DNA from: Bacteroidaceae bacterium | Lineage (GTDB): Bacteria > Bacteroidota > Bacteroidia > Bacteroidales > Bacteroidaceae | DNA length: 49,933 nucleotides | Assembly (NCBI GenBank): GCA_017483605.1 | Contig: JAFUWG010000002.1 | Coordinates: 1 to 49,933 of the forward strand | Direction: 5' to 3' | Shown: positions 1-49,933 of the stretch, one piece after another | Position numbering within the stretch: position 1 is the stretch's first letter | Layout: every line of letters begins with the position of its first letter | Program-made: the position numbers and the translations under genes | Notes under the pieces: model-generated | The model's database searches: none | What the model saw: the letters and a program-made list of their open reading frames with translations, nothing else | What the model was told of the DNA's origin: nothing

Positions 1-347
1 AAATTTGGGGTAACAAATCGGGGTGTTTTGAGGGGCAAAATGTACCAAATTGCCTATAAAAATTGGGACGTTTTTGTTACCAGTTTGTTACCCGACAGCC
101 AGCAAACGCCCTAAAAATGCGGCAATTTAATATAACGGCCGTTGCATCATATGAGGGGTAAACGAGGGGATGATTAGTGGCGAACAAGCAGGGAATCAGG
201 GAGTTGGGTTGAAAAACGAGGCGATTTTTGGAAGACGTTGAGGAGGGGTGATTTTCCTGTGGCTTTGAGCCCTGAAAAGTACAAATTGACCAAAGAAAAA
301 AGTTACAGTTAACATTATTTTATTAACATTATTAATTTTTAAATCAA
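1..347 (+). repeat. Duplicated upstream element, copy A (5' region of LRR gene)
   Basis: Non-coding 5' region of the LRR gene at 348. It aligns almost base for base with 28589-28941, and its last ~70 bases (an AAAAAAGTTACAGTTAACAT block onward) match the 5' region of the minus-strand LRR gene at 48883. Visible parts are a GGGGTAACAAA / TTTGTTACCC pair of inverted motifs near 8-90, a CGGCCG-centred site near 137-142, and a G-rich purine stretch. I find no convincing TAnnTTTG promoter box. The left end is cut by the window, so the full length is unknown. Confidence 0.75.
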
Positions 348-3050
348 ATGAAAATGAAAAAGACTCTTAAGTTTGCGTTGCTCACTGCTGTTGCAGTGCT
401 GAGCAGCACAAGTGCTTGGGCCGCAAATATTGTTGGCAAGACTCAGCAATATGAAAACGGTCTTAAGTACACAATTACGGCCTTTGACCAGACTTCTGCC
501 ACCAAGACTGCAGAGGTAAGTGTGTCTCAGAACGACTATGCCCACAAAGGTGCGGCAGCGTTGAACATTCCTTCTACCATTACTTTCACAGTAGAGGGTG
601 ATGACGAGCAAAGCACCTTCATTTCAGGTTCTTTCACATTCAAGGTAACCGCAATTGAGGATGATGCATTCGCAGGCGTAACCAATGCTACATCCATCAC
701 GATTGGCGAGAATGTGAAGACCATCGGCGAGAGGGCTTTCGCTGGCTGTACAGGTGTAACATCTGTATCCTTCCCTGCCACCCTGATCAAGATCAAAGGT
801 TATAACACCGATGATACCGACGGTGCATTCTATGGATGTACTGCACTTGCAGAGGTTACATTCGCTGCAAGCACATCAACCACCGCTTTGGACATTGAGA
901 AGTCTGCTTTCTACAACACCGCCATTGTGAATCTTGACCTGAGCCCCACGAACATGACTACACTCAACAAATTGTTCGAGGACGGCAATGTCGATTTGAA
1001 GACTGTCACACTGCCAAAAACTATCGTTACACTGGAAGAAAATGCTCTTGCTAATAACATCTTGTTGAATCGCGTTAATTTTGCAACATACGACTTTTTG
1101 TGGAACGGAGTACATACCAATGACTTGACCACGCTCAAGGCTGGTTCATTGAGTAACACGCTCGTACAGAATTACGATTTCAGCAGTTGTGCTAACTTGA
1201 CAGACCTTTCAACAGCCAACCCCTTTGTCAATACGACTATCACAGTCAATCAGACCTTGAAAACTGTCACACTGCCTACGTATAAACAAGTAGGTGTGGA
1301 TTATTGTCCAGTGACTGCTATCGGTACTGCATTTGCAAACTGCGAAGCCTTGACCGATATTAACAATCTGAACATCAGTCAACTCAGCACTGTCGTAGCA
1401 GGTGCTTTCGCTGGCGACAAGGCTCTGACTGCATTGGAGTTTCCGACCACTCTGCAAGCCATCAATGGTACCACGACTGCTCCTTTCGAAGGCTGTGTGA
1501 AACTGGCCACATTGACCTTCAATTCTGTAGTAGCGGATGCTCTCAAGACTCTCAGTACTACTGGTATCGGCGGTAACAACCTCTATAATACTACTGATGT
1601 CGTAAAGAGTGCTACACAGACCAATGCTGCTTCTGGCGGTGCCCTCAAAACACTCTACATCAAGGGTGACTTCGCTGGTAAGATTTTGGCAAACGCTTTC
1701 GCAAACTGCACAAACCTCACAACTGTAGAAATCAGTAACGGCAAGGAGGTTAAGACAGGTGCTACTATCGCAGCAGGAGCAATTCAACTTTCTAACACAG
1801 CAGCAAGCACTGTTACAATTGGTAAACTCAGCGCAGACCTTGGTACAGGCGGCATTGTTGGTCCTACTGGTACAATCGCTGCTACTGTAACTGTTGGTGA
1901 TATTGCCCTCGCTCAGACTGCCGCTATTGTAACAAACAATATCGGCGAAATCACACTGGGTGCAATCTCTGTAGGTGTGGAACAAACTCCTAACGCTTTC
2001 GGTAAGGCAACAACCATCACTTTTGGTGGCAACATCGCAGGTTCCATTGCTGCTAGCACAGTTGCTAACGACCGTTTGACAACCATCAATTTCGGTAAGA
2101 TTACTATCGCTAATGTTGCTAATAAAATTGCTGCTGCCGCTTTTGATGATCAGTTTGCTCCAAATCTGGCAACCATCAATTGGAATCCTGCTGCCGCTCC
2201 GACAGTTAAGGTGTTTGATATTGCGGCTTTCTGGAGTGGCGGCTCAGCAAGAGGTGAAGAAAATGCCACAATCACTTTCAACACTACAGAGGGTGTGGCT
2301 GACCTGTACGGACGTTCTGAGGCACAACTCTACAATATTAAATTCGTAGCAGACCTCACACCTGCAACTCCTACTGCAACAGGAAGTATCACTGTAGCAG
2401 GTCTCGATGGCGGCACTTACTACTGGGGTATATTCAAGAACACTACAGGTGGCAGTGTGTACATCAATGACAACAATAACGAAGAAGATGCCATTGTTTA
2501 CTCCGCATTTGTTGATGGTTCTGAGCAGGCTATCTACTGGGATCCATTGGCACGCAACAACCACCGATTCATCATCGCAAATGGTCAGGCCGTGGCTGTC
2601 CGCGTGAAGGGAACAACCGCTGTACCATATTATTCAACAGCAGAGGCTTCAACCATGCGTTATGATGCATCTTCTAAGATTGTTAACGATTTGCAATACA
2701 CTGCTGCTGTAATGTCTTGGGACTATATCTCAACAAACTACACAGGCAAGACCCTCTATGCAAACCAGAACATCGCAAAGGTCGGTTATGTCAACTTTGC
2801 AAAGGTATCCATCGACAATCCTGGCTATGTTCCAGCAGGCAGACTCTTTGTGGAGACAGTTGCTTCTTCTGAAGCAAATCTGCGTAATATCTTCCTCGAT
2901 GGCAGCGAAGATGTATCAACCATCATCGAGCGCATCAAGGGCGAGAACAAGGTGACAAACGGTGCTATCTACAACCTGCAGGGTATCCGCGTTGACGCAT
3001 CTTACAAGGGCATCGTCATCAAGAACGGTAAGAAGTACCTCCAGAAGTAA
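348..3050 (+). CDS. Secreted BspA-type leucine-rich-repeat surface protein
   Basis: 900-aa exported protein. The N-terminus has a Sec signal peptide (MKMKK, a hydrophobic core, then a cut near SAWA-A at about residue 26). Residues ~90-400 contain irregular LRR_5/BspA repeats with the recurring pattern of a short beta strand followed by AFAGC-like segments (for example IGERAFAGC and AFYGCTAL). Residues ~700-860 form a separate non-LRR domain. The last 30 residues (NGAIYNLQGIRV ... NGKKYLQK) are the C-terminal tail common in exported Bacteroidetes proteins, possibly a sorting or anchoring signal. It is followed by a hairpin and a 50-aa peptide gene. A homologous cassette lies inverted at 44742-48883. 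Ligand unknown; adhesion is the usual proposal for BspA proteins. Confidence 0.85.
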   Translation: MKMKKTLKFALLTAVAVLSSTSAWAANIVGKTQQYENGLKYTITAFDQTSATKTAEVSVSQNDYAHKGAAALNIPSTITFTVEGDDEQSTFISGSFTFKVTAIEDDAFAGVTNATSITIGENVKTIGERAFAGCTGVTSVSFPATLIKIKGYNTDDTDGAFYGCTALAEVTFAASTSTTALDIEKSAFYNTAIVNLDLSPTNMTTLNKLFEDGNVDLKTVTLPKTIVTLEENALANNILLNRVNFATYDFLWNGVHTNDLTTLKAGSLSNTLVQNYDFSSCANLTDLSTANPFVNTTITVNQTLKTVTLPTYKQVGVDYCPVTAIGTAFANCEALTDINNLNISQLSTVVAGAFAGDKALTALEFPTTLQAINGTTTAPFEGCVKLATLTFNSVVADALKTLSTTGIGGNNLYNTTDVVKSATQTNAASGGALKTLYIKGDFAGKILANAFANCTNLTTVEISNGKEVKTGATIAAGAIQLSNTAASTVTIGKLSADLGTGGIVGPTGTIAATVTVGDIALAQTAAIVTNNIGEITLGAISVGVEQTPNAFGKATTITFGGNIAGSIAASTVANDRLTTINFGKITIANVANKIAAAAFDDQFAPNLATINWNPAAAPTVKVFDIAAFWSGGSARGEENATITFNTTEGVADLYGRSEAQLYNIKFVADLTPATPTATGSITVAGLDGGTYYWGIFKNTTGGSVYINDNNNEEDAIVYSAFVDGSEQAIYWDPLARNNHRFIIANGQAVAVRVKGTTAVPYYSTAEASTMRYDASSKIVNDLQYTAAVMSWDYISTNYTGKTLYANQNIAKVGYVNFAKVSIDNPGYVPAGRLFVETVASSEANLRNIFLDGSEDVSTIIERIKGENKVTNGAIYNLQGIRVDASYKGIVIKNGKKYLQK

Positions 3051-3094
3051 TCAACAGATTCTCAATAAACTTAATTAACTCATTCAAGAAGGTC

Positions 3095-3119
3095 GTGCAG
3101 GGAGCGTCCCTCCCTGCAC
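3095..3119 (+). promoter_or_regulatory. Perfect 10-bp hairpin between LRR gene and peptide gene
   Basis: GTGCAGGGAG and CTCCCTGCAC pair perfectly around a 5-nt loop. There is no U-tract directly after it, so it looks less like a terminator than like a stability, processing or partial-attenuation element between the surface protein and the peptide. The same stem, with one loop base changed, occurs at 44938-44962 in the inverted cassette. Confidence 0.6.
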
Positions 3120-3145
3120 ACTTTCATCAAAAAAGGTAAAAAACT

Positions 3146-3298
3146 ATGGACAAGAAATTTTATGAAACACCAGAGATTGAATTGGTGGAATGCGTATCTG
3201 AAGGCTATCTTGTGTCGGCTTCCGACTTGGAAGGTGGCGGCGTCGATCCCGATATGGGTGGCGGCAAAACTGATGAGCCAGACCCAGATCTCTGGTAA
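3146..3298 (+). CDS. Short acidic peptide, KKFYETP-leader family, copy 1
   Basis: 50-aa ORF starting MDKKFYETPEIELVE and ending in a Gly/Asp-rich tail. It belongs to the same family as the 55-aa ORF at 44742-44909 (first nine residues identical) and the 43-aa ORF at 28942-29073 (KFYEAPELEV). All three have a basic/aromatic start, an alternating acidic-hydrophobic segment, a hydrophobic patch, then an AS(D/G) motif (SASD here, residues 24-27) and a low-complexity acidic C-terminus. This leader/core layout resembles ribosomally made precursor peptides. It sits 95 nt downstream of the LRR gene and is probably co-transcribed. Function unknown; a RiPP-type precursor or secreted peptide is inferred from layout only. 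Confidence 0.7.
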   Translation: MDKKFYETPEIELVECVSEGYLVSASDLEGGGVDPDMGGGKTDEPDPDLW

Positions 3299-3373
3299 AA
3301 ACATACCGCTCACTCTGTGGCTCATGGGAAGTTCAAGAGACATCCTTTGGCCAAGTAAATAAAAGAAGATTCG

Positions 3374-3403
3374 GGGGTACAAGCATACATGTGTTTGTAC
3401 CCC
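3374..3403 (+). terminator. Hairpin after peptide gene (terminator-like)
   Basis: GGGGTACAA pairs with TTGTACCCC (9 bp) downstream of the LRR-peptide pair and just before the ATPase gene. The U-tract is weak, so termination may be partial. Confidence 0.45.
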
Positions 3404-3456
3404 TGAATTATACAGATAACTCAGACTATTACTTCCTAAAACAAAAAGAATAGACC

Positions 3457-4929
3457 ATGAACTTAAAAGTGCATATACATAAAATCAAATGTGTCAACGA
3501 TTTAGATTTGGAACTACCTCTTGAACATGGACTGTATGCTATTACAGGCATGAATGGCTCTGGAAAAAGCACGATTGCTGCATGTACATCTTCTGTATTC
3601 TTTAACATGAGGATGAATGAGTATTTCGGAACAACCGCTCCAGATTCCAGCATTTCTTTTGAACTGAATGGGGCAAAGAAGAAATGGCTCAAAGTTGACG
3701 GAGAACGTGGAAAGATATGGAAGGTGTTTTCAGAAGGTCATGTTGCAATTAAGGGATTCTTCGAAGGAAGTTTGATTTTTGGCAATAGATTTAAAGATAA
3801 CTCTTTTGAGAAGGTACTACGTTTGGAAAGGGTGAAAAACAGTCAACTGATTGAGGCAGATGACTTCATCCGTAAGAATTTGGGCAAAATTCTTAATGGC
3901 GATGAGAATTACTATGAAAAACTCTTTTATCTGAAAGACCAAAAGGAGTTTAAGGGTAAAATTTTCTTCTATGAAAAAGACGGGCATCGTGTCAGCCAAT
4001 TTCATATGTCAACAGGCGAGAATTTGCTCATAAGCATTCTCAATTCTCTGCTAATGAGGATAAACAACCGAAATGAATTGGACGTTCCATGTTTAGTTTT
4101 CCTTGATGAAATAGAATTGGCGTTACATCCATCCTCTCTAAAACGCCTTGTACAATTTCTGGAGGATATGTCTTCGCAATATAATTATGCCATCTATTTC
4201 TCAACACATTCCTTGGAACTCATTGGTGGCATACCTCCCACCAATATTATATATATAAACCGGCATGCAGATAATACCATAGAAATTGTCAATCCTTGCT
4301 ACCCTGCCTATGCGACACGAATGCTGTATGACCATACTGGTTATGATAATGTAATCATGGTTGAGGATGATTTGGCGAAAGCCATTGTGGATCAAATTTT
4401 GAAAAGAGAAAAATTGCTGAACGGCAAACTTGTTCATGTATTACCATGTGGAGGATGGTCGAACGTGGTGGATTTGGCACAAGACACCATTAGATTCAAT
4501 TTAATGGGCAAAATTACTTCTATCTGCGCGATTCTTGACGGAGACGTGAAGTCGCAACTGGAAGGATATAAAAAGAATAAAGGTATCACAAACAATATCA
4601 GAATAGGTTTTCTGCCAATAGAGAGCCTTGAGAAATATCTTAAAAGAGTCCTTTTCGTTCATGTCGATCAGAAATTTTTTCGTCAACTGAACGATTATCT
4701 TTTCCAGCAGAAGAGTTTGAGTGAAATCATAGAGGAATACAGAGTTTCCATTCAAGGGAAAACCGATAACGACGGGAAAAAACTCTTTGCCCTTATTAGC
4801 GAAGAATTAAAAGAACGCAGAATAAGCAGAGACCAATTGGTGAACATGACAGTTGAACACATTGTTGAAAACCAACAAGAAGATGTCAACAAAATTATTG
4901 CTTTCCTTAAAGATGTATTGAGTGTTTGA
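3457..4929 (+). CDS. OLD-like AAA ATPase with Toprim-like C-terminus
   Basis: 490 aa. Residues 1-~270 are an ABC-type AAA ATPase: Walker A GMNGSGKS at 31-38, a degenerate signature region around STGEN (~187), Walker B LVFLDEIELALHP (~214-226) and a switch histidine in YFSTHSLELI (~249-258). Residues ~300-490 begin with VMVED-like acidic residues (IMVEDDLAKAIVD, ~302) and an LDGD motif (~364), the acidic pattern of Toprim nucleases in OLD-family proteins. These proteins usually act on DNA and many are phage-defence effectors, alone or with a partner. The convergent DUF3800 gene may be a neighbour only. The gene looks more AT-rich than the housekeeping core, consistent with transfer. Exact substrate unknown. 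Confidence 0.75.
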   Translation: MNLKVHIHKIKCVNDLDLELPLEHGLYAITGMNGSGKSTIAACTSSVFFNMRMNEYFGTTAPDSSISFELNGAKKKWLKVDGERGKIWKVFSEGHVAIKGFFEGSLIFGNRFKDNSFEKVLRLERVKNSQLIEADDFIRKNLGKILNGDENYYEKLFYLKDQKEFKGKIFFYEKDGHRVSQFHMSTGENLLISILNSLLMRINNRNELDVPCLVFLDEIELALHPSSLKRLVQFLEDMSSQYNYAIYFSTHSLELIGGIPPTNIIYINRHADNTIEIVNPCYPAYATRMLYDHTGYDNVIMVEDDLAKAIVDQILKREKLLNGKLVHVLPCGGWSNVVDLAQDTIRFNLMGKITSICAILDGDVKSQLEGYKKNKGITNNIRIGFLPIESLEKYLKRVLFVHVDQKFFRQLNDYLFQQKSLSEIIEEYRVSIQGKTDNDGKKLFALISEELKERRISRDQLVNMTVEHIVENQQEDVNKIIAFLKDVLSV

Positions 4930-4957
4930 TGAGAAATGGTACGTTCAGGGCAATGAA

Positions 4958-4987
4958 AGCGGGCGCACTCATGAAAGTGTGCCCGCT
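4958..4987. terminator. Strong hairpin between convergent genes (bidirectional terminator)
   Basis: AGCGGGCGCACT pairs over 12 bp (one G-T) with AGTGTGCCCGCT around CATGAA. It lies between the convergent stops of the ATPase and DUF3800 genes, with T-rich sequence downstream on the plus strand. Confidence 0.7.
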
Positions 4988-5030
4988 CTGTTTGTAAGTT
5001 TTCTTTTATTGGGAATTGAATGTGCGGTTG

Positions 5031-5684
5031 TTAGAAGAAAAGTTTCTTTGAGTCTATGACACTTTTGAGTATCTGGTAAGGCTCAGAATTTCGGTCTTCG
5101 TAGTTGCCCCATATCAGATTGTTCATCCAGTCGATAAAAATGAGGTTCTGGACTTTCTTGCTGTCGGAGGGAATATCTACAACCCGTGTTTTGGAGTTCA
5201 TGTCGAACCAAAGAGTGGTTTGGAGGTAGTCGATGAGGCTGTTGCCCGACTTCACCTTCACCGTCTTGTTGTCACGGATGAGATTGACCAGAGGCTCGTT
5301 CCTGATGGTGTCGAGTATCGCCAACTTAATCATGTAGTTGTATAGTTTATTGGAGTCTTCCCTGATGTGTTGAGCGACTTTGTTCTTATTGACCGTGATG
5401 GAACCTATTTTGATATCGGGATTCATGCTGACGAGTTTGGTCACCAAAGTGGCAAAGAACTTCTTGTCTTCCACCCTCAAGGCACTCCCTTTCAACTCTA
5501 TCTTTGGGTCTGTCTTTGTTTTTGTATAGACCTTGCGGACAATGCGTTTCAGCAAGTGCTTTTTCTCTGGTGGGCATACCACATAGGCAATCGTCATGTA
5601 ACGGCTTGAACCGCCATGCCGATAAGGCTTGTTGAGCATCCACCCCAAATCGCCACTCTCGTCCAGATAGATATTTGTTGACAT
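5031..5684 (-). CDS. DUF3800 domain protein
   Basis: 217 aa beginning MSTNIYLDESGDLGW. The YLDESG(D) N-terminal motif is the hallmark of the DUF3800 family, predicted to have an RNase H-like fold with metal-binding acidic residues. A later acidic residue in FIDWMNN (~188) could complete the site. Family members are often found near mobile elements and defence genes and their activity is not settled. The gene is monocistronic, with its own promoter at 5783-5813 and a 5' leader of roughly 90 nt. Confidence 0.75.
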   Translation of the reverse strand: MSTNIYLDESGDLGWMLNKPYRHGGSSRYMTIAYVVCPPEKKHLLKRIVRKVYTKTKTDPKIELKGSALRVEDKKFFATLVTKLVSMNPDIKIGSITVNKNKVAQHIREDSNKLYNYMIKLAILDTIRNEPLVNLIRDNKTVKVKSGNSLIDYLQTTLWFDMNSKTRVVDIPSDSKKVQNLIFIDWMNNLIWGNYEDRNSEPYQILKSVIDSKKLFF

Positions 5685-5702
5685 ACAGATACAAAAAAAG
5701 GC

Positions 5703-5727
5703 AGCCCCTAAAAGAGGTGCATTTAGA
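5703..5727 (-). promoter_or_regulatory. 5' leader hairpin of DUF3800 gene
   Basis: GTGCAT and ATGCAC flank a short loop in the leader between the promoter at 5783-5813 and the start codon at 5684. It may affect translation or mRNA stability; no known riboswitch is recognised. Confidence 0.3.
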
Positions 5728-5782
5728 ATGCACTTATGACACTTATCACTCTTGCTTTAGGATTTACCTGCCATTCTTTTTG

Positions 5783-5813
5783 CAAAGGTAAGGCCTTTTT
5801 TTGAAACATCAAA
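5783..5813 (-). promoter_or_regulatory. Bacteroidetes-type promoter of DUF3800 gene
   Basis: On the minus strand, TTTG (5813-5810), a 19-bp spacer, then TACCTTTG (5790-5783). This matches the Bacteroidetes -33/-7 consensus TTTG-N19-21-TAnnTTTG. Confidence 0.7.
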
Positions 5814-6096
5814 ATTTTTCTGACTAAAATCTCCTGTTCTAAAAGGAAATATTCACAAAATGACGGGAATGGCACTAAAAAAGCAATGGGAAAACGGCTA
5901 CACACAAGTTCGTGCGTTGTAGCCCCCAATCAATATTCGCGTTTAGACGGGCTACGTGATTTGGTCTTGCCCTGCCAAAGTGCCTCGCTTATATTCGCGA
6001 CACTGGTCAACATATACGAGGCTCGTATGTCTTTCGTTCTTTGGGGATTTTGGGAATGCGGGAGGGGCGGGAACCGCGATTTTCGGGTGGTGTTCT

Positions 6097-6380
6097 TAAA
6101 ACTAAAGTTAGATTTTATAAAATTAAACTTAAATTTATGAAAATTGAACTTGGATTTATATAAATCTAACTTGAATTTTATAAAATTTAAGTTTAGTTTT
6201 AAGAGGGGCAAAGCGGAAACACCGCTTTGAACGAGGGATGAAGGAAGGGAGAAGAAGAGAGGAGAGAGGAAACCGATGGACGCAGAGGGAGAAGATGGGA
6301 GAAGAGGAAGAGGGAGAGCAGTGATGACATCGTTGCATAGAGAACCCGAGGAAGACAAGGAGGGAAGGGGAGAGCAAAGG
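6097..6380 (+). repeat. Structured AT/purine repeat element, copy 1
   Basis: Non-coding. Three blocks are shared with 37595-37945 (same strand) and 44335-44645 (opposite strand). First, a ~100-bp AT-rich block bounded by AAAACTAAA and TTTAGTTTT, made of short reiterated TTAAATTT/AACTT words and largely self-complementary. Second, a hairpin CAAAGCGG-AAACA-CCGCTTTG, identical in all copies. Third, a purine-rich tract carrying a second hairpin, GCAGTGAT-GAC-ATCGTTGC here, followed by ATAGAG. The rest of 5814-6463 holds no supported gene. Confidence 0.75.
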
Positions 6381-6463
6381 TATCAGTTAGGCGTTTTTTG
6401 ATGAGTTTAAGATTTTTTTGTTACTTTTTTCCTTTTTCTTTTTTTTTATATCTGGGTTTTTAT

Positions 6464-6471
6464 TAACTTTG
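6464..6471 (+). promoter_or_regulatory. -7 box (TAACTTTG) of glycosyltransferase operon
   Basis: TAACTTTGC lies 28 nt before the ATG at 6499 and matches TAnnTTTG. The -33 region is a T-run without a clear TTTG. It lies downstream of the earlier possible in-frame start at 6418, so 6499 is the preferred start. Confidence 0.6.
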
Positions 6472-6498
6472 CCCTCTGAAAGTAAAAAAAGGTCATTC

Positions 6499-7251
6499 AT
6501 GAGCAAGAGCGACAGCATAGTTATCATACCAACCTATAACGAGAAGGAGAACATCGAGAAGATTATCCGTGCGGTGTTTGCCTTAGAAAAGGTCTTCCAT
6601 ATCCTTGTGATTGACGACGGGTCGCCCGACGGCACGGCTGCCATCGTGAAGAATCTGATGCAGACGGAGTTTGGGGAGCGGCTGTTCCTGCTCGAACGCA
6701 GCGGAAAATTGGGATTGGGCACTGCTTACATTGCAGGGTTCAAATGGGGCATTGAGCACCAGTATGACTACATCTTCGAGATGGATGCTGACTTCTCGCA
6801 CAATCCCGCCGACCTGCCTCGTCTTTACGCTGCGTGTGCCGAAGAGGGTTACGACCTTTCGATTGGCAGTCGCTACATCTCTGGCGTGAACGTGGTCAAC
6901 TGGCCTATCGGACGGGTTCTGATGTCCTATTTTGCCTCTATGTATGTGAGGTGGATTACAGGATTCAAGGTACACGACACGACGGCTGGATTCAAATGTT
7001 ACAAACGTCGGGTGCTGGAAACGATTGACTTAGATGCTGTTCGTTTCAAGGGATATGCTTTCCAGATTGAAATGAAGTTCACCGCCTATAAGTGCGGCTT
7101 CCGCATCAAGGAGGTACCCGTCATCTTTGTCAACCGAGTGGAAGGTGTGTCAAAAATGAGCGGCGGCATTTTCAGCGAGGCCTTCTGGGGTGTGATACGA
7201 TTAAGGTTGGACGGATGGTTTAAGAAATATCCTAAAGCAAAGGACAATTGA
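6499..7251 (+). CDS. Polyprenyl-phosphate glycosyltransferase (GT2, DPM1-like)
   Basis: 250 aa; transfers a sugar (typically mannose or glucose) from a nucleotide sugar to a polyprenyl phosphate at the inner membrane face. GT2 motifs: IPTYNEKENI (10-19), DDGSPDGT (39-46) and the metal-binding DADFSHNP (96-103). Length and lack of C-terminal membrane helices match the short DPM1-like class. The start at 6499 is chosen because the -7 box lies at 6464-6471, which excludes the 27-codon upstream extension. It leads a tightly spaced run: its stop overlaps the TTG just before the dihydroorotase ATG. Donor sugar cannot be told from sequence. Confidence 0.85.
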   Translation: MSKSDSIVIIPTYNEKENIEKIIRAVFALEKVFHILVIDDGSPDGTAAIVKNLMQTEFGERLFLLERSGKLGLGTAYIAGFKWGIEHQYDYIFEMDADFSHNPADLPRLYAACAEEGYDLSIGSRYISGVNVVNWPIGRVLMSYFASMYVRWITGFKVHDTTAGFKCYKRRVLETIDLDAVRFKGYAFQIEMKFTAYKCGFRIKEVPVIFVNRVEGVSKMSGGIFSEAFWGVIRLRLDGWFKKYPKAKDN

Positions 7252-7253
7252 CG

Positions 7254-8594
7254 ATGAAGACGATTATCAGGAATGCTACAATTGTAAACGAGGGGCGTCA
7301 ATGGGTTGGGTCTGTTGTGATTGAAGACGAGATGATTCAGCAGGTGCTGGAAGGGGATGATTCCTCTCAGACATACGACTCAGAGATTGATGCCACAGGA
7401 TTGTACCTTTTCCCTGGGGTGATTGATGACCATGTGCATTTCCGTGAGCCGGGCATGACTTACAAGGCAGACATCGCCAGCGAGAGCCGTACTGCTGCCG
7501 CCGGCGGAGTGACCTCATATATGGAAATGCCTAACACGAATCCACAGACAACAACCTTGGAACTGTTGGAAGACAAATTCCAACGAGCCGCCGCACAAAG
7601 CCGTGTGAATTATTCGTTCTTTTTCGGAGCGACCAACGACAATGTGGACACTCTGCAAGCCTTGAATCCACAGCGTGTCCCTGGAGTGAAAGTGTTCATG
7701 GGCAGCAGCACTGGCAATATGCTTGTGGATCGAGAGGAGTCACTTCGGAAACTGTTCGAGACTTCTCCCCTGCTGTTGATGGCACACTGTGAGGACACGG
7801 GCATCATCAACGCAAACATTCGGGCTTTCAAAAAACGTTACAAAGGACAGAATGACTTCCCTGTGCGTTACCATTCCCGCATCCGCAGTGTGGAAGCATG
7901 TTATGCGTCCTCCTCAATGGCAGTACAATTGGCGAAGGAAACAGGAGCACGTCTGCACATCGCCCATGTATCGACGGCTCGCGAACTGGAACTTTTCGAG
8001 AATAAGCCGATTGAAGAAAAACAAATCACGGCTGAGGTCGTCATTGCCCATCTAATGTTCAGCACTGAAGACTATGACCGCCTGGGCACACGCATCAAGT
8101 GCAACCCAGCCGTAAAGACACCAGAAGACAGAGCGGCACTAAGGGAAGCACTGACGAACGGACTCATAGACGTGGTGGCAACCGACCACGCTCCTCACTT
8201 GCTCAACGAGAAACAAGGAGGCGCGTTGAAAGCCGCATCAGGAATGCCGATGATACAATTCTCGCTCGTCTCGATGCTGGAGATGAGTGACGAAGGGGTT
8301 TTGCCGATTGAACGCATTCCCGACCTCATGTCGCACAACCCAGCCCGACTCTTCAAGATAGAAAAACGAGGGTATATACGCCCTGGCTATTACGCCGACC
8401 TCACGCTGGTTGACCCCAACGGGAACTGGCAAGTGGGGGACGGACGATACTATACGAAATGCGGATGGACCCCGATGGACGAAAGAACGTTCAAATGGAA
8501 GGTGCGTCGCACCATTGTGAATGGCATTACCGCCTACTGCGACGGCATCGTGGTAGATGGCATCAGAGGCAAAGAACTCGTTTTCAATGCGTAA
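7254..8594 (+). CDS. pyrC: Dihydroorotase
   Basis: 446-aa amidohydrolase catalysing cyclisation of N-carbamoyl-aspartate to dihydroorotate in pyrimidine synthesis. The metal-binding HVHFRE motif is at 60-65, followed by the class I signature around MPNTNPQTT (~90). Later metal ligands sit in MAHCEDT (~178), HIAHVST (~236) and VATDHAPH (~308). An in-frame TTG at 7248 could also serve as start, but ATG 7254 is preferred. It overlaps the next gene by 8 nt. An allantoinase-like or other cyclic amidase is the alternative reading, but the class I layout favours dihydroorotase. Confidence 0.85.
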   Translation: MKTIIRNATIVNEGRQWVGSVVIEDEMIQQVLEGDDSSQTYDSEIDATGLYLFPGVIDDHVHFREPGMTYKADIASESRTAAAGGVTSYMEMPNTNPQTTTLELLEDKFQRAAAQSRVNYSFFFGATNDNVDTLQALNPQRVPGVKVFMGSSTGNMLVDREESLRKLFETSPLLLMAHCEDTGIINANIRAFKKRYKGQNDFPVRYHSRIRSVEACYASSSMAVQLAKETGARLHIAHVSTARELELFENKPIEEKQITAEVVIAHLMFSTEDYDRLGTRIKCNPAVKTPEDRAALREALTNGLIDVVATDHAPHLLNEKQGGALKAASGMPMIQFSLVSMLEMSDEGVLPIERIPDLMSHNPARLFKIEKRGYIRPGYYADLTLVDPNGNWQVGDGRYYTKCGWTPMDERTFKWKVRRTIVNGITAYCDGIVVDGIRGKELVFNA

Positions 8595-9426
8595 GAACTA
8601 CCGTATCAGCGACTTGACTGACTACATCAACTGGGTGTACTTCTACCACGCATGGTCAGTACCCGCCTCTTCTGATGAGGGTAAACGGCTGCATGAGGAA
8701 GCCCTGAAATTGTTACAACGGTTGCAACCTTATCTGAAGGTGAAGACGGTGGTGGAGATTTTGCCTGCATGGAGTGAAGGCGATGACATTGTGGTACAGA
8801 GGACTTATCCTTGCGAATGTGGACAACAGCACCCCTACGGCGACCCTATCCGTTTGCCCATGCTGCGGCAGCAGATTCCAGACAAGGATGGCATTTGCCT
8901 TTGTCTCAGCGATTTCATTCGTCCTCAATCGGCTTTGAAGCAAGACAAGATAGGCGTGTTTGCCACCTCTGTGAGCATCGATGTGGAAAAAACGTTCTCT
9001 CGTGATGACTACAACAAGATGCTGCTACAGACGCTTGCCGACCGTTTGGCAGAAGCAGGTGCAGAACGATTGCATCAGGAAGTGAGAACCACCCTGTGGG
9101 GGTATGCCCCCGATGAGCACTTAACCATCGAGGAACTGCACCGAGAGGTGTTTCAGGGCATCCGTCCTGCAATTGGTTATCCTTGCTTGCCTGATGTGTC
9201 CATTAACTTCATCATTGATGAGATTGTGAACTTTAAGAGCATTGGTGTCACACTCACCGAACACGCCATGATGCAGCCTCATGCCTCTGTGAGCGGTTTT
9301 ATGCTTAGCCTGCCACAAGCACATTACTTTGCGGTTGGGAAGGTGGATGAGATACAACTTGCCGACTATGCCCGCCGCCGGAATATGCCTTTTGACGAAC
9401 TCAAAAAATACGTCTCATGCTGTTAA
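8587..9426 (+). CDS. Stand-alone MetH activation-domain protein
   Basis: 279 aa. The C-terminal half matches the SAM-binding reactivation domain of cobalamin-dependent methionine synthase: GIRPAIGYPCLPD (~193-205), the MMQPHASVSGF segment (~232-242), and a DYARRRNMPFDELKKY end. In E. coli this domain is the C-terminus of MetH and reductively remethylates cob(II)alamin; here it is a separate protein with no MetH catalytic domains adjacent. The ATG at 8587 overlaps the pyrC stop, and the stop overlaps the next gene by 10 nt, so translation is likely coupled. The N-terminal ~170 residues are probably also part of the fold. Confidence 0.85.
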   Translation: MRKNYRISDLTDYINWVYFYHAWSVPASSDEGKRLHEEALKLLQRLQPYLKVKTVVEILPAWSEGDDIVVQRTYPCECGQQHPYGDPIRLPMLRQQIPDKDGICLCLSDFIRPQSALKQDKIGVFATSVSIDVEKTFSRDDYNKMLLQTLADRLAEAGAERLHQEVRTTLWGYAPDEHLTIEELHREVFQGIRPAIGYPCLPDVSINFIIDEIVNFKSIGVTLTEHAMMQPHASVSGFMLSLPQAHYFAVGKVDEIQLADYARRRNMPFDELKKYVSCC

Positions 9427-10646
9427 GAATACTCGCACTGATTATCCTCATGCTCGTCTTGCCCGACGTTTATATATATTTAATGTATATCAAATCGTGG
9501 ACAAAACGGCGTTGGTTGCGTTTACTCTGGTTTCTTCCTTCTCTGGCGATTGCAGTGGCTGCGGCAGTCATCATCTCCAGCAATGACATGAAGCCAGAGC
9601 ATCAACCTTGGGTCAGTGTCTTCATGCTCGTATTTCTTGCCATCTGTGCCCCCAAGACTCTCTTTATGGTGTTTGACGGGCTGGGACACGGCATCAATTG
9701 GCTGGTCACGTGGGGGGCAAAGAAGCGAGAGGAAGACTATGATTGCATCTTTGTGCGTATCTTCCGTATTCTCGGCATGGCGATGGCTCTTTTCGCCCTT
9801 GGCATCCTTTGTTTTGGCTATTTTGCAGGAAGGCACCGCTATGTGGTACATCGGCAGACGTTCTATTTTCCCGACCTTCCTCAGCAGTTTGAGGGGTATC
9901 GCATCGCTCATTTCTCCGACATGCACATTGGCACCCTTCGCGACGGCAACGAGAAGGACGCTCGCATCATCGTGAACCTTATCAATCAACAGAATTGCGA
10001 TGCCATCCTCTTCACAGGCGACCTCGTTAACCATCAGAGCAGCGAACTCGACGGGTTCCGACGCGACCTGAACAAACTCTATGCCCCGGATGGTGTCTAT
10101 GCCGTCATGGGAAATCACGACTACAGCATGTATTTGAAATATCCCGACGAAAAAGACCGCGAGGCTGATGTGAAGGAGTTGCAACGACGCATCCGCAGTT
10201 ACGGATGGACCCTCCTGCTCAACGAGCACCGCATCATTCGTCGTGGCAAAGACTCTCTCGTCATTGCAGGCGTGGAGAACGACGGACTTCCCCCTTGGCC
10301 ATCTTTGGGCGACTTGCCTAAGACGATGAAAGGCTTGAAGCGGTCTTGTTTCACCGTCCTCATGAGCCATGACCCGACTCATTGGCGACGCAACATTTTG
10401 CCTCAAACGAGCATTCAACTGACACTCTCAGGGCATACCCATGCCGGGCAATTCAAAGTGTTCGGATGGTCTCCTGTCGCCTTCAAATACAAAGAGTGGT
10501 CGGGAGCCTATCGTGAGGGCAATCAAGTCATCAATGTGAGCGACGGCATCGGAGCCGTCATGTTCCCTTTCCGATTCGGTGCATGGCCAGAGGTCAATGT
10601 CATCACCCTCCGCAAAGGCGAACCCCGAGAAATCAAAGGATACTAA
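9417..10646 (+). CDS. Membrane-anchored metallophosphoesterase
   Basis: 409 aa. The N-terminus has about four hydrophobic helices (residues ~1-25, 36-54, 64-80, 115-135). The rest is a calcineurin-like phosphoesterase with the full metal-ligand series: SDMHIG (~168), GDLVNH (~202), GNHDYS (~233), SHDPTHW (~321) and SGHTHAGQ (~342). Such YaeI/UDP-diacylglucosamine-hydrolase-like proteins act on phosphodiester or pyrophosphate substrates, often lipids, at the membrane. The following acyltransferase gene supports a lipid context, but the substrate is not known. Confidence 0.85.
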   Translation: MLLRILALIILMLVLPDVYIYLMYIKSWTKRRWLRLLWFLPSLAIAVAAAVIISSNDMKPEHQPWVSVFMLVFLAICAPKTLFMVFDGLGHGINWLVTWGAKKREEDYDCIFVRIFRILGMAMALFALGILCFGYFAGRHRYVVHRQTFYFPDLPQQFEGYRIAHFSDMHIGTLRDGNEKDARIIVNLINQQNCDAILFTGDLVNHQSSELDGFRRDLNKLYAPDGVYAVMGNHDYSMYLKYPDEKDREADVKELQRRIRSYGWTLLLNEHRIIRRGKDSLVIAGVENDGLPPWPSLGDLPKTMKGLKRSCFTVLMSHDPTHWRRNILPQTSIQLTLSGHTHAGQFKVFGWSPVAFKYKEWSGAYREGNQVINVSDGIGAVMFPFRFGAWPEVNVITLRKGEPREIKGY

Positions 10647-10666
10647 CAACGTTAATCGTCATATCT

Positions 10667-11398
10667 ATGCTCAATTTTTTATACAAAGTCTATTCTTTCT
10701 GCATCGCACTTCCCATTTTTGTGGTCATCACCATCCTTGTGGCAAGTTGCGTCATCATTGCAGGTTTCCTCGGCGACACCGACGTTGTTGCCTACTACCT
10801 GCCCAAATTCTGGTCAAAGTGTGCTTTCTGGCTTTTCCTGCTCAAAGTGAAAGTTGAAGGACGTGAGAATATCAAAAAGGAAGACAGTTACGTCTTCCTC
10901 GCCAACCATCAAGGTTATTATGACATCTTCCTTGCCTACGGTTATCTGGGACACAATTTCAAGTGGATGATGAAAGAGTATCTCAAAAAGATACCATTTG
11001 TGGGGTACGCTTGTGTCAAAGCCAAGCACATCTACCTTGCCGACGGCATATCAGGCATTGCGAAGGCTGTGCAGCATGCACGTGAGACACTGCAAGGTGG
11101 CATGTCCATGATTATCTTCCCCGAAGGCACACGCACATCCACAGGAAAAATGTCCCCTTTCAAACGCGGTTCCTTCATGCTTGCCAATGAAATCGGGCTT
11201 TCCATCGTGCCGCTCACCATCAATGGTTCTTTCGATGTGTTTAGCCGTAACGCCAAGTCCGTTTCTCGTGGCACCGTGACCCTCACCATCCACAAACCCA
11301 TCACAGCCGAAGAGCGTAAAGGAAAGCAGACGAAAGTGGTCATGCAAGAAGTCTTCGACATCATCAACGGCGGGCTCGAAGAGAAATATCGTTCATAA
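10667..11398 (+). CDS. plsC: 1-acyl-sn-glycerol-3-phosphate acyltransferase
   Basis: 243 aa; makes phosphatidic acid by acylating lysophosphatidic acid. It has an N-terminal membrane helix (~10-35), the NHQGYYD catalytic HX4D motif (~83-89) and the FPEGTR substrate motif (~154-159). The ATG at 10667 follows the phosphoesterase stop by 20 nt and is preferred to the upstream in-frame ATG at 10583, which would overlap it by 64 nt. Probably the last gene of the run begun at 6499. Confidence 0.85.
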   Translation: MLNFLYKVYSFCIALPIFVVITILVASCVIIAGFLGDTDVVAYYLPKFWSKCAFWLFLLKVKVEGRENIKKEDSYVFLANHQGYYDIFLAYGYLGHNFKWMMKEYLKKIPFVGYACVKAKHIYLADGISGIAKAVQHARETLQGGMSMIIFPEGTRTSTGKMSPFKRGSFMLANEIGLSIVPLTINGSFDVFSRNAKSVSRGTVTLTIHKPITAEERKGKQTKVVMQEVFDIINGGLEEKYRS

Positions 11399-11426
11399 AA
11401 TCAATTCAGGAGCCCGTCACCAAAAA

Positions 11427-12143
11427 TCATTTCAAGAAAAACTCTTTCCAGACCTTCAACATGGAAGTCTCGTTGGTAGAAATAATCTCTGCCGAACGAG
11501 TGAATGCCCTGTATTCTTTCTTACGCTTAGCGTCACTGATGTGAGCAAGGATTTGTTTGTTCGTCGCTGGAAAGATTTCCCCTCTGACTTGAAAGTAAAA
11601 CTGATTCGTCATCGGCAAGGGAAGTTCTTCTTCATTCACGGCTCCATTCGCATCGGAGAGGGCTGATGCCCACGAACCAAAACCAACCCCTAACGCAGAG
11701 GCTCCCTGAAGAATATTCTGAGTATTGTTGAGTATATCCACGCCCCGTTGGTCAAGAGCCTTCTGGTCAACGGAACGTACACAAATAACCCGCGCAATCT
11801 GCCCTTGCACAGTGTCTTCACGAACAATCCTGCCAAACATGTGCTGACTGCCAACGGGCATATAAACGTCGCCGTTGGGGAACTCCACCCGAAGCACCGT
11901 GCCAGGAATGGCCTCCATCAGCGTATCATTCTGAGTGTACCAAAGACTTTGTTTGCCAACGTGAATATTGCAAGGCACAACGGTCTTCGTGCGGTTGAAA
12001 AGCCCTGTATAGACAGTGGCTGTCCGAAATTGGCGATTGATGAAAGGCCAATTCCCAAGAGGCTCCCAATCCGTATTGTCCTGTGAACAAATGGGCAATG
12101 CTGGCAAAATTGCCAGCATTGCAATGAGAATTTTCTTTATCAT
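11427..12143 (-). CDS. Exported protein of unknown function
   Basis: 238 aa with a signal peptide (MIKK, hydrophobic stretch, cut near PICSQ). No cysteine lipobox is placed exactly after the hydrophobic core, so probably periplasmic or surface-associated rather than a lipoprotein. The body is predicted beta-rich with no recognised domain. The gene follows the coiled-coil lipoprotein at 12148 by 4 nt and is probably co-expressed with it; the two may work together at the envelope. Confidence 0.65.
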   Translation of the reverse strand: MIKKILIAMLAILPALPICSQDNTDWEPLGNWPFINRQFRTATVYTGLFNRTKTVVPCNIHVGKQSLWYTQNDTLMEAIPGTVLRVEFPNGDVYMPVGSQHMFGRIVREDTVQGQIARVICVRSVDQKALDQRGVDILNNTQNILQGASALGVGFGSWASALSDANGAVNEEELPLPMTNQFYFQVRGEIFPATNKQILAHISDAKRKKEYRAFTRSAEIISTNETSMLKVWKEFFLK

Positions 12144-12147
12144 AGAA

Positions 12148-13014
12148 TTATTTCACTTTAATGACAAGGTACTTGCTGACACTCCAGAACTTAGCGACAT
12201 CGCTGATACGGAGTGTGTACTCGCCATTGCTATCCTTCAGCAGCGTATAAGAACCTGCAGGATGAGTGGTGAGCAGCGTGGCAGACTTTGATTCAAGAGG
12301 AATCACCGTGACTTTGCGAATGTCAATCTTGGTGAAATAGTTCTTATTGTAGTTACCTTGCAGCACCTCACCCTTGCTCAGAATGCCTTGTGCTTTGAGT
12401 TCCTTGCTGGTGCCGAAGACGTACCATGCAGTATTCAATTGTGCATCCTGATTGCGAGCAATCTCTTCGGTTTCTTCCTTCTGCTGCTTCACCTGGGCAT
12501 TCTCATCTTTCAGCGTGTTCACCGTGCCAGAAAGTTCCTCTATCTGCACATCCTTTTCTGCCAACTGTGCACGCAAAGTCTCTATCTCCGCATTTTTCTC
12601 GTTCAGTTGCTGAGTCAATCCGTTGATGGCTTCTTTGAGTTTAGCAGATGCGATGCTGCTGGACTTAAGTTTACTCTGCAGTTCTTCAATTTTTCGTTTG
12701 TTCTCATCAAGTGTCTGCTGAATAAACTCCATATTCTCACGAATGTTCTCGGCTGTACTGTTGTTCTCTGCATTTCCCTTCATCATGTTGATACGCCCTT
12801 CAGCCTCATTGATGAGGTCGAAACCCTGCTGAATCTCATTGAAGGTTCCCATGAGGTCGTTGATTTCACTGTCTTTTTGGTCAATCACTCGTTGCAATGA
12901 ATCCCTTTCAGGATTTGCAGAACGATTATTTGCACCTTCGTTGCAAGCAACCAAACCGAATGTCATCGCTGCCATCAAAAGGGCTGTTAACTGAATGTAA
13001 TTCTTCTTTTTCAT
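12148..13014 (-). CDS. Coiled-coil lipoprotein
   Basis: 288 aa. A signal peptide ends in the lipobox GLVAC (Cys 24), so it is a lipoprotein. Residues ~35-180 are heptad-rich and charged (repeats such as INGLTQQLNEKNAEIETL), predicting a long coiled coil. The C-terminal ~90 residues form a small globular domain. Bacteroidetes have many such proteins of unknown role. Probably in the operon rsmI - this gene - 11427, with a 13-nt gap to rsmI. Confidence 0.7.
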   Translation of the reverse strand: MKKKNYIQLTALLMAAMTFGLVACNEGANNRSANPERDSLQRVIDQKDSEINDLMGTFNEIQQGFDLINEAEGRINMMKGNAENNSTAENIRENMEFIQQTLDENKRKIEELQSKLKSSSIASAKLKEAINGLTQQLNEKNAEIETLRAQLAEKDVQIEELSGTVNTLKDENAQVKQQKEETEEIARNQDAQLNTAWYVFGTSKELKAQGILSKGEVLQGNYNKNYFTKIDIRKVTVIPLESKSATLLTTHPAGSYTLLKDSNGEYTLRISDVAKFWSVSKYLVIKVK

Positions 13015-13027
13015 GTCTTTATCTTTT

Positions 13028-13792
13028 TTATTTATACTTATTCTTCTTTTTGCCTGTTCCCATCAGCAACTGCATCGGGTCAAGTTGCTGGTCTTTGGGG
13101 GCTTCCGCTTCATCATCTGATTCCGCACATCCTGCAAGGATGATGACGATTTCGCCCAAAGGCTCAACTTCCTCAAAATGGGCAATCACCTCTCGCAGCG
13201 TTCCACGCACATGCTCTTCGTGCAACTTGGAAATCTCACGGGCGACACTCACCTGCCTCTCCGCTCCAAAAACCTCCGCAAACTGTTGCAAAGTCTTCAG
13301 CAATCGGCGTGGCGATTCATAGAAAACCATGCTCCGCGATTCGCCTCTGAGGGCTTCAAGCCGTGTTTGCCGTCCTTTCTTCTGGGGGAGGAAGCCTTCG
13401 AAGCAGAACTTATCACAAGGAAGTCCGCTACTGACGAGTGCCGGCACAAAGGCGGTTGCCCCGGGAAGGGTCTGTACTTCAACACCTTGCTTCACACACT
13501 CCCTGACGAGCAGAAACCCGGGGTCGCTAATGCCCGGCGTCCCAGCGTCGCTGATGAGTGCGGCGGTGATGCCGCCTTGTATCTTCCTCACCACGCTCTG
13601 CACCGTGTCGTGCTCGTTGAACTTATGGTGAGAAAGCATGGTGCCATGAATGTCGTAGTGCTGCAGAAGCACGTTGGATGTACGAGTGTCTTCCGCCAAT
13701 ATCAAATCAGCCTCTTTCAGCACTCGTACTGCCCTGAAGGTCATGTCTTCCATGTTGCCGACAGGGGTTGGCACCACATAGAGTTTCCCCAT
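13028..13792 (-). CDS. rsmI: 16S rRNA 2'-O-ribose C1402 methyltransferase
   Basis: 254 aa. RsmI methylates the 2'-OH of C1402 in the ribosomal decoding centre using SAM. The N-terminus KLYVVPTPVGNMEDMTFRAV and LILAEDTRTS (~32-41) are signature segments of the tetrapyrrole-methylase fold, with the SAM-binding loop ISDAGTPGISDPG at ~80-92. The last ~40 residues are a variable acidic and Lys-rich tail. Start at ATG 13792, with a possible TATTTTTG -7 box at 13821-13814. Confidence 0.9.
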   Translation of the reverse strand: MGKLYVVPTPVGNMEDMTFRAVRVLKEADLILAEDTRTSNVLLQHYDIHGTMLSHHKFNEHDTVQSVVRKIQGGITAALISDAGTPGISDPGFLLVRECVKQGVEVQTLPGATAFVPALVSSGLPCDKFCFEGFLPQKKGRQTRLEALRGESRSMVFYESPRRLLKTLQQFAEVFGAERQVSVAREISKLHEEHVRGTLREVIAHFEEVEPLGEIVIILAGCAESDDEAEAPKDQQLDPMQLLMGTGKKKNKYK

Positions 13793-13813
13793 CTTTTACT
13801 TCAAATTTTTCGG

Positions 13814-13821
13814 CAAAAATA
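13814..13821 (-). promoter_or_regulatory. -7 box (TATTTTTG) of rsmI operon
   Basis: Minus-strand TATTTTTGCC about 22 nt before the rsmI ATG. No well-spaced TTTG is seen at -33, so confidence is modest. Confidence 0.4.
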
Positions 13822-13944
13822 GAAATAAAAATACTTACAATGTGTATTTTTAGCCCAAAAACAACTTTTTTTCACATTATCGGCCCTTAAAACTATAGTT
13901 TTTGTGTATCTTCGTGCATAAATTGCAAGAGAAAGGCTTTAATT

Positions 13945-15063
13945 ATGAAAACTAAAATCATCACTTTCGACCGATTTGTCAGAATCTTGGGCAGCATCAT
14001 CATCTTAGTTGCCGCTTATTTTTTGATACTCCGCCTGAGCAGTGTGCTGATTCCGTTCATCACGGCATGGCTCATCGCCTATCTGCTCCACCCCATCGTG
14101 TGCTTCTTCCAATACAAATGCAGGCTGAAGTCGCGTGTGTTGAGCATCATCGTCACCATCCTGGTGATTCTGGGCATCATCGTTGGCGGGTTCTACCTTA
14201 TCATTCCACCCATCATCGACGAAATGACACACCTGAAAGATATCATCGTCAGTTACGTGACCACCGACAGTACCGTCACGACGGTGTCAACAGAGGTAGA
14301 GCAATATGTGAAGCACAACATCGACCTGAACGAAATCACCAAGGCTCTCACCGTCAAGGACGTGTCGCAGTTCTTAGAGGAGAAAGTGCCTCAATTCTTT
14401 TCCTTCATCAGCAGCAGCGTGAGTGCCATCGTGGGCATCATCGCCTCGTTAATCGCCATTATCTACCTGTTTTTCATCCTGTTGGATTACGAACTGATGG
14501 CTGAAGGATTATTCAAGTTGGTGCCACAAAGCAAAAGAAAACTCGTGCATGGTGTGATGACAGACCTGAAGAACGGCATGAACGGCTATTTCCGTGGACA
14601 AACCATCATTGCCATGTGTGTGGGCGTACTTTTTGCCATCGGATTCCTCATCATCGACTTTCCCCTTGCCATTCCGCTGGGATTGTTCATCGGTGTGCTG
14701 AACCTAGTACCTTATCTGCAAATTGTCGGCTTCATCCCCACCATCATCTTGGCACTGCTGAAAGCCCATGACACAGGACAGAGTTTTTGGGGCATCATGC
14801 TGGCTGCCATCATCGTGTTCTGTGTGGTGCAAGCCATTCAGGACTGGGTGCTCACGCCACGCATCATGGGCAAGGTGACCGGCTTGAATGCTGCCGTCAT
14901 CCTGCTGTCACTCTCCATTTGGGGAAGTCTGTTAGGCTTCATCGGACTCATCATCGCCCTGCCGCTCACCACGCTCATCATCTCCTACTACAAGCGTTAC
15001 GTGCTGGGCGAAGCGAATCAAATTGAACAAAACGAGACATCGAACACATCAGAACAAGCATGA
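13945..15063 (+). CDS. AI-2E transporter family permease
   Basis: 372 aa with about eight membrane helices in the AI-2E family arrangement: two near the N-terminus (~15-65), a soluble loop (~90-140), then paired helices (~145-170, 205-260, 270-320, 325-350) with the GPLLGFIGLIIALPL-like end region. Family members include autoinducer-2 exporters and Na+/H+-type antiporters, so the substrate is not assigned. The stop overlaps the fkp start in ATGA (15060-15063), indicating coupled translation. Confidence 0.8.
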   Translation: MKTKIITFDRFVRILGSIIILVAAYFLILRLSSVLIPFITAWLIAYLLHPIVCFFQYKCRLKSRVLSIIVTILVILGIIVGGFYLIIPPIIDEMTHLKDIIVSYVTTDSTVTTVSTEVEQYVKHNIDLNEITKALTVKDVSQFLEEKVPQFFSFISSSVSAIVGIIASLIAIIYLFFILLDYELMAEGLFKLVPQSKRKLVHGVMTDLKNGMNGYFRGQTIIAMCVGVLFAIGFLIIDFPLAIPLGLFIGVLNLVPYLQIVGFIPTIILALLKAHDTGQSFWGIMLAAIIVFCVVQAIQDWVLTPRIMGKVTGLNAAVILLSLSIWGSLLGFIGLIIALPLTTLIISYYKRYVLGEANQIEQNETSNTSEQA

Positions 15064-17897
15064 AAAAGTTGCTCTCCCTCCCACCCAATGCGGTGGAGAA
15101 ATACCTGACCATCCATCATTTATCAGAAGAAGAATATTTCTGCACCTCCGACCCCGTCGGGAAGAAACTGGGCAGTGGAGGCGGAACGACATGGCTGCTC
15201 GAACAGGCTGCCATGCACGAAAAAGCCCCGTCATTCCATCAGTGGCTCTCTCAAGAGAAGCGAATCCTCGTCCATGCCGGAGGGCAGTCACGCCGACTCC
15301 CCGCATACGCAGCCAGCGGCAAAGTGTCACTGCCCATACCCGTCTTCCGTTGGGAACGAGGACAAAAGATTGACCAGACGCTGCTCGACTTGCAACTGCC
15401 GCTCTATGAGAGCATCATGCGTCAAGCCCCCGACTCCCTGCACACCCTCATCGTGTCGGGCGACGTGTTCATCCGTTCCACCCGTCCGCTCCAGCCCATT
15501 CCCGAGGCTGACGTGGTGTGCTATGGCTTGTGGGTTGACCCCTCTCTGGCAAAGAACCACGGCGTGTATTTCATGAACCGCCACACGCCCGACCTGCTCG
15601 ACTTCGTCCTACAAAAGCCTACCACCGCACGGCTGGCAGAACTGTCACAAACGCACCTCGCCATGATGGACATCGGCATTTGGCTGCTCAACGACCGTGC
15701 GGTGCAACTGCTGAGAGAGCGGTCACACGATGGCGACGACTTCCGTCCCTACGACCTCTATTCAGACTTCGGCACCGCCCTCGGGCAACACCCCACCTCT
15801 ATCGACACAGAACTCAACCAGTTGAAAGTTGCCATCCTCCCGCTCGAAGGCGGAGAGTTCTACCACTACGGCACCACCCCTGAGATGATTTCGTCAACCA
15901 CGACCCTGCAAAACATCGTGCTTGACCAGCGGATGATTATCCAGAAGAACGTGAAGAAACACCCTGCCGTGTTCACCCAGAACGCCGTCATCGGTGCCGA
16001 CTTGACCGAACAGAACTCGGAGATTTGGATTGAGAACGCATACGTTCCTGCCTCGTGGCACCTCTCTTCACAAAATGTCATCACGGGAATTCCGAAGAAC
16101 GACTGGGCCATCACGCTCCTGCAAGGGCAATGCGTTGACGTCCAAGCCTACGGAGAGACCGCCTACGTGCTTCGTCCCTATGGCTACCGCGATGCCATGC
16201 GAGGCGACATCACCCGTCCCGAGACCCTCTTTTTGGGGATGCCCGTGACGGAATGGCTTGCCGCCCACCACATCGACCTCCGCCACATTCAGAACCATCA
16301 CGACCTGCAAGCAGCCAACATCTTCCCCGTTTGCAGCGACATCCGACAGATGGGGGCTCTGCTCCAGTGGATGCTCTCCCCCCGCCCCCAGACAGACCTC
16401 AGCGACGCATGGCAAGCCTGTCTGCGGCTCTCTGCCGACGAAATCTCTGCACGAGCCAATCTCGAACGCCAGAGCCAGCAACGCCAAGAGTTGCTCTGTC
16501 AGAACCTGCCGCAATTGGCTGCCAATTTCCGCAAGTCCGTTTTCTTCCAGATTGACCTCAAAGACATCGCAAAAAAATATGCCGACCACCACATCACGCT
16601 GCCGGCACCGCTTCCCGAAGACGCCCTACCCATGCAGAAAATACACGATGCCATGTTTCGGGCACAAGTGCAAAAACTCCTCGGAGAAGATGCTACCAAG
16701 AATGAGCGGGAAGCCTTTTCGCTCATGCAGCAACAGTTGGTGAACACGGCGATGCAGCACCCCCAATTGCCACGCCTCAACGCCTATAAGGACCAGATTG
16801 TGTGGGGACGTTCAGCCGTGCGTATCGACATTGCAGGCGGTTGGACAGACACTCCACCCCACTGTCTGCTGCGAGGCGGAAACGTGGTCAACCTCGCCAT
16901 CGAACTGAACGGGCAGCAGCCCCTGCAAGTGTATGTGAAGCCCTGCAAGGAACTGCACATCAAGTGCCGCTCCATCGACCTTGGTGCCGTCGAGACCATC
17001 AGCACCTACGAGGAACTGGGACTCTACAACAAGGTGGGCTCTCCCTTCTCCATTCCGAAGGCAGCCCTCGCCCTGTGCGGCTTCCTGCCCCCCTTCTGTG
17101 CGGAGAAATACGAGTCTTTGCATCAGCAACTCTCCGCTTTCGGCTCAGGCATCGAAATCACCCTGCTTTCCGCCATTCCTGCAGGGTCAGGGCTGGGCAC
17201 CAGTTCCATCCTCGCCTCCACCGTCATTGGGGCATTGGCTGACTTCTGTGGACTCGGATGGGACAAATACGAAATTGGCAACCGTTCCCTCATCCTCGAG
17301 CAGTTGCTCACCACGGGCGGCGGTTGGCAAGACCAATACGGCGGCATCCTTCCGGGCATCAAACTCTTGCAGACAGAGCAGGGCTTGAACCAGATTCCCG
17401 TCGTACGTTGGCTGCCCGACACCTTCTTCCGTCAGCCCGACTATCAGCAGTGCCACCTGCTCTACTACACAGGCATCACACGCACCGCCAAGCAGATTCT
17501 TGCCGAGATTGTGCAGGGCATGTTCCTCAACGCATCCGAGCACCTCCAGATTCTGCAGCAGATGAAGCACCACGCACTGAACCTGTTCGATGCCATCCAA
17601 CTCGGTAACTTCCAGCAGTATGGCGAACTCATCCGCAAGACATGGCAGCAGAACAAGGCACTCGATGCGGGCACCGAACCAGCACTCGTTGCCAACCTGT
17701 GCCGCCAGATTGACGACCTCTGTTGGGGCTACAAACTTCCCGGTGCCGGCGGTGGCGGCTATCTCTACATGGTGGCAAAAGACCCCGAGGCGGCAAGTCG
17801 CATCCGCGAACAACTCACCAACCACCCGTTGACCGACTCATCCCGCTTCGTCGATATGACCCTCTCCGACAAAGGCCTACAAATTTCACGCAGTTAA
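15060..17897 (+). CDS. fkp: Bifunctional fucokinase / GDP-fucose pyrophosphorylase
   Basis: 945 aa, close to the ~949 aa of Bacteroides Fkp. It converts salvaged L-fucose to fucose-1-phosphate and then GDP-fucose, used to fucosylate capsule and surface glycoproteins. The N-terminal half is the guanylyltransferase (GSGGGTTWLL ~39-48, GGQSRRLPAY ~73-82). The C-terminal half is a GHMP kinase: IDIAGGWTDTPPH (~589-601), PAGSGLGTSSI (~710-720) and PGAGGGGY (~895-902). Starts on the last bases of the permease gene. Confidence 0.93.
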   Translation: MKKLLSLPPNAVEKYLTIHHLSEEEYFCTSDPVGKKLGSGGGTTWLLEQAAMHEKAPSFHQWLSQEKRILVHAGGQSRRLPAYAASGKVSLPIPVFRWERGQKIDQTLLDLQLPLYESIMRQAPDSLHTLIVSGDVFIRSTRPLQPIPEADVVCYGLWVDPSLAKNHGVYFMNRHTPDLLDFVLQKPTTARLAELSQTHLAMMDIGIWLLNDRAVQLLRERSHDGDDFRPYDLYSDFGTALGQHPTSIDTELNQLKVAILPLEGGEFYHYGTTPEMISSTTTLQNIVLDQRMIIQKNVKKHPAVFTQNAVIGADLTEQNSEIWIENAYVPASWHLSSQNVITGIPKNDWAITLLQGQCVDVQAYGETAYVLRPYGYRDAMRGDITRPETLFLGMPVTEWLAAHHIDLRHIQNHHDLQAANIFPVCSDIRQMGALLQWMLSPRPQTDLSDAWQACLRLSADEISARANLERQSQQRQELLCQNLPQLAANFRKSVFFQIDLKDIAKKYADHHITLPAPLPEDALPMQKIHDAMFRAQVQKLLGEDATKNEREAFSLMQQQLVNTAMQHPQLPRLNAYKDQIVWGRSAVRIDIAGGWTDTPPHCLLRGGNVVNLAIELNGQQPLQVYVKPCKELHIKCRSIDLGAVETISTYEELGLYNKVGSPFSIPKAALALCGFLPPFCAEKYESLHQQLSAFGSGIEITLLSAIPAGSGLGTSSILASTVIGALADFCGLGWDKYEIGNRSLILEQLLTTGGGWQDQYGGILPGIKLLQTEQGLNQIPVVRWLPDTFFRQPDYQQCHLLYYTGITRTAKQILAEIVQGMFLNASEHLQILQQMKHHALNLFDAIQLGNFQQYGELIRKTWQQNKALDAGTEPALVANLCRQIDDLCWGYKLPGAGGGGYLYMVAKDPEAASRIREQLTNHPLTDSSRFVDMTLSDKGLQISRS

Positions 17898-17931
17898 CCC
17901 CATCACCCCCACCCCAAAAAACAAGAACCGA

Positions 17932-18043
17932 AAAACTTAAAAACTTAAGAACTCAAAAACCTAAAAACTTAAGAACTTAAAAACCTAAAAACTCAAAAAC
18001 CTAAAAACTCAAGAACTTAAAAACCTAAAAACTCAAAAACTTA
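17932..18043. repeat. 8-bp tandem repeat, 14 units
   Basis: Fourteen consecutive 8-bp units of ARAACYYA (AAAACTTA, AGAACTCA, AAAACCTA and so on) follow the fkp stop. No gene is supported in 17898-18168. The array ends just before the tRNA promoter. Confidence 0.85.
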
Positions 18044-18062
18044 AAAAAAACTCTCAAAATAA

Positions 18063-18093
18063 TTGGTAGTTTCCCAAAAACTCCCTACCTTTG
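18063..18093 (+). promoter_or_regulatory. Promoter of tRNA-Lys
   Basis: TTG (18063-18065) and TACCTTTG (18086-18093) with a ~20-bp spacer match the Bacteroidetes -33/-7 pattern, about 75 nt before the mature tRNA 5' end. Confidence 0.65.
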
Positions 18094-18168
18094 CACCCGC
18101 TTACGGCAAAGGACAGGCATAAAACCCTGTCACGTTCTCCCAAAGAACACACCGCAAGCCAATAGGTA

Positions 18169-18241
18169 GATCCGCTAGCTCAGTAGGTAGAGCACAACAC
18201 TTTTAATGTTGGGGTCTTGGGTTCGAGCCCCAAGCGGATCA
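18169..18241 (+). tRNA. tRNA-Lys (UUU)
   Basis: Complete cloverleaf: acceptor GATCCGC/GCGGATC with discriminator A, D-arm GCTC/GAGC, anticodon stem CAACA/TGTTG with loop CTTTTAA (anticodon TTT), and T-arm TTGGG-TTCGAGC-CCCAA. 73 nt; CCA is not encoded. Confidence 0.95.
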
Positions 18242-18252
18242 CAACCACCAAG

Positions 18253-18281
18253 AAGCCACTCCTCACGAGTGGCTTTTTTGT
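18253..18281 (+). terminator. Rho-independent terminator of tRNA-Lys
   Basis: AAGCCACT pairs with AGTGGCTT around CCTCACG, followed by a T-run. It lies 12 nt after the tRNA. Confidence 0.85.
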
Positions 18282-18330
18282 GTCTTGACCTCACGGGGCA
18301 AGTGCTCCATGTCAAGGGATGTCCGTTTCA

Positions 18331-18576
18331 TCATAACATGCCTTCCAATCGTTCCACGGCACAAGTGATGTCCTCCTGAAACCGTTGATGGTCTCGGAGG
18401 AAGTCGGAACGACCCTCGGACAAGGTCTCGTACAGTTCTTGGCTCATGTCATCCACATAGGAACCGATGGCATACTCAATGTCATCCTTCTGCCAGTCGA
18501 GAGAAGAATGTATATAGACGTTCCGCTTCTGGTGTAGAAAACTGTATGCGGTTTCTATGCTGTCCTTCGTTATCAT
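18331..18576 (-). CDS. Small conserved-looking protein, unknown function
   Basis: 81 aa (MITKDSIETAYSFLHQ...), predicted mostly helical and acidic, with a Trp-Gln-Lys-Asp-Asp-Ile-Glu segment at ~29-35. No TM or signal peptide. The coding frame is uninterrupted with normal composition and sits just downstream of the MazG-like gene on the same strand (55-nt gap), so it is probably real. No family recognised. Confidence 0.6.
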   Translation of the reverse strand: MITKDSIETAYSFLHQKRNVYIHSSLDWQKDDIEYAIGSYVDDMSQELYETLSEGRSDFLRDHQRFQEDITCAVERLEGML

Positions 18577-18631
18577 GCGTTGCCGTTCTTTAATTCCCCG
18601 AAAGGCTGACCATCAAAAATCTTTGGAATTG

Positions 18632-18970
18632 TCATTTTGCCAGTTTGGGATTATTCCGATGGCGGTCTTGATCCCTCTTGGTTTTCTTCTCAAGGTTCTT
18701 TCGGAAGGCTTCGGTGAGGTTCACGCCTGTCTGGTTGGCAAGACAAAGGAGCACCCACAGGACATCTGCCATTTCGTCGGCTGGGTCTTGCGGTTCACCC
18801 TCCTTGAAAGATTGGTCGCCATACTTGCGGGCGATGATGCGAGCCAGTTCGCCCACTTCTTCGGTGAGGACAGCCATGTTGGTGAGTTCGGAGAAATAAC
18901 GGACGCCGTATGTCTGAATCCACTCGTCCACCACCTGCTGTGCCTCATTGAGCGTGATTGAATGTTCCAT
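18632..18970 (-). CDS. MazG-like nucleotide pyrophosphohydrolase
   Basis: 112 aa. All-alpha NTP pyrophosphohydrolase, single-domain MazG-like: acidic metal-binding motifs EEVGELARIIAR (EExxE, ~36-47) and DEMADVLWVLL (ExxD, ~66-76). It probably hydrolyses (d)NTPs to NMP and PPi, a nucleotide-pool cleaning role. The ATG at 18970 (MEHSITLNEAQ) is preferred; an ATG 36 nt upstream adds a non-conserved Asn-rich extension. Confidence 0.8.
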   Translation of the reverse strand: MEHSITLNEAQQVVDEWIQTYGVRYFSELTNMAVLTEEVGELARIIARKYGDQSFKEGEPQDPADEMADVLWVLLCLANQTGVNLTEAFRKNLEKKTKRDQDRHRNNPKLAK

Positions 18971-19017
18971 CTTCGTATTACAATTTATGTTTCGTATTTT
19001 GCCCAATTTCTTTGTAG

Positions 19018-19145
19018 TTAAGGAGTTAAGTAGTTATCGCTACGCTCGTCCTGCGGACAGAAGTTAAGCCATTACCATACCAGACAGGGGGGCTTCGACA
19101 CCAAGTATCGGCTTAACTACTTAACTTCTGACTACTTAACTACTT
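19018..19145. repeat. Short TTAAGTAGTT-type direct and inverted repeats
   Basis: The gap between the MazG-like gene and the FMN-binding gene holds several copies of GTTAAGTAGTT / AACTACTTAACTTC words in both orientations around GCTACGCTCGTCCTGCGG. No ORF is supported. It looks like a dispersed intergenic repeat; function unknown. Confidence 0.45.
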
Positions 19146-19240
19146 CAGAATATTGAATTATATATAATATGTGTACACAAAACTGCTTGGAAATGCCCCT
19201 TTGCATCCCCAAGCAAGTTTTGTCCTCTTTCTTCGGGCTC

Positions 19241-19624
19241 TTACTTATGCTTCTTGTAATATTCAACGCCCAGACGGACATTCTCCAGGATGGAGTTGGA
19301 CGAGATGGTTGCACCCGTCACGGCATCCACCTTTGTCTCGGCGAACTTCTTCACTGACACGCCTTCAAACTTCGGCAGGTAATCCCGCTTCACCTTGGCA
19401 AAGTGCTTAGGGGTCTCGTTGTTGGAAAGCGGCACCACCTTCACAATCTTATCCTTCTTGATATAGACCTCCACAGGGGTTGCACCTTCATAACCTTTCA
19501 CGTCTTTTCCGAGCGTCGTTGTGTTCACCACATAGGTGCCATCGCTCTGCTTTTTCATCACGTCCTGTGCCGATGCACCTGTCACGGCAAGGGCGAAAAG
19601 CAACATCATTGCAATTTTTTTCAT
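19241..19624 (-). CDS. Exported FMN-binding-domain protein
   Basis: 127 aa with a signal peptide (MKKIAMMLLFALAVTGASA). The mature part is one FMN-binding domain with the diagnostic VDAVTGATISSNSI segment (~101-114), where the Thr is the usual flavinylation site of RnfG/NqrC-like proteins. It is probably a periplasmic electron-transfer accessory. The ATG at 19624 opens the signal peptide; the earlier ATG adds a non-signal Lys-rich stretch. No Rnf/Nqr genes are in the window. Confidence 0.8.
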   Translation of the reverse strand: MKKIAMMLLFALAVTGASAQDVMKKQSDGTYVVNTTTLGKDVKGYEGATPVEVYIKKDKIVKVVPLSNNETPKHFAKVKRDYLPKFEGVSVKKFAETKVDAVTGATISSNSILENVRLGVEYYKKHK

Positions 19625-19691
19625 ATTCACTTTTTGTTTTTTTATTATCTTCGACGCCACAACACCTCAAAAGGTTTAAAGCGACGCCCTT

Positions 19692-20474
19692 TTATTGTTT
19701 CTCTGTCATGTATTTCCAGTAGCGGCGTGGCATGTCTTTCAGTTGCTTCCGCGGATTCATGCGTTCACGAATGCAGATAGCCTTGAAATACGTCCGCCAC
19801 AACTCCTGAAACACTTTCTCATTCTCGCTCAGCAAGTCGTCACGCAGTTTTCCGCTATCGAGGTCGAACGGAAGGGAATCCTCCTGCAGAAAAGTGATGC
19901 GAGTCACCTCCTGCTGGTCATAGTAGAACCCGTAGCGACGTTTGGCATCATAGATGAGCCACGGCTGGTCGCCGAAGCGGTCGCGGAAATGGGCAACCGT
20001 CAGAGGCAGCACATCGTGGTCGGGAGAGACGACACCCAGATAGGTTCCATCCTTTGCCTTCTGAAAACGAAGGAACTGCAACATCCGATGCTGCTCGTAG
20101 ATGACCTTCCTGCCAATATTCGTCACCGCCAGCACATCGGGGTCTGATAAGTTCCTTTCTATGCTCGTTCGTCCTTCGGGTTGGCGAAACACCTTGCAGA
20201 TATAATGAAACAGCGGCGTGTCCAACTCTGGCAACTCCGACAAATAACTGACCATCAGTAATTTGACCGCTTGCCGCGAAAGGCGTTTCTCCAATCCTGC
20301 CCACACTCGTCCGGCACGGTCATCCGATGTCACCACCTCATGCACTTCCTCGCAGAACAGCAGCAACGGCTCTCCCTTCCCCACCAGCATCTCTGGCTGC
20401 TGACGAAGCGAGAAAGCATCAAAGACAGCAGACAGCAGTCCGTCCAATGTCCTATCGAATGTATAGACAAGCAT
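19692..20474 (-). CDS. DUF4130 protein, partner of radical SAM enzyme
   Basis: 260 aa matching the TIGR03915/DUF4130 family (start MLVYTFDRTLDGLLSAVFDA, FRQPEGRTSIERNL-like middle, ending RNMPRRYWKYMTEKQ-like as KDMPRRYWKYMTEK). In Bacteroidetes and other bacteria it is paired with the TIGR03916 radical SAM protein and annotated as a putative DNA repair or modification pair. Its start overlaps the upstream gene's stop in TAATG, so translation is coupled. Chemistry not established. Confidence 0.85.
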   Translation of the reverse strand: MLVYTFDRTLDGLLSAVFDAFSLRQQPEMLVGKGEPLLLFCEEVHEVVTSDDRAGRVWAGLEKRLSRQAVKLLMVSYLSELPELDTPLFHYICKVFRQPEGRTSIERNLSDPDVLAVTNIGRKVIYEQHRMLQFLRFQKAKDGTYLGVVSPDHDVLPLTVAHFRDRFGDQPWLIYDAKRRYGFYYDQQEVTRITFLQEDSLPFDLDSGKLRDDLLSENEKVFQELWRTYFKAICIRERMNPRKQLKDMPRRYWKYMTEKQ

Positions 20475-21784
20475 TACTCATTCCCTCCCGATTCTTCATT
20501 CAAAAACTCCAGCGTCAACTGCATTTCCTCCGCCGCCTTCTTCTGCTGTGCCTTCGACACCAGCAGCGGCTTCAGCCGTTCGGGATGCAGTTCGTTGATG
20601 CCCACAATGGGGTTCGCATACCCATCCGTCAACTCGTGGCAAGTGATGAAATACTTCGCCTTCTTCATCACCACACCCATCTTCTTCAGATGATAAGACG
20701 TGATGCGGTTGAACCGTCGGGAGTTCACAATCAGCGTCGCAGACCTCACGCCGATGCCCGGCACACGCAGAATCCGCTCGTACTCATCCCGATTGATGTC
20801 CACCGGAAACTGCTCCGGATGCCGCAACGCCCACGCCAGTTTCGGGTCCACCTCCAAGTCGAGGTTCGCATTCGCCTCGTCCACAATCTCCTCCACCTTA
20901 AACTGATAAAACCGCATCAGCCAATCCGCCTGATACAGACGGTTCTCACGCACCAACGGCGGCTGTTTCAGCACCGGCAGACGAGGGTCGTAAGTGTTCA
21001 CGCTCACATAGCCCGAGTAATACACACGCCGCATCGTCGGTTGACCATACAGCGCCGACGACATGTGCAGGATGTCCCTGTCCGTCTCCGCTGTCGCCCC
21101 CACAATCATCTGCGTGCTCTGCCCTGCCGGCACAAACCTCGGCACATGTCTCAACCGCTTCCTGTCCTCCTTATTCTCCAGCACACCCTGCTGAATGAAC
21201 CGCATCGGCTGGAACACACTCTGATGGTCCTTCTCCGGTGCCAGCAACTTCAGCGACTCCTCCTTCGGAATCTCAATGTTCACACTCATACGGTCGGCAT
21301 ACCGCCCCGCCTCACTCATCAACTCCCGACTCGCCCCAGGAATGCTCTTCAGATGGATATACCCGTTGAACCGATGCACCGTCCGCAAGTCACGGGCAAT
21401 CGCCACCAACCGTTCCATTGTGTAATCAGGGTTCCGCACCACACCGCTGCTCAAAAACAGCCCCTCGATGTAGTTCCGCCTATAGAACTCCATCACAATC
21501 TCCTCCAACTCATGCACCGCCAGCGTCGCCCGTCGGATGTCGTTGCTCCGCCTGTTCACACAATACGCACAATCATACATGCAGTAATTCGTCAGCATCA
21601 CCTTCAGCAGCGAGATGCACCGCCCATCGTCAGCAAACGAATGACAGATGCCCACGCCCCCCACCGTGTTACCCACCATGCCCTGCTTACCACCACGCAC
21701 AGTGCCACTCGACGAACACGACACATCGTACTTCGCCGACTCCGCCAATATCTGCAACTTCTCTATGGTCTTTTCCGTCAACAT
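20474..21784 (-). CDS. Putative DNA modification/repair radical SAM protein
   Basis: 436 aa. Cluster-binding CMYDCAYC motif (CxxxCxxC, ~68-75) preceded by the family segment KYDVSCSSSG (~17-26). The C-terminal part has a helix-hairpin-helix element (ILRVPGIGVRSATLI, ~341-355) suggesting DNA binding. Known TIGR03916 proteins are predicted DNA modification or repair enzymes, always with the DUF4130 partner, as here. The ATG at 21784 is chosen because the -7 box at 21832-21825 lies inside the longer ORF. Confidence 0.85.
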   Translation of the reverse strand: MLTEKTIEKLQILAESAKYDVSCSSSGTVRGGKQGMVGNTVGGVGICHSFADDGRCISLLKVMLTNYCMYDCAYCVNRRSNDIRRATLAVHELEEIVMEFYRRNYIEGLFLSSGVVRNPDYTMERLVAIARDLRTVHRFNGYIHLKSIPGASRELMSEAGRYADRMSVNIEIPKEESLKLLAPEKDHQSVFQPMRFIQQGVLENKEDRKRLRHVPRFVPAGQSTQMIVGATAETDRDILHMSSALYGQPTMRRVYYSGYVSVNTYDPRLPVLKQPPLVRENRLYQADWLMRFYQFKVEEIVDEANANLDLEVDPKLAWALRHPEQFPVDINRDEYERILRVPGIGVRSATLIVNSRRFNRITSYHLKKMGVVMKKAKYFITCHELTDGYANPIVGINELHPERLKPLLVSKAQQKKAAEEMQLTLEFLNEESGGNE

Positions 21785-21824
21785 CCTCTGAAAAACAATA
21801 AGCGATACTTCCCGAAATTTTTTG

Positions 21825-21832
21825 CAAAGGTA
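21825..21832 (-). promoter_or_regulatory. -7 box (TACCTTTG) of radical SAM/DUF4130 operon
   Basis: Minus-strand TACCTTTGC lies 41 nt before the ATG at 21784 and matches TAnnTTTG; the -33 box is weak. Confidence 0.55.
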
Positions 21833-22153
21833 ATCAAAATAAACGAGAAACACGCCATTTTTCCGCGAACAATTTTTTGTTACTTTAATTGTTACTCACG
21901 CTGATACTTTTTCCCACAAAATCACCTCAAAACGCCCAAACAACCAAACACCCATCTTTCTATCCGTTTTCACGCTTTTGCCTCATGATTGCCAACCAAC
22001 AGACCTGCAATTCCGACCATTCGAACACTTTTCGTCCCTCTTTTCCCTCTTTTTTCTTGTGTCAAATGAGGTTCTTCGTCCAAACACCCTCCCCAACACC
22101 TCACACAACTCCCTCTCGCCTCCTACGAGCAAAGAAGCAGGAAAGGTGTTCAC

Positions 22154-22338
22154 AATTTAGCGTTGGAATAAAAAATAATTTGGCGTTGGGACAGAAATCA
22201 ATTTAGCGTTGGGACAAAAGTCAATTTGGCGTTGGGACAAGTTTTTGTAACAATGCCAAATTATTTTTTGTTCCAATGCCAATATGCTTCACGTCACAAT
22301 GCTAAACTATTACACGTTCCTATGCCAAATATTTGAGA
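22154..22338. repeat. Palindromic array of eight 23-bp units
   Basis: Four direct units (starts 22154, 22177, 22200, 22223) with core AATTTRGCGTTGGRAY are followed, after an 8-bp centre, by four units in the opposite orientation (starts 22247, 22270, 22293, 22316) with core GTNNCWATGCYAAAT. Spacing is exactly 23 bp throughout both halves. The flanking 21833-22153 and 22339-22803 hold no supported gene. Confidence 0.85.
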
Positions 22339-22803
22339 CCTTTACGGCATCTCATCCTCGCGGTATTGACATACCTGAAAAATCAGAGTAATCTGATAAA
22401 TCGTTCCTTCGGAAGTAGGGTGTTCAATATGATGTACCCAATTTCTGCTTAGTTCGACAATGCCATTAGCGTTAACCTGTATAATTCATAGAGGTTTTCT
22501 CATCTCTGATTTGTAGTTGTTTATCTTATGGCATTAGCTCCATGCGACAGGAGTGTGCCGGATTACGATGTGTTATGATAAGTTTTTATGGATTCAGCAT
22601 AGCGTTTCAGCCTCATTTACTGCATGGCTTATAGCATATGGGCACAAAAGCTTCCCGTCCTTGCTTGAGGACGTTTCCTTATGCAATGATTGTAGTGAAT
22701 TATTTAGGTTAGTTTATTGGCGCAAAATTAGGGAAAAATAGTAAAACGTTCAATATATTTATGGAAAAATTGAAGAAAATGGTGATAGTTCGGATAAAAT
22801 GCT

Positions 22804-22811
22804 TACCTTTG
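22804..22811 (+). promoter_or_regulatory. -7 box (TACCTTTG) of TonB-dependent receptor gene
   Basis: TACCTTTGC at 55 nt before the receptor start; no clear -33 TTTG at the right distance. Confidence 0.5.
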
Positions 22812-22865
22812 CACACGGATTATTAAGATTCGTCGAGAAAGCAGAGAATTAGGTAACAAATGTGT

Positions 22866-25800
22866 ATGAAAAAAAGACAGTTTTTGTTCATGACCGTTTT
22901 TGTGTTGTTACTGACGGCCAGAGCTCAGGTAACGACTTCAGGGATTACAGGTGTTGTGATGGCAGACGGTGAAGAGGCTATCGGTGCAACGGTGACGGCA
23001 AAGCATGCGCCTTCTGGTGCCGTGTATCGCGCCGTGACTAATATTGACGGCCGATATACCATCACTGGTATGCGTGCCGGTGGCCCTTATGAGGTTGAGA
23101 TCTCGTACATCGGCTACCAGACCAGCAAGTTCACGGGCTATCAACTCGCACTGGGTCAGAACACCGTGATAAATGCCACGCTGACACAGGACAGCGAACT
23201 GTTGCAGGAAATTGTGATAACGGCTCAGGCCAACAATACGATGCGCAGTGACCGCTCAGGTGCCGTGACCAATCTGAACTCTGAACAGATGGCTGTCATT
23301 CCGACTGTGGGCCGCTCGATGACCGACATTATGAAGATGACGCCGCAGTCGAGCAGTGCCAGTGGTATGGCTATCGGTGGTGGTAACTACCGTCAGTCGA
23401 GTGTCACCATCGACGGTGCCTCGTTCAACAATGCCTTCGGTCTGGGCTCCTCTCCGTTGCCCGGTGGCGGTACGCCCATCTCGCTCGACGCCTTGGAGCA
23501 GATGACGGTGAGCATCACCCCGTATGACGTCCGCCAGAGCGGATTCACAGGTGGTGGCATTAATGCCGTGACGAAGAGCGGTACCAACCAGTTCAAGGGC
23601 TCCGCCTATACCTATCTGACCAGCACTTCGCTGCGCGGCAATCGAGTGGGCACAACCACTTTGGGCGTTGACGATGGACATACCAATACTTACGGTCTCA
23701 CCCTCGGAGGCCCCATCCTGAAGGATAAACTATTCTTCTTTGTGAACGGGGAGATAGAGGATAACGTGACGACAGGTCCTGCTGCCCGTGCCGGTGAGGG
23801 TAATACGCCTTATACGACGACGAACCGCCGTCCGCAGATCGGGGAGTTGGAGAGCCTGTCAGACTATATGCAGAAGACTTACGGCCTGACAACTGGTCCA
23901 TGGCAGGCCTATAATGTGAAGACACCTGCCTATCGAATCCTGGCTCGCATGGACTGGAACATCAATGACGACCATAAGTTTAATGTGCGTTTCACCAAGT
24001 CGAACCGTAAGGCCTCGAATCCTGCTTCGGCTTCACGCTCTATCGGTAGCAACCGTGCCACCTTAATATATGGTGGCAACCAGAACAGTTATGGCAGCAA
24101 TACCGACTATGGTATGTCGTCGCTCTCCAGCCGCTACTATGCAGAGTATCGCTTCACCTCTGTGGCTGCTGAGTTGAACAGCAAGTTCGGTAAGGTGCAG
24201 AACACGCTGCGCGGCACCTATTCCTTCCAGGATCAGCCGCGCTCGAATGAGTACGGCGAGTCGGCACCGGTGGTGGAAATCGTGATGAACAATGGGCAAG
24301 GCCTCTATCCGACCTGGGCGCTGACAGGTGATTTGTTCACTTATGGCAATCTGGCTCAGACAAAGAATACTGTGATTACTGATGAGGTGAACTTCCAGAT
24401 TGGTAAGCACAACCTCTTCGGCGGACTTCAGTTTGAACATAACTATGCTGCCAACGGCTATGCACAGGCTGCTGCAGGTTACTATGCTTTCGAGGCAACC
24501 CCCGAGCAGGTGGCTGCCGGTGACTGGGCTTCGGTCTTCACAAAGGCCAATACCCGTCTCTTCGGTATCACATACGGCAATAACGAAGGTCACTCGATGT
24601 TCACCTCAAAGATGAGCACCAACCAGTGGTCACTCTATCTGCAGGACAATATGAGTCTGAGCGACCGTTTCCGTCTGTCTCTTGGCGTACGCTTCGAATT
24701 GCCGTCTTACCCAGAGTTGAAGGATAATTTCAATGCCGACTATTATAATATCGACTTTGGCGGGCAGCACTTCCGTACCGACGATGTGCCTGGCGCCAGC
24801 ATCTCATTCTCGCCGCGTGCCGGTTTCAACTGGGATATCACGGGTGAGCGCAACCTGATTCTGCGTGGTGGAACAGGTCTGTTCGTGGGGCGTATGCCGT
24901 TCGTGTGGCTCGTCTCTGCCGTCGGTAACTCAGGTATGGGGCAGACATCCTATATTGCCTCGCAGACCAAGGGCACTATACCCACATTCACCACCAGCCA
25001 GGCAGATATGCTGACGCAAATAGGGGCTTCGAGCCAGACTACTATCCCCGGTAGCCCGACCATCCTGAGCAAGGACCTGCGGATGCCGAAGACCTGGAAG
25101 ACTTCGCTGGCTTTCGATGCCAAACTGCCTGGTGATATCGATTTCTCACTGGAGGGTATATATAACAAGGACCTCAACCCCGTGGTGGTTTCTAACCGTG
25201 ACATCTATTGGGACGGTACCTCTACCATCGACCTCGGCCATGGTGATGTGCGCCACAAGATGTCCTATTACGATGCCGACCACTCAGCCTACGTGCTGGA
25301 GAATGCCGGCTCGAAGGCCTACTATATGTCGCTGACCGCTCAGTTGCGCAAGTCGTTTGACTTCGGTCTCGACCTGGCTGCTTCTTATACGATGTCGAAG
25401 GCCAAGAGTTATACGGAGGGTATCGGCGACCAGGTGTCATCGGCCTACAACAACTATCGTAACTCCCTCAATGCCGTCAACGACAATGAGACAGGCTATG
25501 CTACCTATGTGGCTCCTAACCGTCTGCTCTTCTCGGCTAGTTATAAACTGAAGGAGAGCAACCGTGCCACTTCGACATTCAGTCTGATCTATGATGGCTA
25601 TCAGTATGGATTTCTGGGCGACTACAGTTACAGTCGCTACAGTTATATCTTCTCAAGCAATGTCAATAGCGATGCGCTGGCTCCCGGCAACCTGATCTAT
25701 GTGCCGGCCTCACGTGCGGAACTCGACGCCTGGGACTTTGCTGAGAGTACCTATGGCACTGACAAGAAAGTCTATACGGCTGATATGCAGCGTGATGACT

Positions 25801-26168
25801 TCTGGGCCTATATCCAGCAGGATGACTATCTGAAGAACCGTACGGGCCAGTATGCTGAGCGCGGCGGAGCCAAGATGCCTTGGCATCATCAACTGGATTT
25901 TAAATATGTACGCGACATGAACATCCAGATAGGTAAGACCCGTCATGCCCTGCAGTTGGGACTCGACATTCTGAACCTGCCCAACTTTCTCTGCAAGGAC
26001 TGGGGGCTCTACAAGCAGGTGCAGGGCAACTCGCTGCTGACGTATAGTAAGGGTAAGTATACGTATAATACCGTGAACGGACAGCGTCATACGGAGACTT
26101 ACCAGAAAATGCTGAGTACGGCCTCGACATATCAGATTATGTTTACTATCAGGTATCTGTTCAATTAA
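22866..26168 (+). CDS. Oar-like TonB-dependent outer-membrane receptor
   Basis: 1100 aa. Signal peptide (MKKRQFLFMTVFVLLLTARAQ), then a carboxypeptidase-regulatory-like Ig domain (~25-100; TGVVMADGEEAIGATVT), a plug domain (~115-230; SVTIDGASFNNAFG) and a C-terminal beta-barrel ending in FTIRYLFN with a terminal aromatic-Asn pattern. The layout resembles Oar-type receptors rather than a classic SusC, and no SusD-like gene follows. Substrate unknown. ATG 22866 is preferred; an in-frame ATG two codons upstream is possible. Followed by a strong terminator. Confidence 0.85.
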   Translation: MKKRQFLFMTVFVLLLTARAQVTTSGITGVVMADGEEAIGATVTAKHAPSGAVYRAVTNIDGRYTITGMRAGGPYEVEISYIGYQTSKFTGYQLALGQNTVINATLTQDSELLQEIVITAQANNTMRSDRSGAVTNLNSEQMAVIPTVGRSMTDIMKMTPQSSSASGMAIGGGNYRQSSVTIDGASFNNAFGLGSSPLPGGGTPISLDALEQMTVSITPYDVRQSGFTGGGINAVTKSGTNQFKGSAYTYLTSTSLRGNRVGTTTLGVDDGHTNTYGLTLGGPILKDKLFFFVNGEIEDNVTTGPAARAGEGNTPYTTTNRRPQIGELESLSDYMQKTYGLTTGPWQAYNVKTPAYRILARMDWNINDDHKFNVRFTKSNRKASNPASASRSIGSNRATLIYGGNQNSYGSNTDYGMSSLSSRYYAEYRFTSVAAELNSKFGKVQNTLRGTYSFQDQPRSNEYGESAPVVEIVMNNGQGLYPTWALTGDLFTYGNLAQTKNTVITDEVNFQIGKHNLFGGLQFEHNYAANGYAQAAAGYYAFEATPEQVAAGDWASVFTKANTRLFGITYGNNEGHSMFTSKMSTNQWSLYLQDNMSLSDRFRLSLGVRFELPSYPELKDNFNADYYNIDFGGQHFRTDDVPGASISFSPRAGFNWDITGERNLILRGGTGLFVGRMPFVWLVSAVGNSGMGQTSYIASQTKGTIPTFTTSQADMLTQIGASSQTTIPGSPTILSKDLRMPKTWKTSLAFDAKLPGDIDFSLEGIYNKDLNPVVVSNRDIYWDGTSTIDLGHGDVRHKMSYYDADHSAYVLENAGSKAYYMSLTAQLRKSFDFGLDLAASYTMSKAKSYTEGIGDQVSSAYNNYRNSLNAVNDNETGYATYVAPNRLLFSASYKLKESNRATSTFSLIYDGYQYGFLGDYSYSRYSYIFSSNVNSDALAPGNLIYVPASRAELDAWDFAESTYGTDKKVYTADMQRDDFWAYIQQDDYLKNRTGQYAERGGAKMPWHHQLDFKYVRDMNIQIGKTRHALQLGLDILNLPNFLCKDWGLYKQVQGNSLLTYSKGKYTYNTVNGQRHTETYQKMLSTASTYQIMFTIRYLFN

Positions 26169-26179
26169 CCCCACCCCAA

Positions 26180-26202
26180 CCCCTCCCCTTCGAGGGGAGG
26201 GG
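26180..26202. repeat. CCCCTCCCC/GGGGAGGGG hairpin after receptor gene
   Basis: A 9-bp perfect GC stem around TTCGA directly after the receptor stop, followed by a shorter copy of the same words at ~26218-26233. A common intergenic hairpin type; possible mRNA 3' stabiliser. Confidence 0.55.
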
Positions 26203-26236
26203 AGTAAGAAGGAAGTTCTCCCCTTCGAGGGGGCAA

Positions 26237-26274
26237 AAAATAGAATCCTCGCCGATTGGCGAGGATTCTATTTT
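26237..26274 (+). terminator. Strong terminator after TonB-dependent receptor
   Basis: A 17-bp perfect stem (AAAATAGAATCCTCGCC with its complement) around GATT, ending in TTTT. A-run and T-run are on both sides, so it can work in either direction. Confidence 0.85.
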
Positions 26275-26685
26275 AGTAGGGGCACCCGAAATATTAAATG
26301 CAAAATTGGATAAAAACGGATAAAGGAAAATGCGGATTAAGTAATTGATTATCATGCACTTAATTAAATTGTTAATTTTTGAGAAATACCATATTTTTGC
26401 ATTAGTTCACAAACAATCCGAATTTTTTCGACCTGTAAGGTTGAAAATGCCAGATTTTCATAGTTAAATAATCATAATGGCCCCCTTACCATTCTTGACA
26501 CTCTACCTCTACAGAAGTTATCAAAAATCCTTCAAGGTACTAATATTCAGGTGCTTTTGTTTGTTCTTGCCATCCTCAGCGCCACCCTACTGAAGGGGGT
26601 GACATAGGGGGTACACACTCAACACACGGTCTTGCTATATTGCTGTAAACGACTGGTAGATAGAGTTTTAAACTATGTTTGCCAG

Positions 26686-26717
26686 TTTGTCCAGGTGCTG
26701 ATATTGCACTAACTTTG
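26686..26717 (+). promoter_or_regulatory. Promoter of the IS transposase
   Basis: TTTG (26686-26689), a 20-bp spacer, TAACTTTG (26710-26717): a consensus Bacteroidetes promoter 24 nt before the ATG at 26742. Confidence 0.75.
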
Positions 26718-26741
26718 TGGCACAAAACAACAAGAAGTGCA

Positions 26742-27017
26742 ATGGAGAATAAAAAAGATCAGGCACCTGCCAATGGTACAAAACTTGAGTTCGTGGCACG
26801 CTTCACGCTGCCCGATGGTAGGGTCATTGAGAAGATGGTGGAGGCAGACGGAGGCATCCCTTCCCCTGAGGAGTTTGACATCACAGACAGAGGCAGGTTC
26901 CTCGCCACATTCGACAGGTATGAGCGGAGCGTCATAGAGGCTCGTGACCAGCTGGCCAAGGTCATCGGCGAGACAGTGTCTGAGGAAATAAAAAAAACGT
27001 CGGGCCGCAAGGAATAG
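26742..27017 (+). CDS. IS ORF A (N-terminal part of ISKra4-like transposase)
   Basis: 91 aa (MENKKDQAPANGTKLEF...). An A-run at 26990-26997 in its last codons reads A AAA AAA in frame. A -1 slip there joins it to the next frame, which is open from that point into ORF B. It is thus probably the front of a fused transposase made by programmed frameshifting, as known for some ISKra4 and many other IS families. The promoter lies just upstream. Confidence 0.6.
   Translation: MENKKDQAPANGTKLEFVARFTLPDGRVIEKMVEADGGIPSPEEFDITDRGRFLATFDRYERSVIEARDQLAKVIGETVSEEIKKTSGRKE
26990..26996 (+). promoter_or_regulatory. -1 frameshift slippery heptamer A AAA AAA
   Basis: The phase of the A-run matches the X XXY YYZ layout relative to ORF A, and the shifted frame is the ORF B frame (open from 26984 on). 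No stimulatory stem-loop was worked out. Confidence 0.55.
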
Positions 27018-28271
27018 TACGCCTTCATAAGGTGGAGAGCGAACTGACGGTCGTAAAATTCCCATTCGGAGGCCAGTTGGCAGCGTCGCTTAAGCCAAGG
27101 GAGCGTATTGTCAGCATTTCCATGACAGAGGTTACCACGCTGCTCACACTGGATAAAAGTTACCGACACTCCTGCAACATTGCAAACAGGGTATATCATA
27201 GGGATGGCGAGGACTGCTTTATCCCCGAGACCCTCAAGGCCCGCCAGATAAGGATGGGCGATGCCGTCTCTTCCGACTACATGTCCGAGGCCTGCAGCGT
27301 ATTGGAGAGCCATGGGATAGACAAAGACTCGGGAATCATCGACGAGTCCTCCGACATTCCTGCATCTGCCAGGAATCCGGACCTTCCTGAACCTGTCAGT
27401 GAGCAGCAGATTGCGGAAGTGGTAGAGCCCCTTAACGAAGGACGTGGCGACAACGAGAAGATTGTACACCTGGAAAAGGTCGCAGGCACGGAGGCTTCTG
27501 CCGCCGATTGCGTATACGTCTGCATTGATGACGTTGGCGTAAAGCACCAGAAAGAGCAGCGGAATACGGACAAGGAGAAAGACCGCAAGTACGTGCAAAA
27601 CACTGTTGTACACATACAACAGACTCTGACGGCCATCGGCATGAAGAACGCCTTCCGGCTGCTTGTGGCGTTTCTTCTTGCCAATGGGCTTATGGAGAAC
27701 AGACGGTTGATATTCCTCACCGACGGCGCAAGGGACATCAAGGAGAACATTGCCGCATTTTTCGGATTCCGCGAGTACACCCTTATCCTTGACTGGCTTC
27801 ACCTGAAGAAGAAATGCAAGGAGTATCTCAGCATGGCCGGCCGTCAAGGGATGCGGAAAGACGAGAGACGAGCACAGGGAGGACAAGGCGATGGTCATAA
27901 GGGCACTGCTGCGAATACTTTGGGCAGGGAATGTTCAGGAGGCAATCAGCTATCTGAACGGACTCGATGAAAAGCACATCAGCAATCAGTACTGGATGGG
28001 GCAACTTACAGACTACATCGGCAGGAAGCAGGAGGACATTGCCTGCTATGCTTTCAGGCACAGGCTAAGACTGAGGATATCAAGCAACAGAGCGGAAAAG
28101 GCAAACGACATTTTAGTGGCAAAAAGGCAAAAGAACGACGGTATGTCCTGGTCGGAGAAAGGAAGCGGTGCCCTGGCTGTAATAACTGCTTTGAGTGTCA
28201 ACAACAGACTCGGTTGCTGGCTGAGAGGAGAGAAAGGATTACTGGTAATGCCTGAAGACGACGCTGCCTGA
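26996..28271 (+). pseudogene. ISKra4-like transposase, broken by a frameshift
   Basis: The first part, to about 27836, contains a CIDDVGVK segment, a TDGARDIKENI acidic segment and LILDWLHLKKKCKEYLSM, typical of ISKra4 transposases. After ~27836 this frame becomes nonsense and stops at 27970. Homologous sequence continues one base later in another frame (HREDKAMVIRALLRILW ... to NDGMSWSEKGSGALA near the C-terminus) and ends at 28271. This equals a one-base insertion (or two-base loss) between ~27836 and 27880, so the enzyme is probably inactive. Confidence 0.7.
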
Positions 28272-28298
28272 TGCTACTTTCCAACCTTACAGGTCGAA

Positions 28299-28582
28299 AA
28301 TTTTTTGGGGATTGGGTGTGTTTTGTGGAAAATTTATCTTGGGGAGAAAGGGTTGGATTGGGGGGGATTGGTCAAAATTGGCTGTTGGATGTTTTGTTGC
28401 TCGTTTGTTACCCATTTTGGGGTTTTCAGATCCTAAATCGGAACAAAAATTGGGTGTTTGTCCTGTTTGTCATATTTCTTGGTGTTATTGTTGCCGTCCG
28501 AGAGAATTTGGCGGATGATGGGACGAAACTTAGGGAGATTAGGACATGGAGAAAATGGGGTTTTTGAATATAGCGGTTTGTT
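28299..28582. other. Gene-free stretch between IS and copy B element
   Basis: An uninterrupted frame at 28271-28567 exists but has Trp/Gly-rich, coding-unlike composition and overlaps the IS end, so it is not called. The stretch holds TTTGTTACCC words like those in the upstream elements. Confidence 0.4.
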
Positions 28583-28941
28583 ACCCGAATTTTGGGGTAA
28601 CAAATCGGGGTGTTTTGAGGGGAAAAATGTACCAATTTGTTCATAAAAATCTGGACGCTTTGTTACTGGTTTGTTACCCGACTGTCAGCAAACGCCCTAA
28701 GAATGCCGCAATTTAATACAGCGGCCGCCGCATCATACGAGGGGTAAACGAGAGGGTGATTGGTGTTGAACCCGCAGGGAATCAAGGAGTTGGATTGAAA
28801 AACGAGGTGACTTTTGGGAGGTGTTGAGGAGGGGGTGATTTTCCTGTGGTTTTGAGCCCTGAAAAGTACAAATTGACCAAAGAAAAAAGTTACAGTTAAC
28901 ATTATTAATTCATTAACAAATTAAAAACAATTAAAAAGAAA
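28583..28941 (+). repeat. Duplicated upstream element, copy B
   Basis: Aligns with 1-347 over its whole length with scattered substitutions: the GGGGTAACAAATCGGGG start, the CGGCCG site (28722-28727), the purine-rich tract and the AAAAAAGTTACAGTTAACAT block. It ends at the start codon of the 43-aa peptide gene, whereas copy A ends at a surface-protein gene. Confidence 0.75.
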
Positions 28942-29073
28942 ATGGAAAAGAAAGAATTGAAATTCTATGAGGCTCCTGAATTGGAGGTGCTCATGATGAA
29001 TGTCGAAGGCTTCTTCTGTGCAAGCGGCGACCCTGAAAACGTCGATGGTGAGGAGATGCTTCCAGAGCAGTAA
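28942..29073 (+). CDS. Short acidic peptide, KFYEAP-leader family, copy 2
   Basis: 43 aa starting MEKKELKFYEAPELEV, with a hydrophobic GFF patch, then CASGDP (residues 26-31) and an acidic tail. Clearly related to the ORFs at 3146 and 44742, but with a three-residue insertion in the leader and the only Cys of the three at the AS motif. It is the first gene after the shared upstream element and is followed after 37 nt by the 1031-aa lipoprotein, so probably co-transcribed. Function unknown; precursor-peptide-like. Confidence 0.7.
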   Translation: MEKKELKFYEAPELEVLMMNVEGFFCASGDPENVDGEEMLPEQ

Positions 29074-29110
29074 AAAGAATTTTTATAAACCTTATTAAAC
29101 AAAAGTATCT

Positions 29111-32100
29111 ATGAAAGTATTTTTCAAATTAGCGTCAGCAGCTCTCGCAGTTCTTGCTTTGGCAAGTTGCTCAAGTGATGACCTGCTCGGCGATGCTGGC
29201 ATTAAGCTCAGCAACAAAAACACGCTCAACATCACCGTTGAGGACATGGGCACTGAAACGCTTAACACCCGTACAGCCTATACCAAAACAAATAAGCGTA
29301 TTTGGGAGGATGGCGTAGACGCATTCACTGTCTATACCAACGAGGTGATTGGTAAGTACGACTACTATGTGTATGATGCAGCTGCAGGAACCTCTGGAAC
29401 AGGTGCATTTGTACTTGAGACGGGTACCAACAAAGATGTTGATGACCCTGAATTCGTGGCTTTCCCAAAGAGTGAGATTAATACAACTAAGTGGGACAAG
29501 GCAACAGGTTCTGCCACTATCCAGTGGAAAATTCCTAACACCATTACTTATGGTGAAATCTCTGGTAGCGATCCAGTCGCTTATCTCAGCAACCTTCCTA
29601 TGTGGGGTACAGCAGAGGCCAATGGCGATGACATTGATGCCAAAGTGTATTTCTTGACCGCTTTCATCAAGGTCTATCTGACCAATGCTTTCAGCAATGC
29701 AACAAATGTTCGTGTACGTGCATATAGCGATATTGCTGGCACAAGCCCAGTTAACATCTCTGGTTATGCTAATGCTGTATTGTCTGAAAACAATGTGGCA
29801 AAGTCTGCAAGTGAAGTTCAGTTGACCACCCCTACAGAAGGTGCTGCTGCCGGCATTTATCAGCCAAAAAATGAAATTGTCGTAAATCTTCCAGCTGTTG
29901 CGACAGATATCTCAAGCGAGGCTGTCATTTTCATCCCTATCATTGCTGGACACTATGGAAATGTACAGGTAGAATACTCTAATGACAACGGAACTTCCTA
30001 TACTCAAATCAACGAGTATCTTGACCAAACATTTGTTCGTGCTACTCCTTACGGTGCTAACAATAGTAAGAAATGGGACATCACAAGTTCAACTGTAAGT
30101 GGTATCAACACCGCATTGGCTTCAAAGGTAGATGCATCTGAGACAAGTGCGACTATCCAGTGGACTGGTTCTGACGGTATTGATGTTGACGTGAACACTA
30201 TCACCATCCCTGCGATGACAAACTTGACAGACCTTACTCTTGATATCAACAAGTATGCTCACGCATCTTCTACACCTCTGAACGTAACAGGTGATTATGC
30301 AGGTAAGGTTACTCTGAAGACAGCAGCATTCACTACAAATGTAAATGTTCTCAACATCAACTTGCCAAAGGCACAGGTTGTCATTGCTGGTACGAATACA
30401 TCTGCTACAGCCATCAATGTGACTAATGCCAGCAAGTTGTTTATCGGTGATGGTTCGACCGTAACCAATATTGCTACAGCCTTTAATGGTACTGTTCCTG
30501 CTGAAGTGGGTGACATCTCTATTTTGGCTAAAGCCACGATTGGCAATTTGACTCTCGCAACTAATCACAAGACCCAGACAGTGAGCGTTGCTGGTACTGC
30601 TGGTGACATCATTGTTCCAACTTCAAAACTTGCTACAGGCGTGGCTGTGAACGTTGCTGGTACTGCTGGTGACATTACCGTCAATGGTGCAACAAACGAT
30701 GCTGCTATTGAAGTTTCGGGTATTGCAAAGAGCATCTCCACACAAGGTACAGGTGCTGTTACTCTCTCTGGTTTTGCAGCCTCCATCGCTAATGTCGGTG
30801 GTGATGTGACCATCAGTGGAGCACCTAACTACAAGACTGCTGCGGCAAGAAGTATAACTGGCGGTGTAGACTATGCCAAGGTGGCTACCGTTACTACAAG
30901 TGGAAACGTTACTGTGGCTCTCAATGCAGAAGGTGCTGCTGTCGGTACTTCTTTGACGATGAATGCTGCAGGCAAGACTCTTACTCTGACTCAGGGTTAT
31001 GTAAAGAGTGTCGCCGTTCCTACAAGTGGTTCTAATGTAACGATTGCACTGGGTACTGACACGAACTACAAGAATCTTATTATCGGAAGTGGCACCAAGT
31101 ATGCCGTGACTGGTGAAACGAAGTGGAATGGTAACAAGATTGGCGATGGTATTCCTGTTGCTGCAGGAACAGATGTTCCAGATGCTGCCACAAAGACTAC
31201 AATCACAACAGATTGGCAGGGCTACAAAGAACCTGCGACAGCAGTCTATACAGCCACAGGTCTGGCAGAAAATCCTGGCACATTCACGCTCAAGAACAAT
31301 ATTGACTTGAACAATCAGCCTTGGAGCCCAGTTGCTCAAACTGCTGCTGTTGATGGTGGTGGTAAGACTATCCGCAACTTGACAGTGAAAGCAGAAGTAG
31401 ACGGAAGCACCGTGGCTCGCGATGCCGGTCGTGGTCTCTTCACTACTATTGGCTGTAATGTGTCGAATCTGACTCTGAGCGGTGTTACAATCAATGCAAC
31501 TGCATATAAGGTTAATACTGACACTAAGACTTCAACAGTTGTCAACATCGGTGCTCTTGCAGGTAAGGCAACCGCAACTGTTGCACTTACAAAGGTGAAG
31601 GTTGAGAATGCTACTATCACTTCTACTCCTGGCAATGACGCCACAAATGGTGGTGGTGCCTACAACATTGGCGGTCTGATTGGTCAAGTAGGTAGTGGCT
31701 GTTCTCCATTGACACTGAGTGGCGTTACAGTTACCGGTTCGACAATCAGCGGTTACAAGTCTCTTGGTGGCTTCGTCGGAGATGCTAATGGCGACGTAAC
31801 TATCAAGACAGAAGGTTCGGGTACAGGTGCCGTGAAGAGTTCTGTAAGCGGTAACTCTTTCGTTGCCAACTACAACTCTGCAACTACAACGCCCGCTATT
31901 GATGTTGACTATCTGCGTGTAGGTAACTATATAGGTTCTGCAAGCACAGCAAAGACGATTGATATCACATGTGATGCTGCTCAAGTTTCAGCAACCCTGA
32001 CACAGGATATCACTATCTTCCCTGGCTACACGAAGTACAATGAAGGTGTGAACTTCTATGACTATATCTTCGGTCAGCACCTGATTGGTTTCTCTGGCAA

Positions 32101-32206
32101 CACAACGTTCACAACTGTTCCAACGATCAACACCAAGAGTTATCAACTTGCAACTTCTAAGCCAGACCCAGTTCCTGCAACTTATCTCTACTACATCAAT
32201 AAGTAA
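29111..32206 (+). CDS. Large surface lipoprotein, fimbrillin-like N-terminus and GLUG-like repeats
   Basis: 1031 aa. Signal peptide with lipobox LALASC (Cys 20) followed by SSDDLL, typical of surface-exposed Bacteroidetes lipoproteins. Residues ~35-330 resemble the N-terminal half of fimbrillin/Mfa-type proteins. The rest is Thr/Ala/Val/Gly-rich beta-solenoid-like sequence with a repeated VAGTAGDI word (~495 and ~520) and GLUG-like segments near 760-950 (NIGALAGKA, NIGGLIGQVG, LGGFVGDA). Probably an adhesin or surface-layer protein. Followed by a terminator. Confidence 0.75.
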   Translation: MKVFFKLASAALAVLALASCSSDDLLGDAGIKLSNKNTLNITVEDMGTETLNTRTAYTKTNKRIWEDGVDAFTVYTNEVIGKYDYYVYDAAAGTSGTGAFVLETGTNKDVDDPEFVAFPKSEINTTKWDKATGSATIQWKIPNTITYGEISGSDPVAYLSNLPMWGTAEANGDDIDAKVYFLTAFIKVYLTNAFSNATNVRVRAYSDIAGTSPVNISGYANAVLSENNVAKSASEVQLTTPTEGAAAGIYQPKNEIVVNLPAVATDISSEAVIFIPIIAGHYGNVQVEYSNDNGTSYTQINEYLDQTFVRATPYGANNSKKWDITSSTVSGINTALASKVDASETSATIQWTGSDGIDVDVNTITIPAMTNLTDLTLDINKYAHASSTPLNVTGDYAGKVTLKTAAFTTNVNVLNINLPKAQVVIAGTNTSATAINVTNASKLFIGDGSTVTNIATAFNGTVPAEVGDISILAKATIGNLTLATNHKTQTVSVAGTAGDIIVPTSKLATGVAVNVAGTAGDITVNGATNDAAIEVSGIAKSISTQGTGAVTLSGFAASIANVGGDVTISGAPNYKTAAARSITGGVDYAKVATVTTSGNVTVALNAEGAAVGTSLTMNAAGKTLTLTQGYVKSVAVPTSGSNVTIALGTDTNYKNLIIGSGTKYAVTGETKWNGNKIGDGIPVAAGTDVPDAATKTTITTDWQGYKEPATAVYTATGLAENPGTFTLKNNIDLNNQPWSPVAQTAAVDGGGKTIRNLTVKAEVDGSTVARDAGRGLFTTIGCNVSNLTLSGVTINATAYKVNTDTKTSTVVNIGALAGKATATVALTKVKVENATITSTPGNDATNGGGAYNIGGLIGQVGSGCSPLTLSGVTVTGSTISGYKSLGGFVGDANGDVTIKTEGSGTGAVKSSVSGNSFVANYNSATTTPAIDVDYLRVGNYIGSASTAKTIDITCDAAQVSATLTQDITIFPGYTKYNEGVNFYDYIFGQHLIGFSGNTTFTTVPTINTKSYQLATSKPDPVPATYLYYINK

Positions 32207-32227
32207 TCTAACAAACTCTAAATATCC

Positions 32228-32259
32228 AAGTGGGGGCGTGCAAACGTCCCCACTTTTTA
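32228..32259 (+). terminator. Terminator after surface lipoprotein gene
   Basis: AAGTGGGGGCGT pairs with ACGTCCCCACTT (12 bp, one G-T) around GCAA, followed by TTT. Confidence 0.8.
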
Positions 32260-32320
32260 ACCAATTAAATTCGTTGTATGAAAGATTCCCCACAGTCCAA
32301 AGTCACTATCACGATGACAA

Positions 32321-32773
32321 ATGATGCAGGAGAAAGCAGAGATACCATTTGTTCTGTTCTGGCTGATTCGGGGCAAAATCCTTCAACAGCCAGCAAGTCT
32401 GACAAAGCGGCTTTTCCTTATCTTGTATTTGGCCATAGCAATACTTGTTGCTTGGTTGAAGTATAATCTTCATGCTGATAAGATATCTTTGAGGGAATAC
32501 GGAACTTTTCTGCTGGATGTCAGCCTTGATTGTATTACTGTAGGTGGAACAATTCTTGTGGCCTATTGCCATCTCATTGCCACTCCTTCTGCCATTTTTT
32601 GGAATTCTATTTTGTTGATCTTGTCTTTGGTGATAGGCTTATTTATTCGGCGTAAATACATTGATGGCGACATTATTTCCACAAGTTGTAGAATCATATC
32701 TGTCGTCATTTCTTGCTTGCTTTGTTGTGCTTCTTTGATATATCTTTTTATTAACATTTGTACCCTCCCATGA
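32321..32773 (+). CDS. Four-helix membrane protein, unknown function
   Basis: 150 aa with four predicted TM helices (~31-46, ~64-83, ~89-109, ~122-148). Its stop overlaps the start of the next gene in ATGA (32770-32773), so the two are translationally coupled and the proteins probably work together at the membrane. The start is uncertain: 32321 and 32324 are both ATG. A different-frame ORF from 32278 (62 aa, hydrophilic) overlaps the 5' end; a sequencing or real frameshift joining the two cannot be excluded. No family recognised. Confidence 0.6.
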   Translation: MMQEKAEIPFVLFWLIRGKILQQPASLTKRLFLILYLAIAILVAWLKYNLHADKISLREYGTFLLDVSLDCITVGGTILVAYCHLIATPSAIFWNSILLILSLVIGLFIRRKYIDGDIISTSCRIISVVISCLLCCASLIYLFINICTLP

Positions 32774-33516
32774 ATGATTTTATTTTGATATTTACCATGC
32801 TTGCCGCTGCAACAAGTATGGCTTTGACTTGTTATTTGGTTCTCGCATATAAAGAGAGAGAAAAAAAGGTGCTGGTTCAGAAGGCGATTGGAACGGAAAT
32901 GGATGCCAAGCGTGTCCAATTGGAGGAAGATGTTTATGCTGCCAATGACAGACTTGTGTCATCAACCATTGGCTTTGATGTCAACAAGAACATCTACAAT
33001 GAAAAATTGGATGATATTTATCTTAGCGAGCATGTGGTAGATGACTCTTTTTTTAGAGAATATGGGTTCCAAACAGAGAATATGACAGTGAAAAAGGATT
33101 CCATTATATGTCTGATGCCATTTCACCCTAAATACAACAGTTTATATAATCAGATCATAAGGGTTGCAAAGTCATCCGACTTTCTATGTCAAAGAAGCGA
33201 TGATGTATATAAGCCGAATGGAATCATGCGTTATACACTCGAACTCATCTTAGAGGCTCAGATTGTAATTGGTGTACTTGACGGCCGTAACCCTAATGTT
33301 TTTTATGAAATCGGTATCGCTCATAGTATAGGCAAAACAGTTATCTTAATTGCAGCAGAAAAAGAAAAGAACATTATACCATTTGACCTTAATCAGCATA
33401 GATTCATTTTTTACAAATCATTGAGAGAATTAGAGGAGAAGTTGACAGATGCATTGAAGTTTTTACGAGAAAATGACAGAACAAGAAAAGAAGGATATAC
33501 AGCAGAAAATCAATGA
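32770..33516 (+). CDS. Membrane-anchored nucleoside-deoxyribosyltransferase/TIR-like protein
   Basis: 248 aa. One N-terminal TM helix (~4-24) and a short coiled region, then a Rossmann-like domain (~115-235). The diagnostic stretch is VIGVLDGRNPNVFYEIGIAH (~171-190) followed by GKTVILIAAE. This D...NPNVFYEIG...H pattern is typical of nucleoside 2-deoxyribosyltransferase-like/TIR-like proteins, where the Glu is the catalytic candidate for cleaving N-glycosidic bonds (nucleotides or NAD+). Coupled to the 4-TM gene and overlapping the zinc-ribbon gene. A defence effector is a fair inference from domain and context, not shown. Confidence 0.65.
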   Translation: MNDFILIFTMLAAATSMALTCYLVLAYKEREKKVLVQKAIGTEMDAKRVQLEEDVYAANDRLVSSTIGFDVNKNIYNEKLDDIYLSEHVVDDSFFREYGFQTENMTVKKDSIICLMPFHPKYNSLYNQIIRVAKSSDFLCQRSDDVYKPNGIMRYTLELILEAQIVIGVLDGRNPNVFYEIGIAHSIGKTVILIAAEKEKNIIPFDLNQHRFIFYKSLRELEEKLTDALKFLRENDRTRKEGYTAENQ

Positions 33517-33760
33517 AGTGCTGGCTGTGACAGAATGCCCAGTATGCCATCATCGGGATTTTATTATTGCGGATAGTTATTTCATGAATATAGCCAATGA
33601 TGATTACACAAAGCCCCAGATGCCTTCAAAAAGGACAATACCTGCTATCGGGGTTATTTGCAAACATTGTGGCTTTATCAGTATGCATGCATTGGGAATT
33701 TTAGGGTTGATGAAAGCCGAGGTCTCGACGCAAGATAAAGGATCTGTACAAAATGAATAA
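33473..33760 (+). CDS. Small zinc-ribbon protein
   Basis: 95 aa with two CxxC pairs: CPVCHH (~22-27) and CKHCGF (~62-67), predicting one zinc-ribbon. The ATG start gives a 44-nt overlap with the preceding gene; an in-frame GTG at 33518 would remove the overlap, but would leave only a short stretch before the first CxxC. Likely part of the same operon as 32321 and 32770. Function unknown. Confidence 0.6.
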   Translation: MTEQEKKDIQQKINEVLAVTECPVCHHRDFIIADSYFMNIANDDYTKPQMPSKRTIPAIGVICKHCGFISMHALGILGLMKAEVSTQDKGSVQNE

Positions 33761-33814
33761 TTTTCAGGTCTTTATTTTATCAATAATCCACCATTGGCGA
33801 AACAATTTTATACT

Positions 33815-34597
33815 ATGTGTACAATCAACACTTACTATCGGAATAGGAACATCTTAAACAATTCGGACCTTGCAAGTCCAATCTACAAATATATGCCATT
33901 GGAATATGTGTTAACAATGGTTTCCACTAAAAAACTGCGATTTGGCAAAGTCAGCGAATGGGAAGATGTGTATGAAAACTTCTTTCTGAAAGCAGACTTC
34001 AGGGTCGAAGGGATACGAGGTGGTGCCGACACCTTGATTCCTGGCGTGTTCGGACAATCATGGACACTGCTGGAAGAGTCGGATGCCATGTGGAGAATTT
34101 ATTCAAGCATAGTGAAGCGAGGCATTTACAATTGTCAATTTCGCAAGAAAGTGGCAGTCCGAATCAAGACGACAGCGGAGAAACTATTTAACGCCGTCTA
34201 TCTGAAAGATGAAGATATGGCAAGTGTCTATATAGGGAAAGTAGAATATGTGGATAGTATTGATGACTTTGTAAATGGAATTCCTCAACCTTTGAACTTT
34301 TCTAAGATTAATGACTACCTCAGAGATTCGATGTTCATCAAGCGGAAACCTTTTGAGCATGAACAGGAGGTGCGTCCCATATTGATTTATGCACACAATC
34401 AACCTCAATTCGGGCAAGAGCAATTGCTTTTTGACATAGCCCCCTCAACATTTATAGATGAATTTATGATAGATCCCCGTCTTCGTGGTACAGACCTTAA
34501 TTATGTGAGGGAGCGTCTCAGAAGTGTTGGAATTGACAATGGAAAAATCAACCAGTCTCAATTGTATGATTTCAATCCACCCCAAATTACTCTCTAA
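33815..34597 (+). CDS. DUF2971 family protein
   Basis: 260 aa. The N-terminal IYKYMPLEYVLTMVSTKKLRF and following WEDVYENFF match DUF2971, a family seen scattered in genomes near mobile and defence genes, with unknown activity. The ATG at 33815 is preferred to the TTG at 33794. It follows the zinc-ribbon gene after 54 nt on the same strand; co-transcription is plausible. Confidence 0.65.
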   Translation: MCTINTYYRNRNILNNSDLASPIYKYMPLEYVLTMVSTKKLRFGKVSEWEDVYENFFLKADFRVEGIRGGADTLIPGVFGQSWTLLEESDAMWRIYSSIVKRGIYNCQFRKKVAVRIKTTAEKLFNAVYLKDEDMASVYIGKVEYVDSIDDFVNGIPQPLNFSKINDYLRDSMFIKRKPFEHEQEVRPILIYAHNQPQFGQEQLLFDIAPSTFIDEFMIDPRLRGTDLNYVRERLRSVGIDNGKINQSQLYDFNPPQITL

Positions 34598-34620
34598 TAA
34601 TCGTTTTTCGGCCAAAATCT

Positions 34621-34653
34621 TTTGGTGTATATAAATAAAAAGATGTATCTTTG
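34621..34653 (+). promoter_or_regulatory. Promoter of first Abi_2 gene
   Basis: TTTG (34621-34624), 21-bp spacer, TATCTTTG (34646-34653), 49 nt before the ATG at 34703. Confidence 0.7.
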
Positions 34654-34702
34654 TCATATAAAATTAAAGAAGAAGGATAGAAGCACGAATAAATTTTGAA
34701 AT

Positions 34703-35677
34703 ATGACAAGGAAAAGAATACCATATAACAAATATGCGACGACCTATGATGAACAAATTCGTATCCTTCTTGGTCGTGGTATTGCCATTGCCGATGAGAA
34801 CAAAGCACGGGAGTGTCTTGCAGACATTGGCTACTATAGATTGGGATTTTACATTTTCCCTTTCGAGTTGACATATCCCCTGTTGGATCATCGCCGTAGT
34901 CATCATGTTCAACAAGGGACAACCATGGAAGATGTCGTTTCACTCTATTATTTCGACTTAGACCTAAGAAACATCCTCAACAGGTATTTGTCCCGGATTG
35001 AAGTGGCACTCCGTACAACATTTGTATATGAACTTTCCACTAAATATGCATCAGACCCATACTGGTTTGTCAATCCTCTAATTGTATCTGCACAGTTTAT
35101 TGCGGACTTTCCAGGAGCGGCATACAATGCTATCAAGAAGCGACCAACCATCAAACGACATCATCTGAAGTATGTGGGACAATATGCTCCTGCTTGGAAA
35201 ACGATGGAATATATGACCTTGGGCAATTTGGAGGTGCTCTACGATAGCCTGTTGTCAGATAAGGACAAACGTATTGTCAGCACTCATTTCGGAGAGCCTG
35301 CAATTGCGACATTCAAGAGTTATATGACCACTATCCGCGAGGTTCGGAATGCCTGTGCTCACGGCAATGTGTTGTTCGGGATGACGCTAACCTCTGGTAT
35401 TAGGGCTGGTGTGGCATGTCCTTCGTTCCCTGCACATACTCAACAAACCTTTCACGGCGCCCTCCGAGTGATTGACTATATGCTGAGTAAAGTATCTGCT
35501 AATCGGACTAACGACATGTGGGATGAAATCTATAAAGCGACGGCCGTACTATATGCCAAGTCCCCTACACTGAGAACACTGATAGAAGCACAAACGGGTA
35601 TAATATTGCCACAGAAATCGGACAAAAACGCATCTGTCCTCAAAAAAATATATAATGTAATAAGAAAAAATTGGTGA
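34703..35677 (+). CDS. Abi_2 (AbiD/AbiF-type) abortive-infection protein
   Basis: 324 aa. Abi_2 hallmarks: an N-terminal YDEQIRILLGRGI segment, LADIGYYRLGFYIFPFE (~47-63), then LDLRNILNRYLSRIEVALRTT (~88-108), where the Arg-rich helix belongs to the HEPN-type RNase fold of this family. A later RxxxxH-like motif occurs in REVRNACAHGN (~215-225, RNACAH). Family members are toxins that arrest growth after phage infection. Own promoter at 34621-34653. Intact reading frame. Confidence 0.8.
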   Translation: MTRKRIPYNKYATTYDEQIRILLGRGIAIADENKARECLADIGYYRLGFYIFPFELTYPLLDHRRSHHVQQGTTMEDVVSLYYFDLDLRNILNRYLSRIEVALRTTFVYELSTKYASDPYWFVNPLIVSAQFIADFPGAAYNAIKKRPTIKRHHLKYVGQYAPAWKTMEYMTLGNLEVLYDSLLSDKDKRIVSTHFGEPAIATFKSYMTTIREVRNACAHGNVLFGMTLTSGIRAGVACPSFPAHTQQTFHGALRVIDYMLSKVSANRTNDMWDEIYKATAVLYAKSPTLRTLIEAQTGIILPQKSDKNASVLKKIYNVIRKNW

Positions 35678-35681
35678 AGAT

Positions 35682-35815
35682 GTTGCATGTTTGGAAGAAT
35701 ATCGCTATCTTTGCAACATAAAAGTGTATCTGGGAAGCCCTGTAGCACCCATCTGCACTATAAAAAAGATTAAATCGAGTCCCATCTGTTTGCAGTTGGG
35801 ACTCGTACTTTTTAG
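35682..35815 (+). ncRNA. Candidate small RNA between the two Abi_2 genes
   Basis: A promoter-like pair GTTG (35682-35685), 20-bp spacer, TATCTTTG (35706-35713) begins just after the first Abi_2 gene. About 60 nt downstream a hairpin CGAGTCCCA/TGGGACTCG (35776-35784 and 35797-35805) is followed by a T-rich run. The pair would yield a ~95-nt transcript without an ORF. The hairpin could instead simply terminate the upstream gene. 35816-36025 holds no supported gene. Confidence 0.4.
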
Positions 35816-36025
35816 GTCAAAGAGAGATCCGACACACAATAATCAGGGGTTGACATACGGATACAAAAAGCAAAGAGAAAACGGCGGGGATATATGCTAA
35901 AGCTTGATTAACATCATTAAGCAACCTTTTACCACCATCGTCTTCATCACCCGTTTCAACATTTCTCCCAAAACTTAAAAAAAGCAAAGAAAAACTCCCT
36001 TTTCCCGATTTTCCCCTTGAAATAT

Positions 36026-36056
36026 TTTGTCTGTTCGGAAAAAGGTTGTACCTTTG
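36026..36056 (+). promoter_or_regulatory. Promoter of second Abi_2 locus
   Basis: TTTG (36026-36029), 19-bp spacer, TACCTTTG (36049-36056), 62 nt before the ATG at 36119. Confidence 0.75.
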
Positions 36057-36061
36057 TAGTG

Positions 36062-36113
36062 CTAGAACCCGCCAAGCCTCTCCACGATGCTCAAATGTGC
36101 GGGTCGTTTTTTT
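36062..36113 (+). ncRNA. Structured leader with terminator before second Abi_2 gene
   Basis: Between the promoter and the ATG, ACCCGC (36067-36072) pairs with GCGGGT (36099-36104), followed by CG and a T7 run: an intrinsic terminator inside the leader. Transcripts would mostly end as ~50-nt RNAs, with read-through needed for the Abi gene. Structured RNAs upstream of Abi_2/AbiF genes are known (abiF RNA motif; antitoxin-like), so this is a candidate member. Confidence 0.5.
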
Positions 36114-36118
36114 ATACA

Positions 36119-37021
36119 ATGAATAACAAAATTCCATTTCAAAAACCATACACCTGTGCACACGACCTTGTCTAGTTGCTGCAATCACGCGGTTTGACCG
36201 TTGCAGATACAGCCAAGGCTGAGAGTTATCTTGAATATATAGGCTATTATCGTCTGTCTGCCTATATGTATCCTCTGTTACAGATGCCCAAGGAACAGCA
36301 TCGTTACAAATCAAACGCCTCATTCGACCAGGTGATGATGCTCTATCGTTTCGACAAGAAGTTACGTCTGCTCATCTTCAACGAAATCGAAAAGATTGAA
36401 GTGGCAGTACGGAGTGCGATTGTCAATATTGGTTGCAACATGACAGGCAATCCTTTTTGGATGACCGATGGCAGCAATTTCATTGATGCAGGAAAATTCC
36501 TCCGTACAATGGACTTGATTGATGCAGAAATACACCGCTCACGCGAAGATTTCATTGTCCATTTCAAACAGACCTACTCAGACGCATATCCTCCTGCATG
36601 GATGTTGGCGGAGATTCTGCCCTTCGGTGTCATCACCAACATCTTCAGTAATATCAAGACTGCTCGCATCAAGAAAAGCATTGCACACAGATTCGGTTTG
36701 CAAGTGGCACCTTTCGAGTCGTGGCTTACTATCATCACCCTGACTCGCAACGCCTGCTGCCACCATGCCCGTATGTGGAACAAGCAGAATACTATCCGTC
36801 CGATGCTCCCCAATCGCATGGCGGGCAGTTGGATAACTCTACCTACAGATGCACTTCGCATTTATTTCAACCTTTGTATCATCAAGTATTTCTTGAACAT
36901 CATTTCTCCGAACAACGACATGAAGGCAAAAATTGATGTACTGTTGTCCACTTACCCATCCATTGACATAAACGCCATGGGGGTCCCCCGTGGATGGGAA
37001 ACGGAGCCTCTGTGGCAATAA
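36119..37021 (+). pseudogene. Abi_2-type gene with in-frame stop at codon 19
   Basis: The ATG at 36119 opens MNNKIPFQKPYTCAHDLV, then TAG (36173-36175), then the same frame continues for 281 codons with a full Abi_2 domain: LLQSRGLTVADTAKAESYLE, IGYYRLSAYMYPLL, DKKLRLLIFNEIEKIEVAVRS and a late RNACCHH segment. The residues before and after the stop join as one normal Abi_2 N-terminus, so this is one gene with a nonsense mutation (probably from AAG or CAG). A shorter product from a later start would lack the first helix. Promoter and leader look intact. Confidence 0.75.
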
Positions 37022-37034
37022 ATCTCCCTGAAAA

Positions 37035-37067
37035 TTTGGAGGAGAAGAAGAAAAAAGTGTATCTTTG
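37035..37067 (+). promoter_or_regulatory. Promoter of 65-aa ORF
   Basis: TTTG (37035-37038), 21-bp spacer, TATCTTTG (37060-37067), 37 nt before the ATG at 37104. Confidence 0.65.
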
Positions 37068-37103
37068 CAGCGAGAAAGTGAAATACTAACAAACACCACA
37101 ATT

Positions 37104-37301
37104 ATGGAGACAAGGAAATACAAGCAAGTACCATCTATCACCAGGATTGGTGGTCCGAACCCAAGGATTCCACGTCCAGTCATCGTAAATTGCGGAAAAT
37201 CCTCGAAGGCTCATGAACGCATTGTTGCCCGCGCCGTGCGTACAAATTCTCGTGCCATTGGTGCTGGAGAACCCATTGACTGGGATGAAGTGTATCGTTG
37301 A
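37104..37301 (+). CDS. Small basic protein, unknown function
   Basis: 65 aa (METRKYKQVPSITRIGGPNP...), basic in the first two thirds and ending IDWDEVYR. No signal or TM segment. A good promoter 37 nt upstream supports it. Upstream in-frame ATG at 37065 is excluded because it lies within the -7 box. It follows the broken Abi_2 gene. No family recognised. Confidence 0.55.
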   Translation: METRKYKQVPSITRIGGPNPRIPRPVIVNCGKSSKAHERIVARAVRTNSRAIGAGEPIDWDEVYR

Positions 37302-37460
37302 TGCGAAGGTTGACACTGGTTCGTTTGCTGAATAGCGTATCTATGGTGTGATTGGCGTTCAATGCCATGAGTTGCGATTTTGAACGGCAATATGTAGCAA
37401 TCATATTGGTGAGGATGCTCTCAGGAAATACTAAATGATAAATAAACTTCCCAAATCTTC

Positions 37461-37490
37461 GGGGCACAGGCAAATGCTTGTGCCCCCGTT
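37461..37490 (+). terminator. Terminator downstream of 65-aa ORF
   Basis: GGGGCACAGGC pairs with GCTTGTGCCCC (11 bp, one G-T) around AAAT, followed by CCGTTTTCTGTTTTC. The 37302-37460 stretch holds no supported gene. Confidence 0.7.
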
Positions 37491-37594
37491 TTCTGTTTTC
37501 TTCCCCGCTGATGATTTTGTGGGAACATCAAATGTGTGTAAGCCACTTCTTTGCTTTTCAATGTAGATTTTGGGGTAAAAGGGCCGGTTTTGTG

Positions 37595-37945
37595 GGGGTG
37601 TTATTAAAACTAAAGTTAGATTTTATAAAATTAAACTTAAATTTATGAAAATTGAACTTGAATTTATATAAATCTAACTTGAATTTTATAAAATTTAAGT
37701 TTAGTTTTAAGGGAGGCAAAGCGGAAACACCGCTTTGAACGGGGGATGGATGGAGGAAGGGGGGGAAAGAAGGGAAAGGGAGGATAATGGGAGGAAGAGA
37801 GGGGCAGCGATGATATCGCTGCATAGAGGACCTAAGGAAGAGAAGGGAGGAAGAAGAAAAAGGGGGGAAGGGCCAGCGGGGAAAGCCGTTGGACGCAGGG
37901 GAAGGGAGGAGAAGGGGCGAGAGAAGGAATGGGAGGGAAGGAAAA
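37595..37945 (+). repeat. Structured AT/purine repeat element, copy 2
   Basis: Same order of blocks as copy 1: AT-rich self-complementary block (37606-37710), the CAAAGCGG-AAACA-CCGCTTTG hairpin, and a long purine-rich tract with the second hairpin as a perfect palindromic stem GCAGCGAT-GAT-ATCGCTGC, then ATAGAG. Non-coding; any ORFs across it are low-complexity artefacts. Confidence 0.8.
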
Positions 37946-37972
37946 AAACACCTCGCATGGGGATGCGAGGTG
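37942..37972 (-). terminator. Terminator of the integrase gene
   Basis: On the minus strand, CACCTCGCAT pairs with ATGCGAGGTG around CCCC, followed by a T7 run; 53 nt after the integrase stop. Confidence 0.8.
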
Positions 37973-38025
37973 TGAAGTGCCCTTAAAAGTGTTGAGGGGA
38001 AGGGGCTCATGGGGATGAGGTGGGG

Positions 38026-39213
38026 CTATGTGCGTGGTTTTTGGCGTTGGGCGAGGTGGTTTTGGTAGTGTTCGGCCAGGCTGTCGACGGCGTTGTCGCG
38101 GGCTTTGTCGACGATGGCGGCATAGATGGTGGTGGTTTGGATCTTGCGGTGACCGAGGAGTTTGGAGACGGTGTAGAGGTCGGCTCCTGCCATGAGTGCC
38201 ATGGTGGCACAACTGTGGCGTGCGGTGTGGAAGGTGACATGCTTGCTGATTCTTGCTTTTATCGCCCATTTTGCAATGGCACTTTCGATGGTGGGCAGAC
38301 TGGGCATTCTGAAAACGAAGTCTTCGGGGTCGCCCATGTGATCTGGAAGCCATCGAACGGCTTCGATGTTGAGTTTGTTGTTGATGGGTTCTTGTGTCTT
38401 TTGCATGATGATGGAGTAGCGATAGGTGTCGCCAGTCTTTTTGATGTCTTTCCATTGGAGTTTGCGAACGTCGCTGAGTCGCAAGCCTGTGAAGCAACTG
38501 AACATGAAACTGCGTTTGACTTGGTCGTTGTGGCAGTAGGAGTTGGCGAGTCTGCCTATCTCGTCGGCATCAAGATATTCTTTGATTACGACGGGGCGTT
38601 GTGGCATGTCGCTTTTCCTCATCCGCATGACGGGGTTGGCGATGATGGCTTGGTCTATCACGGCTTCGTTGAGGACGCTCTTGAAGGCACCGAAGTAGTG
38701 GTAGGCAGTGACGCCCGAGAGTGCTTTCCCCGCCTTGGTTCGGGCTTGCTTGAGGTGGTCGGCAAAGCCTTTGCAGAGGTCGAGGTCAACGTCTTTCATC
38801 TTGACGTATCGGGCTTTGGCACCGAGATAGGTGGCGAGGTGGTTGGACATGTTGCGACAGGCGTTGATGTAACTGTTGCCTCGATGGTTCTTTTGGCAGG
38901 CTTTCAGATGGTACTTCAGATACTCGAAGAGCCGCATTTTCGACTTGTCGTTGTTGAACGTGATGCCTGCCTGTCCGTTGGCTATCTCGATGATTCGTTT
39001 TGCCTTGATGGCATGGGCTGCCTGAAGGGTCTGCCTGTTCATGATTTTGGATTCGAGGTCGGTTTCGGGAATCAGGTAGAGTTTCAGAAATTCGTAGATT
39101 CGGCATCCGTTGTAGTAGATGTCGAGGTAGATGGACTGATTGCCGCTGACAAGTCTCTTGAATCGGATTTTGACCGGTTCTTTTCTTTTGGAGGGTTGAT
39201 TTACTTTTTCCAT
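38026..39213 (-). CDS. Tyrosine recombinase / integrase
   Basis: 395 aa. An N-terminal arm/core-binding region (~1-200; Bacteroidetes phage_int_SAM-type) is followed by the catalytic domain: Arg in TGLRLSDVRKL (~252), Lys region, HTARH (His-x-x-Arg, ~337-341), LLGHRKIQ with His (~361) and the nucleophile Tyr in TTTIYA (~371). Such enzymes drive integration of mobile elements or promoter/shufflon inversions in Bacteroidales. Start 39213 is chosen because the -7 box at 39233-39226 lies inside the longer ORF. Inverted copies of the structured repeat lie on both sides of a region it heads (37.6 and 44.5 kb). Confidence 0.88.
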   Translation of the reverse strand: MEKVNQPSKRKEPVKIRFKRLVSGNQSIYLDIYYNGCRIYEFLKLYLIPETDLESKIMNRQTLQAAHAIKAKRIIEIANGQAGITFNNDKSKMRLFEYLKYHLKACQKNHRGNSYINACRNMSNHLATYLGAKARYVKMKDVDLDLCKGFADHLKQARTKAGKALSGVTAYHYFGAFKSVLNEAVIDQAIIANPVMRMRKSDMPQRPVVIKEYLDADEIGRLANSYCHNDQVKRSFMFSCFTGLRLSDVRKLQWKDIKKTGDTYRYSIIMQKTQEPINNKLNIEAVRWLPDHMGDPEDFVFRMPSLPTIESAIAKWAIKARISKHVTFHTARHSCATMALMAGADLYTVSKLLGHRKIQTTTIYAAIVDKARDNAVDSLAEHYQNHLAQRQKPRT

Positions 39214-39225
39214 GATTTTTTTTGC

Positions 39226-39255
39226 CAAAGGTACGGAAAAATCCAACGAAACAAA
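39226..39255 (-). promoter_or_regulatory. Promoter of integrase gene
   Basis: Minus strand: TTTG (39255-39252), 18-bp spacer, TACCTTTG (39233-39226), directly before the ATG at 39213. Confidence 0.6.
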
Positions 39256-39307
39256 GAACTAAGCGTACATCAAAATGATGTAGAAATGGAAAAATCATCC
39301 TGTTTTC

Positions 39308-39338
39308 TTGTATTATCGCAGGGAAAGCCTTAACTTTG
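39308..39338 (+). promoter_or_regulatory. Promoter of kinase-PqqD-ABC operon
   Basis: TTG (39308-39310), 20-bp spacer, TAACTTTG (39331-39338), 18 nt before the ATG at 39356. Confidence 0.7.
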
Positions 39339-39355
39339 CACCGAATTTTAAGAAA

Positions 39356-40213
39356 ATGAAGGATATATATTATAAGGTGGCAGGGCATGTGTTTGCTCTG
39401 TGTACAGATGGGCAGGAAAGTGTCGTCTGTGATTTGAGGCAGTATGAGCCGTTTGTGACTGAACCAACGGAACAATTGATTTTTAGGCTTAGAATTTCTG
39501 ACGAGAAGCCTTTAATGGTTGGTTTTCAGGAAGAAGTGAATCAGGAGGATGAGGGTCAGAGCATCGTTGCCGGCACGCTGGCGGGGCATCCCTGCTTCGA
39601 GTTTTGGCTGGGCAAGGTGCGTTCGGCGCTGCTGGTGGTTGCTGACGACTATCGGGATTGTGTGGTGTATGTCGAGGCCAACCGCATGTTTGGCATCAAC
39701 AATGCGCTGATGGTGCTGTATGCGTTGAGCACGGCTGACAAGCAGACGGCGTTGTTCCACTCGTCGGTGGTGAGTTACGAGGGCAAGGCATATATGTTTC
39801 TGGGCAGAAGCGGCACGGGCAAGAGTACGCACAGTGGCTTGTGGCTCAAGTATATAGAAGGAACGCAACTGGTGAATGACGACAACCCTGTGGTGCGTGT
39901 GGAAGACGGCAAGGTGACCGTGTACGGCTCGCCATGGAGCGGAAAGACTCCTTGTTATCGCAATGTGAGTTACCCCGTGGGGGCGATTGTGCGGCTGAGT
40001 CAGGCTCCTCACAACGAGATTCGACGCTTGAAAGGTGTGGCGGCATACGCTGCACTGGTGCCATCCATCTCTGGCAAGCGCTGGGACAAGCATCAAGCCG
40101 AGGGACTGCACGAGACGGAGAATCTGTTGGCACAGTATGCACGGGTGTTCCATCTGGACTGTCTGCCCGACGAGGACGCTGCAAGGGTGTGCTTTGGGGC
40201 TGTGGTAGAGTGA
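39356..40213 (+). CDS. HprK-like (PEP-carboxykinase-fold) kinase of a RiPP-type operon
   Basis: 285 aa. Residues ~100-270 carry the HprK/PEPCK P-loop fold: Walker A GRSGTGKST (150-158), an acidic stretch in LVNDDNP (~171-177) and GSPWSGKTP (~190-198). The N-terminal ~100 residues are a separate beta-rich domain. HprK-related kinases occur in lasso-peptide and other RiPP clusters next to PqqD proteins, where they modify the peptide. The gene is 34 nt upstream of a PqqD-like gene and followed by an ABC exporter, matching that setting. The start is fixed by the promoter at 39308-39338. Confidence 0.7.
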   Translation: MKDIYYKVAGHVFALCTDGQESVVCDLRQYEPFVTEPTEQLIFRLRISDEKPLMVGFQEEVNQEDEGQSIVAGTLAGHPCFEFWLGKVRSALLVVADDYRDCVVYVEANRMFGINNALMVLYALSTADKQTALFHSSVVSYEGKAYMFLGRSGTGKSTHSGLWLKYIEGTQLVNDDNPVVRVEDGKVTVYGSPWSGKTPCYRNVSYPVGAIVRLSQAPHNEIRRLKGVAAYAALVPSISGKRWDKHQAEGLHETENLLAQYARVFHLDCLPDEDAARVCFGAVVE

Positions 40214-40247
40214 CATTTTTTTGAACATTGATTATTTTTTCTCTGTT

Positions 40248-40520
40248 ATGAAGATAAAGAAAGGATTTGTGCTGCGCGATGTGTGCGGCGAGAAAGTGAT
40301 TGTTGGTGAGTCGGTGGAGACCATCAACTTTAGCCAACTGATTAGTTTGAACTCGACGGCTGCATGGCTGTGGTGTACTGCCGAGGAGCAGGGCGACTTC
40401 ACGGTGGACAGCCTTGTGGACGCTCTCTGCAAGGAGTATGCGGTGGATCAGGAGAAGGCACATGCGGATGTGGCTCGCATCGTGGAGAAGTGGCTGGAGA
40501 TTGGCGTTGTGACAGCCTAA
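40248..40520 (+). CDS. PqqD-family peptide-binding protein (RRE)
   Basis: 90 aa with the PqqD-like winged-helix arrangement: an N-terminal beta-hairpin (LRDVCGEKVIVG), the LNSTAAWLW segment (~34-42) and a C-terminal helical half (DALCKEYAVD...VEKWLEIGVV). PqqD-type domains bind leader peptides of RiPP precursors and hand them to modifying enzymes. It lies between the HprK-like kinase and the ABC exporter. An upstream in-frame TTG (40221) is possible but less likely. The KKFYE peptides elsewhere in the window are candidate ligands by inference. Confidence 0.8.
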   Translation: MKIKKGFVLRDVCGEKVIVGESVETINFSQLISLNSTAAWLWCTAEEQGDFTVDSLVDALCKEYAVDQEKAHADVARIVEKWLEIGVVTA

Positions 40521-40554
40521 GTGGTCTGGCTGTGACAGAATCAAAAATGGAAGC

Positions 40555-42189
40555 ATGAAATACGTCCTTTGGGTGTGGCGAAACATGGCGGGCATACGTT
40601 GGAACACCGTCGTGCGTATCGCCATAGGCATTTCACAAGTGTTGCTCGGTCTGCTGATGGTATGGCTGAGCAAACGCTTTATTGATGTGACCATTAGGAC
40701 GGGCGACGACAGCGACATCGTGAAGATGGTGCTGATGCTGGTCGCAACGGTGCTGGGCGGCATCCTGCTGCGCCAGGTTTATTACTATATGTCGACGGCG
40801 GCGAACACTCGACAGACGAATGCCATCCGCCTGCGCATCTTCAGCAACCTCTTCCGTCGGCAGATGTACGAAGAGAAGTTGCATTCGGGCGACATCACCT
40901 CGAGGCTGGAGAAAGACCTTGATGCCATTGCCGATGTGACAACGTCGTCGTTCCCTCAGTTTGTGATTATGACGTTCCAGATGCTGGGTGCGTTCTTCCT
41001 GATGAAGTCGATGGACGCACGTCTGGCATGGGCTTTGTTGTTGCTCACGCCGTTGTTCTTGGTGTTTGGCAAGGTCTTGGCACATAAACTGAAGAACATG
41101 ACGATGGACATCCGCCAGCAGGAGAGTCTGATTCAGATGCTGGTGCAGGAGGGCATGGAGCACAACGAGGTGTTGCGTTCGTTGGAGAGCGAAGACTGGG
41201 TGACGGATCGTCTGGACGAGATGCAACGCAGGCTGAAAGGCAAAGTGCTGAAACGCACACGCTTCACGGCGATGACCCGCATCTTGCTGGCATCGAGTTT
41301 CAGTATGGGCTATCTTTTGGCATTCATCTGGGGCGGTCTGCAGTTGCGGGACGGCGTCATCACGTTCGGTGTGATGACTTCTTTCTTGCAGTTGGTCAGC
41401 CAGTTGCAGCATCCGATTCTGAATCTCCTCAACATGATTCCGCAGTTCATCCATGCATCAGCCAGCATCACCCGTCTGCAGGAACTGGAAGATGCCGGCA
41501 AGGAGGCGTTGGCAAACCGCTCGACGGAGATGCTGGACGGGCAGGTCGGCGTGAAGGTGACGGGGCTGCACTTCAGTTATGCTACTGGCGACCGATTGAT
41601 TTTCAATAACTTCTCTCAAGACTTCCGCCCTGGCAGCAAGACGGCACTCATGGGGCAGACGGGGGCAGGAAAAACGACCCTCTTCCGCCTGATGTTGGGT
41701 TTGGCAGAGCCGGAGCGTGGCAGCGTGGAAGTCTATAATCAAAAAAAGAGCGTTGGCGTTTCTGCCAACACTCGTTCCAACTTTGTTTTCGTTCCGCAGG
41801 GCAACACACTGATGAGCGGAACGGTGCGTTATAACTTGCTGCTTGCCAATCCGATGGCAACCGATGAGGAACTGACGAAGGTACTGCACACCGCGATGGC
41901 AGACTTCGTGTTCGACCAACCCAACGGTCTGGACACCGAACTGGGCGAACGAGGCATCGGCCTGAGCGAAGGGCAAGCCCAGCGTATCGCCATTGCCCGA
42001 GGTCTTTTGCGTCCCGGCAGCGTCTTGTTGCTGGACGAAATCAGTTCTTCGCTCGACGGACAGACCGAACGTCAGTTGTTTGAACATCTGTTCAGAGACT
42101 ATCCCGACAAGACCATGATTTTCATCACCCACCGCACCGAAGTGTGCAAACTGTGTGATGAGGTAATCAGCCTTACTCCATCTACTTAA
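40555..42189 (+). CDS. ABC exporter (fused TMD-NBD), peptide-export type
   Basis: 544 aa. The N-terminal ~300 residues have six predicted TM helices of an exporter; the C-terminal nucleotide-binding domain has Walker A GQTGAGKTT (367-375), LSEGQAQ signature (470-476), Walker B VLLLDE (~490) and the ITHR switch histidine. No N-terminal C39 peptidase domain is present, so any leader peptide must be cut elsewhere. Last gene of the kinase-PqqD-ABC operon (34-nt gap); export of a small modified peptide is the likely role. Its stop overlaps the convergent esterase stop by 8 nt. Confidence 0.85.
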   Translation: MKYVLWVWRNMAGIRWNTVVRIAIGISQVLLGLLMVWLSKRFIDVTIRTGDDSDIVKMVLMLVATVLGGILLRQVYYYMSTAANTRQTNAIRLRIFSNLFRRQMYEEKLHSGDITSRLEKDLDAIADVTTSSFPQFVIMTFQMLGAFFLMKSMDARLAWALLLLTPLFLVFGKVLAHKLKNMTMDIRQQESLIQMLVQEGMEHNEVLRSLESEDWVTDRLDEMQRRLKGKVLKRTRFTAMTRILLASSFSMGYLLAFIWGGLQLRDGVITFGVMTSFLQLVSQLQHPILNLLNMIPQFIHASASITRLQELEDAGKEALANRSTEMLDGQVGVKVTGLHFSYATGDRLIFNNFSQDFRPGSKTALMGQTGAGKTTLFRLMLGLAEPERGSVEVYNQKKSVGVSANTRSNFVFVPQGNTLMSGTVRYNLLLANPMATDEELTKVLHTAMADFVFDQPNGLDTELGERGIGLSEGQAQRIAIARGLLRPGSVLLLDEISSSLDGQTERQLFEHLFRDYPDKTMIFITHRTEVCKLCDEVISLTPST

Positions 42190-43036
42190 TTGTTTCCAGC
42201 CACGCACTCAGGTCAGCCCACATCTCGTTGTGGTACTTGAAGTTCGTGCGGTTGCCCCATCCGTGTCCACCCGAAGGGTAGATGTGGAGGGAAGACTTCA
42301 CGCCGTGATAGCGAAGGGCAAGGTAGTAGTTGATGCTGTTCTGCGGCACCACCAGCCCGTCGTCGTCGCTCAGCAGCATGATGGCAGGAGGCGTCTTCGT
42401 GGTCACCTGCTTCTCGTTGCTGTAGAGGTTCACCAACTCCTGTGCGGCGTGTTCGCCGATGAGCCCGTGGCGGCTGCCCTTGTGGGTGTATTGATAGTCG
42501 AAAGTCACCACGGGGTAGAACAGAATCTGGAAGGCGGGAGCCGTGAGCGTGTCGCTGTGGGTGGCAACCGTTGTGGCAAGGTGTCCGCCTGCCGAACTGC
42601 CCATGATGCCCACCTTCTTCGGGTCGATGTTCCATTTCTGTGCATTCTCACGCACCAGCCGCAGTGCCTCCTTCGCATCGCTGATAGGCACATCGGGGTT
42701 GGCGTGCGGCATACGGTATTTCAGCACAATCAGGGCAATGCCACGCTCGTTGAAGAACGGTGCCCAGTCATAACCCTCGTGGTCGGTAGCCAAGTGACTG
42801 TAACCACCGCCGGGACAGCACACCACGGCTCTGCCAGTGGCTTTGGCGGCATCAGGCAGGAAGACGCGGATGGAAGGCTTGAAGTTCTGTTTCGAGTCGT
42901 CGTAAGGTTGCGTCTTGTCAATACCGTTACTGTTAGGCAGACCTTGCTGCCAGAGGTCGATGTCGAATGCAGGCTGTTGGGCGTGTGCCGTCAACATGCC
43001 GAAAAAACTAAACATGAAGAGAATGATTTTTTTCAT
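42182..43036 (-). CDS. Secreted alpha/beta-hydrolase esterase
   Basis: 284 aa. Signal peptide ends near TAHAQ (~20). Hydrolase hallmarks: PGGGYS oxyanion segment (75-80), nucleophile motif GSSAGG (146-151), a late Asp in SDDDGLVVP, and catalytic His in GGHGWG (~265). Similar secreted BD-FAE/acetyl-esterase enzymes deacylate plant polysaccharides or xylan; substrate not identified. Own promoter in the divergent gap before the ROK kinase. Confidence 0.8.
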   Translation of the reverse strand: MKKIILFMFSFFGMLTAHAQQPAFDIDLWQQGLPNSNGIDKTQPYDDSKQNFKPSIRVFLPDAAKATGRAVVCCPGGGYSHLATDHEGYDWAPFFNERGIALIVLKYRMPHANPDVPISDAKEALRLVRENAQKWNIDPKKVGIMGSSAGGHLATTVATHSDTLTAPAFQILFYPVVTFDYQYTHKGSRHGLIGEHAAQELVNLYSNEKQVTTKTPPAIMLLSDDDGLVVPQNSINYYLALRYHGVKSSLHIYPSGGHGWGNRTNFKYHNEMWADLSAWLETIK

Positions 43037-43067
43037 TGTTTTTGATGGATATATGAGGTTATTTGTG

Positions 43068-43075
43068 CAAAAATA
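43068..43075 (-). promoter_or_regulatory. -7 box (TATTTTTG) of esterase gene
   Basis: Minus-strand TATTTTTGC is 31 nt before the esterase ATG. No clear -33 box. Confidence 0.45.
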
Positions 43076-43118
43076 AGTTTTTTATCCCGAAAAACTGTGT
43101 GTCTTCGCAAACTTTTTG

Positions 43119-43126
43119 TAATTTTG
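43119..43126 (+). promoter_or_regulatory. -7 box (TAATTTTG) of glucokinase gene
   Basis: TAATTTTG is 34 nt before the ATG at 43161; the -33 region is weak. Confidence 0.45.
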
Positions 43127-43160
43127 TCCGAAAAATCATCTTTTAATACCCTAAAATAGT

Positions 43161-44135
43161 ATGGATTCTCAGAAACCTTATGTAATTGGTGTGGACCTCG
43201 GCGGTACCAACACCGTGTTCGGAATCGTCGATGCTCGTGGCAGCATCGTGGCAGAAGATTCCATCAAGACTCAAGCATACAAGACTGCGGAAGAGTTTGT
43301 GGAGGCTGGCGTCACATGCCTCACGCCTCTCATTGCCCAAGTGGGCGGCATCGGCAACATCGCTGGCATGGGCATTGGTGCCCCCAATGGAAACTACTAC
43401 AGCGGCACCATCGAATATGCCCCCAACCTCTCTTGGGCTCACGAGGGTATCGTGCCGCTGGCACAGATGTTCTCCGACAAACTCGACGGCCTGTCCGTTC
43501 GCCTGACCAACGACGCCAATGCCGCTGCTATGGGCGAAATGGCATACGGAGCCGCACGTGGCATGAAGAATTTCATTGTCATCACCCTCGGAACAGGAGT
43601 CGGCTCGGGCATTGTGGTGAACGGTCAACTGCTCTATGGACACGACGGCTTTGCGGGCGAACTCGGTCACGTCATCATGGAACGTGGGTCGAAAGGTCGT
43701 CTTTGTGGCTGTGGACGCACAGGCTGTCTGGAGGCATACTGCTCCGCAACGGGTGTGGCTCGCACGGCACGTGAAATCCTTGCCAACAGCGAACGTCCCT
43801 CACTGCTTCGTGACAAGCCCGCCGACCAACTGGAGTCGCTCGACGTCTCCATCGCTGCAGGCAAGGGCGACGAAGTGGCAAACGAAATCTTCCAGTTCAC
43901 AGGCAAGATGCTCGGCGAGGCATGTGCCGACTTTGCCGCCTTCTCCTCCCCCGAAGCCTTCATCTTCTTCGGCGGTCTCTGCAAGGCAGGCGACCTCATC
44001 ATGAAGCCCATCGAAGAATCCTACAACAATGCCGTCCTCAAAATCTTCAAGGGCAAGGCAAAATTCCTCGTCAGCGGCCTCATGAACGCCAACGCCGCCG
44101 TCCTCGGAGCCTCCGCCCTGGGTTGGGAAGAATGA
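43161..44135 (+). CDS. glk: ROK-family sugar kinase (glucokinase-like)
   Basis: 324 aa. ATP-binding GVDLGGTNT (~10-18), sugar-binding NDANAAA (~115-121), TLGTGVGSG (~137-145) and the ROK zinc motif CGCGRTGC(L)E (~185-194). It phosphorylates glucose or a related hexose for glycolysis. Monocistronic, with promoter at 43119 and terminator at 44294-44333. Glucokinase is the likely reading; a fructokinase or N-acetylhexosamine kinase is the alternative. Confidence 0.88.
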   Translation: MDSQKPYVIGVDLGGTNTVFGIVDARGSIVAEDSIKTQAYKTAEEFVEAGVTCLTPLIAQVGGIGNIAGMGIGAPNGNYYSGTIEYAPNLSWAHEGIVPLAQMFSDKLDGLSVRLTNDANAAAMGEMAYGAARGMKNFIVITLGTGVGSGIVVNGQLLYGHDGFAGELGHVIMERGSKGRLCGCGRTGCLEAYCSATGVARTAREILANSERPSLLRDKPADQLESLDVSIAAGKGDEVANEIFQFTGKMLGEACADFAAFSSPEAFIFFGGLCKAGDLIMKPIEESYNNAVLKIFKGKAKFLVSGLMNANAAVLGASALGWEE

Positions 44136-44293
44136 TGGATTTCACATAAATTTATCCAAAATCTGTCATTAGAATTGATGGCATAAAATTTATGATAATT
44201 CATGGTAATTCGTGTTCTATTTCAACATAAATTGTCATGAATTAACCATAAATTATTCACAAATTATTTTTAATGACCAATTCGAGTTTATAG

Positions 44294-44333
44294 ACGGGAG
44301 GGCTGCACGAACATTGCAGCCCTCCCGTCTTTC
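44294..44333 (+). terminator. Terminator of ROK kinase gene
   Basis: ACGGGAGGGCTGCA pairs fully with TGCAGCCCTCCCGT around CGAACAT, followed by CTTTCCTTTT. Lies 158 nt after the stop. Confidence 0.8.
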
Positions 44334-44334
44334 C

Positions 44335-44645
44335 TTTTCTCTCCCCTGCGTCCAGCAGTTTTCCCGCAGGCTCCCCCTTCCCCCCTTTTTCTTCTTCCTC
44401 CCTTCTCTCCCTCTGGTTCTCTATGCAGCGATGTCATCGCTGCCCCCTCTCTTCCTCCCATTATCCTCCCTTTCCCTTCTTTCCCCCTCCTTCCTCCATC
44501 CCCCGTTCAAAGCGGTGTTTCCGCTTTGCCTCCCTTAAAACCAAACTTAAATTTTATAAAATTCAAGTTAGATTTATATAAATTCAAGTTCAATTTTCAT
44601 AAATTTAAGTTTAATTTTATAAAATCCAACTTTAGTTTTAAGAAC
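44335..44645 (-). repeat. Structured AT/purine repeat element, copy 3 (inverted)
   Basis: Same blocks as copies 1 and 2, on the opposite strand: AT-rich block (44533-44645), the CAAAGCGG hairpin (~44510-44530), purine tract read as pyrimidines here, and the second hairpin GCAGCGAT-GAC-ATCGCTGC near 44423-44441. Non-coding. Opposite orientation to copy 2 across the integrase-to-glucokinase segment. Confidence 0.8.
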
Positions 44646-44675
44646 ATCCCACAAAATCATCAGGAGGGAAGGAAA

Positions 44676-44711
44676 AAGAAATGGGGGCACGGCTTGAATG
44701 TCCGTGCCCCC
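44676..44711 (-). terminator. Terminator downstream of peptide gene 3
   Basis: GGGGGCACGG pairs with CCGTGCCCCC (10 bp) and is followed on the minus strand by a T-rich run (ATTTCTTTTTCC). Confidence 0.7.
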
Positions 44712-44741
44712 GATTTTTCATCTGTTGATATCACTATCTGA

Positions 44742-44909
44742 TTAAAAGTCATCATACCAACCGCTATTGCCAGTATTCGTATTCTGGCTTCCTGCGTCAC
44801 CGTCGCCGCCAGGGATGTCTTCCAATGGGTCTGAAGCAGCAAGAATGACGGCAGATTCGAGGAGTTCGATTACCTCCATGTCCGGAGTTTCATAAAATTT
44901 CTTGTCCAT
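44742..44909 (-). CDS. Short acidic peptide, KKFYETP-leader family, copy 3
   Basis: 55 aa starting MDKKFYETPDMEVIE, with a hydrophobic patch, then AASDP (24-28), and a Gly/Asp/Asn-rich tail ending WYDDF. Its first nine residues equal those of the 3146 ORF. It is 98 nt downstream of the LRR gene at 45008, past the same perfect hairpin. Nearest of the three to the kinase-PqqD-ABC operon (2.5 kb). Function unknown; precursor-peptide-like layout. Confidence 0.7.
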   Translation of the reverse strand: MDKKFYETPDMEVIELLESAVILAASDPLEDIPGGDGDAGSQNTNTGNSGWYDDF

Positions 44910-44937
44910 AGTTTTTTTACCTTTTTTTGATGAAAGT

Positions 44938-44962
44938 GTGCAGGGAGGGATGCTCCCTGCAC
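44938..44962 (-). promoter_or_regulatory. Perfect 10-bp hairpin between LRR gene and peptide gene
   Basis: Same stem as at 3095-3119, with the loop differing at one base. Conservation of the stem in the second cassette suggests a role in the transcript. Confidence 0.6.
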
Positions 44963-45007
44963 GACCTTCTTGAATGAGTTAATTAAGTTTATTGAGAATC
45001 AAAGTGA

Positions 45008-48000
45008 TTACTTCTGGAGGTACTTCTTACCGTTCTTGATCACGATGCCCTTGTAAGACTCGTTCACGCGAATACCCTGGAGGTTGTAGATAGCACCATT
45101 GAACTTGCTGTCTGTAGTAGTCACAGCATCCTCCTTCACACCGAAGATGGCAGTTGCCTCGTCGTCGTCAAGCCATACCACGCGAGCCTGAGCGGAAGCA
45201 GAAGAAGCCTCTGCATCCTCACCGTAACTCTTGAGGTGAGTGTAGTACCAGCCGTTGCCAAGGAATGCTTCGTTGTTCTCCTTGAATGTGATACGGCGGA
45301 TAGTCATGCCATGGTAGTTTGCAGGATTTGGCATCACGAAGAGAGCCTGAGGTGCAATACCATTCACGAGAGTGTACTTAGTGCCAGTCTCCCAAATGTT
45401 GAACTGAACAGCATGAACGTCGTCGTTCTGACCATCCCAGAGTTGCTCGTGAGTGTCCACCTGAGTGGAGAACTGGAAGTCGTTCACCTCTGGCAGCTCA
45501 GACCATACAGAGTTGTTGTCGTATTCTTCAGTTTCTGGAGCCACGTCTGTCCAGTTGATGTGGTAAGTTGTGTTGGCTGCAAAATTACCTGTCACCTTAG
45601 CGACAACAGTCTTTGCGTTCTCCTTAGAGATCCAATAGTAACCGTCAGTCACCTTCAGAGGAACCATATAGATGGTAGAGAGACCCTTGCCATTCTTTGC
45701 TGCAGAGTTAGGAGCGTTGTCATCCTCGTCTGTGTAAACACCGTAGAGAGTCACCTTCACGTCTGTTGCTGCAGTGCCGCGAGCATCATACGTAGCCTGG
45801 TCATAAGCCTTCTGGTAGCGAGCAACCTTCACACCGTTCTGAATGGTAATAGTAGCCAAAGAGTGCCATGGCCAGTCTGGGTTGTTGTCCACTGCATCTT
45901 CTGCCTCGATGGCCTCACCGTCACCCTCGGCTGCAAGATCCTTCACAGAAATGCCTGTTGCTGCTGAGTACAACTGATAGCGTGTGCCAGCCTCATATTG
46001 TGCCTGTGTAGCATTTACAACAAATACCTTGCCTACAAAGCCATCCACGCTGTTAGTCAAAACGCGTACCGTTGTCGATGTCGCGCCTTCATAGATAACC
46101 TCCACAGCACCAGTTGCGTATGGTTCATTGGAAGTTGCAGATGGATAAGAAGTGAAGTAGTAGTCAGCACCATCTACTTCATTAGTAGCGTCAGATGCAG
46201 TAGCTTCAGGTGCTTCAGTCGTAAGTGTTACATACATGCCTGTTGCGGTTACTGTCTCTGGGTCGTACAACTCATAAGAGGCATTTGCTGTAAGTTCTGT
46301 AGCATAAACAACATACTGGTTTCCGATAAAGTCATCATTTTCATCAGTACCATTAGTCAGAACTTCTACAGTGGTTGAGATTTCATCTTGATCTACTACT
46401 TCCACTGTACCGCTTGCATATGTATTGTCTTCATTTCCAGTTTCGAAAGAAGTGAAACTATAGATAACACCTTGTGCCTCTACTGCATCGGTGCCCCACT
46501 TGCCGAAGTCGTCATAGCGACCCCAAGCCTCGGTGAGGGCGTTGTTGTTAGCATAAACTGGGAATGTACGGAGGAGACCTGCCTCTGGTGCCTCGTAGAA
46601 CTTCACAAGGTAGATATCGAAGAGGTCGCTGGTGCGGGTTTCATCGTTCTCGCCCAGACCATACTGTGCGTTCTGGTATTCAGCCAGCAGCAAGGTGGCG
46701 TTGGCAGAAGCCTCGTCGCCTTCACCATTGGTGATGTAGAGCAGGATGAAACGATCGGTATCATCATCTGCCTCAGCGTCGAATGCATTCTTGTCAAATG
46801 GGTTCTTGGTGTAGTCAAACTCGCCAGTGTACTTGAGGTAGATTTTTGCGGCTACGGTTGCTGGCACATAGAATGCACCTGCACCCACAGCTGCGCCAGC
46901 CATGACATCCTCGAAGTTGAAGGTTGCAATGGCAGAACAGTTGGCGAAGATGCCGGTTGGCAGAGCGTTGACGCCAACGGTACCCTTGAAGGTGATTTCA
47001 GTGAGACCAGTGTATGTATTAGCTTCGCCGATTCCGAGGAATGCACCATCGTCGACGTTCTTCAAACCGTTGTCAGCGATGGCACCTGTGAAGGTCAACT
47101 CGTTGATAGTTGTAGGAGCCTTGATGGCACCAGCTGCGAAGGCACCGCCCTTAGAACGGATTTCACCAATCTTGATAACAGGGAATACGAAAGGTGTACC
47201 ACCAGTGATGCCGCTCATGTTGAACGCACCTTTTACAATAGCAGGGCTTTCCGTGTTGGCAGCGGTCTGGCTGAGGTACTCACCAGTGCCCTGTGCGAGG
47301 TCAAGGGTAGAGCCTGTGTTGTTGCCCCAAACGAAGGCATTAGCAGGGATGGCAGTGCCAGCTGCTGAAACAGTGCCGATGGTCACAGTCTTCAGGTTGT
47401 TACCGAAAGCATATTCACCCATTGCAGAAGTTGCATTGACGATGTTGCCGATGGTCACTGTGGTCACGCTATTGGTGTTTTGATCAAGGCTTTCGTAAAC
47501 AGAGAAAGCCTTGGCAGCGATAGCCTCGTTGGCTGTGATGTTGCCAATCGTCACTGTGGTCAGTCTGGTGCTACCCAAAGCGATATTCACGTCAATGGCG
47601 TTGCTGCCAGAGATGTTGCCAACCGTGAAGGTAGTCAGACCTGCATTCGTGGTGACACAATTTGCAAAAGCCTCCTTTTCGATAGCCTTGCTGGCAGCGA
47701 TGTTGCCAACGGTTACAGTAGCCAAGTTCAAGCAGCCTTTGAAAGCATTGCTCTGAATAGTGTAGTTTTGGTTCTCGTTGTCAGTAATGTCGCAAAGATC
47801 CAAAGCCTTGATAGAAGTACATCCACCGAAAGCGTAAGGCTCGATGGTTCCTGTTGAACCGAGAGAGAAGTTGGTCTTAAGGTCAAGCAGACAAGCGTCT
47901 GTGTCAGCACTGCCCTTCAGAGCCGTGCAGTTATAGAATGCATACTTGGCAATCTTGCCTTTCAGTTCACCTGTCAACACGAGCGTCTTCAGTGAGGTGT

Positions 48001-48883
48001 TGGCGGCATTGTTGGCATCAAAGAGGTTGTCAGTGGCGTCAGCAGGAGTCCAAGCATAGTTTTCACCTACAGTACCACCGCCCAAAGAGATGAGGTCGCG
48101 TACATTGATGGTGAGGTTTGCCAGTGTCTTGAGATCCTTGAATGCGTCCTTAGCAACATACTTTGTAGTGGCTGGCAATGAGAGAGAAGTCAACTTCGTG
48201 TTAGCAAATGCACTGCTGACGATTTCCTCTACATAACTCTTGTCCAAGTTGTTGATGGCAGTCAGGTTTGTCAGGTTGGCGAAAGCCTTGTTGATGTGCT
48301 TGAAGTAGTAGTTGTTGGCTCCAGGCACAGTCACAGTAGTGATGAACGAGTTCTTTGAATCCACACCAGACACGAACACATAGTCCTTCAACTGACGCAG
48401 TTTCACACAGTTCGAGAAGTCGAATGTGGTGATGCGAGTAGAACCGAATGCGTACTTGCCGATTTCCTCCACCTGCGAGTTTGCAGCGAACGTGATGGTT
48501 TGCACATTCGTACAGCCCTTGAATGCGTTTTCAGGGATGTTCTTGATCTGGGCAGGAATAGAGATGCCTGTGATGGCTGTGAGATCCTGGAACACTGATG
48601 CATCCCATTCAGTCACGTTCACTGTGTAATTGATGTTACCATCTGTCAGAGGGAAGGTGCCGGGGATGGCAAGCGTGCCAGCCTTATCGACATTTGTCTT
48701 CTGCTCATCCAAAATGCCAGTGATCTTGGCCTCGAGAGTAGTGCCTGCCACAGAGGTTACCTCATAACCGTAGGTACCATCATTGAAGGTGCTACCCACA
48801 CTCTTCACGGCCCAAGCACTTGTGCTGCCCAGTGCCACGAGGGCAAAGGCGAGCATCAACTTTAGAGTCTTTTTCATTTTCAT
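45008..48883 (-). CDS. Large BspA-type leucine-rich-repeat surface protein
   Basis: 1291 aa. Signal peptide (MKMKKTLKLMLAFALVALGSTSAWA). Residues ~95-700 hold many LRR_5/BspA repeats (for example NAFKGCTNVQTITF, AFGGCTSIKALDL, and tandem VTIGNI words). Residues ~800-985 include two tandem ~90-residue domains (YSFTSFETG... and YYFTSYPSA...), then a C-terminal beta-rich region and the tail NGAIYNLQGIRV...NGKKYLQK shared with the 348 gene. Probably a surface adhesin. The LRR count and the duplicated domain make it longer than the paralogue. 5' region partly matches copies A and B. Confidence 0.85.
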   Translation of the reverse strand: MKMKKTLKLMLAFALVALGSTSAWAVKSVGSTFNDGTYGYEVTSVAGTTLEAKITGILDEQKTNVDKAGTLAIPGTFPLTDGNINYTVNVTEWDASVFQDLTAITGISIPAQIKNIPENAFKGCTNVQTITFAANSQVEEIGKYAFGSTRITTFDFSNCVKLRQLKDYVFVSGVDSKNSFITTVTVPGANNYYFKHINKAFANLTNLTAINNLDKSYVEEIVSSAFANTKLTSLSLPATTKYVAKDAFKDLKTLANLTINVRDLISLGGGTVGENYAWTPADATDNLFDANNAANTSLKTLVLTGELKGKIAKYAFYNCTALKGSADTDACLLDLKTNFSLGSTGTIEPYAFGGCTSIKALDLCDITDNENQNYTIQSNAFKGCLNLATVTVGNIAASKAIEKEAFANCVTTNAGLTTFTVGNISGSNAIDVNIALGSTRLTTVTIGNITANEAIAAKAFSVYESLDQNTNSVTTVTIGNIVNATSAMGEYAFGNNLKTVTIGTVSAAGTAIPANAFVWGNNTGSTLDLAQGTGEYLSQTAANTESPAIVKGAFNMSGITGGTPFVFPVIKIGEIRSKGGAFAAGAIKAPTTINELTFTGAIADNGLKNVDDGAFLGIGEANTYTGLTEITFKGTVGVNALPTGIFANCSAIATFNFEDVMAGAAVGAGAFYVPATVAAKIYLKYTGEFDYTKNPFDKNAFDAEADDDTDRFILLYITNGEGDEASANATLLLAEYQNAQYGLGENDETRTSDLFDIYLVKFYEAPEAGLLRTFPVYANNNALTEAWGRYDDFGKWGTDAVEAQGVIYSFTSFETGNEDNTYASGTVEVVDQDEISTTVEVLTNGTDENDDFIGNQYVVYATELTANASYELYDPETVTATGMYVTLTTEAPEATASDATNEVDGADYYFTSYPSATSNEPYATGAVEVIYEGATSTTVRVLTNSVDGFVGKVFVVNATQAQYEAGTRYQLYSAATGISVKDLAAEGDGEAIEAEDAVDNNPDWPWHSLATITIQNGVKVARYQKAYDQATYDARGTAATDVKVTLYGVYTDEDDNAPNSAAKNGKGLSTIYMVPLKVTDGYYWISKENAKTVVAKVTGNFAANTTYHINWTDVAPETEEYDNNSVWSELPEVNDFQFSTQVDTHEQLWDGQNDDVHAVQFNIWETGTKYTLVNGIAPQALFVMPNPANYHGMTIRRITFKENNEAFLGNGWYYTHLKSYGEDAEASSASAQARVVWLDDDEATAIFGVKEDAVTTTDSKFNGAIYNLQGIRVNESYKGIVIKNGKKYLQK

Positions 48884-49440
48884 TTGATTTAAAAATTAAT
48901 AATGTTAATAAAATAATGTTAACTGTAACTTTTTTCTCTATCTTCATGCACATCGCAGATGTTTTATCCAGACATGCCCGTTTCCCGAACCATTTCTTTC
49001 TTCCCGCCCAACCCTGCATCTCAATCCTCATCAACCCCGCATCTCAATCCTCACCCTCAATCCTCATCACTCCCACTCTTCAACTCTCATCACCCCCACA
49101 CTCTTCAATCCTCATCACTCCCACACATCAACTCTCATCACTCCCACTCTTCAACTCTCATCACCCTCGCTCTTCAATCCTCATCACCCTCACACATCAA
49201 CCCACATCAACCTCCAAACAAGCCCTCTCACCTTATCTCAAAATCCCACTCAACCAAACAGAAAATTTTTCTATTCCTAAATTCACCAATTTCAACCATT
49301 TTTCACCACTCATCCAAGCCCATCCCACATTTTCGCCCAAAAACTCACAACCGCCTAAAAATCAACCAATCCCGTCCAAAACTCCTCATTTATTAGCACT
49401 TTTGATACAACGGCCGCTGTATTTCAATTTTTTACACTCA
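48884..49440 (-). repeat. Diverged upstream element, copy C, expanded by repeats
   Basis: Read on the minus strand, the last ~70 bases before the LRR start equal copy A (AAAAAAGTTACAGTTAACAT onward). A CGGCCG site in similar AATTGAAATACAGCGGCCG context recurs at about 49411, about 530 bp from the start codon instead of ~210 bp. The middle is replaced by C/T-rich tandem repeats. No gene is supported. Confidence 0.55.
49012..49205. repeat. C-rich tandem repeat, ~22-24 bp units
   Basis: About six to eight imperfect units of TCYTCATCACTCCCACTCTTCAA inside the 5' region of the large LRR gene. Unit length varies by one or two bases. The ORFs crossing it are low-complexity and not called. Confidence 0.7.
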
Positions 49441-49481
49441 AAAACAGAATTTTATACTGCCATTTGTAAACTGAACGCCTC

Positions 49482-49933
49482 TTTTCATCCGGGGAATCGC
49501 AATTCTTGAGAAGATTTTACTGGCCCTTTCGCCCTTCCAGCCAAAAACAATGGCCAAATCATCCAAAATCATGTCCCGCAACACTGGATTTAACACTTTT
49601 TTGTTACTCGTTTTGTTACTCGTGTTGTCCGTTTTTTCCATATATTTTTATGTTTGCTTTTATGGAAACAAATTGTCAATGTCTATGGAAAAAGAATTTT
49701 ACCAACTTTCCGCTACTATTTCATGCTATCCCCCTCTTGATTTTTTTTACGATAAAATGCTCCTACAAAAGTGTGGAAAAAATGGACAACGCGGGTAACA
49801 AAGCGAGTAACAAAAAAGTTTTAAATAGGGTGTTTTGTGGCATGATTTTGGATGATTTGGCCATTGTTTTTGACAAATGCGGTAGAAAGCACCAGTAAAA
49901 TCTTCTTGGAAACTGTGATTTTCTGGATGAAAA
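49482..49933. repeat. Large imperfect inverted repeat, ~159-bp arms, cut by window end
   Basis: 49482-49640 matches the complement of 49774-49933 with scattered mismatches, around a 133-bp spacer. Shared words include TTTTCATCC, GAAGATTTTACTGG, AAAACAATGGCCAAATCATCC and GTAACAAA pairs. Each arm holds a short ORF of the same frame (minus from 49641, plus from 49782) sharing NKKVLN and MILDDLAIVF; these may be tiny genes or only a coding-looking repeat, and are not called as CDS. Confidence 0.7.

Follow-up and report, generated by a model that had tools for sequence, protein, structure and literature searches.

A dispersed family of precursor-like small peptides beside surface-protein genes in a Bacteroidaceae bacterium, and a candidate RRE and HprK-like kinase cassette

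Introduction

The window, by which is meant the whole 49,933-nucleotide stretch of Bacteroidaceae DNA analyzed here, carries three short ORFs beside genes for large surface proteins. An earlier note on this DNA proposed that they form a family of precursor-like peptides made together with those proteins. The ORFs and their partners are as follows (peptides by ORF reading, P0001 also by own-genome search; hairpins by sequence).

3146..3298, plus strand: precursor-like peptide 1 (P0001), 50 aa, MDKKFYETPEIELVECVSEGYLVSASDLEGGGVDPDMGGGKTDEPDPDLW
28942..29073, plus strand: precursor-like peptide 2 (P0002), 43 aa, MEKKELKFYEAPELEVL..GFFCASGDPENVDGEEMLPEQ
44742..44909, minus strand: precursor-like peptide 3 (P0003), 55 aa, MDKKFYETPDMEVIELLESAVILAASDPLED..GWYDDF
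348..3050, plus strand: BspA-type LRR protein, upstream partner of P0001 (PF13306, E=1.6e-28)
45008..48883, minus strand: BspA-type LRR protein, upstream partner of P0003 (PF13306, E=5.2e-33)
29111..32206, plus strand: lipoprotein, judged by its start MKVFFKLASAALAVLALASC, downstream of P0002
3095..3119, plus strand: GC hairpin between the LRR gene and P0001
44938..44962, minus strand: the same GC hairpin between the LRR gene and P0003

Three window peptides and their partners

All three ORFs are real, the first two as originally described and the third open only on the minus strand, and all three peptides contain the FYE[TA]P leader, hydrophobic patch and AS[DG] motif ascribed to them. The acidic, Gly/Asn-rich tails of the original description are found in part, in that the tail of P0003 is acidic and Gly/Asn-rich and that of P0001 acidic and Gly-rich, whereas P0002 has a short acidic tail. 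A spacing of no more than about 100 nt from the partner gene is confirmed: P0001 starts 95 nt and P0003 98 nt past their respective LRR ORFs, and P0002 ends 37 nt ahead of the lipoprotein ORF. P0001 and P0003 do share 5′ sequence, being 91% identical over 110 nt that include the GTGCAGGGA..TCCCTGCAC hairpin. P0002 does not, at only 50% identity to P0001. The 5′ sequence of P0002 is instead 86% identical to that of another lipoprotein-linked family member, L006, which together with L008 is among its relatives in the same genome. The LRR protein at 348..3050 ends in a T9SS-like C-terminal tail (..GAIYNLQGIRV..KNGKKYLQK), as does that at 45008..48883; a Pfam search of the lipoprotein returned zero families above cut-off.

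A conserved family with acidic tails

The source genome encodes about 18 family members (18 ORFs above 9 bits among the gathered loci), and 85 distinct peptides were collected overall, two or three of them doubtful (L231, L283) and one (L254) cut by a contig end. They share the leader consensus KKxYxxPx[ML]E[VI] and a nearly invariant Ser, usually 19–20 residues after the Tyr. A Ser lies between Tyr+17 and Tyr+23 in 82 of the 85; with positions assigned in the order +20, +19, +21 and onward, 31 have it at +20 and 43 at +19. Tails are net negative in 80/82 members, and in 27/82 a Trp falls within the last three residues. The "variable end" of the earlier description needs correction: across the family, tail character is conserved and not simply divergent. 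The earlier note had also made its proposal depend on conservation of the leader elsewhere, and profile searches do match other genomes: of 24 genomes from the same genus, 21 give peptide matches at E≤1. The family, which has no NCBIfam or Pfam match, recurs more than chance.

The peptides are under purifying selection at the codon level. Pooled nonsynonymous/synonymous ratios are 0.25 for the leader and 0.35 for the tail. The pool consists of 12 pairs picked by hand, of which two are identical and some are paralogous; ratios are relaxed in two of the 12 (L248/L251, leader 0.98 and tail 0.70; L019/L264, tail 0.96).

Gene neighbors and two rival roles

Most distinct members (66/85) adjoin a tail-bearing or lipoprotein gene, in two architectures: 42 come right after a gene that carries a T9SS-like tail, and 24 closely precede a lipoprotein gene, at ORF-to-gene offsets of −19 to +76 (21 of the 24 between 16 and 58). 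The close approach of the ORF to the lipoprotein gene that it precedes is what regulatory leader ORFs, or attenuators, of the adjoining gene would show. The larger class, however, places the ORF downstream of the surface gene, its window examples are followed by terminator-like hairpins, and conservation is at the amino-acid level. Attenuation is rejected on position relative to the surface gene, and we regard it as highly improbable.

Those 42 positions after a tail gene, together with the presence of SprA in the source genome, could alternatively mark the peptides as cargo-specific helpers of type IX secretion. The 24 members that precede lipoprotein genes speak against such a role, as does the finding of a peptide beside only 12 of the 45 tail genes examined in the source genome (63 tail matches at E≤1). 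Dependence on T9SS is rejected because three genomes (G032, G130 and G214) have peptides without a SprA match, and we consider a helper function very unlikely. When the tails of LRR neighbors were compared with the TIGR04183 C-terminal domain, 1/20 matched (E 0.015).

A candidate modification cassette

The same window contains three adjacent genes that could act on such peptides.

39356..40213, plus strand: HprK-like kinase, proposed modifying enzyme, P-loop SGTGKSTH
40248..40520, plus strand: PqqD-type RiPP recognition element (RRE), proposed leader-binding protein
40555..42189, plus strand: ABC exporter, proposed exporter (PF00664 and PF00005, no C39 domain)

Assignment of the kinase draws on a match to the NCBIfam model TIGR04352 (HprK_rel_A; E=7.7e-5), below its cut-off, and on a structure model for which Foldseek returns PEPCK (E 4e-7) and HprK/P (E 3e-5). 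The exporter matches many ABC models below cut-off, those for MsbA among them. The stretch 39356–42189 showed no protease ORF. A second RRE copy on contig C6 of the same genome stands in a row with HprK and a signal-peptidase-like ORF, the latter identified solely by a G.SM.P motif and by lying between the other two. Among 80 related RRE loci, 71 have HprK and a signal-peptidase-like ORF flanking the RRE.

Sequence and fold comparisons both point to known leader–RRE pairs. Searched against the PDB at E≤10, the peptide profile has a sole match, the lasso leader TfuA (6jx3_A, E 0.63 over 10 residues), and the best PDB match of the RRE profile is TfuB1 (6jx3_B, E 3.6e-4); the two are chains of one leader–RRE co-crystal. 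A structure model of the window RRE is likewise nearest to TbiB1 and TfuB1. In our own alignment, Asn35 and Asp74 of this RRE coincide with the residues by which LppB holds the Pro and Tyr of its leader, as far as the available text on that system describes them; both are invariant in 43/43 RREs. Against this, the Asn is replaced in 2/15 RREs. The leader looks like a tag to be read by the window's own peptide-modifying machinery, and the small ORFs are therefore probably precursors of modified, exported peptides.

Peptides within clusters of other genomes

A physical link is seen in G042, in which a single run encodes peptide, HprK, signal-peptidase-like protein, RRE, NTP_transf_5 (PF14907, E 3.9e-33) and ABC protein. 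The G042 peptide is a clear family member, scoring 21.1 bits with a profile (A5) that contains zero G042 sequences. The signal-peptidase-like ORFs of G042, G016 and G076 match TIGR02228 below cut-off (E 1.8e-8, 1e-7 and 2e-6). Further clusters, whose ORFs were named by motif or alignment and not by family search, have a YxxP peptide with an RRE-like ORF on one side and HprK on the other (G109, G177, G194 and G195) or directly ahead of HprK (G097); in all five a signal-peptidase-like ORF comes next. A rule for cluster peptides, written after the examples were known and missing that of G194, makes 5 finds across the 104.7 kb of HprK loci, against 1 over a background of 1.17 Mb and 0.2 with shuffled sequence. 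Ser stands at Tyr+20 in four of the six cluster peptides; G177 has Thr, and G042 has Ser at +18.

A profile built from the five distant cluster peptides sets the 85 family peptides apart from a background of 1293 YxxP-like ORFs with an AUC of 0.95, and 50/85 exceed the background's 99th percentile. With that profile the three window peptides score only 2.3, 2.0 and −1.1 bits, values reached by 23, 26 and 224 of the 1293 background ORFs, and family profile A6 is weak on five of the six cluster peptides (14.1, 5.3, 4.4, 2.9 and 0.5 bits). The bridge between the two groups is G042 together with intermediates such as the G104 peptide, at 41.5 bits.

Within flanks of up to 8 kb, none of the 80 related RRE loci has a peptide (0/80). 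A cis link is rejected for these lineages, and the connection there would therefore be in trans only.

Co-occurrence across genomes is in keeping with such a connection. HprK is found in 13 of 14 peptide-positive genomes and 15 of 184 others (Fisher 6e-12, the genomes not being phylogenetically independent). Five peptide-positive genomes had supplied sequences to profile A7, and the test was therefore repeated with these genomes removed, leaving HprK in 8/9 (Fisher 1e-7, kinship of genomes again ignored); profile A6 includes peptides from ten peptide-positive genomes, chosen ahead of the HprK search. G164 was left out of the positive set because its match lies in a 376-aa frame. Exceptions occur in both directions: G173 has one peptide match (E 1e-5) and neither RRE nor HprK was found; G014, 83% complete, has five peptide matches at E≤1 and no RRE was found; and G098 and G187 have HprK and RRE with no peptide at E≤0.1.

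These data also bear on a plainer explanation, that the ORFs encode unmodified small accessory proteins, such as cytoplasmic escorts or regulators of the adjoining surface proteins, and that the resemblance to an RRE leader is coincidental. Adjacency in 66/85 members, purifying selection that extends to the tails, the empty RRE loci and the low scores of the window peptides with the five-peptide profile would all suit it. It accounts poorly, however, for a clear family member heading the G042 cluster, for the co-occurrence of peptide and HprK, and for peptide and RRE profiles that pair as TfuA/TfuB1, and we consider it unlikely.

Proposed pathway

The reading we favor, with fair confidence, is that the small ORFs encode ribosomal precursor peptides read by an RRE, as in the linear polyphosphorylated peptides (LPP) discussed below; their modification, export and product are inferred. 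The original proposal of a precursor-like family co-produced with surface proteins is supported by genomic evidence, namely the conserved leader, the 66/85 neighbors, the clear member within an RRE/HprK/signal-peptidase-like cluster and the more distant look-alikes in five other clusters. In mechanistic terms, the N-terminal ~25 residues (KKxYxxPx[ML]E[VI]..) would serve as a leader bound by the discrete PqqD-like RRE, and the ABC exporter at 40555–42189 would export the acidic tail of 9–51 residues. In this lineage the enzymes, encoded apart from the dispersed precursors, would act in trans. Binding, phosphorylation, the cleavage site, export and any role of the peptides at the surface are all predictions of this scheme.

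A more specific version is put forward tentatively, as possible rather than probable: that one trans-acting set of RRE, HprK-like kinase, signal-peptidase-like protease and exporter matures about 18 dispersed precursors, mostly wired to surface adhesin or lipoprotein genes, so that a gene-specific phosphorylated acidic peptide is displayed with each linked surface protein.

If correct, the favored reading would turn a many-copy small protein without a Pfam or NCBIfam model into a RiPP precursor class, carry into a second phylum a pathway printed as Bacillota-restricted in the available text of PMC13381572, provide through the coupling of precursors to surface-protein genes a strong hint of the pathway's role, and predict particular enzymes, a site of Ser phosphorylation and the masses to expect. 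No earlier description of the family was found in the literature searched, a collection with few subscription papers and no bioRxiv, and one may exist elsewhere.

Comparison with known systems

Small Bacteroidales precursors with conserved leaders are known from the GG-motif/C39 group, as described in the available text of PMC10352776. The present family differs in having no double-Gly leader and no NCBIfam or Pfam match. C39 is over cut-off in 5/25 genomes, and C39/GG export is rejected here on zero matches in the source genome. RRE-containing clusters are listed among the horizontally moved clusters of gut genomes in PMC12806405, the available text of which makes no mention of these peptides.

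Lasso leader–RRE pairs (TfuA/TfuB1, 6jx3; TbiA/TbiB1, 5v1u) share the YxxP leader and the RRE fold. The tails here are acidic, however, and no cyclase was noted among the clusters inspected. Lasso membership is rejected because the B2 transglutaminase-like leader peptidase is over cut-off in 0/16 same-genus genomes, including the source genome, in which one match falls below cut-off (E 2.4e-4).

The closest parallel is LPP (lppA-K-B-S-D-N of Paenibacillus alginolyticus), stated in 2026 to be restricted to Bacillota (PMC13381572). As far as that system is described in the text available, both have a discrete RRE, an HprK-like kinase and an MsbA-like ABC exporter, the last matched by window 40555–42189 (PF00664, PF00005). 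The archaeal-type signal peptidase I of LPP has a putative counterpart here in the signal-peptidase-like ORFs, and its NTP transferase has one in other genomes, as in the G042 cluster. Both leaders carry YxxP with a downstream Ser, at Tyr+18 in the LPP consensus (YxxPxVLxHQxIxFETxxS) and mostly at +19/+20 here. The present leader does not fit that consensus, having YxxPx[hydrophobic] and the Ser without HQ and FET; the host is not of the Bacillota, and phosphorylation here is a prediction. LPP precursors are encoded inside their cluster, an arrangement absent from the window lineage (0/80) and present in G042, G097, G109, G177, G194 and G195. What differs from LPP is that the precursors of the window lineage are many, dispersed and mostly wired to adjoining surface-protein genes.

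Three window peptides and their family

Three small ORFs, read from the window sequence, encode peptides of similar build.

3146-3298, plus strand: peptide P0001
28942-29073, plus strand: peptide P0002
44742-44909, minus strand: peptide P0003

The motif near the N terminus is KKFYE[TA]P in P0001 and P0003 and LKFYEAP in P0002, and the FYE[TA]P leader, hydrophobic patch, AS[DG] and acidic tail described in the earlier note are present in all three. No Pfam or NCBIfam model matches any of them at E<=1. The described position within ~100 nt of a surface-protein gene is borne out as well, with P0001 and P0003 lying 95 and 98 nt after a BspA-type LRR gene and P0002 37 nt before a lipoprotein gene. 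The reported sharing of 5' sequence applies to P0001 and P0003, which have in common a 110-nt upstream stretch (91%) containing a GC hairpin; it does not extend to P0002, where the upstream sequence differs.

With P0001 as query, the window's own genome yields 12 places at E<=10; profile A1, at the same threshold, yields 18, not all genuine (one is within a 258-aa frame), and a broad profile scores 18 ORFs above 9 bits among the gathered own-genome loci. The leader recurs in other genomes: 25 of 41, own included, match at E<=1 (same genus, 21 of 24). Across 198 genomes of the order, taken as Bacteroidales from the named RRE loci, the 29-column profile A6 matches 71 at E<=1, many of them by chance; E<=0.01 plus a small open frame defines 14 peptide-positive genomes, a set that leaves out G164, whose match sits in a 376-aa frame.

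Composition was analyzed in 85 distinct family peptides scoring at least 15 bits. A Ser occurs at Tyr+17 to Tyr+23 in 82 (taking positions in the order 20, 19, 21 and onward, at +19 in 43 and +20 in 31 of the 85), in most cases after one hydrophobic residue followed by small ones. Tails have a median of 24 residues and a median net charge of -5; this charge is negative in 97.6% of the family versus 13.6% of other small ORFs with [YF]xxP, and Trp is among the last three residues in 27 of 82 peptides versus 6.8% of those ORFs.

Pooled nonsynonymous/synonymous ratios from 12 hand-picked pairs (0.25 for the leader part, 0.35 for the tail) argue for translated, selected proteins whose tail is, as a rule, probably not hypervariable; exceptions are L248/L251 (0.98 leader, 0.70 tail) and L019/L264 (tail, 0.96). 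One paralog pair in genome G007 is 99% identical across upstream region and leader and 68% in the tails, which suggests gene conversion of the 5' part. The G007 paralogs at L248, L249, L250 and L251 have near-identical upstream and leader sequences and differing tails, some tail ends being common to several, a pattern likely due to gene conversion.

Neighboring surface-protein genes

Forty-two of the 85 peptides follow a gene encoding the C-terminal element G.WY.L.G......KGIYI.NGKKV.IK (profile cut-off >10 bits), beginning <=140 nt downstream of it. Another 24 precede a gene with a lipoprotein-like start and end <=140 nt upstream of that gene. An 'other' class takes in 18, and the last peptide is truncated at a contig end. 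Such a peptide accompanies 12 of the 45 own-genome genes with this C-terminal element that were examined; the element has 63 matches in that genome. Its likeness to the type A domain of T9SS cargo is faint: of 20 such elements, 1 matches, at E 0.015. SprA is found in the own genome, and three genomes without a SprA match still have peptides.

The window spans one entire contig, and each of its ends (1-3298 and 44742-49933) carries a similar unit of LRR gene and peptide, which makes repeats the probable cause of the assembly breaks. Contig ends also hold several G007 peptides.

RRE, HprK and exporter loci

The YxxP leader prompted a search for RiPP enzymes, its presumed likeness to lasso leaders being put to the test. 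PqqD-type RiPP recognition elements (RRE) score above cut-off in 20 of 25 genomes, lasso B2 in 2 (both outside the genus; a single own-genome match falls short of the cut-off) and C39 in 5, with no C39 match in the own genome. One of two own RRE copies is in the window:

39356-40213, plus strand: HprK-like kinase gene
40248-40520, plus strand: RRE
40555-42189, plus strand: ABC exporter gene

In the second own locus, on contig C6, HprK, a signal-peptidase-like ORF and RRE lie in a row; by reading of the sequences, this cassette adjoins clostripain-like and RpoD-like genes (L065:7119-11479). HprK is near 76 of 80 named RRE loci, 71 of these 76 also having a signal-peptidase-motif ORF, and a family peptide is near 0 of the 80 within flanks of up to 8 kb.

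A divergent tyrosine integrase gene with an Arm-DNA-binding domain (38026-39246, minus strand) lies directly upstream of the window cassette; by reading, similar genes adjoin the cassette in L066 and a peptide in L035. A radical SAM protein adjoins a DUF4130 protein at 19692-21853 (minus strand). Abortive-infection-type modules are formed by an abiF RNA and two Abi_2 genes:

34703-35677: Abi_2 gene, ending ~0.5 kb upstream of the other
36068-36104: abiF RNA (Rfam RF03085), just 5' of the next gene
36176-37021: Abi_2 gene, directly after the RNA

Of 18 genomes selected as peptide-positive, 17 have an RRE (16 of 17 once G164 is left out). Both peptide-negative genomes tested, G080 and G172, have one too, in G172 within what reads like a lasso locus. 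HprK (profile A7, E<=1e-10) occurs in 13 of 14 peptide-positive genomes versus 15 of 184 others.

Peptides inside enzyme clusters

In G042, a family peptide (21.1 bits with a profile holding no G042 sequence) heads a run of HprK, a signal-peptidase-like ORF, RRE, NTP_transf_5 (E 3.9e-33) and ABC genes; the signal-peptidase-like ORF matches TIGR02228 at E 1.8e-8, short of that model's cut-off. A YxxP peptide sits between an RRE-like ORF and HprK in G109, G177, G194 and G195, and immediately before HprK in G097, the RRE and protease in these five being named by alignment or motif. The five peptides are distant from the family profile (14.1, 4.4, 0.5, 2.9 and 5.3 bits). With a profile built from these five, family peptides score far better than 1293 other ORFs (AUC 0.95), 50 of the 85 exceeding the 99th background percentile, but the three window peptides reach only 2.3, 2.0 and -1.1 bits. 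A cluster-peptide rule, composed after its examples had been seen, finds 5 ORFs in 104.7 kb of HprK loci versus 1 in 1.17 Mb of background and 0.2 in shuffles. In G013 (L337:6000-8040), a family member whose tail is rich in Cys faces an RRE and a radical SAM/SPASM maturase, the latter matching TIGR04463 at E 7e-40 without reaching its cut-off; here the same leader type perhaps serves another RiPP chemistry.

Comparison with linear polyphosphorylated peptides

Linear polyphosphorylated peptides (LPP; lppA-K-B-S-D-N, Paenibacillus alginolyticus) are characterized by a leader consensus and a precursor within the cluster. The window lineage has neither the full consensus nor an in-cluster precursor, and its peptides are for that reason not classed as LPPs. 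Most likely, the family peptides act like RRE-guided precursors of LPP type, with predicted binding, phosphorylation, cleavage and export.
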